A stretch of DNA of 64,000 bases from Cephalotus follicularis (taxonomy: Eukaryota > Streptophyta > Magnoliopsida > Oxalidales > Cephalotaceae): NCBI GenBank assembly GCA_001972305.1, contig BDDD01000567.1, positions 186,001 through 250,000 of the forward strand, read 5' to 3'. The stretch's first letter is position 1, and the number at the start of each line of letters is the position of its first letter. The position numbers and the translations under genes were made by a program. Shown here piece after piece: positions 1 to 64,000 of this stretch. The notes under the pieces were generated by a model. The model saw nothing but the letters and a program-made list of their open reading frames with translations. It searched no databases and was not told where the DNA came from.

Positions 1-1279
1 CCAATGACATTTCTTGATCAGAGTCTTGTTGGTAGCCATTCCTTATTGTGCTGATTACCCGATCATCTTCAGGATAATTTATTATCGTCTTGAACTTGTC
101 AATATAAGCAACATAAGGATGAAAACAGAACTCAGATTCTTTATCTAGCACACCCTTCACATTCTGAAACTTTTTTTATATCACACCATCTCAAAGGATG
201 AAAGCTATGCTTACCACTATTTGCCATAAACTTGGGCTTAGCAAAGAATGGAAATTTCTCCCACATAAAAATCTAAAGAAAAGCGGTGTCAATGAATCAT
301 AGGTGAACGTATCTACCCTTCGAGCGCTCCATTGCTTCCGTATAAAAATCTAGGCGCTCGTATAGTGTGTCCAAGAATGTGTGGACCAAACCAAAACTTG
401 TTCCCCGGGCTCGCCTCAACGCTAGAGGAAATGCTCATTTGCTCATTCCATCCTGAGGTTTACCAAGAAAGATGTACCTGGATAGCCAGATGGACAAAAA
501 GGCAATGAACTCCAACGAGGATCCAAAAGCACCACACTCGTAGGATCGAGCGTTCTCATCAATCTCGTTGAAAAAATAGCGAATCCAACTATTGAAAGAA
601 AGGTGCTTAGGAGGAGTAGAAGATGTGATCTACCCTTTGCATCTACCCCCAAAGGTTATCTGCGAACGATGTTTCCCTACCATGGTAATCAAACAGTAAA
701 GATTGTCTGTGACCTCCTGATCTTTTGATTCAATTTTGAAATGCCAGGGGTTAGTGCTTCCAAGAAAGGGAAGATGATATAAAGTCATTACATCTTGGGG
801 CATTATGGTAAATAGACCCCAAGCTACGATGAAGGTATGAGTACGAGGACACCGTCTGCTTATCAGCATGTTCAGGCTCTCCTTGTCCCGGAACATATGA
901 AGGTCACAACACAATGCCACTGCCTTAGTTAAACCAACTCGATCTAATTCAAATTTATACTTCTCACAAATATAATCAGTCCATTCTCACCAACCATTGC
1001 AAGGATGACCATTAGAGGCAAACTCGATCATGGAAAGAGGAAAGTCTCCCCTTTTATGTCTCAAGCAAAGAATGGCATTAGGACCAGAAATTTTGATTGA
1101 CGGTTGTTCCCATGTCAAGAATAAAAAGGCCTATGATTGTATGCTCTTGACTGAACCCTAGCCTCCTTCCAAAAATCATCTGTACACAATGAGGCATTCC
1201 TCCAAGCAGATTGAGGGGGAACCTCTGGAATCCACTTTAAACCATATGGGTAGGCATAAGATAACTCGTGTTCAGCCAT
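1..1279 (-). pseudogene. Plant mobile domain (PMD, aminotransferase-like) gene remnant
   Basis: The minus strand encodes scattered pieces of a plant mobile domain protein, a family found both as host genes and as passengers of plant transposons. A likely start (MAEHELSYAYPYGLKW) lies at 1279. A piece around 760-870 reads FIVAWGLFTIMPQDVMTLYHLP, which resembles the family's 'TFTLEDV..L..LP' block. A piece around 440-600 reads WIRYFF...LEFIAFLSIWLSRYIF, matching the family's 'W...FF ... AFL..WLSRYVFP' block. The pieces are in different frames with stops between them, so the gene is decayed. It runs off the left edge, so its length is unknown. Assignment to PMD is by eye from remembered motifs. 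It could be a host gene copy or transposon cargo. Confidence 0.55.
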
Positions 1280-2129
1280 CAAATGAAACAAGGAAGAGGA
1301 AAGGGTGTTCTTGATGGAGAAAGCAAAAAAACTGAATCGGGAATGCAAAGAGGTTGATATAGTAAGGGAGGATGGAAATTTTGAATTGAAAAAGATAAAC
1401 AGTGAGAAAAGAAAATATACTTTTATTAAGTCAAAGACCCAAGGAAACTGAATATCATACATTAAATGGGATGTGTGATTTGGGGGCTCAAAGTTACTAC
1501 GGTAATCATGAGCTATAAAAGCTATAGGACATGTGGCACAGTTGTCATCAGAAGAAATGCTTCATATTCTGGCAAAAGTAACTGTTAGGACCTACGAGGA
1601 GATATGTTATGTAATAATTAACAAATGGACCTTTCGTTACCCCAAGTAGGGGAGATTCATTACAAAGTTAGTGAGGAAAATGCACCATGAATATCAAAAT
1701 AAACTAGTGACACAATGAGTGCTCAACAGCACAACAGTTCTCGATGCACCAACGACATCATCTCACTAACAGTATCAAGCTCTTGAGTAGGGCTCCAGTT
1801 CCTATTAGCCATCTTTATGAATAGATGACAAAGCAATTTTCAAGGAAAATTTGATGATGTTTACATCTTAAAATAGCTGGCACGAGTTAAAACATCTGGC
1901 TGTTGACCAAGAGAATGCTTTGAATTCTGATATAAGAAAAGAAGTATGCCTACCATAATAGTGTGCTTGGACCACTCAACCATCATGATCCAAGCATAAG
2001 GGGCTAATGTTTATACATAAAAAATCATTAGAGCACTATGACAAGTGCACCATGAGGCCCTACATTAATTCAGGGGACTGATTAACACGCCTTGAGGTAT
2101 ATCCAGTGTCATCATGTCACGAGCTCAGC
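1280..2129. other. No recognisable gene; flank of the PMD remnant
   Basis: No convincing reading frame, RNA gene or repeat structure is visible here. The part next to 1279 would be the 5' leader of the PMD remnant. A short run TTTGGGGGCT near 1482 recurs near 5620, beyond the solo LTR, and may belong to the same older element. The sequence resumes after the solo LTR at 4968. Confidence 0.4.
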
Positions 2130-2989
2130 AAATGTGTAACGCCCCAAACTCCAAGGGTGGACTCCCAAGGCTTGACGCGCTACTACAGTACCATTTATTA
2201 CCAATATTCAGTAGAATAAATTTAAAACAATTTATAACACAATAATGCATGCGAAAATCCAATAAAATATCACACATGTGGATATAACCAAGTGTTATAC
2301 AATACTGTTCAAAAGATAGCTCTACCATAGACCGACATGTCATAAAACAATATACAAAACCATCTTTAACTCTTGAATCGTCGAACTGCAATAGGAGGTA
2401 GGAGACTCACCCGGAGCTTCAGTCCTCAGCTTACTACAAAGCTCCACCTGTACCTGACCCATTACATTTCAATGCAATGGGTCAGCGACCACTGGTCGTG
2501 TAGGAACTACTACCATGTACAGATGGAAAATGCATATGCGGCAGGCATATGCAATGCAAATGAGAGATGCAAGATCAACCATATAATACAGAAGTCTATA
2601 ACATTCAACCCATTCATCACAGGCATCCATAACATTCAATATCAATAGCAGTCATTTATACCATCCATCCATTCATTACTGTCACTTATATCACTCCTCG
2701 GCTTGCCTCGTAGGGAGGAGTAGAAAACGCGTTCCAGGCGTTAAAGGCTAGCAAGCCGAGATGGGGCAACAATACATTCCTTAAGCAGACTTGGTTCCTC
2801 GGACTCCTCGGCTTAAGGAAGAGCAATATACGTGCTCTAGGCGTTATATGCAAAGGAGAGGAACGTCCACAATTACATTGCCCTTGGTCAGACCTTAGCA
2901 TTTACTCTTAACATTACACTATACAATAACATCCATTAACATTCATTTAGTGCACTATCAACCTTGGTGACTCTCCTGGTTCAGCTCAA

Positions 2990-3205
2990 CTGGTGACCCA
3001 TTGGTTTATCGTCAAGGGATCGGCTTTTGGGTTCAACTCGGTCGGTGACCCAATTTTGGTTCAGCTCAGTCGGTGACCCCGTACATTACATTGCATTACA
3101 TTACACTTTCTGGTTCAACTTAGTGGTGACCCAGTACATTACATTGCATTACATTACACTACACTACATTACATTACACTACACTACGTTGCATTACACT
3201 ACCAT
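2990..3205. repeat. Short repeats in solo LTR M (GGTGACCC and ACATTACACTACACT types)
   Basis: Several copies of a roughly 20-base unit ending GTCGGTGACCC or similar are followed by a degenerate microsatellite built from ACATTACA and ACACTACACT. They account for the low-complexity reading frames here, which are not genes. Confidence 0.7.
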
Positions 3206-3963
3206 TAGTTGGAGTAGAGTTGGGGGCTCGGGTCCTTAAGAGGTTTGACAAGAATACACTTAGTCTGCCTTTAATACACTACACTACATTCATTTATCTA
3301 AGTTATAATACACTACATTTTTATATTCTTCTACTGTTTACACTTCATTTATTTAGCACGTTCAGGACAGATGATATGGCATGCACGACACATACGCATA
3401 CACAAGGCGCACGCTCGGGATACATACATGGCTTGGCGAGCTCAGTGTATGGCATTCCAGGATGCATTACTCTACATTTCTGGATGCATGCATGTTGAGA
3501 ACGCATTACTCGAGTGCATGTTATGGCTCACTGCTCGGGCACTTATCATGCCATGCTCGGATGCATGGCTGGGAAGAGCTCGACACTACATTGCATGCTC
3601 GACACCTCAGACGCATGATGATAGTGGTCGGCGCCTTACATGCTCGGGAGGCATATGGACAGTGGCTGGGCGCCTTAGGTTGCATGCTCTTAGGATCTCG
3701 GACGCATGCTAGTGGAGAGCCATGCGCAGCACCTCGGACCCATGCCAGTGGAGAGCTCAGTACTATGCCATGCTCGGCATGTAGATGCATGCCCGAGATG
3801 CCTGACGAATGGATTCCAGGACACATGCTCAGTACATGGCAGTGGAGAATCAGTACTATGCCATGCTCGGGACGCATGGTGTTGCATGCTCGGCAGCTCA
3901 GGTGCTTGGTGATGCTTGCTCGGATGCATACATGTATGACGACTATGGTGCACTACACTAGTG

Positions 3964-4129
3964 CATCCTCGGATGCATGCATGGTGGTAGAACGCATCCT
4001 CGGCACATGCACGGCATGACACATCCTCGGTGCATTGATGGTAGAACGTATCATCGGCACATGCATGGAAGGACGCATCCTCGGCGCATGCATGGCAGAA
4101 CACATCCTCAGCGCATGGATGGTAGAACG
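3964..4129. repeat. Minisatellite, about 27-bp unit, six imperfect copies
   Basis: The unit has the form CATCCTCGG..CATGCATGG...AGAACG and repeats six times in a row inside solo LTR M. Looser relatives (TGCTCGG, GCATGC, GGACGCATG) extend upstream to about 3380. The repeats create spurious His/Arg-rich open frames on both strands, which I do not count as genes. Confidence 0.75.
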
Positions 4130-4967
4130 CATGCTATGGCATACACCTCAGACGCACATGATGATTGGGAGCAGGTTTGGCGTACTTGAGCGCCATCTCT
4201 CTCTTAGAACAGAACACAGTATTTTCTCAAACCAATACCCATCAATTGCAGAGGACCCATAAATACACTTCCTAACCTTACCATCACTCATTCATCTCGT
4301 ACATTAAATCTAGCCAATGATAGAAATAGTGTATAACATTTACAATAAAACACAGGCACTGAGTAGGTAGTAGATCCTACCTGGAACTAATGAGCTCTAG
4401 CACACTTCCTTTGCCTTCACTTTTCTTTCCTTTTCTCCCTGGTAGCTTTCCTTGTCTCTTTCAAGGTTGGAGGTAAGGGGATTAAATGAGAGTAAAAATG
4501 AGGAGACAATAACTCTCCAGAAGATGGGCATCTTCTATGTCTCTTCCTCACCAAAATATCAGCAGCCATACCCATTCCTTCCCCTTTCTTTTTTATAAGG
4601 ACAAAGGAAAGCTCTAGAATTCTCCACACAATTCCACCGTATTCTTCACTAAATTGGGCTGATAATTTGCATTGGTCGGCCAGCATCCTTTCCTCTCCTT
4701 TTTAGCACAATTTCAGCCCAACATCACTTCCTCTTCCTTGGGCCAAATTTGGCCCAAGCCTTCCCTTTCTCTATTTATAACATTTGGCCCAACACCATAA
4801 AATACATTCTTAAACCCAAACATTATTCCTTTCATGACCAATTTCCAGTCCACTAACAATATTAATACCATTTAAGCCCACATCTCCTTTAAACAATTTC
4901 GACCCAACATTCAGCCCAGTCCAATAGCCATTCTTTTATATTATAAAATTCAGGGTTTTACAAAATG

Positions 4968-5378
4968 AGCCGTGAACGATCTTCCAGGAGTGCCACAATG
5001 CCTCATGAGAATAATATTTGCATTTATTAGAATACCAATTCCCGCCTTGAGAGAGGCGTTAATTCCATATTTTATTGGAATACCGATTACCGCCTTGAGG
5101 AAGACGTTAATCCCCAGATTTTATTGGAATACCAATTCAAGGAAGATGTTAATCCCTAGATTTTATTAGAATACCAATTCTCGCTTTGAATGGGACATTA
5201 ATCCTATATTTTATTGGAACATAGATTCTCGCTACGAGGGAGCGTCAATACCTAGATTCTACATGACTAAAATAGCGTCTTTATGCATTAATCACACCAT
5301 AAAAGAACTATGCGCCATGTCATGATTGTAGTAGGACTATGTGTGTATTTGAAGAGCCTTGGGAGATGTTCCATGCAT
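4968..5378. repeat. About 48-bp tandem repeat, five imperfect copies (core 5022-5258)
   Basis: Each copy has the form TTTATTGGAATACCAATTC followed by CGCCTTGAGG-type sequence and CGTTAAT(C/T)CC..AT. Five consecutive copies can be aligned by eye, with the third shorter. They lie immediately right of solo LTR M, in the older sequence it interrupted. No coding potential is evident. Confidence 0.7.
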
Positions 5379-5492
5379 CGTGTTCAACTTGTTTCTACCA
5401 TGAATCGAGCGTATAGGCCATATACCATCATGTACCGTGTTCAACTCATTTCTACCATGAATGGAGTGTATTGGCCATGTACAATCATGCGC
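5379..5492. repeat. 57-bp tandem duplication
   Basis: A unit starting CGTGTTCAAC and containing TTTCTACCATGAAT and GGCCAT occurs twice head to tail (5379-5435 and 5436-5492), with several differences. It is probably part of the same repeat-rich LTR or untranslated region as the 48-bp array to its left. Confidence 0.65.
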
Positions 5493-5559
5493 CTTATTGT
5501 TTTTACCCTTAGGACTGGAACATGGTTCTAAAGGGTGCAATCCAATTAAGTACCTGAAG

Positions 5560-5995
5560 CTACTGTAAATGCTCTTCTCTGCTTAATTAGTTTTGGGATT
5601 CTTGTTGAGGGTCTTGGTTTGGGGGCTAAAAGAGTAAGTCAGTTCTGAAGCACGCCCCTATTATTTGGATAAATCACATGGGATTATTTTCCAAAGATAG
5701 AGTTTAATCACAAAAAATGGATAAACATTTCAATATGATCATGATAAAACCCCTGATTATCTAATTTTGACAAGGATTATCGTCTTTGCATGGATTATTT
5801 TCCTATAACTGTAACAGTGAGGATAACACTCTATAAATAGAGTCCTATAGGTTACAAGGAGGAAAATATAGAGCGGAGAAGAAAAACAATAATCTGAGTT
5901 ATAACACATAAATGCCATTAAGTGATCACTATTCAAGTTCTGAAAACCCCTAAGAAAATACTTCTTTTTTTTTTTCCTCAGGCCCTCTAAAAAAT
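5560..5995 (+). other. LTR-like promoter segment of an older element
   Basis: TTTGGGGGCT near 5620 is followed about 230 bp later by the TATA-type sequence CTATAAATAGAGTCC (near 5830) and an A-rich leader containing ATAACACATAAATG. This order resembles the U3-R part of a plant LTR. I could not find paired ends or a target duplication, so the element type and borders remain uncertain. A run of about 12 T ends the segment. Confidence 0.3.
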
Positions 5996-6077
5996 TATCC
6001 CTGATTTCATTAGTTCCATACTTAACTACCTATCGATATACTGATTCTCTAAAAACACATCCGCTTTGATACCCAAT

Positions 6078-7341
6078 TGAAAAAAATATACAAGAAAGGG
6101 GGGGGGGGGGGAAGAATGGATATATGAACTTTTTAAGACTTTTTCAAAGTTTTTATCAAACAATCAATTAAGATGACAAATATGCCAACAATATCATATG
6201 AACAATCAAAGTAAGAACTCACAAACAAGCAAATAATTGAAGTAAAGAGAAAGTGAGAATTGCAAACTCAGTTTCATAGTGGTTCGGTTTAACTCTTGCC
6301 TAAGTCTACTTTTTCCAAGGTCCTCCTTGACTCCCCACTTGAATTCTCCTGGATACAGCAGTGATTTGGTTTTCGGATACAAATTCTAACACCTTTAAAA
6401 TTCAGTAATTGTCCTCAACACTAGGCCTCTTCGCTATAGCCTCTCAAGAGTTCACTTCTTTTTTTCACAACTACAGAGAATTAAAATGATTTGTGTTTAC
6501 AAAGAAAGACCTCTGTCTAGGCCAGATATGCAACAAAGAATTTTACTCTATCACTCAATTACAAAATGTAAAAATATACAACTTTTTTAGTGTATAAGAG
6601 CTTTTTGACAATGCTTGAAGATTTTAGCTCATAATATTGTTTGCAGTTCTTCTGTGTTGCTTAGTCTCTAAAATTATGAAGAAGCTTGTTTATATAGATG
6701 AAATTCAGTCACATCACCTTTTGGAGCGTATTGGAAAATCCCTTGATTGTAGCAAAGTTTGTAAACTAGCCATTGCTTGAATTTTGTGACCCTACACATC
6801 GACTTAATTTGTCAACACGTTGACTTAATTTGTTAACACGTACACTTAATTATGACGTGGAACAAAACTTTGACCTATATTTGAAATGAGTTTGACTTGT
6901 TCAATCAATTTCCCAACACGTCAATCTATTCTTCATTACACGTTAACTTGTTCATCAATATCTCCAACACGTCAAATTAATTTGAAATAGTGTCTGAATG
7001 ATTTTGTGAAGGACTTTTTCTTCTTCACGTCGACCTCTAAGCTCTGTATGTCGACTTGGTCTTCATGTTCGACAATGTCAACTTGATAATTTTAAACGTC
7101 GACTTGTTCTTGATATGCCTCCTATACATATAAACAAATTACCAGCACGTCGACTTGTTGCCCTTACACGTCGACGTGATTTGCCAAAGTCAGTCAATTA
7201 TATTTTGAATACAATTTTTATCATTTGCAATAAAAAATAGTTTTATCTTTTAATCATCTTTTTAAATTTATACGCTTTAACATTTTTTTTTATCATCAAA
7301 ATAAACATATTAAGATTTATTAGGTTTTGAAAAACCCAACA
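6078..7341 (-). mobile_element. Ty1/copia (SIRE-like) LTR fragment 'L', 1.26 kb
   Basis: On the minus strand the right end reads TGTTGGGTTTTTCAAAACC, a start typical of SIRE/Maximus copia LTRs. The left end is followed on that strand by TGGGTATCAAAGCGG (6060-6074), a primer-binding site of the initiator-Met tRNA type, so this is a 5' LTR. A TATATAA box lies on the minus strand near 6690. A run of 12 or more G at about 6099-6111 lies inside. Beyond the primer site no gag or pol is recognised, so the element is a fragment. Its U3 carries the CACGTCGACTTG motif cluster. Confidence 0.7.
6793..7185. repeat. Motif cluster ACACGTCGACTTG in LTR L
   Basis: About ten degenerate copies of ACACGTCGACTTG (variants ACACGTTGACTTAATT, CACGTCGACC, AACGTCGACTTG) are spread over 400 bp. 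One copy, ACACGTCGACGTGA near 7167, is almost a perfect palindrome around GTCGAC. Most variants differ by C-to-T or G-to-A changes, as expected of old methylated CG sites. Confidence 0.7.
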
Positions 7342-7559
7342 CATTGGAAGAAGAAGGATAAAGCTGACCCTTCGCCTTATGTAGTGGAGAGGATTGTGTG
7401 TTACAAATTACAATCTTTTAGTTTTAATATTGTAAAATTACTAATTTAGTTAACCGCTAAGAATGGTATTTTCTGTAAGAAACGTATAGGTCTACGACTA
7501 GGTCATCTTGACAGTCTATGGAGGGAGCAGATCGTCGGCTGCCACCATTTCAAGTTTTA
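7342..7559. other. Unassigned sequence
   Basis: Lies between LTR L and the probable CACTA remnant. Plus-strand frames contain short stretches that look protein-like but match nothing I can name. No structure is visible. Confidence 0.3.
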
Positions 7560-8262
7560 GCATGGATCAAAGCTACCAGAAGAGTGCGAATGGGCGTGAT
7601 CAATAGGTTAGTCCATTATATGTCCTCTGCCAAGATTCTAGTGCAGTGACATCGTCCTTGACCATTTGTTAGTGAGAGTCAGGTCCCACTTATGGAGGCA
7701 CCACAACCTTCTGGCAATGTCGTAATTTCGGAGTTGGTTCTTGAGGATTTTAGAGAGTTACAAAACGAGTTTAGACAGATGATGTCTCAGCTGACCTCCA
7801 TGATCATGACGTAGATGGGATTGTATTGATCCTTACCAAATGATACCAATCCTCTCTTGTTGTTAGTTTTTTTTATTTATGATTTTGCCTACCATGATGA
7901 CGATTTCTCATATACCGTGTTGACTTTGAAGTATCTGATACAATATATATTATCTGATGAAGTTTTATGTTGTCTGTTTTGTGTTGATGATATGAAATAT
8001 AACAATTTATGTTCATTTCACGATTGAGTCTATGTGGTGATTGAGATAAAAACTGTGTCTCTTTTCTATGGGTTTTGAAAGAAAATAAATGCCCCCGGGC
8101 CATTATTTTTCAAAGTGGTGATGACATCGCCAAACCATCTTATACTATGATGACTGATATTGGCGAGGGCAAATAACTTCGCCACACCTGTCTCCCTTGT
8201 CAACAGTGAGGAAGGCAATGGCGAGGGCAGATGCCATTGTTCTTGCCTTGTTCTCTTATAGC
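7560..8262 (+). mobile_element. Probable decayed CACTA (En/Spm) fragment
   Basis: A short plus-strand frame around 7690-7815 (VISELVLEDFRELQNEFRQMMSQLTSM) has a heptad-like helical pattern, as at the C-terminal end of plant CACTA TnpA-type proteins. It is followed at 8150-8240 by copies of GGCGAGGGCA and GGCAATGGCGAGGGCA. That is the subterminal motif of the clear CACTA element at 57174-58474. The 3' end near 8262 (TTCTCTTATAGC) only weakly resembles a CACTA terminus and no target duplication was found. The assignment rests mainly on the shared motif. Confidence 0.4.
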
Positions 8263-8403
8263 TATAGTTTTGGGAAGATGTAGCCACGAAGTTATTCATT
8301 GGGTTTCCTATTTGCTGCTATAATGGTGGTCATTGATCAGATTTCCATATTTTCTCCCTCGCCATCCAGATTTAATTCCTAAGAAGTAGTTGAAGTTTTC
8401 GCT

Positions 8404-10635
8404 TGTAATACCCATAAATTTTATGTAAAAAATTGTAATAATAATATTGTAGAAATGGTGATTGGGCCTTGTAATATTTCTTTTTCTCTTCTTGGGCCAA
8501 ACTTGGGCCATGGAAAGGAAGGAGAGTATAGTGGGCTGACCATTGAGAGTGAGGCGGTGGGAGGCATGATTCTAGAGCCTTCTCCAGCCTTCTCCTCATA
8601 TAAAAATGGAACATACTATGGAAAAAGGGGGCCACCTGTCTCATAATTCGGGGAAGAGACAAAGGAGTGTCTTTGTGTAGAGAGTTCAAAGCTCTCTCCT
8701 TTTGCTCGCGTTATTTTCTGGTCCCCGGAGGTAGAGGGAGACAGTGAGAAAGCAAACTTGCATGAGGAAGCTTGGAGTGGAGCAAAGAAGGATAGCTGAT
8801 CTGGTAGCAGTCTTTGTGTAAAGAGTTCAAAGCTCTCTCCTTTTGCTTGCGTTATTTTCTGGTCCTCGGAGGTATATGGAGACAGTGAGAAAGCGAACTT
8901 GCGTGAGGAAGCTTGGAGTGGAGCAAAGAAGGATAGCTGATCTGGTAGCAGCGTATAGCTTGAGGAAAGGATTAAATTGAGAGTCCAACAGTAGAATCTT
9001 CCAAGTCTGCAAACGGTTCTTCAAGAGTCATAGCTCAACATATATTGAGGTAGGTTTTACTCATATGTTGTGAGATGATATGAATATATGTATATGTCTG
9101 CTGAGTATGATGATTGTCATTGTAAATTGATAGATTGTATTGTTGTAAATTGATATATTGTGCCATTAGTCCAGGACTAAGGTTCTATTGAATTGATTGA
9201 AGGAGGATTGGTCCCTAGAGCTTGCGACTCCTTTGGACCAAGTGATTAATTGCTTAACCAAGACTCAAAATGTTGATGACCTGCTTAACAACCATCTATT
9301 ATCGTCTGATAAGTCCCTAGAGTGTTGACGCCTTTTTTATAGTGTTGGTAGTCACCAATGACCCAAACTTTAGAAGAGCTGAGCATACCATCCAAGGTTG
9401 CCGAGCAAACCACTTCATATGGCTACCGAGCACGAGCAGACCATCCAAGGTTGCCGAGCATACCTATGCTAAAGAAGAGTGAATAACAACTTTGGATGGT
9501 AGAAAATAGCAGACTTGCTCTATAGGTAGTGAAGATAGAGTAGAGTAGACTAGTAGCGCTTGAATGGCTGAGAACTAGGCTTCTCTGCCAATTCAATGGT
9601 TTCCAACCTCGTGACCTTTACTACACAGAGGTTATAGTAAGGAATTGTATGGTATGGTATTGTATTGCTAGGAAACCCTAAGGGTTACCAAATGAGATGA
9701 CCGAATAGGTCACCACTACCGAGATGACCGAATAGGTCACCATTGATGGAGGTGACTGCAAAGGTCACCCACAGGAGATGACCGTAAAGGTCACCCAAAT
9801 TTAGATGACCATGAGGGCTATTGGCTATTGAATGATATTGATTGTTATTGATTGTATATAGTTATTGATTGTATATGGATATTGATGGTATGGTAGCTGA
9901 AGAGACTAGCGTTAGAGAAGGACCACATTCTCTTCTCTTCCCTGCTCTACTTATGAACGCCACTTTAGTCATCCAGTAGAATAAGGACCTCTGCCAAGGA
10001 CGCTAAGAACACCTAGTCTTCCATCTCGGTAGAGAAGGCCGAGAAGAGCTTGTATATGCTCGAAAAGGATTTTGGAATGATATGGACGGTAAATGGGTAT
10101 GGAATCAGTTATGGAATCGTATGGTTATAGTATGGAATCTTATTGCTATGGTTATGGAATTGCATTGGTTATGGGTTATTGTAGTTATATGAATTGCTGC
10201 ATTTCACATCTTGCATGTCATGCATCTTCATGCCCTGCATATAGTAGTACCTACAGAACCATGGGTTGCTGACCCATTCTCTGAATGTGTCAGGTCCAGG
10301 TAATGCAACACAGTGATAGTCGGACCAGATTACAGAGCAGTGCTTCTTCAGCAGAGCAGTTCCATGTGGCCTACCTTGTATAAGAGCGCGAAATGTACAT
10401 GAAGGTTGTAATTCATTATATGACCTGCCGACTTGTGGCAGAGCAATTGACATTGAATTGTGATATAGATACATTTGGATTTATCCGCACATAGTATTTA
10501 ATGGTTAAATTTCGTATGCATTACTGTGATATAAAGTTTAAAATTTATTGCACATTATGGGTTATGGAAATGGATTAGATGAATGGCATCTCATGTGCTG
10601 AGCTATAAGGTTTCCCCATAATTTGGAGCGTGAAA
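8404..10635 (+). repeat. 5' LTR of element A
   Basis: Starts TGTAATACCC; the matching 3' LTR ends GGGCGTGACA at 43070. A TATAAAAA box is at 8599-8606 and is conserved in the 3' LTR near 27254. A block near 9690-9815 repeats GATGACCGAATAGGTCACC-type units about five times, each with inverted arms (ATGACC / GGTCAC). The same block occurs in the 3' LTR, split by insertion C (28175-28203 and 38063-38165). Confidence 0.85.
8671..8952 (+). repeat. 141-bp tandem duplication inside the 5' LTR of A
   Basis: Copy 1 (8671-8811) and copy 2 (8812-8952) both begin CTTTGTGTA(G/A)AGAGTTCAAAG and end CTGGTAGCAG, with only a few differences. The 3' LTR of the same element has a single copy at this place (around 27330), so the duplication arose after insertion or is private to this LTR. 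Confidence 0.85.
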
Positions 10636-10792
10636 TTTTGGTATCAGATCCATTCTATACCGGATATGTCAGAAAAGGGTCCTCAGCTTTTAAATTGATT
10701 GATGTGATTGAAGTTATGGATTGATTCAATTGTTTGGAATTGCGGATATGATAAGTGGATATTAACCCTTCTTCTCTTATACAAGGTAGATA

Positions 10793-13700
10793 TGGATAGT
10801 CAACGAAGAGGAACCGTAAGAAGAACTGAGGCCGGGCCGTTGACTAGATGTAGCCGTGCCAATAGAGATGCTGAAGAAGTAAATAGGGCCCAAGAAGCAG
10901 AATCTTCTACTCCTGCTCAAGAGAGACCCATAGGCTATCTGAGGAGGATGTATGACATGATGACCCAAATGAATGAATTATTGCAGTGACAAGCGACTAC
11001 AGTTGAGCAACCCTCAGCTGCAAGACTAGTTAGGCGAGCAGCAGAGGCACCAGAGCCACCCAGCCATAAGGCCAGCTAGATGTGCGGAAACAGCAAGGAG
11101 ATCAGTTGATCTGCCTACACTCAAGGAGGATCCCTTGCTTAGATTTTTGAAGTTAAATCCTCCAGCTTTTACAGGGGACTTTGATGTTGTCACAGCTGAA
11201 AGGTGGTTAATGCAGATTGAGAAAATCTTCAAAGTCTTGGGATGTTCAGACTCTGAGAAAGTCGTCTTCGTTACTTATATATATGTTACAGGGCGAAGCA
11301 GAACATTGGTGGAAAATGGTTGCTTCTTCCTGGGAAGAATCAAGGACACCAAGTTCATGGGACATGTTTAGAAAAGAGTTCAATGAGCAATATTATCCTG
11401 ATGCTAAAGTGGATAAGAGAGAAGCTGAATTTCTTGGCATATCCCAGGGTGGTATGACAGTGGCCCAGTATGAGGCCAAGTTTATGGAATTATCAAGGAT
11501 AGCTCCACATATGTTTAGCACTGAAGCAAGGAAAGCCAAGAACTTTCTCAGTGGGCTCAAACCTAATATCAGACAGAGGTTAGTGCCCTTAAGATTGAGA
11601 TCTTTTGTTGAACTGGCCAACAGGGCCAGCGATATTGAGCCGGTGGTAGAGGAGCTACGAAATTTGAGGCTTCAGGCAGGCAATAGAAGACCGGCTTCTC
11701 CAAGAAGAAGTTTTGGGAGCAGCATTAAATCCTAGAGGTCGGGGAATAGGAGCAGCCCGAGTCAAGGTGGGTCTCCACGTAGCATTTGTAGTCCATCCAG
11801 CCCTTCAAGGTTAGGAGGACAGTTTCGTGGTTCCCAACAAAGGAGACGAGGACGTGGCTCTCAACTGAGGCACCAAGAGAGGTTGTCACCTCAAGGAAGT
11901 CACTTTAAGCTTCCCAATGATAGTGGTCAGGTCTCTTTTAACCCTTGTGTGCATTGTCAGCGCACCAATCATGCTTCTGATGATTGTTTGTGGAAGACCG
12001 GCAGATGCATGGTTTGTGGAGCAATGGACCATTTGGCTGCGGAGTGCCCTCGTAATTGATATGGTTAAGGGAATCAACCAAGTTAGAGTTCAGCTCGATC
12101 TCAGGGAGGTTCCCAGTAGAGTTATGGTTATGGATCACAGTACCAAGGTCACCCCAGCACCAGCTCACATCCTTCAGGGCAAGGAGACTGTGTCAAGCAG
12201 CCAATGGGACCGGTACCTACCGTGCAGGGTAGAGTGTATGCTATGGATCAGAGTGCCGTAGTGAGATCAGCCTCAGTTATTGGAGGTATGATATCTATAT
12301 CGCAGCATATTGCACAGACCCTTATAGATCCGGGTTCCTCACATTCATATATTTCTATGCATTTCTTAAATTGTATTTAAGTGGAACCCGAGCCATTGTC
12401 TTTTGTTATGGAAGTTAGCACCCTAGTGGGAGAATCGATACATTGTGAATGGGTGTGCAAATCTTGTCCCATAGAGATTGCCGAACGTGTTTTGACGACG
12501 GATCTTATAGTATTGCCGATGGGTGAACTTGATGTAATCCTTGAAATGGATTGGTTGGCGGCACATTATGCGCATATGGATTGTTATTGAAAGGTTGTAA
12601 CCTTCAATATGCTAGGCCAGACACAGTTCTAGTTTGTTGGAACTTTAGAGAATCAACCAGTCCAGATGATTTCTGCTATTCAAGCTGACAGACTCATGAG
12701 GCAGGGTTGCAGTGGCTACCTGGCGTATGTGATAGGTGGAAGGAAATGGATACCTAAATTGGAGGATGTCCCGGTTATATGTGAATATCCGGATGTGTTT
12801 CCAGAAGAGTTGACATCCTTACTCGCTGACAGAGAAGTGGAGTTTGTTATAGACCTCCTGTCAGGGACAACACCTATATCGAGAACTCGTTATCATATGG
12901 CCCCTCTTGAATTGAAAGAGTTGAAATTAAAATTGCAGGAGCTACTCGATAAAGGTTTTATTCGACCAAGTGTTTCCTCGTGGGGAGCACCTGTATTGTT
13001 TGTTAAAAAGAAGGATGGATCGTTACGAATGTGTATTGATTATCGGTAACTCAACAAAGTTACTATCAAGAATAAATATCCGTTGCCGCATATTGATGAA
13101 TTGTTTGATCATCTAAGAGGATCGTTAGTGTTTTGTAAATTGGATTTGAGATCAGGGTGTCATCAGCTCAAAGTTACAGCTGAAGACATTCCGAAGACGC
13201 CTTCAGGTCATGATATGGACATTATGAATTTGTGGTAATGTCGTTTGGGGTAACAAATGCCTCTGCAGCATTCGTGAGTTTAATAAATCGAGTATTTAGT
13301 CCATATCTAAACCAATTCATTGTGGTATTTATTGATAATATTTTGCTGTGCTCCAAATCTATGGAGGAACATGGAGAACATTTACACTTGGCATTGAAAA
13401 TTTTGAGGGAGCATTGGTTGTACGCTAAGTTTAGCAAATGTGCATTTTGGTTATCAGATGTGGCTTTTCTTGGTCACGTGATTTCCATCACTGGTTTATC
13501 GATAGATCCAACAAAGATAGAAGCAATAAAGGACTGGAAACGGCCGACAAAGTGAAAGAAGTCCGAAGTTTCTTAGGCTTGGTAGGATATTATCGCCGTT
13601 TTGTCAAAGGATTCTCACAAATTGCCACTCCTCTAACCCGTTTGATGCAGAAACAGACAGTATTTCTATGGGATGATGAATGTGAATGAAACTTCCAAGA

Positions 13701-15185
13701 ATTGAACCATCGTTTGATTTCTGCATCGATTTTGGCCTTACCAGAAGGTAATGAAGGCTTTATTGTATATAGTGATGCATCAGGAAATGGATTAGGATGT
13801 GTTATGATACAGAATGGAAAAGTGATCGCATATACCTCAAGAAAATTGAAGCCTCATGAAGAGAATTACCCAACTCATGATCTAGAGTTAGCAGCGATAG
13901 TGTTTGCACTACGCAAATGGAGGCATTATCTTTCTGGTACAAAGTTTGATGTGTATACCAACCACAAGAGTTTGAAGCATTTATTCTCCCAGAAAGAATT
14001 GAACATGAGGCAACGAAGATGAATTGAATTGCTAAATGATTATATTTGTGAAATACAGTACCATCCAGGCAAAGCTAATGTGGTTGCAGACGCTTTGAGT
14101 CATCGATTAGCTTGCCTAACTATATCTCAGATTCAGGCACGTCCATGGTTATTGGACAAAATTAGGGAGGCCTAAGGTACATATGGAACCTTGCTTAAGA
14201 TGGCATTGAATGGTCAAGATGGATTGAAACCTGAATTCTCAATTCGTGGTGATGGATTGATTAGATATCAAGGCATAATCTGTGTTCCCAACAACAAGGT
14301 ATTGAAGGATGAGCTATTGTCACAGGCCTATCGATCCAGTTTCTCGATACATCCGGGGAGTACCAAGATTTACTGAAACTTAAAGCTCAACTACTGGTGG
14401 AATAACATGAAAATGGAGATAGCAGAATTTGTAGTTTCCTGCCTAACATGAAAACAGATCAAGACAGCACATCAGAGACAATTTGGATTACTTCAACCGT
14501 TGCTTGTGGCACAATGGAAATGGGAACACATCACCATGGATTTTGTAACGGGATTGCTCAGAACAAGGACTAACCGTGACGCCATATGGATGATTGTCGA
14601 TTGCTTTACCAAATCTACTCACTTCCTAGCGATCAAAACAACTTATTCTCTTGAACGGTTAGCAACCTTGTATATTGCAGAGATTGTCAGGCTCCATGGA
14701 GTACCAATCAGCGTGGTGTCCGACAGGGACCCCTGATTTACATCATGGTTCTGGAAGAAATTACAGACCGCATTTTGTACCTAATTGAGTTTTAGCACAG
14801 ATTTTCATCCCCAGACTGATGGACAATCTAAGAGGACTATTCAGACTCTGGAAGACATGCTACGAGCATGCGTTATGGATTAGAGTGGCAATTGGGATGA
14901 GCACCTGCCGTTGATAGAATTCTCGTACAATAATAGTTATAATGCCAGTATTAGAATGGAACCCTTCAAGGCTCTATATGGTAAAAAATGTAGGACCCCA
15001 ATATGTTGGTTTGAAGTTGGTGAACAAAGTCTATTGGGCCCAAAACTAGTGCAAGAGACCACGGAGAAGGCTAAGATCATGAGAGAGAGGCTTCTAAAAG
15101 CCCAAAGCAGACAGAAGAGTTATACATATCAACGCAGGCGAGAGTTGGAGTTTTCCGTAGGAGATCATGTTTTTCTCAATGTTTC
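10793..15185 (+). mobile_element. Element A coding region (gag-pol fossil)
   Basis: Gag lies at about 10793-12060 and ends in two CCHC zinc knuckles (about 11945-12055). The protease motif DPGSSHSYIS is near 12330. Reverse transcriptase spans about 12760-13690, with the palm-entry block [23 protein letters not shown] and the FID active-site strand near 13330. RNase H is about 13700-14110. Integrase starts at about 14330 (HPGSTK zinc-binding part) and its catalytic core includes DFVTG and VSDRDP blocks. The order protease-RT-RH-integrase is that of Ty3/gypsy. The region is a fossil with many interruptions and cannot encode the polyprotein. Confidence 0.85.
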
Positions 15186-17374
15186 TGTAAGAATAAAAAT
15201 GAGTTTATAGTCATTTTAGGTGTTAAGTACATAGGATGTATAACTTTAATATTCATTAAAGTGGCTCTAAAACATAAACATCCCATAAACGAATACAAAC
15301 AACCTAGGATCGCTAATCAACAACCCAGATAAACAATATAACCATACATACAAGAATAGAGTTTATACCGAGCAACCAACTCCTTCCTTCAAGTATCCGT
15401 TCTGAGACATCAAGCTTTCACTCAGGAACGAACAGCAGCGGAATAACCAGTGTAAAACAATTCCTATAACACTAATCCTAGTCTAGGATTAATACAGAGA
15501 ATGTAGAGCTTAATCAAGCTATACACCACCTATAGTAAACAAGATGTGGTGTGTTTCTGTATTGTTTTCTCTTTTCTCTCTTTGTTCTACACTAAGAACA
15601 AAACAACACAATGCAACTCTTTGCATAAACACGTCCAGATTCAAGAGTTATCTCAAAATGACGTTCTCCCTCTCTTTTATGCTCTACAGCATTCTAAAGT
15701 CATGATCCACTATAAGTGGATCACCATCATGTCTGCATTAAGAAAAAATGCGTTAATGGGATTTGTATTCCTTGAATACATTTCCCTTCCATTCAAGTCA
15801 CCATGACTAATGGTAGTTTCCATCTCTTGCTTGCATGACATACGAGATGTCCATTAAGAGAAGATATGTTGCCTTCCATACATAGAAGACTCATGCGTCT
15901 TTCTTCATGCAAATGTGATTCCAAATCACATAGTCATGCAACCAATGTTATGATCCACCAATTGTGGATCATCATAAAGCTGGCCATAATGGAAATGAGT
16001 TAACAGGATTTCATTCCTTGAATAGAAATCCCTTTCCATTCATGTCACCATGACAAAAATGGATGTTTTCATTTTCACACGTAATTTCCACTTGCTGTTA
16101 ACTGCCATATTGGTTATCTGATAACCATGTTATGTTACACATGGCAGTCAATGATAATAGACAAATTATCATGCAACCAGCCAATAAGGAAAAGCGTGTT
16201 CTCCATGCAGCCAACCAATGAGAAGAGAGAATGAGAGATAAGAGATTAAAATAATAATCCAATTATTATTTAATACCAAAATCATATTACTATATTATGT
16301 CAACTAACCAGTCACATAACATCACTAATACACCACAATATAACATGTGCCATCACAAGTTATATAACAATACGATATATGTATCTGATACATATACTCG
16401 TGAGGCGGGACCCGAAAGTTCAAAATTAATCGGTAATGATGGTGTGTTACTAAGATGCCTTGCTCTTAATTAAACTTACCATAAATAGTCCTTGACTACT
16501 TTTAAGACCCTGAACCTATGACTATCATATTCCAGGTCTGTAAATTAATCCCCCGATTAATTTCCACAATTAAGTCCGTTTCTGATACATCCGATAATTT
16601 ATCCTGATGACAGTTACCGTGTACTATAATCCCTCATCATCCTCGGCTCCGATCACGGCCTAGGGCAAGGATACGTGTCAACCTTGGATATGACGATTCC
16701 TTGTTACGCACTCACTTACATTCACATAAACCCTGCAAGACCCAAAAGCTGCATGTTTGCCAATCCCGCGAAAGAACTGGGTAGGGCAGAAATCAATGTC
16801 AGACAGTCTCTATGCAATGCACAGTAGCCGCTTAGGTCTAGGGATCAGACAAGTCCATTCAGAACTTGCTCGACTCGTAGAGTCTATACACTACTGTCCC
16901 AGATGGAAATCTCTACTGACACGGGATATATGACCATCAAAGTAGAATTCCCATGGTGGGTCATGTTCAGTGTACATGCTCCCAGCACACACCCCGTATT
17001 AGCTTTAGGGTTCAAACCCAAGTGGCAATGATATACTCCACCCTCCCATTCGCGAGAGCAAGCACAATACAACAAGTCTGTCTGGTTCACAAATGCCCAA
17101 AGTAAGTGAACCTATGACTTGGAACAGTTTAGTCATAGGGAATAAGGAAGTCACTCTCATTGCCCTAGGCTCGACAACCAACCCTTTGATGTGACAGGGC
17201 ACCATATATGTAAGCAGTTTCACGCTTAGATTATGTGATAAAACATATACGATTATGCCAATAATTAAATATCATTTACACAGTGTAACATGCATAGAAC
17301 AATACTATATTTTTTAGCAGAGTATAAGTACATCCAGCCACCTAGTGGCTTGACGGGTCACACTCTCTCTAACA
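15186..17374 (-). repeat. 3' LTR of copia element B
   Basis: A 2.19-kb LTR that pairs with 22022-26648. It holds two copies of a module starting ATGATCCAC..GTGGATCA (15702 and 15950), a short hairpin followed by about 130 bases including AATGGAAA and TTTCCATTC runs. It lacks a stretch of about 150 bases present in the right LTR near 25816-25965. Confidence 0.85.
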
Positions 17375-17399
17375 ATCTCCCACTTGGCCCTTCAAGCCA

Positions 17400-20065
17400 C
17401 GAAGCCCTATAGTTCAAGCCCATCATACTACTATGCCGCTCGACTACCAAGAGCTTTAGTTAGTGGGTCTGTTAAATTTGCCTCTGAGGCAACCGTCTCC
17501 AATAATATGTCTCATCTGGCAATGATCCCACGGATCAAGTGATAACGCCGCTGGATATGTTTGGACCTTTGGTGAGACCTGGGCTCCATGGCTTGTGCAA
17601 CAGCCCCATTATTGTCTCAGTAGAGAACTACAAGACGACTAATGGTATGAACCACTCCAAGTTCAGCTATGAACTTAGCATCCAAACACCATCTATTGCA
17701 GCATCTAAGGCTGCTATATACTCTGATTGATCTCCTCTACGTAGGAGTGTCTAATAGAGATCTAATATCATGCTGGAATCTAATTCCAGATGCACCACTT
17801 GAGGTACCGGCCTCTTATTCCTTTCCATTATGTGGTGTTTCTCCCGATGGTAACTCCTCGAGTTCCACTTTGCTCCCACTGCTTCTTGCGAGTAGGCATT
17901 CCTTCTCCAAAAAAACTGCAGTATGCGAAACAAACACCTTTTGTTCGCTGTGACGGTAGAAATAATATCTCATAGTTTCCTTGGGATACCTCACAAACCG
18001 GCACTGATCTGATCGTGCCTCCAGCTTACTAGGTTTCAACCTTCTAAAGTAAGCTGGACAGCCCCAAACCTGCAAATAGTTTAGGCTGGGATTCCTCCCT
18101 ATCCATACTTAGTATGGAGTGGAGGGAACGGATTTCGAAGGAATCCGGTTAAGGACATATGCAACTATTTCCAGTGCATGATCCCAAAAGGAGGTAGAGA
18201 GATCTGCAAAAGACATCATGGACCAGACCATGTTCATCAAAGTCCGATTCCTCCGTTCGGACACACCCTTATCATATGGTGTTCCTGGAGGTGTCCACTG
18301 TGAGAGAATGCCATTATCTCTAAGATAATCCTGGAATTTAGCAGACAGGTACTCGCCCCCTCGATCTGATCGAAGTGTTTTAATGGGCTTAACTGTTTGC
18401 TCTTCTACTTCATTTCTAAATTCCTTGAACCTCTCAAAGGAGTATGATTTGTATCTCATCAGAAACACATACCCATACCGTGACAAATCATCGGTATAAG
18501 TAATGAAGTAAAGGTATCCTCCTCACGCATTGACCGAGATATGTCCACAGACATTGGTGTGGATTAAACCCAGTAAATCCACCGCCCTCTCTCCTTGACC
18601 GGAGAAGGGAGATTTGGTCATTTTTTCAAGCAGGCAAGATTCATATGTTGGAAAGGACTCTAAGTCCTAGATGTCGAAAAGACCATCCTTAACCAATTTT
18701 GACATCCTTGCCTCACTAGGATGACCCAATCTGCAATGCCAAGTATAGGATTCATTATTCTCTATTTTTCTTTTAGTTCTTTGCTCGATTGACAATGCCA
18801 ATTTGTGATCAGTATTTAAGACATAAATCCCATTATCAATGTGGCCCTCACATATGATATTTTTGTCACAAGACAAAAGAGAACAACCATAAACATTAAA
18901 ACTAAGCTTCAAGCTCAATTTATAAAGGTACGAAACACAAACAATGTTCCATATTAAGTTCTCAACAACATAGCAGGGATTCAAACTGATTACAAAAAAC
19001 ATTTAGGCAAATGCAAATCAAAAACACCTACAACTCTAGTAATGATCCTTGATCCATCACCCAGTCGTAGGTCCACTGCTTCTACAGCTCTAAGCTGCCT
19101 TGCGCTTCTTAGACCCTGCCAAGAATTTCAAATATTAGTACCACAACCAGTGTCTAACACCCAAGTAGAACTAATATTAGAAGCTACATGATTCTCAATC
19201 ATGTACCTGAACTAGAGGTACCAGCAGTGGAAGCAAGAAATTCCTTGCAGTCCTTTTTCCAATGTCCTTGTTTCCCACAATGGAAACAAGCTTTTTCCTC
19301 CATAAGCTGTTAGAGCTTATCCATGATTATTCCCCCAGCCACTCCAAGTGGCTTTTCCTCCTTTATGTTTTTCTTCTTCTTCTTGTCCTTGCCATTCATT
19401 TTAGACCCACGAACTTACTGAGCAGTCTTTGAAGAAGGAAGAAACATCACGATAGATTTTGACTTACCAATGTCAAGATCCGCCTCTGCAGTTCTGAGCA
19501 TAGCCACCAGCTCAGGAAAAGAAAAATCCACCTTATTCATGTGGAAGTTCGATATAAACTGCGAAAATGACTGAGTGAGGGATGAAAAAATGAGATCTAT
19601 GTAGAAATTATGATCCATAGTCAAATCTAATTGAGCCAACTGCTCAATTAGATCTATCATCTTCAGTCCATGCTCATCGATCGAAGTACCCTCTACCATC
19701 TTTGTACCGAAGAGCTGATGGGAGAGGTTGAACCTAGTAGTCCTAGACCACGCGCCATACAACTCCCTTAGACTGAGAAGTATAGCACCAAGGATCTCCA
19801 TATGCTCGTGCTGTCGCTGTAGCTCCGGCACCATGCCAGCTATAGCGAGGCACCAAGCTTGCTCGTCATCATCAAGCCACTTAGCAACAGTGGCCTGAGT
19901 TTCCAAAGATGGATCGTCACCAAGTATCGGGGGTGATTCCGTCATCACATGAGATAATTTCATTGATGTCAAAACCAAGCGCAAATTGCGCTGCCAGTCA
20001 AGGAAATTAGGTCCATCCAGTTTATTAGTCTCTAAGACTCTTGCAATTATGGCACTGACAGACAT
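17400..20065 (-). mobile_element. Copia B coding remnants: gag, integrase, RNase H tail
   Basis: Gag starts at 20065 (LDGPNFLDWQRNLRLVL, a classic copia gag opening with LSHVM) and runs to about 19415. A zinc knuckle (CGKQGHWKKDC) follows near 19200-19290. The GAG-pre-integrase motif HCRLGHPSEARMSKL is near 18700-18750. The integrase core shows RSDRGGEY (about 18350) and GVSERRNRTL (about 18260). Near 17600-17720 are RNase H-type blocks. Gene order is that of Ty1/copia, with integrase before RNase H. It is a fossil with many interruptions. Confidence 0.85.
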
Positions 20066-22021
20066 TTTTAGTATATATAACCTATAGGAAACATTTAGAG
20101 GTTATTAGCAAATATTCCATTTTTCCATTTTCCATGTTACTACCATAACACTTGGTCTTTAGTGCTTATGGTTCTTCCCACTATTCTAATCATATCCCAC
20201 ACCTCCATGTGGAATTTGGGAGATCTAATCTCCTAGTGGGGATTGGAATCTATCTCAACATATTATGGCCTCAGCTTTAGCATCACAAACCATAACACCC
20301 AAGATAGGTAGGCTCATCTGCCAATTTACACAGCTCAGAATCTAATCCCACACGCCCGTGTAAGATCCAATCATAGATTCGGCATACGAGCTCAATATGA
20401 TCTTAGCTTTAGCATGACAAACCATTAGAGCCAATATAAGTCTACACTCATAGCCCTCAAAGTAATACATATGTTTTGCACTCACACGTTTATGTGTCCA
20501 AGTGCAAAACATTGTGATTTCCTTGCAGTATCTAATACTGACGTTGACATGACACCAAACAGATCGCAGACCTTAGCTTTAGCTAACAAACCCACAATCT
20601 GCCAATGCCACTCAACGAGAACTATGGAAGGCCACGTCGGATCACTCTTAGTGTCCCTGGCGTTAAGACTTATTATTTCATCCTTTGGAGGGATTTTAGG
20701 TCTCACATTTTTAATTAAGCCGATCCATTAATTAATTCATTGGTTATTGTAGCCAAATCCAATTAATTACGGCTTACATACAATGACGTAATTGGACAAA
20801 TTGTCCAACACATGCATCCAAAGTACAACATAAAACATGGTTAGGCTAGGGACAATCCTATAGTGATTCACATGAGACAATGTGATCACTGAGTCTCCTA
20901 GGTGAACTATTTAATTATACTTTATTACAAATAATACCATGCATCCATGGTCTTCATCTTGGTCTTGAAACTTTCTTGATCTTCCTCTCCATCGATTCTC
21001 CTCCTTATTGCTTACAAAGCTTTTAATAAAATTACAATTAAATTTTAAAGAAAAGAATCTATCCCAGAGAGGAATCAAAAAGAAATTAAGGTGCTCGCAG
21101 GTCACCAAATTACAAACCCAATAAAAATAATAAAGCAAATTTAAACATCCACGAAAGAAACGAAAACTAGGTCATGTCCCATGTCCCATAGCCTACCAAC
21201 ATGCATATCATATCCAAAATTATATATAATATAAAATTGAATGAAAACTTAACAATTTTAATTTTCGATGGCTAATTGAATAAAGTGTGGCAGAATATGG
21301 TAAAACTCTCACTGAATTAATCAAAATCCAGCATCACAGGGATTACAAACCATATTAATCCAAAGACATGATCCACCAATTATGGATCATCATTATGCCG
21401 GGAATAATGAAAACGTGTTAACAAAATTTTAATTTCTAAAATCAAATCCTGTTTCCTTTCTTGTCACCATGACAAAAATGGATGTTTCCATTTCCTGTTT
21501 GCATAATTTATTTATCCAATGATGTGATCCACCAAATGTGGATCACCATTAAGCCAGCCAAAATGGAAAACATGTTAATGGGATTTCATTTCATGAATAG
21601 AAATCCCGTTTTCCATCTTTGGCGCCATATCCATTTATAATAGGCATGACTTATGGATTTTCCATTTTGTTATTGCATTTTCCCGTCGAAAGCGTCGATA
21701 CCTTATCCTATGCGTCGGCGGTTACCAGCTAAGCGTCGATGCTTAGCGTAACCAGCTGCGCTTTAGACAAAGCGTCATTGCCCAAACCACTAAGCTTTGA
21801 CGCTCAATGCAAAGCGCCAACGCTCTTCACATAAGCGCCAACGCTCAAGGTTTTCTTTCAGCGCTTATGCCTAACCTTTAACGCTTAATGTGTAACTGTC
21901 GACGGTTTATGAGAAACCGTCTACGGTTATTCAATATCAGCCACACATTTTAATCCAAAACAACCATAAAAAACCAAAAACAATGTTTAACTGGTGTTCA
22001 TTAGTACTCTCTGATACCAAT
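20066..22021 (-). other. Long untranslated leader of copia B
   Basis: About 2 kb between the gag start and the 5' LTR. It has no credible coding frame. It carries two further copies of the GATCCAC..GTGGATCA hairpin module (21369 and 21523) also found in the LTRs, and a cluster of AAGCGTCGACGCTT-like motifs (21682-21930). Confidence 0.6.
21682..21930. repeat. Motif cluster AAGCGTCGACGCTT in the leader of B
   Basis: About twelve degenerate units: AAGCGTCGATACC, TGCGTCGGCGG, TAAGCGTCGATGCTTA, AAAGCGTCATTGCC, AAGCGCCAACGCT (twice), and the pair ACTGTCGACGGTTT / AAACCGTCTACGGTT. Several are close to self-complementary around TCGA. Confidence 0.7.
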
Positions 22022-22570
22022 TGTAAGAATAAAAACGAGTTTATAGTCATTTTAGGCGTTAAGTACATAGGATGTATAACTTTAATTTTCACTAAAGTAG
22101 CTCTAAAACATAAACGTCCCATAAACTAACTCCATAAACGAATACAAACAACCTAGGATCGCTAATCAATATCCCAGATAAACAATATAACCATACATAG
22201 AAGAACAGAGTTTATACCGAGCAACCGGCTCCTTCCTTCAAGTTTTCATTCTGAGACTTCAAGCTTTCACTCAGGAACAAACAGCAGCGGAATAACCAGT
22301 GTAAAACAATTCCTATAACACTAATCCTAGTCTAGGATTAATACAGGGAATGTAGAGCTTAATCAAGCTATACACCACCTATAGTAATCAAGATATGGTG
22401 TGTTTCGGTATTGTTTTCTCTTTTCTCTCTTTGTTCTACACTAAGAACAAAATAGCACAATGCAATTCTTTGCATAAAAACGTCCACACTCAAGAGTCAT
22501 CTCAAAATGACGTTCTCCCCTCTCTTTTATGCTCTACAGCATTCCAAAGTCATGATCCACTATAAGTGGA

Positions 22571-24852
22571 TGTCACACCCCGCTTGCATTAACAACATAC
22601 AACATGGCAAATTAACAGATATCCAGCTTATACAGAGAACGATAAAATTTAAAACTTTTAAACAGACATCAAACTTGCGGAAGCATTTATATATAAGCTG
22701 AAAGCAAACGGAACCATGCGTCCCACACCACATGATTCCCACAACATCCACGGTCAAACATAGTTAAAAAAAAGCCCACAAGCGGAGCATGATCCAAAAG
22801 TCGATACAAAACCACGTTAAACATTAGTACATAAACCAAAGTACAACATGTTTACACAATGCTTTACAAAACACCTAAAGCATAAAACTCCGTCACTTCA
22901 CTGTCCGATACAGCCATGCCCGGCGATATCCAAAACGCAGCATCAATCTGCAATAGTAGGGGGGTTAGCCTTTGTCCTCACTCGGCCAAAGTCATAAAAG
23001 CAACATAAGATCAACAAAACCAAAGCATGGACGCAACATGATGCAGTACATACTATATCTCGATGCATATATATATATATGCATATGCCAAACCACGATG
23101 TCACAGTAATCACAATGTCACAATGTCACAATTCACGGTCTCAAACAAGTCCAAAGGACTACACAATACACGGTTCACGATGGGTACGAAGAGCGTTGCC
23201 AACTCCTGGCCCCAACGTCGTACATCCCGTCATCGGCCCCGACTCCGGACGGCACAAAGCAGGTCACAATGCAATGAGTCACCCTGCCATCTCCTGGCCC
23301 CTGAGTCGACCCGGCCACTAGTCATCGCTGGCATCTCCGCCACGCAACTACTACGGCCACAATCAAAATCACAATCAGCAGTCACAATCACAGTCATCTC
23401 AATCACAATCACAGTCATCTCGATGCTCAAAACAGTTTTCCAAGTAGTTTATAAAACAAAATACCTGAAAACAAACTCATTTTCACGATGCCACGGTTCT
23501 CGGTTCTCAATATCACAAAACTCAGTTCACGGTGTTTTTGGAAGTCATTTTCACGGTTCAAAAGTATATATTTTGTCAAAACATATATTTTCGTGTAAAG
23601 TAATGATTTTCATTAAACTACATGCACTTCCAGAAAGATGGTATAACAGTTGAAACTCAATAATTACAATGCTCAAAACAGTTTATAAAGCTTCACGAAG
23701 CAAAACATCACAATACACGATGCATACATATGTTCACGGGGCAAAATAGGCCCTAACAGTCGGCTGCCTCCCACTGGCAGTCAGTTGTTCCCCTCAAAGT
23801 AGCCGGCTGCCCTACCCAAGTAGTCGGCTACACAACCAGACAATCGGCTGTCTATCTAGATAGTCGGCTGCCCACACTTGACAGTCGGCTGGCCCTCAGG
23901 ACAGTCGGCTGTCCATACCCCCACAGTCGGCTGCTGACCTATAGCAGTCGACTACACAAACTCTGCAGACATTTTCCTGGAGATGAACATGGGCAGTCGA
24001 CTGGCCTCCCAAGAATAGTCGACTGGACCCATAGGCAGTCGACTGCCCAACGCGGGCAGTCGGCTGGATTCTGCAGCAGATGTTAAAACCAGCGGCTAAA
24101 ACCAGCCACAACACACACCCAACATAACCCAAAACATCACATTTATGCACACACACGTTCCAGGCTCACAATATAACGTAAACATGCATTTCATTTCATG
24201 AAAACATTAACAATTGAAATTAAGTTACAAAAATGACTTTCCCCCTACCTTAGAACTCCAAGTTAGGAGCTGCAATCCACCTCTTTAAGTCCAAATCCGA
24301 GGCTTTTGCACTCCCTAACACGTTCAGCAACCTCCAACAGGTCCGATCCTCCACTGTCAAACCTCCAAGCTTCCACGGTTCAATACACAAGCTCCGTATC
24401 CTCAACACACACACACACTTTCACTCTCAAACTCACAAACACTCTTGAAAAATAGAGAAAAGATGGAGATTGAGGAGAGAAAAGCTGTGTTTTTATGGAG
24501 AAGGCTCGGCCCCTCCTCTGCCATCTGCCCATAAAAACCAAAACATCACACTTTTGTCACTTAAAGGCTGACAGCACGTGGGCTGTCTGGCGCATGGCAG
24601 TCGGCTGTTTCTGCCGACACTCCCACCAGTCGGTTGCTTCCTCACAGCAGTTGGCTGCCACGCCTCAGCAAGGGATCCAGTCGGCTGCATCCCTGTGGCA
24701 GTCGGCTGCCCCCTGCACAACAACACACCAACTCACTTTCTTGCAACATTTCAACACACAAAAGAGGGGAAAACACGGTTCTCATTAACACAAGGTGTAA
24801 AATTACATTGGAAAAGCAATATTACACATTAATGAAAACCCTGGGCGTTACA
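22571..24852 (-). mobile_element. Solo LTR 'N', Ty3/gypsy type, 2.3 kb, inside LTR of B
   Basis: Starts TGTCACACCCCGC, ends GGGCGTTACA, and is flanked by GTGGA on both sides (22566-22570 and 24853-24857). Read on the minus strand it begins TGTAACGCCCAGGGTTTTCAT and ends GCGGGGTGTGACA. It is related to the LTR of element J: both contain GCCGAGTGAGGACAAAGGCT and a GCCAGCGATGACTAGTGGC block. There is no primer site or coding sequence. It is the innermost layer of A > B > N and so younger than both hosts. Confidence 0.9.
23757..24712. repeat. CAGTCGGCTG / CAGTCGACTG motif clusters in solo LTR N
   Basis: About fourteen copies lie at 23757-24072, spaced roughly 15-35 bases apart, and about five more at 24598-24712. 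The CAGTCGACTG form (near 24000, 24040) is a perfect palindrome; the TCGGCTG form breaks it at one base. The spacers between copies are not conserved, so this is an array of a short word rather than an ordinary tandem repeat. Confidence 0.8.
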
Positions 24853-26653
24853 GTGGATCACCATCATGTCTGCATTAAGAAAAAACGCGTTAATGGGATT
24901 TGTATTCCTTGAATTCATTTCCCTTCCATTCAAGTCACCATGACTAATGGTAGTTTCCATCTCTTGCTTGCATGACATGCGAAATGTCCATTACAAGAAG
25001 ATATGTTCCCTTTCATACATAGAAGACTCATGCGTCTTTCTTCATACAAATGTGATTCCAAATCACATAGCCATGCAAAAAATGTTATGATCCACCAATT
25101 GTGGATCATCATAAAGCTTGCCGTAATGGAAATGAGTTAACAGTATTTCATTCCTTGAATAGAAATCCCTTTCCATTCATGTCACCATGACAAAAATGGA
25201 TGTTTCCATTTTCACACGTAATTTCCACTTGCTGTTAACTGCCATATTGGTTATCTAAAAAACATACTATGTTACACACGGCAGCCAATGATAATAGACA
25301 AATTATCATGTAACCAGCCAATAAGGAAAAACGTGTTCTCCATGTAGCCAACCAATGAGAAGAGAGAATGAGAGATAAGAGATTAAAATAATAATCCAAT
25401 TATTATTTAATACCAAAATCATATTAGTATATTATGTCAACTAACCAGTCACATAACATCACTAATACACTACAATATAACATGTGCCATCACAAGTTAT
25501 ATAACAATACGATATATGTATCTGATACATATACTTGTGAGGCGGGACCCAAAATTCTGGAATTAATCAATAATGATGGTGTGTTATTAAGTAAACTTAC
25601 CATAAATAGTCATTGACTACTTTTAAGTCCCTGAACCTATGACTATCATATTCCAGGTATGTAAATTAATCCCCTGATTAATTTCCACAATTAAGTCTGT
25701 TTCTGATACATCCGATAGTTTATCCTGACGACAGTTACCCTGCACTATAATCCCTCGTTATCCTCGGCTTCGATCACGGCCTAGGGTAAGGATACATGTC
25801 AACCCTAGATATGCCTGTATCTATAAATCTGTATGTTACCATCATGACTATCGACAAGCCTTTCCAGAAACCCTAGGTTCCAGCTCGCCATAACCTGGCC
25901 AAGTATTTCAAAATCCATAATGAATACAGATACTATAGAGCCAATCACCCTCACATCGGGTGTGACGATTCCTTATTGCACACTCACTTACATTCACATA
26001 AACCCTGCAAGACCCAAAAGCTGCCTTTTTGCCAATCCCGCAAAAGAACTGGGTAGAGCAGAAATTAAAGTCAGACAGTTTCTATGAAATACACAGTAGC
26101 CGCTCAGGTCTAAGGATCAGACAAGTCCATTCAGAACTTTCTAGACTCGTAGAGTCTATACCCTACTATCCCAGATGGAAATCTCTACTGACACGGGATA
26201 TGTGACCATCCAAGTAGAATTCCCATGGTGGGTCATGTTCAGTGTACATGCTCCCAGCACATACCTCGTATTAGCTTTAGGGTTCAACCCAAGTGGCAAT
26301 GAGATACTCCACCCTCCCATTCGCGAGATCAAGCACAATACGAAAAGTCTGTCCGGTTCACAAATGCCCAAAGTAAGTGAACTTATGACTTGGAACAGTT
26401 TAGTCATAGGGAATAAGGATGTCGCTCTCATAGCCCTAGGCTCAACAACCAACCCTTTGATGTGACATGGCACCATATATGTAAGCAGTTTCATGCTTCG
26501 ATTATATGATAAAACATATACGGTTATGCCAATAATTAAATATTATTTGCATAGTGTAACATGGATAAAAGAACAAGACTATATTTTCGAACAGGGTATA
26601 AGTACATCTAGCCACCTAGTGGCTTGACGGGTCACACTCTCTCTAACAGTTTC

Positions 26654-27010
26654 TCTAACCAAAGGAATCATGAGGTTCGGCCAGAAGGGAAAATTAGCCC
26701 CTCGATATCCTTGAGAAAATAGGTGTAGTCGCCTACAGACTTGCCTTGCCGCCCAGCTTATCAAAAGTACATAACGTCTTTCATGTCTCAATGCTAAGAA
26801 AGTATCACCCAAATCCTTCTCACATGTTACAATGGGAGCCGCTAGGATTGAGGACGGATCTGAGCTTTTAAGAAACGCCTATCCAAATCCTTGACCATCA
26901 AGTTTAACAATTAAGAAGCTAGGCTTTTCCATTGGTAAAAGTACTTTGGAGATATCATGGTCATGAAGAAGCTACCTGGGAGCATGAGGAAGAAATGAAA
27001 GCAATGTACC
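26654..27010 (+). mobile_element. Integrase tail and chromodomain-like end of element A
   Basis: After the second copy of the GTTTC duplication the frame reads the conserved chromovirus block ([13 protein letters not shown]), and further on HEEATWEHEEE-like sequence near 26950-27000, as in the chromodomain at the C-terminus of Tekay/Del-type integrases. It is followed by the purine tract AAGGAGGAGAGGA and the 3' LTR. It is a fossil separated from the rest of pol by copia B. Confidence 0.75.
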
Positions 27011-28203
27011 TTTACTTATTTTAACCTTAGAGAATCACAGGATGAGATTTCTTTAAGGAGGAGAGGATATAATGCCCCAAAATTTTATGTAAGTAATTGT
27101 AATAAATAATATTATAGAAATGGTGAATTAGGCCTTGTACTATTTCTTTTTCTTTTCTTGGGCCATGGAAAGGAAGGAAAGTATAGTGGGCCGACCATTG
27201 AGAGTGAGGTGGTGGGAGGCACGATTCTAGAGCCTTCTCCAGCCTTATCCTCATATAAAAAAAGGAACATACTATGGAAAAAGGAGACCACCTATCTCAT
27301 AATTTGGGGAAGAGACAAAGGAGTGCCTTTGTCTAGAGAGTTCGACGCTCTCTCCGTTTGCTCGCGTTATTTTCTCGTCCCCGGAGGTAGAGGGAGACAG
27401 TGAGAAAGAGAACTTGTGTGAGTAAGCTTGGATCAGAGCAAAGAAGGATAGATAATCTGGTAACTGTGTATAGCTTGAAGAAAGGATTGGATCGAGAGTC
27501 CAATAGCAGAATCTTCCAAGTCTGCAAACGGTTCTTCAAGAGTCATAGCTCGACATATATTGAGGTACGTTCTACTAATATGCTGTGAGATGATATGAAT
27601 ATATGTATATGTCAACTGAGTATGATGATTGCCATTGTAAATTGATAGATTGTATTGTTGTAAACCGATATATTACGCCGTTAGTCCAGGACTAAGGTTC
27701 TATTGAATTGAGTGAAGGAGAATTTGTCCCTGGAGCTTGCGACTCCTTTGGACCGAGTGATTAATTGCTTAACCTGGACTCAAATTGTTGATGAGATGCT
27801 TAACAACCATCTATTATCGTCTGATAAGCCCCTAGATGTTGACGCCTTTGTTAGAGCGTTGGTGCTTACCATAGAGCCAAACTTTAGAAGAGCCAAGTAG
27901 ACCACGCCATATGGCTACCGAGCATGAGCAGACCATCCAAGGTTACCGAGCATACCTACATTAAAGAAGAGTGAATAACAACTTTGGACAGTAGAAAAGA
28001 GCAAACTTGCTCTATTGGTAGTGAAGGTAGAGTAGAGCAGACTAGTAGCACTTGAACGACTAAGAACTAGGCTTCTCTGCCAATTCATTGGTTCCCAACC
28101 TCGTGTCTTTTGCTACATAGAGGTTATAGTAAGGAATTGTATGGTATGGTATTGTATTGCTATCACCAAATGAGATGACCGAATAGGTCACCACCACTGA
28201 GAT

Positions 28204-30818
28204 TGTAATACCCTGCTTGTTCGTTTGCATATTTTCGGACCTTTAAATCTGTTTGTCATGGGCTTTTAATCTGTTGTGTTATGAAATCCGTTTACTTTGT
28301 TTTGGGTCTATGTCTTTTGGGCTAACTGATACCAGCCTTTACTTTGGGTATGTTAGTATGTGTATGCATGAGTAAGTTTTGTTTCACGTCATTTTATTTT
28401 ATTTTACAAATCCGTTTTTAATTAATTTAAATTATTATAAACCAATCTTTTATTTTAAAACAAATTCCCTTTTTCTCTCTTCCAATCCCGTATCTTTCTC
28501 CCTCTTTTACTCCCTCGCTGATTTCTCTCCCTCTTTCCAATTCTTTCTCCTAAAAATCCTCCTCTCTTCCTTATCCATCAGATTTTATCTCTTCTTTTCC
28601 TTATCTCAGTAGATTTGGTCTCTCTTTTCTGTTTAAGAATGGTTTTGGTTCATTGTTTTATGCCATCTGTTTCTCTTGTGCCGTGTCTTGCCAACTGGGA
28701 ATTCTTTGTGTTCTCTGTACGTTTGCTTCATAAAAAATCAGCCATTTTTAAGTTTCGGAAATCATTGTGTTAATTAAACAGTTTTGTGTCACCATTACAG
28801 GTTAGTTATCTCATTTTGCTGTAATGGTTTGTCATGGTTCTTTACAAATCTGTTGTATGTTCTCATTGGTTGTTAGAAGTTGGTTTGATTCTAGTCACAC
28901 TATATTCTGTCATGGTTTCTGAATTTGTTAATCAGTTCTTAGGCATCTGTATAGTTGGTGACAGGTTTTGATAACTGTTAATGGCATTTGACAGAAAATT
29001 GGACTATAAATATGTATGCATGTGATTAAACTCATCTCTCTTTTCAAAGCTTAACCACTATCTATATACTTCGTTGGAATTTTGTGTTCGTTTACTGTTT
29101 TTATACCATATAATGTCTTATGTATATGGTTATAGTCCTCTGGTATCATGTTATTCAGGTGTTGACAGATTTCTGCATAGGATTGTTAGATTTTGCTGTC
29201 TGTCGTCCAGAACAGTCGGCTGTTCTTCTGGACAGTCGGCTGTTAAGCCTTGAGTAGTCAGCTATCTGTATGATCAGTCGGCTGATATGTCTTGCATAGT
29301 TGATTGGACCTCTATCACAATCGACTCGCTGCAGTCTAGTTTGTGTAGTCGGCTGGCCCTGTTGGATAGTCGACTGCCAAGTTTACAACAGTTGATTGGA
29401 GCTCTGTAACAGTCGGCTAGTTTGTCCAGGAAATTTCTGTTTTTGAGTTCTCTTATCCGTTTGTTCTTCTAATTAATCGGGGTCTGTTTTAAACACCGTA
29501 ATAATTCTGATTTATGTCTACAATGTTTTTCAGATCCTTATATGAATGATTTTGTATCTTTTAGATTTTTGTGCTGTGAGGGGCAGTTAGATTTTATCAA
29601 CCATTTCGTAAGTTATATTCTGTGATCGCATAAGGTACGGATACTTTTTCCTCTTTGACATTCTCTTTGATAAATTCAGTTTTGTTTTGTGAATGGATGT
29701 TCACTCCTTGATATGTTTCGGAAATGAAGTCAGTTTTGACATCTTTGCGAAATTAAATGTTCCTAGCTTTATATTTTGCTATGACTTATGATATGATCAT
29801 CTCTTTTATGGTAAAAATAAATGAGTTGATTTCTGATTATGAAAATATGTGCAATGTGCAAAATGATATCGGTTGATAACGATTTTGGATATGTTTCGAA
29901 AAAGCCTTTCCATATGTGTTCTAAATTGATAAAATCAATGCTTTCGAAATGGTGAAGTACTGAGTTTGTACCCACTTATGGGGCGTACCATAGTCATGCC
30001 ATAGGCCTGGCACGGGGACATGACACTTCCGTAGCGGTGTGATTAGCCTACGGCGTCTCTCTATGTTGTGATAATCCCATGAGGAGGATTATGGATCCGC
30101 TATTTATGATAGAGGCATATGGATCGATCATAGGTATATGATATGTGATATGATATGTTATGAGAATTGATTATGTAATGTCGTACACTTTAATTCTATT
30201 TGGTATGTGGAATTAGAACCTCTCTTGCAATATGTGTTCTGATATGTGATATGTTATGTGGCTCAGTATGGAATTTAAGGTTTGAAAGGTATGCTTATGT
30301 TTTTGAAAGTTATGGATTTGGTTTATATGAAAATGCTGAGGTAATTTATAAACAATGTTTAAACTTGTTATTGCTTAAGATTTCTGTTTTGAGGTAACTT
30401 TTGAAATCTTACTGCTTATAAAGTATCGTTTACTGTTTTTACATTCTTTATTCGTACTGAGATTTGCTCAGCCGCGTTTTTGTTTCCATGCGGCAGGTTA
30501 TCAGGAGCACCGGGGTAGTTTGTGATGAGGGATGTCTACCTTATGTCAGAGGATCTTATAGGAGTGTGATCCTACTATGTTTCTGTTAGGGCTAGTCTGT
30601 GAACAATAAGTTACTTTTGGTTTAAGATTTCAGTATTTGACTTATGGATTATGTTTAAGATTTCAGACTATGTTTAGTTCAGTTATGTTATCAGATTATG
30701 CTATGTTTTGACCACCACGTATTTTGGAAATAAATTTATGCATATGTTCAATTAAGATATGATCTGTTAGGTTATGTATTATGAAATATAATGGCTCCCA
30801 TCATTCGGTGGTGTTACA
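28204..30818 (+). repeat. 5' LTR of element C
   Basis: 2.6 kb, starts TGTAATACCCTG and ends GGTGGTGTTACA. TATAAAT is at 29005-29011. It includes the CAGTCGGCTG cluster at 29214-29431 and a block (ACTGAGATTTGCTCAGCCGC, about 30457) also present, reversed, in solo LTR K. That makes K a relative on the minus strand. Confidence 0.9.
29214..29431. repeat. CAGTCGGCTG motif cluster in 5' LTR of C
   Basis: About ten copies or relics (CAGTCGGCTG, TAGTCGACTG, CAATCGACT, CAGTTGATTG) lie shortly after the TATA box. Relics differ mainly by CG-to-TG or CA changes. The same word fills part of solo LTR N, whose remaining sequence is only distantly similar. Confidence 0.8.
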
Positions 30819-31133
30819 GATTGTGGTATTAGAGAGATAGGTTTTGTTCCATAGAAGACCTAACTAGGTTTGACCTGTGAGATTGGGTAGACTTGGGTTA
30901 GGGTTATGGTCTTTCGATATGTCTTCTGATTGATTTTTGTGTGTCTGTTTGATATTTTATATTTCGGTATCTTTTCGTAGATCGTACGCACAAGGAACAC
31001 TCCTTAGAGAACTGCACCAGCCGGGGCTCGGGAAGAGGTCAGAAATGAGCCTTCTGGGGACAGGCCCGACACTCCTACTTACGTTTGGCTTGAGCGGTTC
31101 CAAAAACAAAGGTCACAGTCTTTTAGTTCAGCC

Positions 31134-34100
31134 GTGACTCCTGTGGAAGCTGAGCATTGGATTGCGCATATGGATAAAATTTTTAATGTGCTGGGATGTG
31201 GCGATGAGCAGAAAGTGAGGTTGGCTACTTACAAGTTTGAAGGTGATGCTCAAAAATGGTGGAAGACTTTGAGACTGGCTAAGGGTGGAGACTATATCGA
31301 TGCTTTGACATGGTCGAAGTTCTGTGAAGTCTTCAATCAGCTATATTTTCCCGCTGCTGATAAGGAGGCAAATGCAAGGGAATTTGTTAACACAAGACAG
31401 AAGGATGGGGAATCAGTTACGGAGTTCTTGGCACGTTTCACTAGACTGGCTGCTTTTGCTGGGTTCGTAGCAGGGACAACATGGGAGAAATCTAAGAAAT
31501 TCAAATGGAAACTGCACTATCAGCTCAGGGGTAAGCTGATCAATGCTAGATTTGCTGATGTGTCCGAAGTTGCCAATGCGGCAAACAATATAGAAATTGA
31601 GAGGTTAGACTTCCACGTAACTCGGCAGGAAAGTGAAAGGAAAAGAAACAGGGGAGATTCTCAGAGGCAAAATTATGGACAGCATGGTAAGGGCAGAAAT
31701 GGCAAACAACAAAGGAGGAATGATAATCGGGGGCACCAATGACAGCCTGGTAATGATCAGAGGCAGACCCAGGGAGTTGCAGGTGGGGGTGACCCCGATG
31801 TTCAAATTGCCCGATGTGATACTTGCAGTAGACATCATCCAGTGGGAACTTGTTATAAGGCCATTGGGGCTTGCTTTGTATGTGGTCAGAAAGGTCATTT
31901 TGTGGAAGATTGTCCAGATCCTCGTGCAAAGGAAAGGAAGGGAAACGGTGCGGATGCTAGACAATGCAATGTAGGAGGTCAAGTTTTTGCCATCATGACA
32001 CATCAGGCTGCTAATGTACCAGGTACTATTTCATGTTTTATTTCTATTGGTAACCGTAGGGCTTATGTGTTATATGATACTGGATCAACTCACTCGGTTG
32101 TGGCGAGATCTTTTGTTCAACATCTTAGAATGCCTTCACAGTTGCTTGATCGAGCTCTGATTCTTTCGACCCCTATGGGGATATCTGTTGTGATATCTGA
32201 GTGTTTTTATGGTTGCCCTATTGCTTTTGATGATTGGATTCGTGATGCGGATCTTTTTCCCATCGATATGTATGATTTTGATATGATTCTGGGTATGGAT
32301 TGGTTAGATCGCCATCGAGCTACGATTGATTGTCACACTCGGAGGATTCTGTTTGGGGATGTGAATAGGCCTGATTTTATTTATCAGGGTTCTCGATCGA
32401 AGAAGGAATTTAAGATTATTTCTGCTTTGAAGGCTCATAAGTTGGTAGCTAAGGGCGCTAAGGGATTCTTAGCTGTTGTGAAAGATGTCTCTAAGGATGA
32501 GCCTCGCCTTGAGGACTATTCTATAGTTAGAGAGTTTTCAAATGTGTTTTCAGAGGAGTTACCGGGTTTGCCACCGCAACGGGAAGTGGAGTTTACCATT
32601 GAGCTCATTCCTGGGGTGGCACCTATATCTAAAGCACCTTATAGGATTGCACCACTTGAGTTGCAAGAACTGAAGGAGCAGTTGCAAGAGCTATTAGATC
32701 GGGGTTTCATTCGGCCTAGTGTTTCACCGTGGGGTGCTCCGGTTCTTTTTGTGAAGAAGAAGGACGGTTCTATGAGACTATGCATAGACTAGAGAGAGTT
32801 GAATCGGATTACTATTCGGAATAAATACCCTTTGCCTAGGATTGATGACTTATTTGATCAACTCCAAGGTGCACGATATTTTTCTAAGATCGATTTGAGA
32901 TCTGGATATCATCAGCTACGGGTAAAGGATTAAGATGTGCCTAAGACTGCTTTTCGCACGCGATATGGGCATTATGAGTTTCTGGTAATGCCATTCGGAC
33001 TTACTAATGCACCGACAGTCTTCATGGACCTGATGAATCGGGTGTTTCATGAGTTTTTTGATCAGTTTGTGATTGTGTTTATAGATGATATCCTTGTGTA
33101 TTCCAAGTCGAATGAGGAGCATGAAGAACAGCTTCGAATAGTGCTGGGTATTATGAGGAAGAATCAGCTATATGCAAAGTTTTCAAAGTGTGAGTTCTGG
33201 TTGGAACAGGTGGCATTCTTGGGGGAAGGTATTAGTGTGGATCCTGCTAAAGTTGAGGCTATTACTAAATGGCCGAGACCTACCACAGTGACGGAAGTTA
33301 GGAGATTTTTGGGTTTGGCTGGTTATTATAGGCTGTTTGTGGAAGGCTTTTCCTCCATAGCCTTACCACTGACTCAGCTCATGAGGAAGGGAACCAAGTT
33401 TGAGTGGAATGAAGAATGAGAAGCAAGCTTTGAGAAACTGAAGAATGGTCTCGTGTCGGCACTGATTCTTTGTTTACCGTCTGGGTCGGGTGGATACCAG
33501 ATTTACAGTGATGCTTCTAAGAAGGGTTTGTGATGTGTTTAAATGCAGCATGGTCATGTGAAGCTTATGCTTTGAGACAATTGAAGCCTTATGAAGTGAA
33601 TTACCCTACACATGATCTTGAGTTGGCGGCGGTTGTTTTTGCATTGAAAATCTGGAGGCACTATTTTTACGGAGAAACTTGTGACGTTTTTACCGATCAT
33701 AAGAGTCTCAAGTACATTTTTACGCAGAAAGAGTTGAACATGCGTCAGAGAAGGTGGCTGGAGCTTCTGAAGGACTATGATCTGAATATTCAGTACCACC
33801 CTAGTAAAGGAAACGTGGTAGCAGATGCTCTGAGTAGGAAGAGTTCTGGGAGTATAGCGGCTTTGCTTACTCATCCGCAATTGATAGCAGATATGGAGCA
33901 GTTGGACTTGAAATTGTTTATTCGGGGTTTTGGAGGTTGTATAGCTGGTATGAGTATTGAACCTACTCTTATATCTCGCATTAAGGCAGCTCAGTGTAAC
34001 GATGGTGAGTTATGGACCTTAGTCCAAAATGTTGATGAGGGTAAACAATCAGAGTTCTGTGTGGATGATCATGGTGTTATATGGTTGGGTAATCGGTTGT

Positions 34101-35395
34101 GTGTGCCTGCTGATCCTATTATCAGAGAGGTCGTTCTGTCTGAGGTACACAGTTCTCCATTTTCTATACATCCGGGCTCTACAAAAATGTATAGAGACTT
34201 GAAAAAGAATTTCTGGTGGAATGGAATGAAGAGGGATGTAGCGGAGTTTGTTGGGAGGTGTTTGGTCTGTCAGCAGGTCAAGATTGAACATCAGCGAGCA
34301 AGTGGATTATTACAACCCTTGGAGGTTTTAGTAGTGAAATGGGAGAGCATTTCGATGGATTTTGTTACGGGTTTTCCAAGGACTTTCAGGAGAAACGATG
34401 CTATCTGGGTAGTAGTGGATCGATTGACTAAATTGGCGCACTTTTTGGCCATTCTAAAGGGTTTCTCTGTGGACCTTTTGGCAGAGGTGTTCCAGCAGGA
34501 GATAGTGAGACTCCATGGGACTCCTGTATCCATTGTTTCGGATAGCGATCCCCGTTTCACTTCACGGTTTTGGAAAGGGTTTCAGAAGGAGTGGGGTACG
34601 AGGCTCAGTTACAGTACAGCTTTCCATCCACAGACAGATGGGCAGACTGATAGGTTCATCCAGACCTTAGAGGATATGTTGAGGTCTTGTACTTTGGAGT
34701 GGACTAGGAGCTGGGATGAGTATTGGAGCTTGGTGGAGTTTGCCTACAATAACAGTTGGTACGCTAGTATCCGTATGGCTCCGTTTGAAGCTTTATATGG
34801 GAGGAAGTGTAGGGCTCCGACATATTGGGATGAGGTCGGAGAACGAGTTATTGAGGGACCCGAGCTAGTACAGATCACTACTGAAAAAGTGGCTATAGCT
34901 AGGGATAGATTGAAGGCAGCTCAATCTTGACAGTAGAGTTATGAGGACAGACATCAGAGGGACTTGGAGTTCAAGGTAGGTGAACATGTGTTCTTAAAAG
35001 TTTCACCTTGGAAAGTAGTCCGAAGGTTTGGGCTAAAGGGAAAGTTGAGTCCACGATATATAGAACCTTTTGAAGTTCTGGAAAAGGTGGGCGCAGTTGC
35101 ATATCAGTTAGCTTTGCCTCCATAGTTAGCACACGTCCATGATGTGTTCCATGTGTCTTTGTTGAGGGGTTATCAGTATCATCCCCTGCATGTGGTCCAC
35201 TATCCTCTGGACAGTATTTGGGAGGATCTATCTTGTGATGAGGAGGCCGAGGCTATTATGGATAGACAGGTGCGAGTTACACGTAGCAAGACCATTCCTT
35301 TTGTGAAATTTTTGTGGAGGAACCATCCCGAACGTGAAGCTACTTGGGACTTAGAAGAGCACATTTGGGAGCAATATCCACGCTTGTTTGCATAA
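31134..35395 (+). mobile_element. Element C coding region (gag-pol-chromodomain fossil)
   Basis: Gag (retrotransposon gag domain with a WWKTL block near 31255) runs to the zinc knuckle CFVCGQKGHFVEDC near 31875-31915. The protease motif DTGSTHSVV is near 32080. RT covers about 32520-33420, with [11 protein letters not shown] near 33080. RNase H is about 33480-33840. Integrase shows the HPGSTK..CLVCQ zinc-binding part (34165-34280) and the core to about 34900. A chromodomain-type end (PEREATWDLEEHIWEQYP) finishes at 35395. These parts place C among plant chromoviruses. It has about five breaks, so no functional polyprotein is expected. Confidence 0.9.
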
Positions 35396-35453
35396 GTTAT
35401 GAGTATGTTTATGATTTCGGGACGAAATCCTTTTTAAGGGGGGGAGGGGTGGA

Positions 35454-38062
35454 TGTAATACCCTGTTTGTCCGTTTGCATATTTTCGGACATTTAAATCT
35501 GTTTGTTATGGGCTTTTAATCTGTTGTGTTATGAAATCCGTTTACTTTGTTTTGGGTCTATGTGTTTTGGGCTAACTGATACCAGCCTTAACTTTGTGTA
35601 TGTTAGTATGTGTATGCATGAGTAAGTTTTGTTTCACGTCATTTTATTTTATTTTACAAATCAGTTTTTAATTAATTTAAATTATTATAAACCAATGTTT
35701 TATTTTAAAGCAAATTCCCTTTTTCTCTCTTCCAATCCCGTATCCTTCTCCCTCTCTTAACTCCCTCACTGATTTCTCTCCCTCTTTCAAATTCTTTCTC
35801 TTAAAAATCCTCCTATCTTCCTTATCCATCAGATTTTATCTCTTCTTTTCCTTATCTCAGCAGATTTGGTCTCTCTTTTCTGTTTAAGAATGGTTTTGGT
35901 TCATTGTTTTATGCCATCAGTTTCTCTTGTGCCGTGTCTTGCCAAATGGGAATTCTTTGTGTTCTCCGTGCGTTTGCTTCATAAAAAATCAGTCGTTTTT
36001 AAGTTTGGGAAATTGTTGTGTTAATTCAACAGTTTTGTGTCGCCATTACAGGTTAGTTATCTCATTTGGCTATAATGATTTGTCATGGTTCTTTACAAAT
36101 CCTTTGTATGTTCTCATAGGCTATTAGAAGTTGGTTTCATTCTAGTCACACTATGTTCTGTCATGGTTTCTGAATTTGTTAATCAGTTCTTGGGCATCTG
36201 TATAGTTGGAGACTGGTTTTGATAACTGTTAATGGCATTTGACAGAAAATTGGACTATAAATATTTATGCATGTGATTAAAGTCATCTCTCTTTTCAAAG
36301 CATAACCACTGTCTATATACTTCATTGGAATTCTGTGTTCGTTTACTGTTTTTATACCATATAATGCCTTATGTATATGGTTATAGTCCTCTGGTATCAT
36401 GTTATTCAGGTTTTGACAGATTTCTGCATAGGATTGTTAGATTTTGCTGTCTGTCGTCCAGAACAGTCGGCTGTTCTTCTGGACAGTCGGCTGTTAAGCC
36501 TTGAGTAGTTGGCTGTCTGTATGATCAGTCGGCTGATATGTCTTGCACAGTCGACCGGACCTCTGTCACAGTCGACTGGCTTAGTCCAGTTTGTGTAGTC
36601 GGGTGGCCCTGTGAGATAGTCGACTGCCAAGTTTCCAACTGTCGACTGGAGCTCTGTAACAGTCGGCTGGTTTGTCTAGGAAATTTCTGTTTTCGAGTTC
36701 TCTTATCTGTTTGTTCTTCTAATTAATCGGGGTCTGTTTGAAACACCGTAATAATTCTGATTTATGTCCACAATGTTTTTCATATCCTTATATGAATGAT
36801 TTTGTATCTTTTAGATTTTTGTGATGCGAGGGGCAGTTAGATTTTATCAACTATTTCGTAAGTTATATTCTGTGATCGCATAAGGTACGGATATTTTCTG
36901 CTCTTCGACACTCTCTTCGATAAATTCAATTTTGTTTTGTGAATGGATGTTCACTCCTTGAGATGTTTTAGAAATAAAGTCAGTTTTGACATCTTTGCGA
37001 AATTAAATGTTCCTGGCTTTATATTTTGCTATGATTTATGATATGATCATCTCTTTTATGGTAAAAATAAATGAGTTGATTTCCGATTATGAAAACATGT
37101 GCAATGTGCAAATGATATCGGTTGATAACGATTTTGGATATGTTTCGAAAAAGCCTTTCCATATGTGTTCTAAATTGATAAAATCAATGTTTTCGAAATG
37201 GTGAAGTACTGAGTTTGTACCCACCTATGGGGCGTACCATAGGCATGTCGTAGGCTTGGCACGGGGACATGACACTTCAGTAGCAGTCTGATTAGCCTAC
37301 GACGTCTCTCTATGTTGTGATAATCCCATGAAGAGGATTATGAATCCGCTACTTATGATAGAGTATTATGGATCGATCCTAGGTATATGATATGTGATAT
37401 GATATGTTATGAAAATTGATTGTGTAGTGCCGTACACTTTAATTCTATTTTGCATGTGGAATTAGCGCCTCCCTTGCTATATGTGTTATGATATGTGATA
37501 TGTTATGTGGCTCAGTATGGAATTTATGTTTTTAAAGGTATGCTTATGTTTTTGAAAGTTATGGATTTGGTTTATACGAAAATGCTAAGGCAATTTATAA
37601 AGAATGTTTAAACTTTTGCTTAAGATTTCTGTTTTGAGGTAACTTTTGAAATCTTACTGCTTTAAAGTATCGTTTACTGTTTTTATATTCTTTAATCGTT
37701 CTAAGGTTTGGTCAGCCACGTTTTTGTTTTCATGCGGCCGGTTATCAAGAGCACCGGGGCAATGTGTGATGAGGGATGTCTACCTTATGTCAGAGGATAT
37801 TCTAGGAATGTGATCCTCCTGTGTTTCCGTTAGGACTAGTCTGTGAACAATAAGTTATTTTTGGTTTAAGATTTCAGTATTTGACTTATGGATTATGTTT
37901 AAGATTTCAGACTACGTTTAGTTCAGTTATGTTATCAGATTATGCTATGTTTTGACCACGACGTATTTTGGAAATAAATTTATGCATATGTTCAGTTAAG
38001 ATATGATCTGTTAGGTTCTGTATTATGAACTGTAATGGTTCCCACCATTCGGGGGTGTTATA
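35454..38062 (+). repeat. 3' LTR of element C
   Basis: Pairs with 28204-30818 along its whole length, including the TATAAAT box (36256-36262) and the CAGTCGGCTG cluster (36459-36671). In the 3' copy several motif units are closer to the palindrome (CAGTCGACTGG) than in the 5' copy, useful for judging which form is ancestral. Confidence 0.9.
36459..36671. repeat. CAGTCGGCTG motif cluster in 3' LTR of C
   Basis: Counterpart of the cluster at 29214-29431, with about ten units including CAGTCGACTGG and CTGTCGACTGG. Better preserved than in the 5' LTR. Confidence 0.8.
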
Positions 38063-38683
38063 AAGATGACCGAATAGGTCACCACTACCGAGATGACCGA
38101 ATAGGTCACCACTGATGGAGATGACTGCAAAGGTCACCCACAGGAGATGATTGTAAAGGTCACCCAAATTGAGATAACCGTGAGGGCTATTGGCTATTGA
38201 ATACTATTGATTGTTATTGATTGTATATAGTTATTGATTGTATATGGATATTGATGGTATGGTAGCTGAAGATACTAGCGTCAGAGAAGGACTACCTTCT
38301 CTTCTCTTTCCTGCTCTACTTACGAACGCTACTTTAGTCTGTCAGTAAAATAAGGGCCTCTACCTAGGATGCTAAGAACGCCTAGTCTGCCATCTCAACA
38401 GAGAATTCCGAGAAGGGCTTATATATTCTCGGAAAGGATTTTGGAATGATATGGATGCTAAATGGGTATGGAATTGATTATGGAATCGTATGGTTATAGT
38501 ATGGAATGGTATTCCTATGGTTATGGAATTGAATTGGTTATGGGTAATTGTAGTTGTTGGGGAGATTGTTGACGTTGAGTCTCAATCCTAAGTTTTAATG
38601 ATTACAAATTTGCATTTAACTTTGTTGCTTAATGTGCAAGACGTTAGAAAGCTTCAACATAAGGCAAAATATCAACTGCCAGT

Positions 38684-39142
38684 AAAGACATCGACCTCTT
38701 CTGTAAAAGACATCGACGCCTTTGATCCAGCAAAGCTACAGGCCACTTTTTGTGAAAGACATCGATCCCTTTCAACAAAGAAGTCGACGTCTTTAGTGCC
38801 CAAAGTTACAGGTCAAATTTCAGTGAAGACATCGATCCATACAAGCAAAGACATCGACGTCCGTACGAAAGAGATCGATCCCTTTCCTAAAACATCGATG
38901 TCTTTCTAGACCAAACTGTAAAAACCAGAAAAGACATCGACCCCTACAGATGAAGTCGATGTGATGCTCAAAGACTCAAATGCCTGGAGATTTCCCAGAA
39001 ATGACATCGACGCCTTTAAAAAGACATCGACGTCTTTTTAAATGAATTGACCCGGGAAACACGGAACGGCTAGTTGGCACACTTACAATGACTAGTAACA
39101 GTCAAAGACATCGACGCCTTTTCAATGACATCGACGTCTTTC
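38684..39142. repeat. AAAGACATCGACGTCTTT motif cluster in 5' LTR of D
   Basis: More than a dozen units (AAGACATCGACCTC, AAGACATCGACGCCTTT, AAGACATCGATCC, AAGTCGACGTCTTT, AAAGACATCGACGTCTTT) lie within 460 bases of the U3 part. The full 18-mer is self-complementary except at one position pair. The 3' LTR carries the same set at 41452-41890. Confidence 0.8.
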
Positions 39143-39499
39143 TGTCAGCAGAAACAAAAACAAGAGTTGCAACAACACATTTTAATATCCAAAGTGCCCA
39201 AGACTTTTGCAACGGCTATAATCTAAATGAAGCTATATATAGAGGCCAAGAAACAAGATTTCAGTGACTTGAGAGAAGAGGAACAACTCTTGAACATCCA
39301 ATCACAAAAGCTCATCTTGCACATCTACAAACAAAAGAGAAAGACATCAAGCTAGAGTTTTACACTTTCACATCCAAAGCTTGCAACTAAATTACACTTT
39401 CATATCCAACCTTTGAGAGGTTATTTGTAAACACAAACTATCTTTACAAATCCTTCTTTGTAAAAAGGGTGTTAAAACCCTTGGTGAAAATTTAGAGGG

Positions 39500-39640
39500 G
39501 AGTGAACCCTTGTAAGGTGTTTGATTGATTTGCACCCGGAACCCAAAATCAAGTGTAAGGTGTTTGATTGATTTGCACCCAGAACCCAAAATCAAGTGTA
39601 AGGTGGTTTACTTTGATTTGCACCCGTAAGCCGAAAATCA
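39500..39640. repeat. About 45-bp tandem repeat near the 3' side of the 5' LTR of D
   Basis: Three copies of a unit containing GTGTAAGGTG, TTTGATTGATTTGCACCC and AACCCAAAATCAA stand in a row. The same triple is found in the 3' LTR at about 42265-42390. Confidence 0.75.
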
Positions 39641-39660
39641 AAGGTTGCTAGTGGTACCTA

Positions 39661-41043
39661 GTGGAATCTCAAGGGGTTCTTGAGAAAGTAGAAATAGGCA
39701 CGGATTTGCCGAACCACTATAAATTCGTTTGCACACTCTCTAACTTTTATCTCTTTACTTACTATTGTATTGATTGTTTTCTTGTGTGCTTGTTGATGCA
39801 TGATAATGAATGTATTAGTGATATGTTTTCTCGATTTACTACTATTATTAATTCTCTTAAGAATCTTGGCAAATCATATCCTAATCAAGAACTTGTAAGA
39901 AAAATCTTAAGGTGCTTACCGAAGAGTTGGATGCCTAAGGTGACGGCCATTGAGGAGGCTAAAGATCTCTCCACTCTCCCACTTGAACAACTTCTAGGCT
40001 CCTTGATGACACATGAGACAACAATGAAGAATCATGAGAATGTGGAAGTCAAGAAGAAGAAGTCAATTGCTCTAAAAGCTTCAAAGGAAGATAGTGAAAG
40101 TGATGAAGATGGAGATGTGGCACTTATCACTTCCCAATTTATAAGGTTTCTCAAAAATCAAAAAGGGAAAAAGGCTTTCAAAAAGAATTTCCCTCAAGAT
40201 GAAGAGTCAAGCAAAAAGGAAGAACCAACGTGCTACGAATGCAATAAGCCCGACCACTTCAAAAATGAGTGTCCATACCTTAAAAAGAAAGAGCAATTCA
40301 AGAAAAAGAATGAATATTTCAAGAAGAAGAAAGCAATGGTAGCCACATGGTCGGATAGCGATCCCTCAAGCTCCGAAGAGGAAAGCGATGTAGAAGTTGC
40401 ACACATTGCTTACATGGCAATTGAGGATGAAGAAGAAAATGAGGTAAATTTTACTTTTGATGAATTGCAAAATGCTTATGAAATTTTATATTTTGAATAT
40501 GAAAATGTTTGCTTGAAAAAAAAGACCCTAAAGAAAAATGCTATTTCTATGACTAACGAATTAGAAATTCTAAAGAATGAAAATAGCAAATATGTGAACG
40601 AAATTGAATCTCTAAAGGATAAGAATAGCTTCTATATGAATGAGATTGATGTTTTAAGTGTTTCTTCAAAATTGTCAAATGACTTTATGGAAGAAAATGA
40701 AAAACTAAAAATTGAGATTGATGCTTTGAAGAAATCATTCTCTACTTTTTCAAATAGTAGCACTAAATTGAATAATCTTTTAGGATTACAAAGATGTGTG
40801 TTTGACAAAGCCGGTCTCGGCTATGAACAAATGAAAAATGTCAAAAATTTTAAGAATTTCTTTGTCAAGAAAAATGAGCCTAAAAGTGTTTGTAATTATT
40901 GCGGTAAATTAGGACATATTTCTACCTTTTGCATTTACAGAAATAATCTTTACTATGGTAAAACTAGAAAGATTTGGGTTCTAAAAGGAACTCTTGTGAC
41001 TAACTTGAAAGGACCCAAGTTCAAATGGGTACTAAAAACCTAA
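39661..41043 (+). CDS. Open gag frame of copia element D
   Basis: The frame of 460 codons is uninterrupted. Its first roughly 45 codons overlap LTR-derived sequence. Recognisable SIRE-type gag follows: SDMFSRFTTIINSLKNLGK near residues 55-72, then LVRKILRCLPKSWMPKVTAIEEAKDL. A knuckle CYECNKPDHFKNEC lies at about residues 191-204, lysine-rich and acidic stretches follow, then a coiled-coil region (about 265-365), and a second knuckle CNYCGKLGHISTFC near residues 418-431. Gag forms the virus-like particle in this family. Whether it is expressed cannot be judged from sequence. Confidence 0.75.
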   Translation: MESQGVLEKVEIGTDLPNHYKFVCTLSNFYLFTYYCIDCFLVCLLMHDNECISDMFSRFTTIINSLKNLGKSYPNQELVRKILRCLPKSWMPKVTAIEEAKDLSTLPLEQLLGSLMTHETTMKNHENVEVKKKKSIALKASKEDSESDEDGDVALITSQFIRFLKNQKGKKAFKKNFPQDEESSKKEEPTCYECNKPDHFKNECPYLKKKEQFKKKNEYFKKKKAMVATWSDSDPSSSEEESDVEVAHIAYMAIEDEEENEVNFTFDELQNAYEILYFEYENVCLKKKTLKKNAISMTNELEILKNENSKYVNEIESLKDKNSFYMNEIDVLSVSSKLSNDFMEENEKLKIEIDALKKSFSTFSNSSTKLNNLLGLQRCVFDKAGLGYEQMKNVKNFKNFFVKKNEPKSVCNYCGKLGHISTFCIYRNNLYYGKTRKIWVLKGTLVTNLKGPKFKWVLKT

Positions 41044-41322
41044 ACTTTGTTTTGTAGGTGTACTTGAAGTCAAGCTCAATATGTTCAAGTACATATCTTG
41101 GGGAGAATGCTTATAGAAAAATTGATAGCCTATACTAAGGGGGAGCTAGGTATGATGAATATGTTAATGATGAATATGTTAAGGGGGAGTTAGATATCAC
41201 ATTTAGGGGGAGTATATCTAAGTGTTTATGTTGATATCTAAAAGAAAATCTTTTTGCTTTGAAATGTCATATATTTTTTCCATAATGAAGCAAATTTTTG
41301 TAATCATCAAAAAGGGGGAGAT

Positions 41323-42615
41323 TGTTGGGGAGATTGTTGACGTTGAGTCTCAATCCTAAGTTTTAATGATTACAAATTTGCATTTAACTTTGTTGCTTAA
41401 TGTGCAAGACGTTAGAAAGCTTCAACATAAGGCAAAATATCAACTGCCAGCAAAGACATCGACCTCTTATGCAAAAAACATCGACGCCTTTGATCCAGCA
41501 AAGCTACAGGCCACTTTTTGTGAAAGACATCGATCCCTTTCAACAAACAAGTCGACGTCTTTAGTGCCCAAAGTTACAGGTCAAATTTCAGTGAAGACAT
41601 CGATCCATACAAGCAAAGACATCGACGTCCGTACGAAAGACATCGACGTCTTTCTAGACCAAACTGCAAAAACCAGAAAAGACATCGACCCCTACAGATG
41701 AAGTCGATGTGATGCTCAAAGACTCAAATGCCTGGAGATTTCCCAGAAATGACATCGACGCCTTTAAAAAGACATCGACGTCTTTTTAAATGAATTGACC
41801 CGGGAAACACGGAACGGCTAGTTGGCGCACTTACAACGACTAGTAACAGTCAAAGACATCGACGCCTTTCCAATGACATCGACGTCTTTCTGTCAGCAGA
41901 AACAAAAACAAGAGTTGCAACAACACATTTTAATATCCAAAGTGCCCAAGACTTTTGCAACGGCATAATCTAAATGAAGCTATATATAGAGGCCAAGAAA
42001 CAAGATTTCAGTGACTTGAGAGAAGAGGAACAACTCTTGAACATCCAATCACAAAATCTCATCTTGCACATCTACAAACAAAAGAGAAAGACATCAAGCT
42101 AGAGTTTTACACTTTCACATTCAAAGCTTGCAACTAGTTTACACTTTCATATCCAACCTTTGAGAGGTTATTTGTAAACACAAACTATCTTTACAAATCC
42201 TTCTTTGTAAAAAGGGTGTTAAAACCCTTGGTGAGAATTTAGAGGGGAGTTAACCCTTGTAAGGTGTTTGATTGATTTGCACCCGGAACCCAAAATCAAG
42301 TGTAAGGTGTTTGATTGATTTGCACCCGGAACCCAAAATCAAGTGTAAGGTGGTTTACTTTGATTTGCACCCGTAAGCCGAAAATCAAAGGTTGCTAGTG
42401 GTACCTAGTGGAATCTCAAGGGGTTCTTGAGAAAGTAGACATAGGCACGGATTTGCCGAACCACTATAAATTCGTTTGCACACTCTCTAACTTTTATCTC
42501 TTTACTTACTATTGTATTGATTGTTTTCTTGTGTGCTTGTTCATAGTTTAATTTGTTTATTCCGCAAACAAATTGTTTTACTTGTTTAAAGGTTGCCATA
42601 TAGTTTTTATTTTAA
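41323..42615 (+). repeat. 3' LTR of copia element D
   Basis: About 1.3 kb, starts TGTTGGGGAGATTG straight after the purine tract. It is almost identical to the 5' LTR over the shared 1.2 kb and includes the GACATCGACGTC cluster at 41452-41890. Confidence 0.85.
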
Positions 42616-43309
42616 GTAGTTATATGAATTACTGCATTTCACATATGGAATGGCATGCATCTTCATGCCCTGCATATAGTAGTACCTACACAACTATGAG
42701 TTGTTGACCCATTCTCTGAATGGGTCAGGTCCAGGTAATACAGCGCAGTGATAGTCAGACCAGATTACAGAGCAGGGCTTCTTCAACAAAGCAGTTCCGT
42801 GTGGCCTACCTTGTATAAGAGCGCGAAGTGTACAAGAAGGTTGTAATTCATTATATGACCTGCCGACTTACGGCAGAGCAATTGACATTGAATTGTGATG
42901 TAGATACATTTGGGTTTATCCGCACATAGTATTTAATGGTTAAATTCTGTATGCATTACTGTGATATAAAGTTTTAAATTTATTGCACATTGTGGGTTAT
43001 GGAAATGGATTTGATGAATGGCATCTCACGTGTCGAGCTGTGGGGTTTCCCCACAATTCAGGGCGTGACATCACTACTATAGTGATCAAACTTCATGGCA
43101 TATGACAATCAGCTATGTTTGACCGCGATTCTTATTTTTTGAATATGTATAGGTAGCAGATTTTTAAGTGCAGTCGCACCAAGCTCAAGATGATCTCAAT
43201 TTACCCTCATCCAATGAATGGTCAGTAGAAAGCTCAATATAGGTGTTTGTAGCCTTACCCTCAGATCCTTCATCCAAGATCAGACAAGAAGATTGCCTCA
43301 ATATTTTCA

Positions 43310-43800
43310 TTAGGTAGAATGTTGGTAAAATACACCAATCTACCAGTTGACATGAGCCCTTTCCAAGTCTAATATGGTAAAATTCCCCCAACCATTCCAT
43401 CATATATCAAGAGCAATATACCAAATAGAGGCACTGGAGTATGACTTGCAAACTAGGAAGGACATATTAAAAAACAGGTTGATTTTTAAAGACGTGCAAT
43501 AGAATATGGAGAAGGGGATTGGCTATGGCTTAAATTGCAGCCTTATAGACAATCTTATGTGGTTTAAGGTTCAATGATAAGCCAGAACAATAAACCACTT
43601 ATTGATTCATTGGTTATTGTGGCCACTGGACAACTAGTTACTAAGGATGAATGCAAACAACAATTTTTGGTGCAATGGATTAGGGGACCAAATGAAGATA
43701 CTTCCTAGGAGGACTTCTAGGCCTTTGTGAAGGCATACCCCCAATTCAACCTTGACAACAAGGCTGCATTTGGAGGAGGGGATGACACATCTCAAAAACA
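43310..43800 (+). mobile_element. Chromovirus integrase C-terminal remnant (Reina-like)
   Basis: Plus-strand pieces read MSPFQV.YGKIPPTIPSYI (integrase core end, family form 'SPF..LYGR.PP.IP.Y') and then QQFLVQWIRGP followed by FVKAYPQFNLDNKAAFGGG. The last matches the chromodomain tail of Reina-type Ty3 elements ('W......F...YP.F.LEDK..F.GGG'). No LTR could be tied to it. It probably represents the older sequence into which element A inserted. It is decayed. Confidence 0.6.
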
Positions 43801-45149
43801 TATAATTGAGCTAGATAAATCATGATTCACAGTCATTAGGTATAGAGGATATGGGTGGAGCTAAGTCAGGAAGAAAAGAGCATGCTGACATAGTGAAGAA
43901 AACAACAAGAGAAGGATTGTGTGTTAACATCAACTCACACACGTGGAAGGTAGAACGAGAATTAATTATTGGGTTTGTGTCTTGTATTCTACTTACTGGG
44001 TATTAATGTAGTTGGGTCAGGTTGGGTCAAATACATACAATACTAAGTAGTTTATGATTAGGGTTCATGTTTTCCTATACATATTTCTCTATATGTTATG
44101 GTAAACCAGTATCAGTGGTGAGAGAAATAGGTGTTTAGGAGGCTGTGAAACAGACAATACCTAGAAATAGGAATCTCTTAGAGTTGAGAGAATTATGGTG
44201 AGGATCTAATTCTTGACCGATAAAGCATATAAGATTTCTTTGGGTGGATTCTCCGTGGATGTAGGTCAATTTGGACCAAACCACGTATATTTGATTGTTC
44301 TTGTTTGTGATTTCTTTATTATTACTCGTGTGTATTTTCCTTGGGTCAATTCGTGCAAGAACAGGGAAGACCATTATTCCCAACAAGTTGTATTAGAGAG
44401 AGGTTGATTGATCAAAGCAAGGGATTGTGGAGGATTGACTAGAGACTCAAATCAAAATCCAAATAGAATAGAACACCGCAACTGCTGACGTCAACACCGA
44501 ATTGCTGACATCAACACCACTGTTTGAAGAGGCGAGGAACAACTGCTGGTAAGAAGAATGACGATCTCATTCTCTAATCCGCGAAATAAGACCATCGAAG
44601 GATTCCTCTAACATGGTAGATCTTTTCCCTGGAAGTCTAGTAAAGTACGGGTGAGAGATGATAGAGAACGCGACAACATAAGGTCATGTAATTTGTGTCT
44701 CAAATCCGGTCATTACAGGCCACATCAACAAAAACTAAGACCACCGCAGTGATCAGTGTCAACCGACGGTACTAAGGCCAAAAGTCTGGTCACCGTAGGT
44801 TACCGGAGGGGAGCGAACGAGCCGCATGCTCCGGTGAGAGCTCATGGGTGTTGTCTTGAAGCGTAGGGGTAAGAAGAAGGAAAGAAAATAAAACTTTTTT
44901 TTTGAACGGTTGTGATTACTCGGTGTTTCAATCACGATATCTTGGGTTATCGGAGTTAGATTTGGGTGGTTCAAGAGTGGATATTAAGGTTTTTGAACAT
45001 TTTGGATGCACTGAATGGGTTAGATTAGCGAGATTCAGCTTAAATTATATGATTTTTGCTGGTTAGTGTGAGTTGGGCTCGGTTTGGGTGATCAAGGACA
45101 ATTCAAAATTCGAATTGAGGTTGATCAGAAGAACCGAGGGAAAAGAAGA

Positions 45150-46337
45150 AGCACAACAGATGGCAGGGAAGGGTATGAGTTTCCCCGTGGCACCCTTCAA
45201 TGACCATAATGACATCACATTGTGGCAACAATGAATGAAGAATATATTGATGCGAGAAGGGCTGATTAAAGCTCTCAAAAGGCCGATAGAGAAACTTGAA
45301 AAGTTGACTGATGAGACATGACAAGATATGAGGAATTTGGCATGTATTACTATTCACTTACATTTTTCAGATAACACATTACGGGAGGTCATTCATTACG
45401 GGAGGTCATTAGTCTAACTGGTCTGTTAGATGTCTGGGAGAAATTGGAGAGCATATACAAGTCCAAATCGCTACAAAATAGGTTGTTCTTGAAGAAGAAA
45501 TTAGATAGCCTTCAGTTAGTAGATGGATCGAGTTTTGAGGTGCATGGCAAGATACTGACAGAGCTGACATCTTTAGAAGTGAAGATTGAGAATGAGGATC
45601 AGGCACTTCTCTTGTTAGCATCACTGCATACATCATATGATCATATGGTCACCAAACTATTGTTTGGAAATGATACTCTTTCTTTGGATAAAGTCGTTGC
45701 TTCTTTATTGATGAATGAGACAAGGAAGAAGTGCAGCAGTGAGGTGCCATCAAGAGAGGGTAACGCATTGGTTACAACTAGTGGTTGTCGGAAAGGTAGA
45801 TCAGAGGATCGGGTTGATGAGTCTAGCAGAGTCAGAGCGTGCTCAAAGTCGAAGGTTCAGAACAGAAACAGAAAGTGTTTTGTGTGCGATGAAGAAGGAC
45901 ATGTAAAGAAAGTTTGTCTGTAATTCAAGTACTTCCTAAAGGGGAAAAGAAAATCATTAAAGGCTGTAGTTGTTAAGGCATCATCGGATAATGATGTATA
46001 TCTTGCTACATCTTCGGGTATGGTAAGTCCATATTGGATTCTTGATTCTAGTTATGCATTTCACATATGTGCAATCAGGGAACAATATAGCACGTATCAA
46101 GCTTGCGATAGTGGTATGATCAAGATGGAAAATAATGCAGAGTGCAAGGTTGTTGGGATTGGATCGGTACGGATTCGCATGTTTGATGGAATCGTGAGAA
46201 CTTTGGCTGATGTTCGACATGTGTCAAATTTGAAGAGGAATATGATTTCACTAGGTACTCTGGATTCGAGAGGGTGCAAGGTTACTATTGAAGGTGGAGG
46301 CATGAGAGTCACCAAAGGGGCATTGGTGATACTGTAG
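45150..46337 (+). mobile_element. Copia E gag and protease remnants
   Basis: Gag is recognisable from about 45170 (PFNDHNDITLWQQ) to 45923, where it ends in a zinc knuckle (CFVCDEEGHVKKVC). The middle contains the copia gag block LLLASLHTSYDHMVTKLLFG. The protease region at 46020-46337 has YWILDS near its start and the typical VRHVSNLKRNMISLGTLD block. It is a fossil with several breaks. Confidence 0.75.
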
Positions 46338-46948
46338 GGAAGCATTATTGGAAAGTTGTACATACTTGTAGGGATTGTTCATATATGTGGAGGTTCTGTT
46401 AGATCCTAGGCGAGTGCTATAGTTAAGGGACAAGGTTATGAGATGGTTCATCCAGAATTCGGATGTAGATCGAAGAAGAAACGAGTGATGTTTGCTTCTA
46501 ATCTTGAGTGTGGCATTGTTCTATCTGATCGTAAGGGAGAGGTTGAGCCACATCGCACTTTGCGACATTGAGTTGAGACGCCACATGTGAGGGCGTGTAC
46601 TGTAACACCCGAGTTTTTCGTAAAATGAAATCGTATTACGGAATTAATGAGAATAGTGAAATTCTCGACTTTGATGATGTTTTTCCTTTTATAACGTCGA
46701 GTTTTGAAAGAGGAATGATAAGGAGATGTTCAAGGCATTACGCAATTGAAGTCGCAATTATGTTGCTCAAAACGGCTAATAAAGTCTATTTTAATGTGCG
46801 CTTGTAAGGCTCAGCGTTCGCATTATTTTTACAATTATTTTGGTTGCCATTGTTAAGGTTGGTAAATATTTTATAAGGCCCGTAATATAACCCTAACGCT
46901 CGAGGGGTTCGGGGGTTCCGCTCCCCAGTGAGGGGACGGGGGGTCCCA

Positions 46949-46990
46949 CTGTCCGGACAGCGGGCAAGGGCTCGGGGGCAGCGCCCCCGG
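46949..46990. repeat. GC-rich palindromes in solo LTR F
   Basis: CTGTCCGGACAG (46949-46960) is a perfect 12-bp palindrome. Shortly after it, CGGGGGC and GCCCCCG (46973-46979 and 46983-46989) form a 7-bp stem with a 3-base loop. They sit in an unusually GC-rich patch (about 46895-46992) within AT-rich surroundings. Confidence 0.8.
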
Positions 46991-47144
46991 AAGAAAATTG
47001 AATTTAGCTATTTCTTTTGGACTGGAAATTTTATTGAAGTCATTGTGATATGGTTGTTCTAGGGCTTGTAATGTGAGAAAACGTTTTTGCGCATGTTTTG
47101 CAACGTTGAAAGCGTCGACTGCCAAGAATAAGCGTTGACAGTTT

Positions 47145-49555
47145 TGTGACGACCCGAATTCCCTTTTGTACTGTTCATGCGTACATCATACCGTATTGCA
47201 CTGTATTGGACCGTACTGAACTGTATTGAATTGAGGTATTCTAATACCTATTGATATTGTATTGATCACATGCATGTATAGTCGGGATTTTGGGCCGAGT
47301 TTCGGATCAATTCTTTCTCTCCTTACTCTCACATTTCTCATTTTCTCATTCTCTCTCTCTCTCTCTCCCTCTCTCTCTCCCTCTTGCTGGCAGCTCCATC
47401 TTCCACCATTGCAGCCTTGGATTGCATCTCCATCAACAAGAACAGCGATTGCAAGGAGTGGATTGGTGATTGAACAGCATAGAAACTGATTGAGTGATTG
47501 GAAGCTCAACTTTTGAAGCTTCAGTGATAAGTAGGACTTCTTTATTGAATTGCCTATTGCTTTATTGATTGATTGACTGAATTGCATGATTGATTGAGTG
47601 TTTGAGTGATTGAATTGAGTGAATTGAGGTTTTAAGGGTTTATAGCTAATCCTTGACCTAATTGTTAATTAAAGGATTGAAATTGAATTTGGAAGGTTGT
47701 AACTAGTCTTACTAACCTCAAATGACTGATTGTAAACTTTGGTTTTCAAAGAATGTCTTTTAATTGGATTTTGGCTTGAGATTGGCCCCATTTTCTACCT
47801 AAAAATCGACTTTTCCCGGGAAAGACATCGACCCTTAGCCCAAAGACGTCGATGTCTTTTTCATCTGAGTGCTATATCCTTGATTCTGCAGCAAAGACAT
47901 CGACGTCTTTCAAAGACGTCGACGTCTTTGCCTCGAGATGTCTCTCCCCTGGAAAGACATCGATGCTGAACATCGATGCGCATTCTCAGGATGTTTTTAT
48001 TGAAAAGCATCGACGCCTTTCTCCAAGGACGTCGACGTCTTTGGCCAATTCTCTACATAAATAAGGAAATACATCGATGTCTTGAAACGACATCGACGTT
48101 TTTCCATCGTTTTAAAGAGGAGTCGATGTCTTTCACCAAAGACATCGACGCCTAATGTACTGAAAGGAGTTTTTCACTGTTTTAAAGCTAGTTTTCCACT
48201 TCTTTTCACATCGCCACTTGACCGGAGCCTCACTTGAGGTGTTCAAGTGTTTGAAAACAGTTTTAATGATTGCACTGACCGATTGATTGCTTGAGTTATG
48301 AGTGTTGCTGTGAGTCTAAGTCGGTAAAATGGACGCACGTTCTCATCCCTTCATTAGGCACCACCACTTATCGTCTCTGCTTCGACGTTGTATTGATACA
48401 TTGATCGATTGCTTGTGCCATGAGTGTCGTTGTGAGTCTAAGTGGGTACGATGGATGCACGTTCCCATTTCTCCATTGGACACCACCACTTATTGACTTT
48501 ACTTAATATTGTATTGACTCGATTGATTGATTGATTGTATTGTATGGATCCTATAGAGCGACCTTATGGTTTACGTCGGCATGTTAGGTCGACTTTGTCC
48601 ACCTATTCCATCGATCGTTTCTTGTATTGTATTGTCTTGCTGACGAGCATGTGCTGACGAGCACGATTGATTGATGATTGACGCTCGCTGAGGGCCGTAG
48701 CTCCCTAACGGCATTAGTAGCTCCCTCAGTTGTAGCTCATCGAGATTGTATTGGCCCAGCCATAGGCTGGAAGATCTATGTGTTCCAGACATGATCAGTC
48801 TGAGAACCGTAGGTAGATCTCTCACCCTTTTTGAAGGACTACCTTCCGTGGGATTGATCACTGCTAACTAATTCACACTGAATTGACATCGGTCGCACGC
48901 TTTATAGGATATTGATTAATTGATTGGGTGTTTCATACACCACCATTGAGTGTCTGCCATTGATTGATTGCTTGTTATAGATCCTATCCGTATGCTCTGT
49001 TATGGGCCACTGTCATAAAGGTAGTCTGATCGCCAATTGTACATGTACATTTGCCATGTCATGCATTGATATTCTACACCGCACATTGATATTGTATTGA
49101 TTGTCACCGATATTGTACTTTGTACATGCATACATGCTGCATGGGGTTTCTGCTTAGCCACTGTGGCTAACCCCATCCTTCGGGGTGGGGCTGTGTTGTA
49201 CCTTTGTGTGCGGCATAGGTAGGGCAGTAGGTAGCAGCGGACAGAAGGATTGAAGACTCGATTGATCGCATGACTGCTTGGGTACCGCAGGACTGGTTAT
49301 GATATTGTAGTGAAGTTTGGTATGTACTGTATTGTAATACTGTATTGAAGGATTGATGATGTATTGTAAAAGACTAGTACTGTAAAAGATTTGCATTGTA
49401 TTGTATGGATGGATTGGTATTGTATCTTCCGCAAGTGTTATGTATTGCAAAGTTTTAAGTTTTTCTCATTTTTATATTGCTAGTCTTGACCATTGTATTG
49501 TGTATTGGATTGAGAGTAATACCACGTGTCCGCCCTGCAGGCACGGGGTGTTACA
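47145..49555 (+). mobile_element. Solo LTR 'G', Ty3/gypsy-type ends, 2.4 kb
   Basis: Starts TGTGACGACCCGAATTCCC, ends GCACGGGGTGTTACA, and is flanked by AGTTT exactly (47140-47144 and 49556-49560). It has a (CT)n tract at 47349-47395 and many TATTGATTGATTG-like simple runs. No coding sequence or primer site is inside. It is the innermost layer of E > F > G. It holds the best-preserved GACGTCGACGTC units in the window. Confidence 0.88.
47822..48155. repeat. AAAGACGTCGACGTCTTT motif cluster in solo LTR G
   Basis: About twelve units, among them CAAAGACGTCGACGTCTTTG at 47911-47930, a perfect 20-base palindrome. Others are AAAGACATCGACGTCTTT (47893-47910), AAGCATCGACGCCTTT and AAGGACGTCGACGTCTTT. 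It is the same word family as in the copia LTRs of element D, although G has Ty3-type ends. Confidence 0.85.
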
Positions 49556-49562
49556 AGTTTAC

Positions 49563-49806
49563 AAAGCGTCGACTGCCTATTTTAAGCTGTCGACAGTTTG
49601 CCTTGGTTATGCGGTGAAATGCCTTAAGTATCGACTAATTTCAAGACAAACGTTTTAGCCTAAAAGCGCCGACGCTTTTAACATGTTTTATCGACGCTTA
49701 AAGCATGTTTTCTTTGTTATTTCGTTAACTGGCGACGCTTGGTGGGGAAAGCGGCAGCGCTTTGAGGCCAAAGCAGCGACACTTAGCACTTAACCTCCGA
49801 CGCTTT
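49563..49806. repeat. AAAGCGTCGACGCTTT motif cluster in solo LTR F
   Basis: Units include AAAGCGTCGACTGCC, AAGCTGTCGACAGTTT (near-palindrome), AAAAGCGCCGACGCTTTT, TTATCGACGCTTAAAGC and CTCCGACGCTTTAAG. One further unit lies at 47109-47123, before G. They sit just upstream of the TATA box at 49902, so in U3. Confidence 0.75.
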
Positions 49807-52420
49807 AAGAAAAAGGACGCATGTCAAGCAACGGATGAAAGAAGAGGACACGTGTCGACTTGATGAAGAAAATGACAAAATGAAGGCGGCTTAACTTTTC
49901 CTATAAATACTGGTAACGCCTCAGTAGAAAACGTGAGGAAGAGAGAGAGTGGTCCGAGAAAGAGAAAAAGAGGGAGAGTCTGAGAGAGAAAGAAAGAGTC
50001 TGGAGAGGAAGAAAGAGAGATAGGAGAAAAGAGAAAAGTAGTGGAATTCTGCTGAAATTTTAGTGTAGAAATTATTTTAGTATAGAGAATGAGAGTTCTG
50101 CTGAGATTGGTATAAAGAAGGAAAGAGGAGAATAAAGCAAGGTAAGGAATCCTGATCACCTTTCCAGAGTATTTTATGGATGTAAAGAAAATGCTATTTT
50201 TATGCAAAAGTAATATAAGGATTCTTTCTCACTTTTCCAAAGTATTTTATTTTAGTAAGGATTCCTAATCACCTTTCTAAAGTATTTTATGGTGGTAAGG
50301 AAAAATCTTGCTTTCGTCAAAGTATTTTATAAATCATTAAATGCTGTATTTTTTGATGTTTTGCTATAGCTTTACTTACCAGTTAAAATTTACGAATTCA
50401 TTGAAATATTTACGTTAACTTTATTTACGAATTTTAGCTTTCTAAATTCGTTGAGACATTTACCTTAATGTTAATACTTTAATTTTTTTTATCATGTTTT
50501 ATGTATTCCGAAATTCTGTCAATTTCTTGATAAAATTATATGTTTATTTTTCATTATGAAAATTATGATTTTATCATTTTAATGTTTTACGTTGCTATAT
50601 GTAAACTCAGTTTTACAAATGTTGTACGAATTTATTTTTATGAATGCTTTGAGCTGATTACTCGAAGTATCAAGAAATGATTATTTTTACAAATGAGAAA
50701 AGGCAACAAACTGAGATGAACAACGACTGGATTGCGATCCAGGGTGGATTAATCTAGTAAAAGATTAATGTTATGAGCGGAGAGTGCTCACGGACATGCA
50801 TGGATGTAAGGATAGTAATCGGGGAGTGCACAATGCCCTGGTGAAGCAATGGTTCAATTGGGTCTGTTTTATGTTTTTATGACCCTTCAGTTATTTATGA
50901 AATGTTCTTATTCATGAGATATGATCAGAAAAAGAGAATGAAATGTTTTGTTTCATGAGATATGATCAGAAAAGAATGAATGAGATTTTATGAAACGTGC
51001 TGGTTTTTATACCAGAAAAGGATTTTAATGATGTTTTATTTTCAAAAGTATGGTTATGTTTCAAAGTATGGCTATGTTATATGCCAGAAAAATGTATGAT
51101 TTGAAAGCGTTTTGATAAAGAATATTAAAAAGAAATTTCTATAACGTTTTTATAACTATAATCCTTACTGGGCTATTTGAGCTCATTCCTTCCAATGTTT
51201 TTTTTCCAAATAAAATGTTTTCCAGGAGACGATCGAAGGTGAATATTGTGAGTATTAGAGAAGGTTCGTAAAGGAAGTTTTGAAAAGAAAGTATGTTATG
51301 TATCAACTACTTTTGACGTAATGAGTTTATGTTTCCGGTGTGTAACGCTATTATGACAAGTCTATGTTTTCCGCTGTGACAGATGACGGGTAGACGTAAA
51401 TGTATAGAAATAAACGCTATAATTATAATGTTTTGATACGATGATGTTGTTTAGAAATTGGTGTTGAGAGTTATAGAATATATTTGAGGCTTATAATTAT
51501 ACTGTAAATTGTTAGGAGTATGAAAATTTTTATGAAATAAGGATATTTGAAGATATCAAGTTATCAAGTATGATGTAGTGTTTCCGCTGTTATGTATCGC
51601 TGTTAAAAATGATCGTCATTATGTTTAAAGTTTTCAAGTGAGAAGTATGATAATTCTAAAAGTTGGTGTTAAAGGCTGTAAAGGTATCCTGTGAAGTTTA
51701 TGATAGAAATGATTAATGATAATTCTAAGTATATTTTGAAAATTCTGAGTTTATCGAATACGATTTAAGTAATATCATTGAATGGTTAATGATGTCACAT
51801 ATCGTTAAATGATTAAACGATTTGATGGTCAATGGTTCACCCCATGTAACGCACCGACTCTTCGAGGCTCGCTTTGAGCAATTAGCGGACTCGAATCGGG
51901 GGTGTTACATGTACACCCCTGGTGAGGGTGTGGGGTCATGACGGTTCGGACATGACAAACATATAGAAACATGAATTGAAGACAACCAGGGATGCTTCAG
52001 GATGGTTAGCCAGAAGAATTCAAGTCAAGCTGGAGATTGTTGGGTTTGTGTCATGTATTCTATTTATTGGACTTTAATGTAGTTGGGTCCAATACATGTA
52101 ATGCTAAGTAGTTTATGATTAGAATTCAGGTTTCCCTATATTTATGTCTCTTGTAATTATAAACCTATATCAGTGGATAGAGAGATAAGTGTTTAGGAGG
52201 CTGTGAAACAGACAATACCTAGAAACAAGAATCTCTGAGAGTTGAGGGAATTGTTGTGAGGATCTAATTCTTGATCGATAAAGAATAAAAGATCTCCTTA
52301 CGTGGATTCTCCGTGAACGTCGGTCAATTTGGACTGAACCACGTATAGTTGATTGTTCTTATTTGTGATTTCTTTATTATTTTTTATGCACGTCTTTCTC
52401 GAATCAATTCGTGGACAAAT

Positions 52421-52924
52421 GGCTAGTTATATTAGTTAGTCATACGAAGAAGTTGTGCTAGATGTCAACAAAACAACATGCTTGGTAGGAATAGCTTCAG
52501 GCTATAGCATTCTAAAAATGAAACCGTTACTAGGAAATAAGGGATGTGATTATGGGCTAGTTTTGTACACAACACAAACTCACCTTATAACTGATTTAAC
52601 TAGAAAATGTAATTTTTGTTCTCTACATTTCGTTATTTTTCTCTATTTCTGTTGTATCAACTGATAAGGTCCCGGTGCTGGATTAAAGAGTTTATTGAAT
52701 CGTTATTTCTAATTGTCACCATGTCTAAACCATCCATTTTTAAATTTTACCCAATAAAAAAAAACAAGTCTTTCGCTTCACAAATACAAGTGTTTTAAGA
52801 GAGGTATAGGCTGCCAAAAAAATAAAAAAAGAAGTTTGGGTGGCCGTACAATTTGTACGGGGTTGGTTCTGTCTTATTCTTATCTAACAATATTCGAACT
52901 CTGGAACTCTAAATGGCCAAATAT
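52421..52924. other. Spacer between copia E and the lipase gene, with a hairpin
   Basis: About 500 bases with no gene; it should include the 3' untranslated region of the minus-strand lipase gene. A perfect short hairpin, CCGTACAA T TTGTACGG, lies at 52844-52860, about 65 bases past the stop codon. AT-rich, with short poly-A runs on the plus strand. Confidence 0.5.
52691..52696 (-). terminator. Candidate poly(A) signal AATAAA for the lipase gene
   Basis: AATAAA on the minus strand about 230 bases after the lipase stop codon. The position is plausible, but plant poly(A) signals are loose and this is only a candidate. Confidence 0.3.
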
Positions 52925-54262
52925 CTAAACTGCAGCTTTTACCTTTTCTCTAGCATGGTGATTTAAGGACCCCCAGCCCCCCACTGCAGTTGCTCTAAAA
53001 GGACACGTGGAGCTCACAAACCCATTCACCAAGTGTAAATAAGTCTTCAGGTCATGACACGTGGCGACATTATTACTGTCGAGGTAAGGAGAGTCCCTGC
53101 TACTAAGCCTAAGCTCTCTCCCAACCTCGGCGTACAACCAGTGGGTGTCCTCCACGCGCTTTTGGATCCAGCTTGGCAGACCCATCACGTGGAAATCTCG
53201 GTTATGTACCACGTTAACATCGTCAATGACAAAGCCAGGCATTTTTGTTATTAAATCATCAGAGTTCACTATACGTAACACATTAGTCCCTTGATCTTCC
53301 AGGCGTTGCCGGAAACTCATGTTACCGACACGTGGACCTCCAAAAGAGATGACGGTAACCAACGGAGCACGCTTAAACGTGGTTTTGATGTCATAGGCGG
53401 CGAGTGTAGCAAGAGCCGCACCGAGGCTGTGACCAGTAATTGTCAAGCTGAGAGGCTCGTCACCGTACGATTGAAGCAACCGTGAGATCTCTTCCCGTAC
53501 CATTTGTTGCAAACTGGGTCTCATGGAGGACCCAGAAGTATACAAGCTTAAGAACCCACTTTCAACCATGGGCCTAGATCCTTCTGGGCCGGGCCTAGCG
53601 TTGGCATTGGGAAGGTGAGTGAGGGTGGCCCGTAGGTTCTCAATCCACTCGAGGCAAGTAGCTGTGCCTCTAAAGGCAATCACGATGTCTCTCCTTCCTA
53701 GTCTTTTGATTTCTTCTTTGTCTTGACAGACTGCCACGTAGCCAATCCAGCTGGACTGGGTTGACACCCAGCTAGGTGCCTTTTCTATCCAACGTGGGAG
53801 TTGGATGCCAGACGTGGCACGCAAGTGTTTGGTCAGGCGATAGCCAGTCTCTGGGAGGCCGGACCGGTCCAGCAATGTGTTCTTATGGAACCGGCATGTT
53901 GCATATGTATATGACGAGTGGTCGAAATCGAAAGATTTATAGGCAGCCTCGACGAATGATCCATACCGAAGGATTTCCTCTCGCAAATTATCGTCAAGTG
54001 GATCAAGTAACCCTTCCCAGTTACGTACACCTTGATACTCCATCCATCTCTTGCCGAGTTTCACCGGTCTAAACAATCCGTCCCAGTTCTTCACTATTTG
54101 GTTTTCCGTTGATTTCTTTGACAACCTTATAACAGGTTTAGTGATGGTGGTGTTGCAATGGATCAATGTCACATTTCTTGCGATAGGGGTAGAGACAGCG
54201 GTAGTGTTTGTGGGTGTGGATGGGAGTGTGCATGGCCGCAAAGGTCTGACAGAGAGCCTCAT
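52925..54262 (-). CDS. Class-I phospholipase A1, chloroplastic (PLA1-I / DAD1-like lipase)
   Basis: An intact, intronless frame of 445 residues. The first about 52 residues are rich in Ser, Thr, Arg and Pro with no Asp or Glu, as in a chloroplast transit peptide. A family-specific block follows (WEGLLDPLDDNLREEILRYG, residues 82-101), then the lipase-3 domain: oxyanion-region FRGT (197-200), nucleophile elbow GHSLG with Ser279, catalytic Asp336 in NSDDLITKMP, and His403 in CHDLKTYLH. Enzymes of this family cleave the sn-1 acyl chain of phospholipids or galactolipids in plastids; DAD1 and DGL supply linolenate for jasmonate. The sequence seems closest to the PLA1-I-beta branch (Arabidopsis At4g16820), judged from memory. 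The exact substrate is not predictable. The first ATG of the frame was chosen because it starts the transit peptide and a TATA box lies about 180 bases upstream. Confidence 0.93.
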   Translation of the reverse strand: MRLSVRPLRPCTLPSTPTNTTAVSTPIARNVTLIHCNTTITKPVIRLSKKSTENQIVKNWDGLFRPVKLGKRWMEYQGVRNWEGLLDPLDDNLREEILRYGSFVEAAYKSFDFDHSSYTYATCRFHKNTLLDRSGLPETGYRLTKHLRATSGIQLPRWIEKAPSWVSTQSSWIGYVAVCQDKEEIKRLGRRDIVIAFRGTATCLEWIENLRATLTHLPNANARPGPEGSRPMVESGFLSLYTSGSSMRPSLQQMVREEISRLLQSYGDEPLSLTITGHSLGAALATLAAYDIKTTFKRAPLVTVISFGGPRVGNMSFRQRLEDQGTNVLRIVNSDDLITKMPGFVIDDVNVVHNRDFHVMGLPSWIQKRVEDTHWLYAEVGRELRLSSRDSPYLDSNNVATCHDLKTYLHLVNGFVSSTCPFRATAVGGWGSLNHHAREKVKAAV

Positions 54263-54441
54263 TTTCTTTTTCGTTTTATACTACTGTGCACTAATGAACC
54301 TGCACGTACAGCTGTTGTCCTCAGGAGTTTTATAAGTGAAAATGTAAGGGCATAGAAAAAGAGGGCGTTGTTGTTATAATGATAATAATAGAAGGCTTCC
54401 CAAATTCTGAATGTAATGCCCCTTTGCACTTTGAAGAGGGA

Positions 54442-54449
54442 TATTTATA
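54442..54449 (-). promoter_or_regulatory. TATA box of the lipase gene
   Basis: On the minus strand the sequence reads CACCTATAAATATCCC, a good plant TATA box about 180 bases upstream of the ATG, leaving a leader of roughly 150 bases. A CT-rich block (minus strand) lies 60-130 bases further upstream. Confidence 0.65.
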
Positions 54450-54508
54450 GGTGCAAAAAGTCTGACCAAATAATTTTAATATTAGGAAAAATGAGCACAG
54501 ATCACAAA

Positions 54509-54575
54509 AAGTGTAAGAGAGAGAGAGCGAGTTTCATTCTCGACGGAAAAGGTCGAGAGAGAGAGAGAGAGTGTG
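54509..54575. repeat. (GA)n/(CT)n tracts upstream of the lipase TATA box
   Basis: Two GAGAGA runs (about 54510-54530 and 54553-54573), separated by CGAGTTTCATTCTCGACGG, which holds a small inverted repeat (CGAG / CTCG). Such tracts bind GAGA-binding BPC proteins in plants and are common in core promoters. A role here is an inference. Confidence 0.5.
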
Positions 54576-54599
54576 GAGTGTCACTTGTACAGTATTGAG

Positions 54600-56396
54600 G
54601 AGGATCAGTGATTCAGTGTAGAGTGTAGGGGTAGGTACCTACGGTTGGTGGGGAAAAGAGTTATAACTAAAACCAGATCACAACTAATTAATGGACGATC
54701 GATGGGTGATGAGAGAGAGAAGAAAATGGAGCTGTGGGGTCAAATGATCGCAGTCACATCCAATGGTACACTTATAATAATCAAGCTAAAAAAACTTTGA
54801 CTCCATCGGCCGAAACACCCACCCAAAGCCCTTATTAAATAAAGCTTCACTTCTATAAAACGATACAAATCCCACTTTCAGACACTTGGTTCGGCCAGGC
54901 TTGCATACCTAGCTCGGCTTTAAGTTGTTCCAAATTACTGTTTGGCCCTTGAATAATGATTATGTATATACTAGCATTGATGTTTCCTTTTTTTTTATAC
55001 CACGTTAAAGATCTTCTTATGTAAACGGTAATGTATTGATGGTTGCAAGTGCCTAGAGTATCATTAATCAGTGGGATATTATTTAACTGTCGTTTTAGCC
55101 GCCACACTCGTTGGAGACGAACCAGGTAGCAAAACATGCTTCTTTCCTAGATGTTTTCGATAGTTTACTTATAAGCTACTGTGTTAGTACATGTTACTGT
55201 CATGCTTCAAATGATGCACGTGCCTCGTGCGGGTTCCAATTTTCTAAATTCCCCTTGTTCATAATTTGCCCATAAGCTTGTTTATGTGTTTTTGCTTATT
55301 CTTTGATGCATAGTTTAAGTGTGATTTCATATTTCGTGTTAAGTTGATATAAATTTCTTGGTTCAGTCAAATTCAAATTGTAGAAAATATTCCACTAAAA
55401 CTTACTCGAAGTTGGCAGGAATTTATCACGTATTGAGCAATTTTCAAGAAGTACACCTTTCCTATTAGGAAGAGTTCTTGGTTGGCTTGACACTTAAATT
55501 TGCATTCTACGTTTTAGAAGATGGCATATAAATCTTAATGGGTTTAGACCAAACATTTGAGGAATTGCTTTGGCGAAAAGTTTATCAATATCATATATGG
55601 GTCAGATTCCTCTTCATCGAATTCCATATCATGGTATGAATATTCTCGACTTATTCTAATTAAACTTCTTTGTTAACTAATTAAGGCTGATTGTTAATTC
55701 ATGTTGGACACCATCACAATCCAGTAAGCCACCAAATACGTTCAGCAGTTGCAGATATCATAGATAGATCCATAAATCGTTGCCATCACGCGCTTATAGA
55801 ATCTAGACCAAGTTCGACTATCTTGGATCAAAAGTTGAATGAAATCTTGGATCAAAAGTTGCATGAAATGGACCCACTCGCATCTTTTACTTTTTTAGTC
55901 CAAAATATAAAATTCACTTTTTCTTTTGAAAGAAAAAATCGTGTGATGTTGTTCGTTGGATTTAATTAATCAGCTGATTCAACAATTTTTTTTTTCCTGA
56001 TAAATCATCTGAAATTTTATAGTTAAATAGTCCAAAAATTTAGGTAATGCCTTTGGATCTCATGTGCAGGAGGTATAGACATAAGCATGCAAACTGATGA
56101 TAGGAATGTTTGTCACCCAGTAAGATGCTGATGTCATCTATCAATTGGATGACAGAAAAAGTTAAGGGCATCCTGCCTTGCGGCCACTTGGAAGTTTATT
56201 TTCATTTACTCTATTATTTAAATATCACATGTGCTATCATTAATATTTCATATCAGAGGTTTCTATACATATTCTATTGAGTAAACTATTTTTAAAATTA
56301 ATATTAAAAACTATATAATGATTAAAATTTTTATATATGAATGAAATAGTTTTATATGTTCTATAGATTTTGATACGGTAAAAATTCTTCTAAAAG
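54600..56396. other. Intergenic sequence right of the lipase gene
   Basis: About 1.8 kb with no convincing gene or element. The first few hundred bases are the likely distal promoter of the lipase gene. A 24-base direct duplication starting TCTTGGATCAAAAGTTG is at 55821-55844 and 55845-55868, with one difference. Confidence 0.45.
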
Positions 56397-56401
56397 AATT
56401 C

Positions 56402-56866
56402 TGTCACGTGTCCTCGGGTCGTGACGCCAGATGTCCACCAGAGTCCCAGACACGTGGTCAGGCGTTACCAACTCAAGGAATCGCACTTAATAGGTACACT
56501 GGCGCCAAATCTGGTGGAGATCAGGGAAATGCCCGATATCCTCGGACATTTCCTTAGAGGATACACATCAACTCCGATATCCATGTTTAGTAGTTACTCT
56601 CCAGGGCTATAAATACTAGAATCAACGATTATACACTGGTCAGCCATTTTTATACACTAAAGCACCTATAATTCCTATCATTGTCTAACTTAAGCATCGG
56701 AATGTCCCCGGGAGTTCAACCTCCTGGACCTATAAGCTGTTTGCTTACTTGTGCAGGGAATACAGTCGCCATTTTCATCATATTCTTAGAGCATTCAAGC
56801 GTTTCTCTCAACAAATCAAAGTCCTCCATGTAGGATACTATTGAGTAGAGATTTTCTGTATCAACA
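56402..56866 (+). repeat. 5' LTR of element H
   Basis: 465 bp, TG...CA ends, with its TATA box about 260 bases before the end, directly joined to the primer-binding site. Contains CACGTG-type E-box words (near 56404 and 56450), possible stress-response elements. Confidence 0.75.
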
Positions 56867-57333
56867 GTTGGCGCCGTCTGTGGGAAACGCAGCGAAAAGC
56901 TACTAAGAATCATGCCGAGAAGAAACAACAACTCTGGAGCCACCGGCAACCGAGTACAGGAGATCCCACCTACTGATGCCGGTCAAGTCGCGGCTCCTGA
57001 GCAAGCTCCCATCACTGGGGAGCAATTCACTCAGCTGCTCCAGGGAGTGAAGCGCCTCACCAATTTGTTGGCTACCAGTATAGCCAACCAAAATCAAACC
57101 GGGCCTGCTCAACTAGTGGTCCAAGGACAATCTGGACCGCACAGGTAGGCCCAAGAGAACCAACGCCCCAGTGCACTACTAAAAAACAGGCCAACGGTGA
57201 GGGCAAACGGCGAGGGCATTAAGTCCCCTCGCCGTTTTGCCCGGTTTTTATTTTTATTTTAAAAGAAAGGCATGGCGAGGGCATTTGTATATGTTTAATC
57301 ACTTAATTGATTAATCTTGTATTTTTTGTAGGA

Positions 57334-57874
57334 AAAGTACCGGGCTGCTGCTGGGCCGGATACTGTGGAGGGCCCCGACGGTACTAGGGTGCCGGCTCCC
57401 TTCGACGTCATGGCATGGAAGGAGGCTACTGGGGGTCCGCGGAAGGGCAAGATCCGTGGATTAGGGAACTATATGACTTCCACGAAGATGCTACCACAAG
57501 CACTTCGAGGTACTCAGTCGGGAGTGGGAGGTAAGAGTTGCCCATTCACTTCACAACCATCACAGAGCACCCCAGGGTCAGACATTCAAGGCCAGTTGGA
57601 CCGGATGGAGGCGAAGATGGAGACTTTTATGGCTAATATGACGCAGCTGATGATGGAGTCTCGGTCCACCGCACACCATCTGATCACAGTTCACCGCGGT
57701 CTCGGCACCCCCCCTTCCAGCCATCCGGAGATTCGGACGATAGTGATAGCGATGACCAGTAGTAGTAGTCTGTTGTTGTATCTAACATATTCTAACACTG
57801 TTATGTATTTGACATATTATCCTTTGTATAAAATGCTGACAACTTTTTTCCATTGTTTTGTTAGTCCAGAATGA
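57334..57874 (+). pseudogene. CACTA TnpA-like protein, last-exon fragment
   Basis: A splice-acceptor-like TTTTTTGTAG at 57324-57333 is followed by an open frame (EKYRAAAGPDT, then VMAWKEATGGPRKGKIRGLGNYM). It resembles the C-terminal part of plant En/Spm transposase-associated proteins (family form 'DVFKETHTRK.G....'). A helical segment (LDRMEAKMETFMANMTQLMMES) follows. At a 7-C run (about 57709-57715) the frame appears to have slipped: the neighbouring frame gives the acidic tail GDSDDSDSDDQ and a stop, a more typical ending than the hydrophobic tail of the present frame. Upstream exons are absent. Confidence 0.6.
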
Positions 57875-57994
57875 ATGAAATGTGTCTATTGCTGAGAATT
57901 GTCAAATATAAACTGTTGTGGTTGCTGCTGAAATGAATTGCAGGTTTTGCTTGGAGTTTAGGGTAGAGATTTTGCTGATAGTTCTTGTTGCAGG

Positions 57995-58455
57995 TTCTAC
58001 AGAATGGCGAGGGCTCGGCGAGGGCATGGCGAGGGCATTCTGCAGAAACTGTAGACGGCGAGGGCATAAACCCTCGCCATGCCCTCGCCATGGCGAGGGA
58101 GGCGATGACAGGGCAGTCCGGGCCCTAGCCATACCCTCGCCATACCCTCGCCATGTGCCGAGGGCATAGCGAGGGCACGGCGAGGTAGGCGATGACAGGG
58201 CAGCCCAGTGCCCTAGCCATACCCTTGCCGTGCCCTGGCCATGGCGAGGGTGTGGCGAGGGGAAATAGCCCTAGCCATGCCCTCTGTGTGGCGAGGGCAG
58301 TAAATGGCGAGGGGACTCTACCCTCGCCGTACCCTCGCTGTACCCTCGCCGTACTTGCTGGCGAGGAGTAATTTGGCGAGGGTGTGGTCCCCTCGCCATG
58401 CCCTCGCCGTTGACTCAATGGCGAGGGGATGGCGAGGGGAAGTGCCCTCACCGTT
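57995..58455. repeat. CACTA subterminal repeats GGCGAGGGCA / TGCCCTCGCC
   Basis: Some thirty direct and inverted copies. In places they meet head to head as CCCTCGCCATGGCGAGGG, a perfect 18-base palindrome (near 58083-58100). They generate long spurious open frames in several phases. A few copies sit next to the left terminus (57187-57240). Confidence 0.88.
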
Positions 58456-59189
58456 GCCCCCTTTTCCTGTAGTGGTGGGCAAAGGCAAAACCCACCAAGG
58501 GGCATGCTCCCCCCGAGGCGGTCAGGGGTTGATACACCATTGAGGAGGAGAGCTGAGACTAATACATCTCAGAGGGCAGAGTCTTCCACTGCCCGGGATG
58601 GCAACAATAATCCCTGACCAGAGCATCTCGAGCACCAAGCGATGGGCGTGGATCGCCAAGGGGATGCTGAGGAGATACGCATGCGCTCCAATACCACTCA
58701 CATGACCAGAACAGTGCGGGGGAGCAGGTTGGACCACATGACCACACTGGCTGGGGAGTCATGGGTTTCTAGCAGGGCTAGGAACATAGAAAACGTTGAG
58801 CAAGCAATGAACATAAGGTTTGCTGAGATGGAGAAAAGGTTTCAAGCAGCCGAGAGGATATATGTCCGAGGTGCGCAACATTAGCGCCAACCCTTCACAT
58901 CCTAGATCATGAAGGAGCGTGTCCCTAGTGGATTTTGGTTCTCGAGTCTCCATCAATATGATGGGTCCACGGATCCCATCCAACATGTGTGCACCTACAT
59001 CCAAACCATGTGTAACACCTGGGATTTTCATATGTTGTAATTTCACGATGTAATTGCACCTTTATTGTGGATTTAATAAAATGATGGATTTCTCAACTTT
59101 GATGATGTTTTTCAAACTCTAATAATGTTGATTTTGGAGTCGAAGTGTAAAAGAATGTTAGAGTGCAATTTGGAGTTAAAACGACACAG

Positions 59190-60262
59190 TTTTGAGGCTA
59201 AAGCGCCGACGCCTTGAGTAGAAGCGTCGACGCCTAAGTGGTTAAAACGCGCGCTTAATTCAAACACATAAGCGTCGATACCTGCATGTAAATGTCGACG
59301 CTTTGAGGCGTGTTCTGTATACACACGAACAACAGATAGACATGTCGCATGGCGGCATGTTTGTGCCACTTATCAAGCGTCATGGCAGGCGCTTTGGAGA
59401 TGTGTTATGCATGCCATATAACACCAGACTTACCTGCAACAAAAGGGCATTGAATAGAGAGAGAACCTCTGAGTGCATGGCCTGTGAAAGGGGAGAAATG
59501 GACACCTGTTGCAACAGGTTTCCCAAGAGAGAGATGTGAAGAATTTAACCGAGCATGCAGAGAAAACAAAACGAAATCTGCATAAAGCCGACTCCTCTCA
59601 CCCCTCTTATTTGTTAGTGAAAGCCAGAGGGTTTAGAGACACAGAGAGTGAAAGAAGGCAGAGGGTTGAGAGAGAAAGCTCAAACCACCATTGTTGAACA
59701 AGTGGAAGTTGGAGCTTAGACAGCAACTGTTGGAACGAACCAGGGAGTTTTCAAGCAGTACCTGGGAGCTCAAAGTGACCTGTTGGGTACTAAAAGAGGA
59801 AGGCTTTTGGCTTCTAACTTGAGGCCTGAGGTAGGGGAAGCCATACTTGTATTTTGTGTTCAATAATTGGTGTTTGTTCGGTGATGTTGTGCATACTTTG
59901 TATGGCCTGTTGAATTGTTTTTTTGGTCACCAAAATTATGCTACATTGTACTGGATGTGTAATATGATATTGCATGTCGATCTTCTAGACTGTCATGTTG
60001 GATTGCATGTTATTATGTGAAATTGTTACTGTTTGGTCACGTCGTGAGGAAGAAGACGACTGCTGCTTGAAACCATCGATGCCTTGGGTAAGCATCGACA
60101 CTTTGTGCTGTGAACTGTGTTTATATATTGAATACATTTTAAACGTCAACTCCTATGGGAGGAGACATCAACGCCTAAGCACTGGAAGCGCTGACGTTAT
60201 GGGAATGGACGTCGACGCTTAAAGGACATAAGCGTCGACGCCTAAGTAAAAAACGTCGACGC
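59190..60262. repeat. AAGCGTCGACGCCTAAG motif clusters in LTR of J
   Basis: Units at 59198-59305 (AAGCGCCGACGCC, AAGCGTCGACGCCTAAG, AAGCGTCGATACC, AATGTCGACGCTTT) and 60071-60262 (CATCGATGCC, AAGCATCGACAC, GGACGTCGACGCTTAAAGG, AAGCGTCGACGCCTAAG, AACGTCGACGCTTT). Adjacent units often face each other, so the region can fold on itself. Confidence 0.78.
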
Positions 60263-60473
60263 TTTAGAGTCCTGTTTGGACAATTTTCATGATTTTGACA
60301 CCCGACAACCCCGATTTTGCTTAGGATGCATTCGAGCATTTGTATGCATTGCATATATACTGTTTACTACCTGTTTACTGACTGTCTATAAATTGATTAT
60401 GATTTCTAAGTATTGTTACGTTAGAAATGCATATATGAGATGAAAACTACTATGTTTGGATACGGAAATATAA

Positions 60474-62180
60474 TGTAACACCCCCGATTCGGAACCGGAA
60501 TCACTCCCGACTCAGAACCGGAAATGTCACGCTAAACCGAGCTAATCGAAAAATATCAGTATATTTTAAACTTACGTTATGAAAAACAGTAATGATTTTT
60601 TTTTTGTCTCCAATTAAACAGATAAAAGAAAATCTCAGGTTTCAAACTTAAAGCTCATAAACGAATTGGTCTCCAGAATAACACGTGATGGTCTAAACAT
60701 AATCTGATAATGCAACTAGAACTGTAAATCATAGTTCTGAAAAAATATAGCATTTCTAAAGGAATTTAACTCAATAAAATCCTCAAGTCATAGGTTGCTC
60801 TCTTATCACACTTGCCCCCAAAGCTCCAGATAACCTGCCGCATGGAAACAAAAACGCGGCTGAGCAAACCTCAGTACGGATATAGAATCATAAAACAGAT
60901 GCGAATCACAACGAATACGAAACAGAATAGTGCCCGATACAAAACAGTATTCAAAACTTCAGAATACGAAATAAAACATTTTACGAAACAAGACAATTTA
61001 CGAAACAGTTCACGTAATGGAACAATACTAACCTTTTTCAAAAATAGAACAATTCATAACAAAATCAGTTCATGCAAATCAAAAGATGCTCATGTCAAAT
61101 CATATATATATATATAGATTCACAAACCAGCATAAAGTGAACATATATATATCAAAGCATATCAGTTTCCAAAACTTTTCAAAAACCATGTCATATACTG
61201 AGAGATGCAATATCGAATTAAATACATACATATATGCAAGGGATCCTGCAGAATCCACTTGCCAAATGGAATGACGTGTACGGCACTACACAATCAATCC
61301 CCAAATCACAAACATATCCCAATAACATATAACTAAGATCGATCTATACGCCTCCATCCCAAATCCGATCTACGAATATCCCTGAGAGACGCCGTAAACG
61401 AATCACACCGTTACGGAAAGTGTCACGTCCCCGTGCCAGGCCCACGACGTGCCTATGGTACCCCCATAGGTGGATATCAATATATTCTCAATATTTCAAA
61501 AATAATGATTTATCAAAATCATTTCCAAACATTGGTTTACTCACAAAACCAAATCATATCTTAAAAATTCGCATACTTTCGTAATTGAAAATCATGCTCA
61601 TAATGAAATCTGTATCATAAAAATTTAGTATACTTCCTTAGGTGAAAATCATACTGAATTTGTAAAATCAGTAATATTTAACTTTATATCAAAAGTAATA
61701 AAACATATTTTATCATGTCGAAACATACTCGCCAAAATGAAAAATACGTGCGAAAGATAAGTCTGAATTCATTTGAATAAAAGCATAGAATAAGACCCAG
61801 AGAGGAAGGGAGAGATTTTGGGAGAGAGGGTGGCGGCAAAATAAGGCAAAAATTAAAGAAAATAAACCATTTCCTTTTCCAATTGATTTTGCATAATTGG
61901 CTTTTAAAACAAAATGGACAATTCCCTTAAAAGATTTTCTTCTTAAAATGTATAATTTAGCTTTTCCAAACAAAAGTGATAAATGGTTTTAAAAATATAT
62001 TTTCTTTAACCATTTACCAAAGATATTTATTGGTCAATATTCAAAATTAAATTAGCCCAAACAAATCAAAATTTTGGGTTATTTATATCTAAAACAATTA
62101 GGCAGTCCACAAATATTAATTAAAAGGGGTCCATATAAAATAAAATAAAATAAATTTTATACGGCAAAGCGGGTATTACA
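60474..62180 (-). mobile_element. Solo LTR 'K', Ty3/gypsy type, 1.7 kb, inside LTR of J
   Basis: Starts TGTAACACCCCCG, ends GCGGGTATTACA, and is flanked by TATAA exactly (60469-60473 and 62181-62185). Read on the minus strand it begins TGTAATACCCGC and ends CGGGGGTGTTACA. It shares blocks in reverse with the LTR of element C (GCTCAGCCGCGTTTTTGTTTCCATG; GGCACGGGGACATGAC-like), which sets strand and family. It lacks C's CAGTCGGCTG cluster. No internal region is present. Confidence 0.9.
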
Positions 62181-63409
62181 TATAAAATGGATATCGTTAT
62201 ATTTTCGAACATATTGGGAAAGTAATTTCCACCTACTGAACTGTTAAAAGTATTTTCTACTACTTAAAATATATATTTCAAATGTTTATGACTCTTGAAA
62301 AACATTTTGAAATGAACTGCCTGTTATTGACCTAACGATCACTACTGTACTATTTACTGCATTGTTCACTATGATTATTCACTGTTTGCTTTGTGAATTT
62401 ACTGTGGTTGTGCTTGAGTCGTACTAGTTGCGTGGCGGGGATTGCCAGCGATGACTAGTGGCAGAGTTGACCTAGGGGCCAGGAGTTGGCTGGGTAACTC
62501 ACTGTACTGCACTGTTGCCTCGCTTGGTGGCCTGGATAAGGGACCGAAGTGGGAGTGTAACGTGGGACCAGGAGTTGGCGGCGTTACACATACTGCCTGC
62601 CTGCTGTGGTCCTTTTGTGGACTTACTGTACTGTTTACTGGTCCTATTCAGACATGACTGTGCCTGTTGATGTAGCCATGACTGGGCTACTACTGTACAG
62701 TTACTGCATACATATATTTTTGTATATATGTCCCTACTGTTATTTTACTCTACTGCTAATATATATATATATATATATATGGTGTTTTCTACTGCACTGC
62801 ATCATCTACGCATACATTTCATGACATACATGCAATGTTGACCCCAAACTACTTTTTTGACTTAGCCGAGTGAGGACAAAGGCTAACCCTTTACTTTATA
62901 GATTGATGCAGTGGATCGGTGTTGGACCAGCAGGGACGAAGAACAAGCTTTTATCTTGTTGTTGGTTTTATGTTCTTCTAGATTGTAATAAACTGGTTTT
63001 GTTTTAAGGACTACTGATGTACTGTACTGATGATTATCTGTCGCACTTTACTTTTGGGTTAATGTACTACGATCACGCTCCGTTTTGTGGGCTTTTGACT
63101 ATGGCATACATGTTTTGAGTAGCGTGCAGTATGGGATGCACGTTATGTGTTTTAAGCTTATGAGCTTAATGCTTTCGCAACTGATGTGTTATTTGAAAAG
63201 TTCAAATTTTTTTATGGTGTTTGCATAAGCTGATCCTTAATGTTAATTGCCTTTACCACCTTTATGTGCGTTTGTCAAAAACGAGGTGTGAGAAGAGTGG
63301 TATCAGAGCATATTCCATATATGCTTAGCTAGGATATTTTTCTTGGAAATTAATGAATTGTTTTTCCTAAAGTCGAGACTAATCGTCATCCTTCTTATAG
63401 GAACCAATG

Positions 63410-64000
63410 GACTAAAGGAGAACACATGCTAGGGCTAGAGCCGTTGGAGGTAATGCCCCTGAAGAAGCGTATGGTCCGCAAGGGATGAATGTCCCCCAAG
63501 ATGATAAAGATCCGATGACCCGAATTACAGATTATTTTCAGTAACAGATGACCTTTAATATGGCTAATGTGGAGGAGATCCGCCAGTACTACGCGCAAGC
63601 TTGGCCGTAACATAAAGCTCCTGACCATTGCTCGGGAGAGGATGGCAACCAGTTTGGGAGGGACATTGAAAGATTTATGAGACATAATCCACCCAGTTTC
63701 CGGGGGGAACTTGATGCCACCGTTGCTGAGAGATGGCTGCAGGATTTGGAGAAAATCTTTGAAGTGATGGACTGTACTGACAATCAAAAACTGAAGTTTG
63801 CTGCATACCGTCTATGGGGTGAGGCCACTCATTGGTGGGAGATGGTCAAAGCAAAGTGGGAATCTCAAAAGCTTGACAGCACTTGGGGCAGATTCCAGAC
63901 AGAGTTCTTGGAGACCTATGTTCCACGAATTGAACAAGAGCGACGGGAGACGGAGCTCTTGGAGTTACGACAGGGAGAGATGACGGTGACTGAGTATCAA
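63410..64000 (+). mobile_element. Gag region of element J, cut by the window edge
   Basis: The plus-strand frame from about 63630 reads a retrotransposon gag domain: FMRHNPPSFRGELDATVAER, then WLQDLEKIFEVMDC and KLKFAAYRLWGEATHWW, and LELRQGEMTV at the edge. This is the gag form of plant chromoviruses. The stretch before it (from about 63410) is a less conserved N-terminal part. At least a couple of breaks are present. Confidence 0.8.

Follow-up and report, generated by a model that had tools for sequence, protein, structure and literature searches.

Why do LTR retrotransposons of two superfamilies carry clusters of short palindromic words built on a common core? The question is raised by a stretch of Cephalotus follicularis DNA of 64,000 nucleotides (the window), in several elements of which a first-pass annotation had placed such clusters. 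They are present there, far above chance. We regard them, with a probability of roughly 0.6, as putative cis-regulatory arrays that unrelated LTR retrotransposons of this genome have in common, bound by at least one protein that acts as a dimer and recognises a specific DNA sequence.

Palindromic words in the window

The words fall into a few forms, here called dialects, in which family-specific arms flank an RTCGAY core to give dyad-symmetric sites of 14–20 bp. The A dialect reads AAAG-CGTCGACG-CTTT. The K and G dialects, AAAG-R-CGTCGACG-Y-CTTT, correspond to an A-dialect site with one base added per half, and A, K and G differ by that base only. The C dialect is CAGTCGACTG, with a frequent TCGG variant. 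Each element carries many dyad-symmetric palindrome copies. They lie in LTRs or leaders, both in Ty3/gypsy elements, which include one chromovirus type, and in Sirevirus-like copia elements. The features of the window are as follows.

6793–7180, plus strand: cluster in the LTR first annotated as copia LTR L; five strict RTCGAY sites of the CACGTCGAC type, plus decayed ones
21690–21925, minus strand: leader of copia element B; degenerate A-type cluster between the primer site (22019, minus strand) and gag
22572–24852, minus strand: solo LTR N, a J-type LTR nested in an LTR of element B; C-dialect clusters at 23757–24065 and 24598–24710
28204–30816, plus strand: 5′ LTR of Ty3/gypsy element C; C-dialect cluster at about 29213–29415
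35454–38060, plus strand: 3′ LTR of element C; C-dialect cluster at 36460–36670
38555–39794, plus strand: 5′ LTR of copia element D; K-dialect cluster at 38692–39140
41313–41324, plus strand: Sirevirus-type polypurine tract and attachment site of D, AGGGGGAG-AT-TG, before the 3′ LTR
41323–42541 (end approximate, from a pairwise match), plus strand: 3′ LTR of D; K-dialect cluster at 41450–41890
about 41981: TATA-like TATATATA in the 3′ LTR of D
47100–49555 (borders inferred from L011), plus strand: solo LTR G, L011-type; K-dialect cluster at 47800–48150
47911: perfect 20-bp palindrome in solo LTR G
49563–49860, strand not assigned: degenerate A-type cluster, probably the solo LTR F that was first annotated without coordinates
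59011–60473, plus strand: element J, a J-type LTR starting TGTAACACC and cut off at another LTR-like start (60474); A-dialect clusters at 59190–59310 and 60060–60265

The 5′ LTR of D seems to have lost its 3′ end and to continue into gag; no primer site was found after it. The cluster of D lies 100–520 bp upstream of the TATA-like box. In element C the sole TATA-like match is upstream of the cluster, and no TATA box common to the J-type LTRs was seen. Scanning the window against Rfam and for tRNAs gave no matches.

The perfect palindrome that had been noticed at 47911 is CAAAGACGTCGACGTCTTTG. The words named in the first-pass annotation were in part exact: the window holds 15 exact copies of CAGTCGGCTG and 4+1 of AAAGACATCGACGTCTTT, but none of AAGCGTCGACGCTT and just one of ACACGTCGAC, the clusters described by the latter two being made of degenerate copies. 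Both superfamilies are represented as claimed. Solo LTR N and element J, however, belong to one LTR lineage, so that the window contains fewer independent families than had been counted. The two are joined through L005, L019 and L024; compared directly, they gave no match after masking and were about 50% identical in an alignment.

The coding content of L020, a J-type element, fits a chromovirus (Ty3/gypsy), with the order PR-RT-RH-INT and a chromodomain. RVP_2, RVT_1, RT_RNaseH, Integrase_H2C2 and SH3_Tf2-1 scored above their cut-offs; Chromo (24.7 bits) was slightly short of its cut-off of 25.1, and rve was also below its own. Between the LTRs, positions 4734–9233 of L020 are filled by gag, protease, RT, RNase H, integrase and chromodomain ORFs, and 2187–9279 of this one element contained no further sense ORF of at least 100 aa. 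The Sirevirus polypurine tract and attachment site was detected in D and L007, and the polypurine tract, with one mismatch, in B. The Sirevirus primer junction CA-ATTGG-TATCAGAGC was present in L023, L014 and B and absent in D. Neither chromovirus L020 nor gypsy C has these Sirevirus signatures, though both carry clusters.

Abundance and spacing of the words in the genome

Word counts in the 1.58-Gb assembly hugely exceeded those of control words. CAGTCGACTG occurred 197,377 times compared with 231 for a CpG palindrome of equal composition, AAAGACRTCGAYGTCTTT 51,413 times compared with 187 for the reversed word, and AAGCGTCGACGCTT 18,108 times compared with 15 for the reversed word. For a genome sample of 200 kb (20 stretches of 10 kb at positions fixed in advance), 237 sites and 33 clusters were counted, with clusters in 17 of the 20 stretches. 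Markov shuffles of the sample (five first-order and five third-order) gave 6–30 sites and two control word sets gave 22 and 26, in all cases without a cluster. When four-letter 8-mers with at least 30 counts, both strands summed, were ranked by over-representation, CGTCGACG came first (40 places compared with about 0.35 expected under a first-order model), and the TCGA word set supplied the first 41 among the 50 8-mers listed. The RY-type CATGCATG was enriched mildly (5.6 times). These data confirm that the clusters are far above chance and that the phenomenon is genome-wide rather than local.

A crude filter sorted 500-bp bins with a repeated 8-mer into 18 of the TCGA type and 38 with another word, at least 6 of the 38 being the same motif and at least 3 of the 18 being wrong. 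The remaining other-word bins appeared locus-specific.

The spacers had been described as not conserved. This is true of their sequence, but the distances are regular: in a reduced set, 182 pairs of neighbouring sites were 12–115 bp apart, and 100 of these distances fell at 19–23 bp. Helical phasing of the more distant sites was considered and dropped. Distances above 23 bp (n = 86) suggestively peaked at about 10.3 bp, a strength that none of 2000 jittered sets reached; with each distinct distance counted once, the signal was weak (resultant at most 0.14). When redundancy was reduced (n = 77) the peak moved to about 11.0 bp, and 3 of 2000 jittered sets matched it.

Dialect agreement within single LTRs

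In three lineages, the two clusters within one LTR, about 0.5–1.1 kb apart, agree in dialect. For seven J-type LTRs the observed pairing was the single best of 5040, a figure that overstates independence because the J-type dialects follow the LTR tree and few independent switches are involved. On this tree (L024b, with a wrong LTR start, was disregarded) there is an A clade, L005 groups with L022, and L020 and N stand separately. In a reduced set, the pairing was the best of 120 for five J-type LTRs, of 6 for L004, L016 and L060, and of 2 for L012 and L064; L019 and L024 (J's clade), L058 and L063 were omitted, and L057, L059, L061 and L062 were not used. L060, L063 and L064 alone are no test of agreement because they had been selected for holding one word in both clusters, and L004 had been chosen by one cluster. 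Agreement is tested only by L004, L012, L016 and the J-type LTRs.

Between homologous LTRs the dialect can differ. L012 has K in both clusters and L063 and L064 have A in both, with flanks 77–84% identical and several sites aligning in place; in lineage 3 such in-place sites differ in their letters while the spacers are partly alignable. L004 is A-like, whereas L016 and L058 have C in both clusters, with outer flanks 82–86% identical. Near the clusters of this lineage 2, homology drops to 65–78% and individual sites have no aligned counterparts; L060 and L004 share only 62–66% identity. Conversely, one dialect can occur in LTRs without detected homology: K is common to copia D, L011-type and chromovirus LTRs, and C to gypsy C and the J-type LTR N. 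A D-type LTR, L007, possibly has the A dialect, but is degenerate and has no strict site past the cluster filter; the clusters of L015 and L014 retain one and two strict sites, respectively. L018 was dropped as a C-type LTR with the A dialect, its homology being limited to its 3′ part there.

Conservation of the words among copies

Words are conserved among copies of two families out of the three, but after insertion their rate of change is similar to that of the remaining sequence or higher. Conservation in motifs and outside was 0.922 and 0.878 for the L020 family (CpG kept: 269/288 and 234/346) and 0.923 and 0.894 for the D family (218/242 and 63/93). Family C copies showed no motif constraint (0.863 compared with 0.861; 346 of 800 circular shifts equally good). 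Divergence between the two LTRs of a single insertion was 0.087 in motifs and 0.059 outside for C, 0.016 and 0.017 for D, and 0.091 and 0.062 for L011; between the two inverted L016 copies it was 0.097 and 0.099. Mutation-cold motifs were thus rejected as the source of conservation, divergence not being clearly lower in motifs. With five comparisons pooled, 11 CpGs in motifs had decayed and 55 were kept, a lower rate of decay than outside (61 decayed, 131 kept; p = 0.018); a mild effect of CpG context is therefore possible.

Neutral concerted evolution, by which slippage or unequal exchange multiplies 20-bp units that conversion then makes uniform, with no selection for binding, seems to us an improbable source of the clusters. 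A whole 20-bp palindrome unit was gained by duplication in L026, 20-bp gains or losses occurred among D-family copies, the preferred spacing is about one unit, and family C lacks constraint, all of which would agree with it. But clusters 0.5–1.1 kb apart have one dialect, although a self-comparison of L020 (repeats of at least 120 bp listed) detected no similarity between its two clusters. In addition, dialects recur across lineages without detected homology, and the motif columns of two families are conserved although not mutation-cold. Palindrome amplification, offered in the first-pass annotation, is likewise visible in these unit gains but does not by itself explain the matching dialects of two clusters.

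Folding of the clusters

An RNA role, in which hairpins of the palindromes in LTR transcripts would serve the element or yield small RNAs, is about equally unlikely. Such a role has been proposed for maize Sirevirus LTRs, and small RNAs are described over palindrome-rich regions of Sirevirus LTRs (PMC10760457, PMC5311732). Four stretches gave fold z-scores of −0.64 and −1.79 (D), −2.31 (L020) and −3.59 (C), one D stretch being no more foldable than shuffles. Against hairpins, the asymmetric form on the sense strand of K-type LTRs from three lineages is predominantly ATCGAC, with an A-C mismatch as the result, and not GTCGAT, which would allow a G-U pair (D 9/1, L023 9/0, L011 4/1, L020 6/1, L005 6/1). 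There was little bias in L022 (6/5), L019 (2/3), J (1/2) and L024 (2/0).

Least probable is cassette exchange, the spread of dialects by template switching or recombination of cluster segments between elements. In its favour, LTR elements are nested in this DNA, one dialect is found in unrelated lineages, and without masking the K clusters of L020 can be aligned with those of L012 for about 150 bp (62–68%), for which the words alone might suffice. Against it, motif-masked homology tracked LTR lineage and not dialect, in a test of low power because the spacers are short, and in lineage 3 several sites occupy matching alignment positions but carry different letters, among partly alignable spacers.

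Of the three options first offered, a common protein-binding site in unrelated elements fits best. On this reading a protein would bind the sites. It would be host-encoded or supplied in trans, since the chromovirus read from LTR to LTR has no space for an extra sense-strand gene. It may promote transcription or counter silencing, and elements would therefore be selected to follow changes in its specificity. More tentatively, one fast-evolving palindromic-site code might control both LTR superfamilies in this genome via a trans-acting protein family, all dispersed sites being repeatedly rewritten upon specificity shifts, so that dialect, not descent, would set co-activation or sparing from silencing.

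Relation to known systems

The first-pass annotation knew no named class for such clusters, which was wrong: palindromic RM boxes of Sirevirus LTRs have been published (PMC2829016), and a maize palindrome, CACCGGACNNNGTCCGGTG, is described in both Copia elements and Helitrons (PMC10760457). RM boxes are palindromic words of which each element has at least eight, grouped in the upper LTR half or upstream of env with a TATA box downstream; the words differ between elements but keep a common core, and distant elements can have near-identical ones. The same account describes the signature AGGGGGAG-AT-TG at the 3′ LTR, and its words CGGTCGACCG (Vitis) and ACAATCGATTGT (Tnd-1) contain the RTCGAY core (PMC2829016). 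Except for Tnd-1, however, the published cores are CGG-CCG, whereas the core here is RTCGAY, with TCGG in part of the C dialect. RM boxes were reported as Sirevirus-specific in a comparison within Ty1/copia (PMC2829016), whereas the dialects here occur in Ty3/gypsy as well as copia elements, and homologous LTRs differ in dialect in both clusters together. The maize word is likewise common to unrelated element classes, but it is a single word studied as RNA structure, Ty3 elements had no obvious structure peak, and we found no dialect switching in that account (PMC10760457). Among the open papers searched, judged by the titles and abstract beginnings listed, we found no earlier report of sharing with Ty3/gypsy or of concerted dialect switching.

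VANDAL elements of Arabidopsis encode an anti-silencing binding protein, VANC, whose binding leads to DNA methylation loss (PMC5735166, PMC10398659). Their motifs (YAGTATTAY, AGTTGTCC/AC) are short, non-coding and repeated, differ among related elements and evolve synchronously, as do the words described here, some of the LTRs having been picked by word; the unrelated element AT9TSD1 also bears a VANDAL motif. Unlike the words here, VANDAL motifs are non-palindromic (PMC5735166, PMC10398659), and chromovirus L020 has no comparable extra gene.

The clusters touch on the questions of which proteins set the timing of plant LTR retrotransposon expression and whether elements other than VANDALs have sequence-specific systems of the VANC kind. 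Hundreds of thousands of word copies provide exact bait sequences for finding a reader protein, and LTRs that are the same but differ in dialect provide natural contrasts for testing its action. A follow-up on Sirevirus RM boxes in maize was reportedly made by Bousios et al. in 2016. The U3 of Tnt1 has repeated regulatory boxes that vary among subfamilies, in few copies and in one superfamily; we know of no TCGA palindromes among them. Box I of Tnt1 has been mentioned as symmetric (PMC2829016).

Elements carrying the clusters

The window (C567:186001–250000 of the 1.577 Gb assembly, whose elements suggest a plant) contains nested LTR retrotransposons. The first-pass annotation had described clusters of short TCGA-centred palindromes in unrelated LTR families here, and these clusters were placed in the LTRs, or for B in the leader, of window elements.

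28204–30816 and 35454–38060: LTRs of Ty3/gypsy element C, pair identity 93.7%
38555 to ~39794 and 41323 to ~42541: LTRs of copia element D, pair identity 96.9%
Minus strand: copia B, with solo LTR N nested inside its LTR
Solo LTR G
J, a J-type LTR

D is seemingly internally deleted: its 5′ LTR continues into a gag ORF (39652–41040), and within 38555–42541 neither a primer site after the 5′ LTR nor a pol ORF ahead of the 3′ LTR was found. Each D LTR contains ~43-bp tandem copies (39511–39641, 42258–42388).

The element with J-type LTRs belongs to the chromovirus type of Ty3/gypsy. In L020, which has such LTRs, the interval between them is taken up by gag, protease, RT, RNase H, integrase, SH3 and a borderline chromodomain. 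A partial Sirevirus signature was evident in D, B, L007, L023 and L014.

Abundance of the palindromic words

Genome-wide, CAGTCGACTG occurs 197,377 times, compared with 939 copies of its reversed word and 231 of GACTCGAGTC, a control CpG palindrome of the same composition. The corresponding counts were 51,413 versus 187 for AAAGACRTCGAYGTCTTT and 18,108 versus 15 for AAGCGTCGACGCTT. These numbers show the abundance of high-copy elements, not independent origins. A random 200-kb sample (L005–L024, 10 kb each) bore out the claim that clustering exceeds chance: 237 sites and 33 clusters were found in 17 of the 20 stretches, while no cluster appeared in ten shuffled versions of the sample or with either of two control word sets. 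When four-letter 8-mers with counts of at least 30 were ranked by their excess over first-order Markov expectation, the top 41 of 50 listed belonged to the RTCGAY word set. RY-type words CATGCATG and GCATGC were also over-represented in the sample (5.6-fold and 2.5-fold).

Dialects of a common core

All family-specific variants, here termed dialects, share the core RTCGAY.

K: AAAGAC-RTCGAY-GTCTTT
G: AGGC-GTCGAC-GCCT
A: AAGC-GTCGAC-GCTT
C: CA-GTCGAC-TG, TCGG frequent

On both strands of the sample, the end of AAAG was separated from C[AG]TCGA by one base 76 times and by none 22 times, compared with only 1–3 times at each offset from 2 to 7; A and K/G thus look like a single bipartite site differing by one base per half. 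Neighbouring sites were 19–23 bp apart in 100 of 182 pairs (reduced set). On the sense strand of K-type LTRs (D, L023, L020, L005, L011) ATCGAC outnumbers GTCGAT, so that the near-palindrome is oriented relative to transcription; this preference recurs across K-type lineages without detected homology.

Given the Sirevirus signature parts in D and B and the chromovirus type of L020 and J, dialects cross superfamilies: K is present in both (D; L020), as is A (J; B, degenerate in B).

Dialect agreement between two clusters

J-type LTRs contain two clusters, at ~150–330 and ~790–1480 bp into the LTR.

Half-site consensus in cluster 1/cluster 2 of J-type LTRs
J: GCTT/GCTT
L019: GCTT/GCTT
L024: GCTT/GCTT
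L005: GTCT/GTCT
L020: GTCT/GTCT
L022: GCCT/GCCT
N: TGCC/TGCC

Matched pairing of the seven LTRs was the unique best among 5040. In a tree of masked LTRs the three A LTRs grouped together, as did L005 and L022, with L020 and N separate, leaving only about four independent contrasts. With five LTRs (reduced set), matched pairing was again best among 120.

Agreement was also seen in two more lineages. L012 (K/K, from the random sample) is homologous to L064 (83% identity on both sides) and L063 (77–79%), both A/A and both picked for carrying the same word in both clusters; several sites align in place despite the differing dialect. L004 (ACTT/GCTT, A-like), picked by one word in one cluster, is homologous to L016 (random sample) and L058, both C/C, with 82–86% identity in the outer flank; identity drops closer to the clusters, whose sites lack a one-to-one alignment. 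L060, picked like L063 and L064, is more distantly related in this lineage.

L016 holds one LTR type as an inverted pair (2334–4856 and 5078–7600; 88.8% identical, ~220 bp apart), both copies with C-dialect clusters. L018:363–2186 and 2187–4010 form an exact 1,824-bp tandem duplication with LTR end and primer site, either a recent event or an assembly artefact.

Constraint on the motifs

Copies of three families were compared. For L020 and 12 additional copies, from 41 listed matches (L020 included), identity was 0.922 in motif columns and 0.878 outside (13 of 1513 circular shifts equally good), and CpG was retained in 269/288 versus 234/346 comparisons. The D family (window pair plus 10 of 41 listed matches) gave 0.923 and 0.894 (54 of 920 shifts), with CpG retention of 218/242 versus 63/93. 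The element C family (window pair plus 10 of 44 listed matches) showed no difference between motif and outside columns (0.863 versus 0.861; CpG 65/97 versus 75/136). Between the LTR copies of one insertion, motifs changed at about the same rate as the rest, or faster. Since motifs are conserved between copies yet not slow within insertions, the pattern in two of the three families points to selection during lineage activity and not to cold sites.

A predicted binding protein

Arrayed dyad sites that are conserved in active lineages, shared by unrelated elements and co-varying across separate clusters suggest selection for binding by a dimeric protein. Its role could be activation, counter-silencing or insulation. 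A less likely reading takes the palindromes as RNA hairpins (fold z-scores of −0.6 to −3.6 in four stretches). That the chromovirus itself encodes the factor is unlikely, as the sense strand of L020, the one element considered, leaves no room for an extra gene.

Among known systems, the clusters match in kind the palindromic RM boxes of Sirevirus LTRs. These are reported as Sirevirus-specific within Ty1/copia and mostly CGG-CCG cored, and near-identical words are noted in distant elements (PMC2829016). A maize Sirevirus palindrome is reported to be the commonest structured motif in Helitrons too (PMC10760457), a precedent for sharing across element classes. VANDAL/VANC is the established example of motifs evolving synchronously with a trans factor (PMC5735166, PMC10398659). 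The present clusters resemble a combination of both systems and are a full member of neither.

Other features of the window

An open 451-aa frame (52928–54280, minus strand) encodes a Lipase_3 domain (E 9.7e-37), the sole non-retrotransposon domain in ten scanned ORFs. At 58004–58500 the 8-mer CCTCGCCA occurs 15 times within 500 bp in a minisatellite-like stretch that includes the perfect palindrome CCCTCGCCATGGCGAGGG at 58082. There is one copy of GTCCGGAC, and a single CTGTCCGGACAG (46949–46960) is similar to the CGG-CCG type Sirevirus box.
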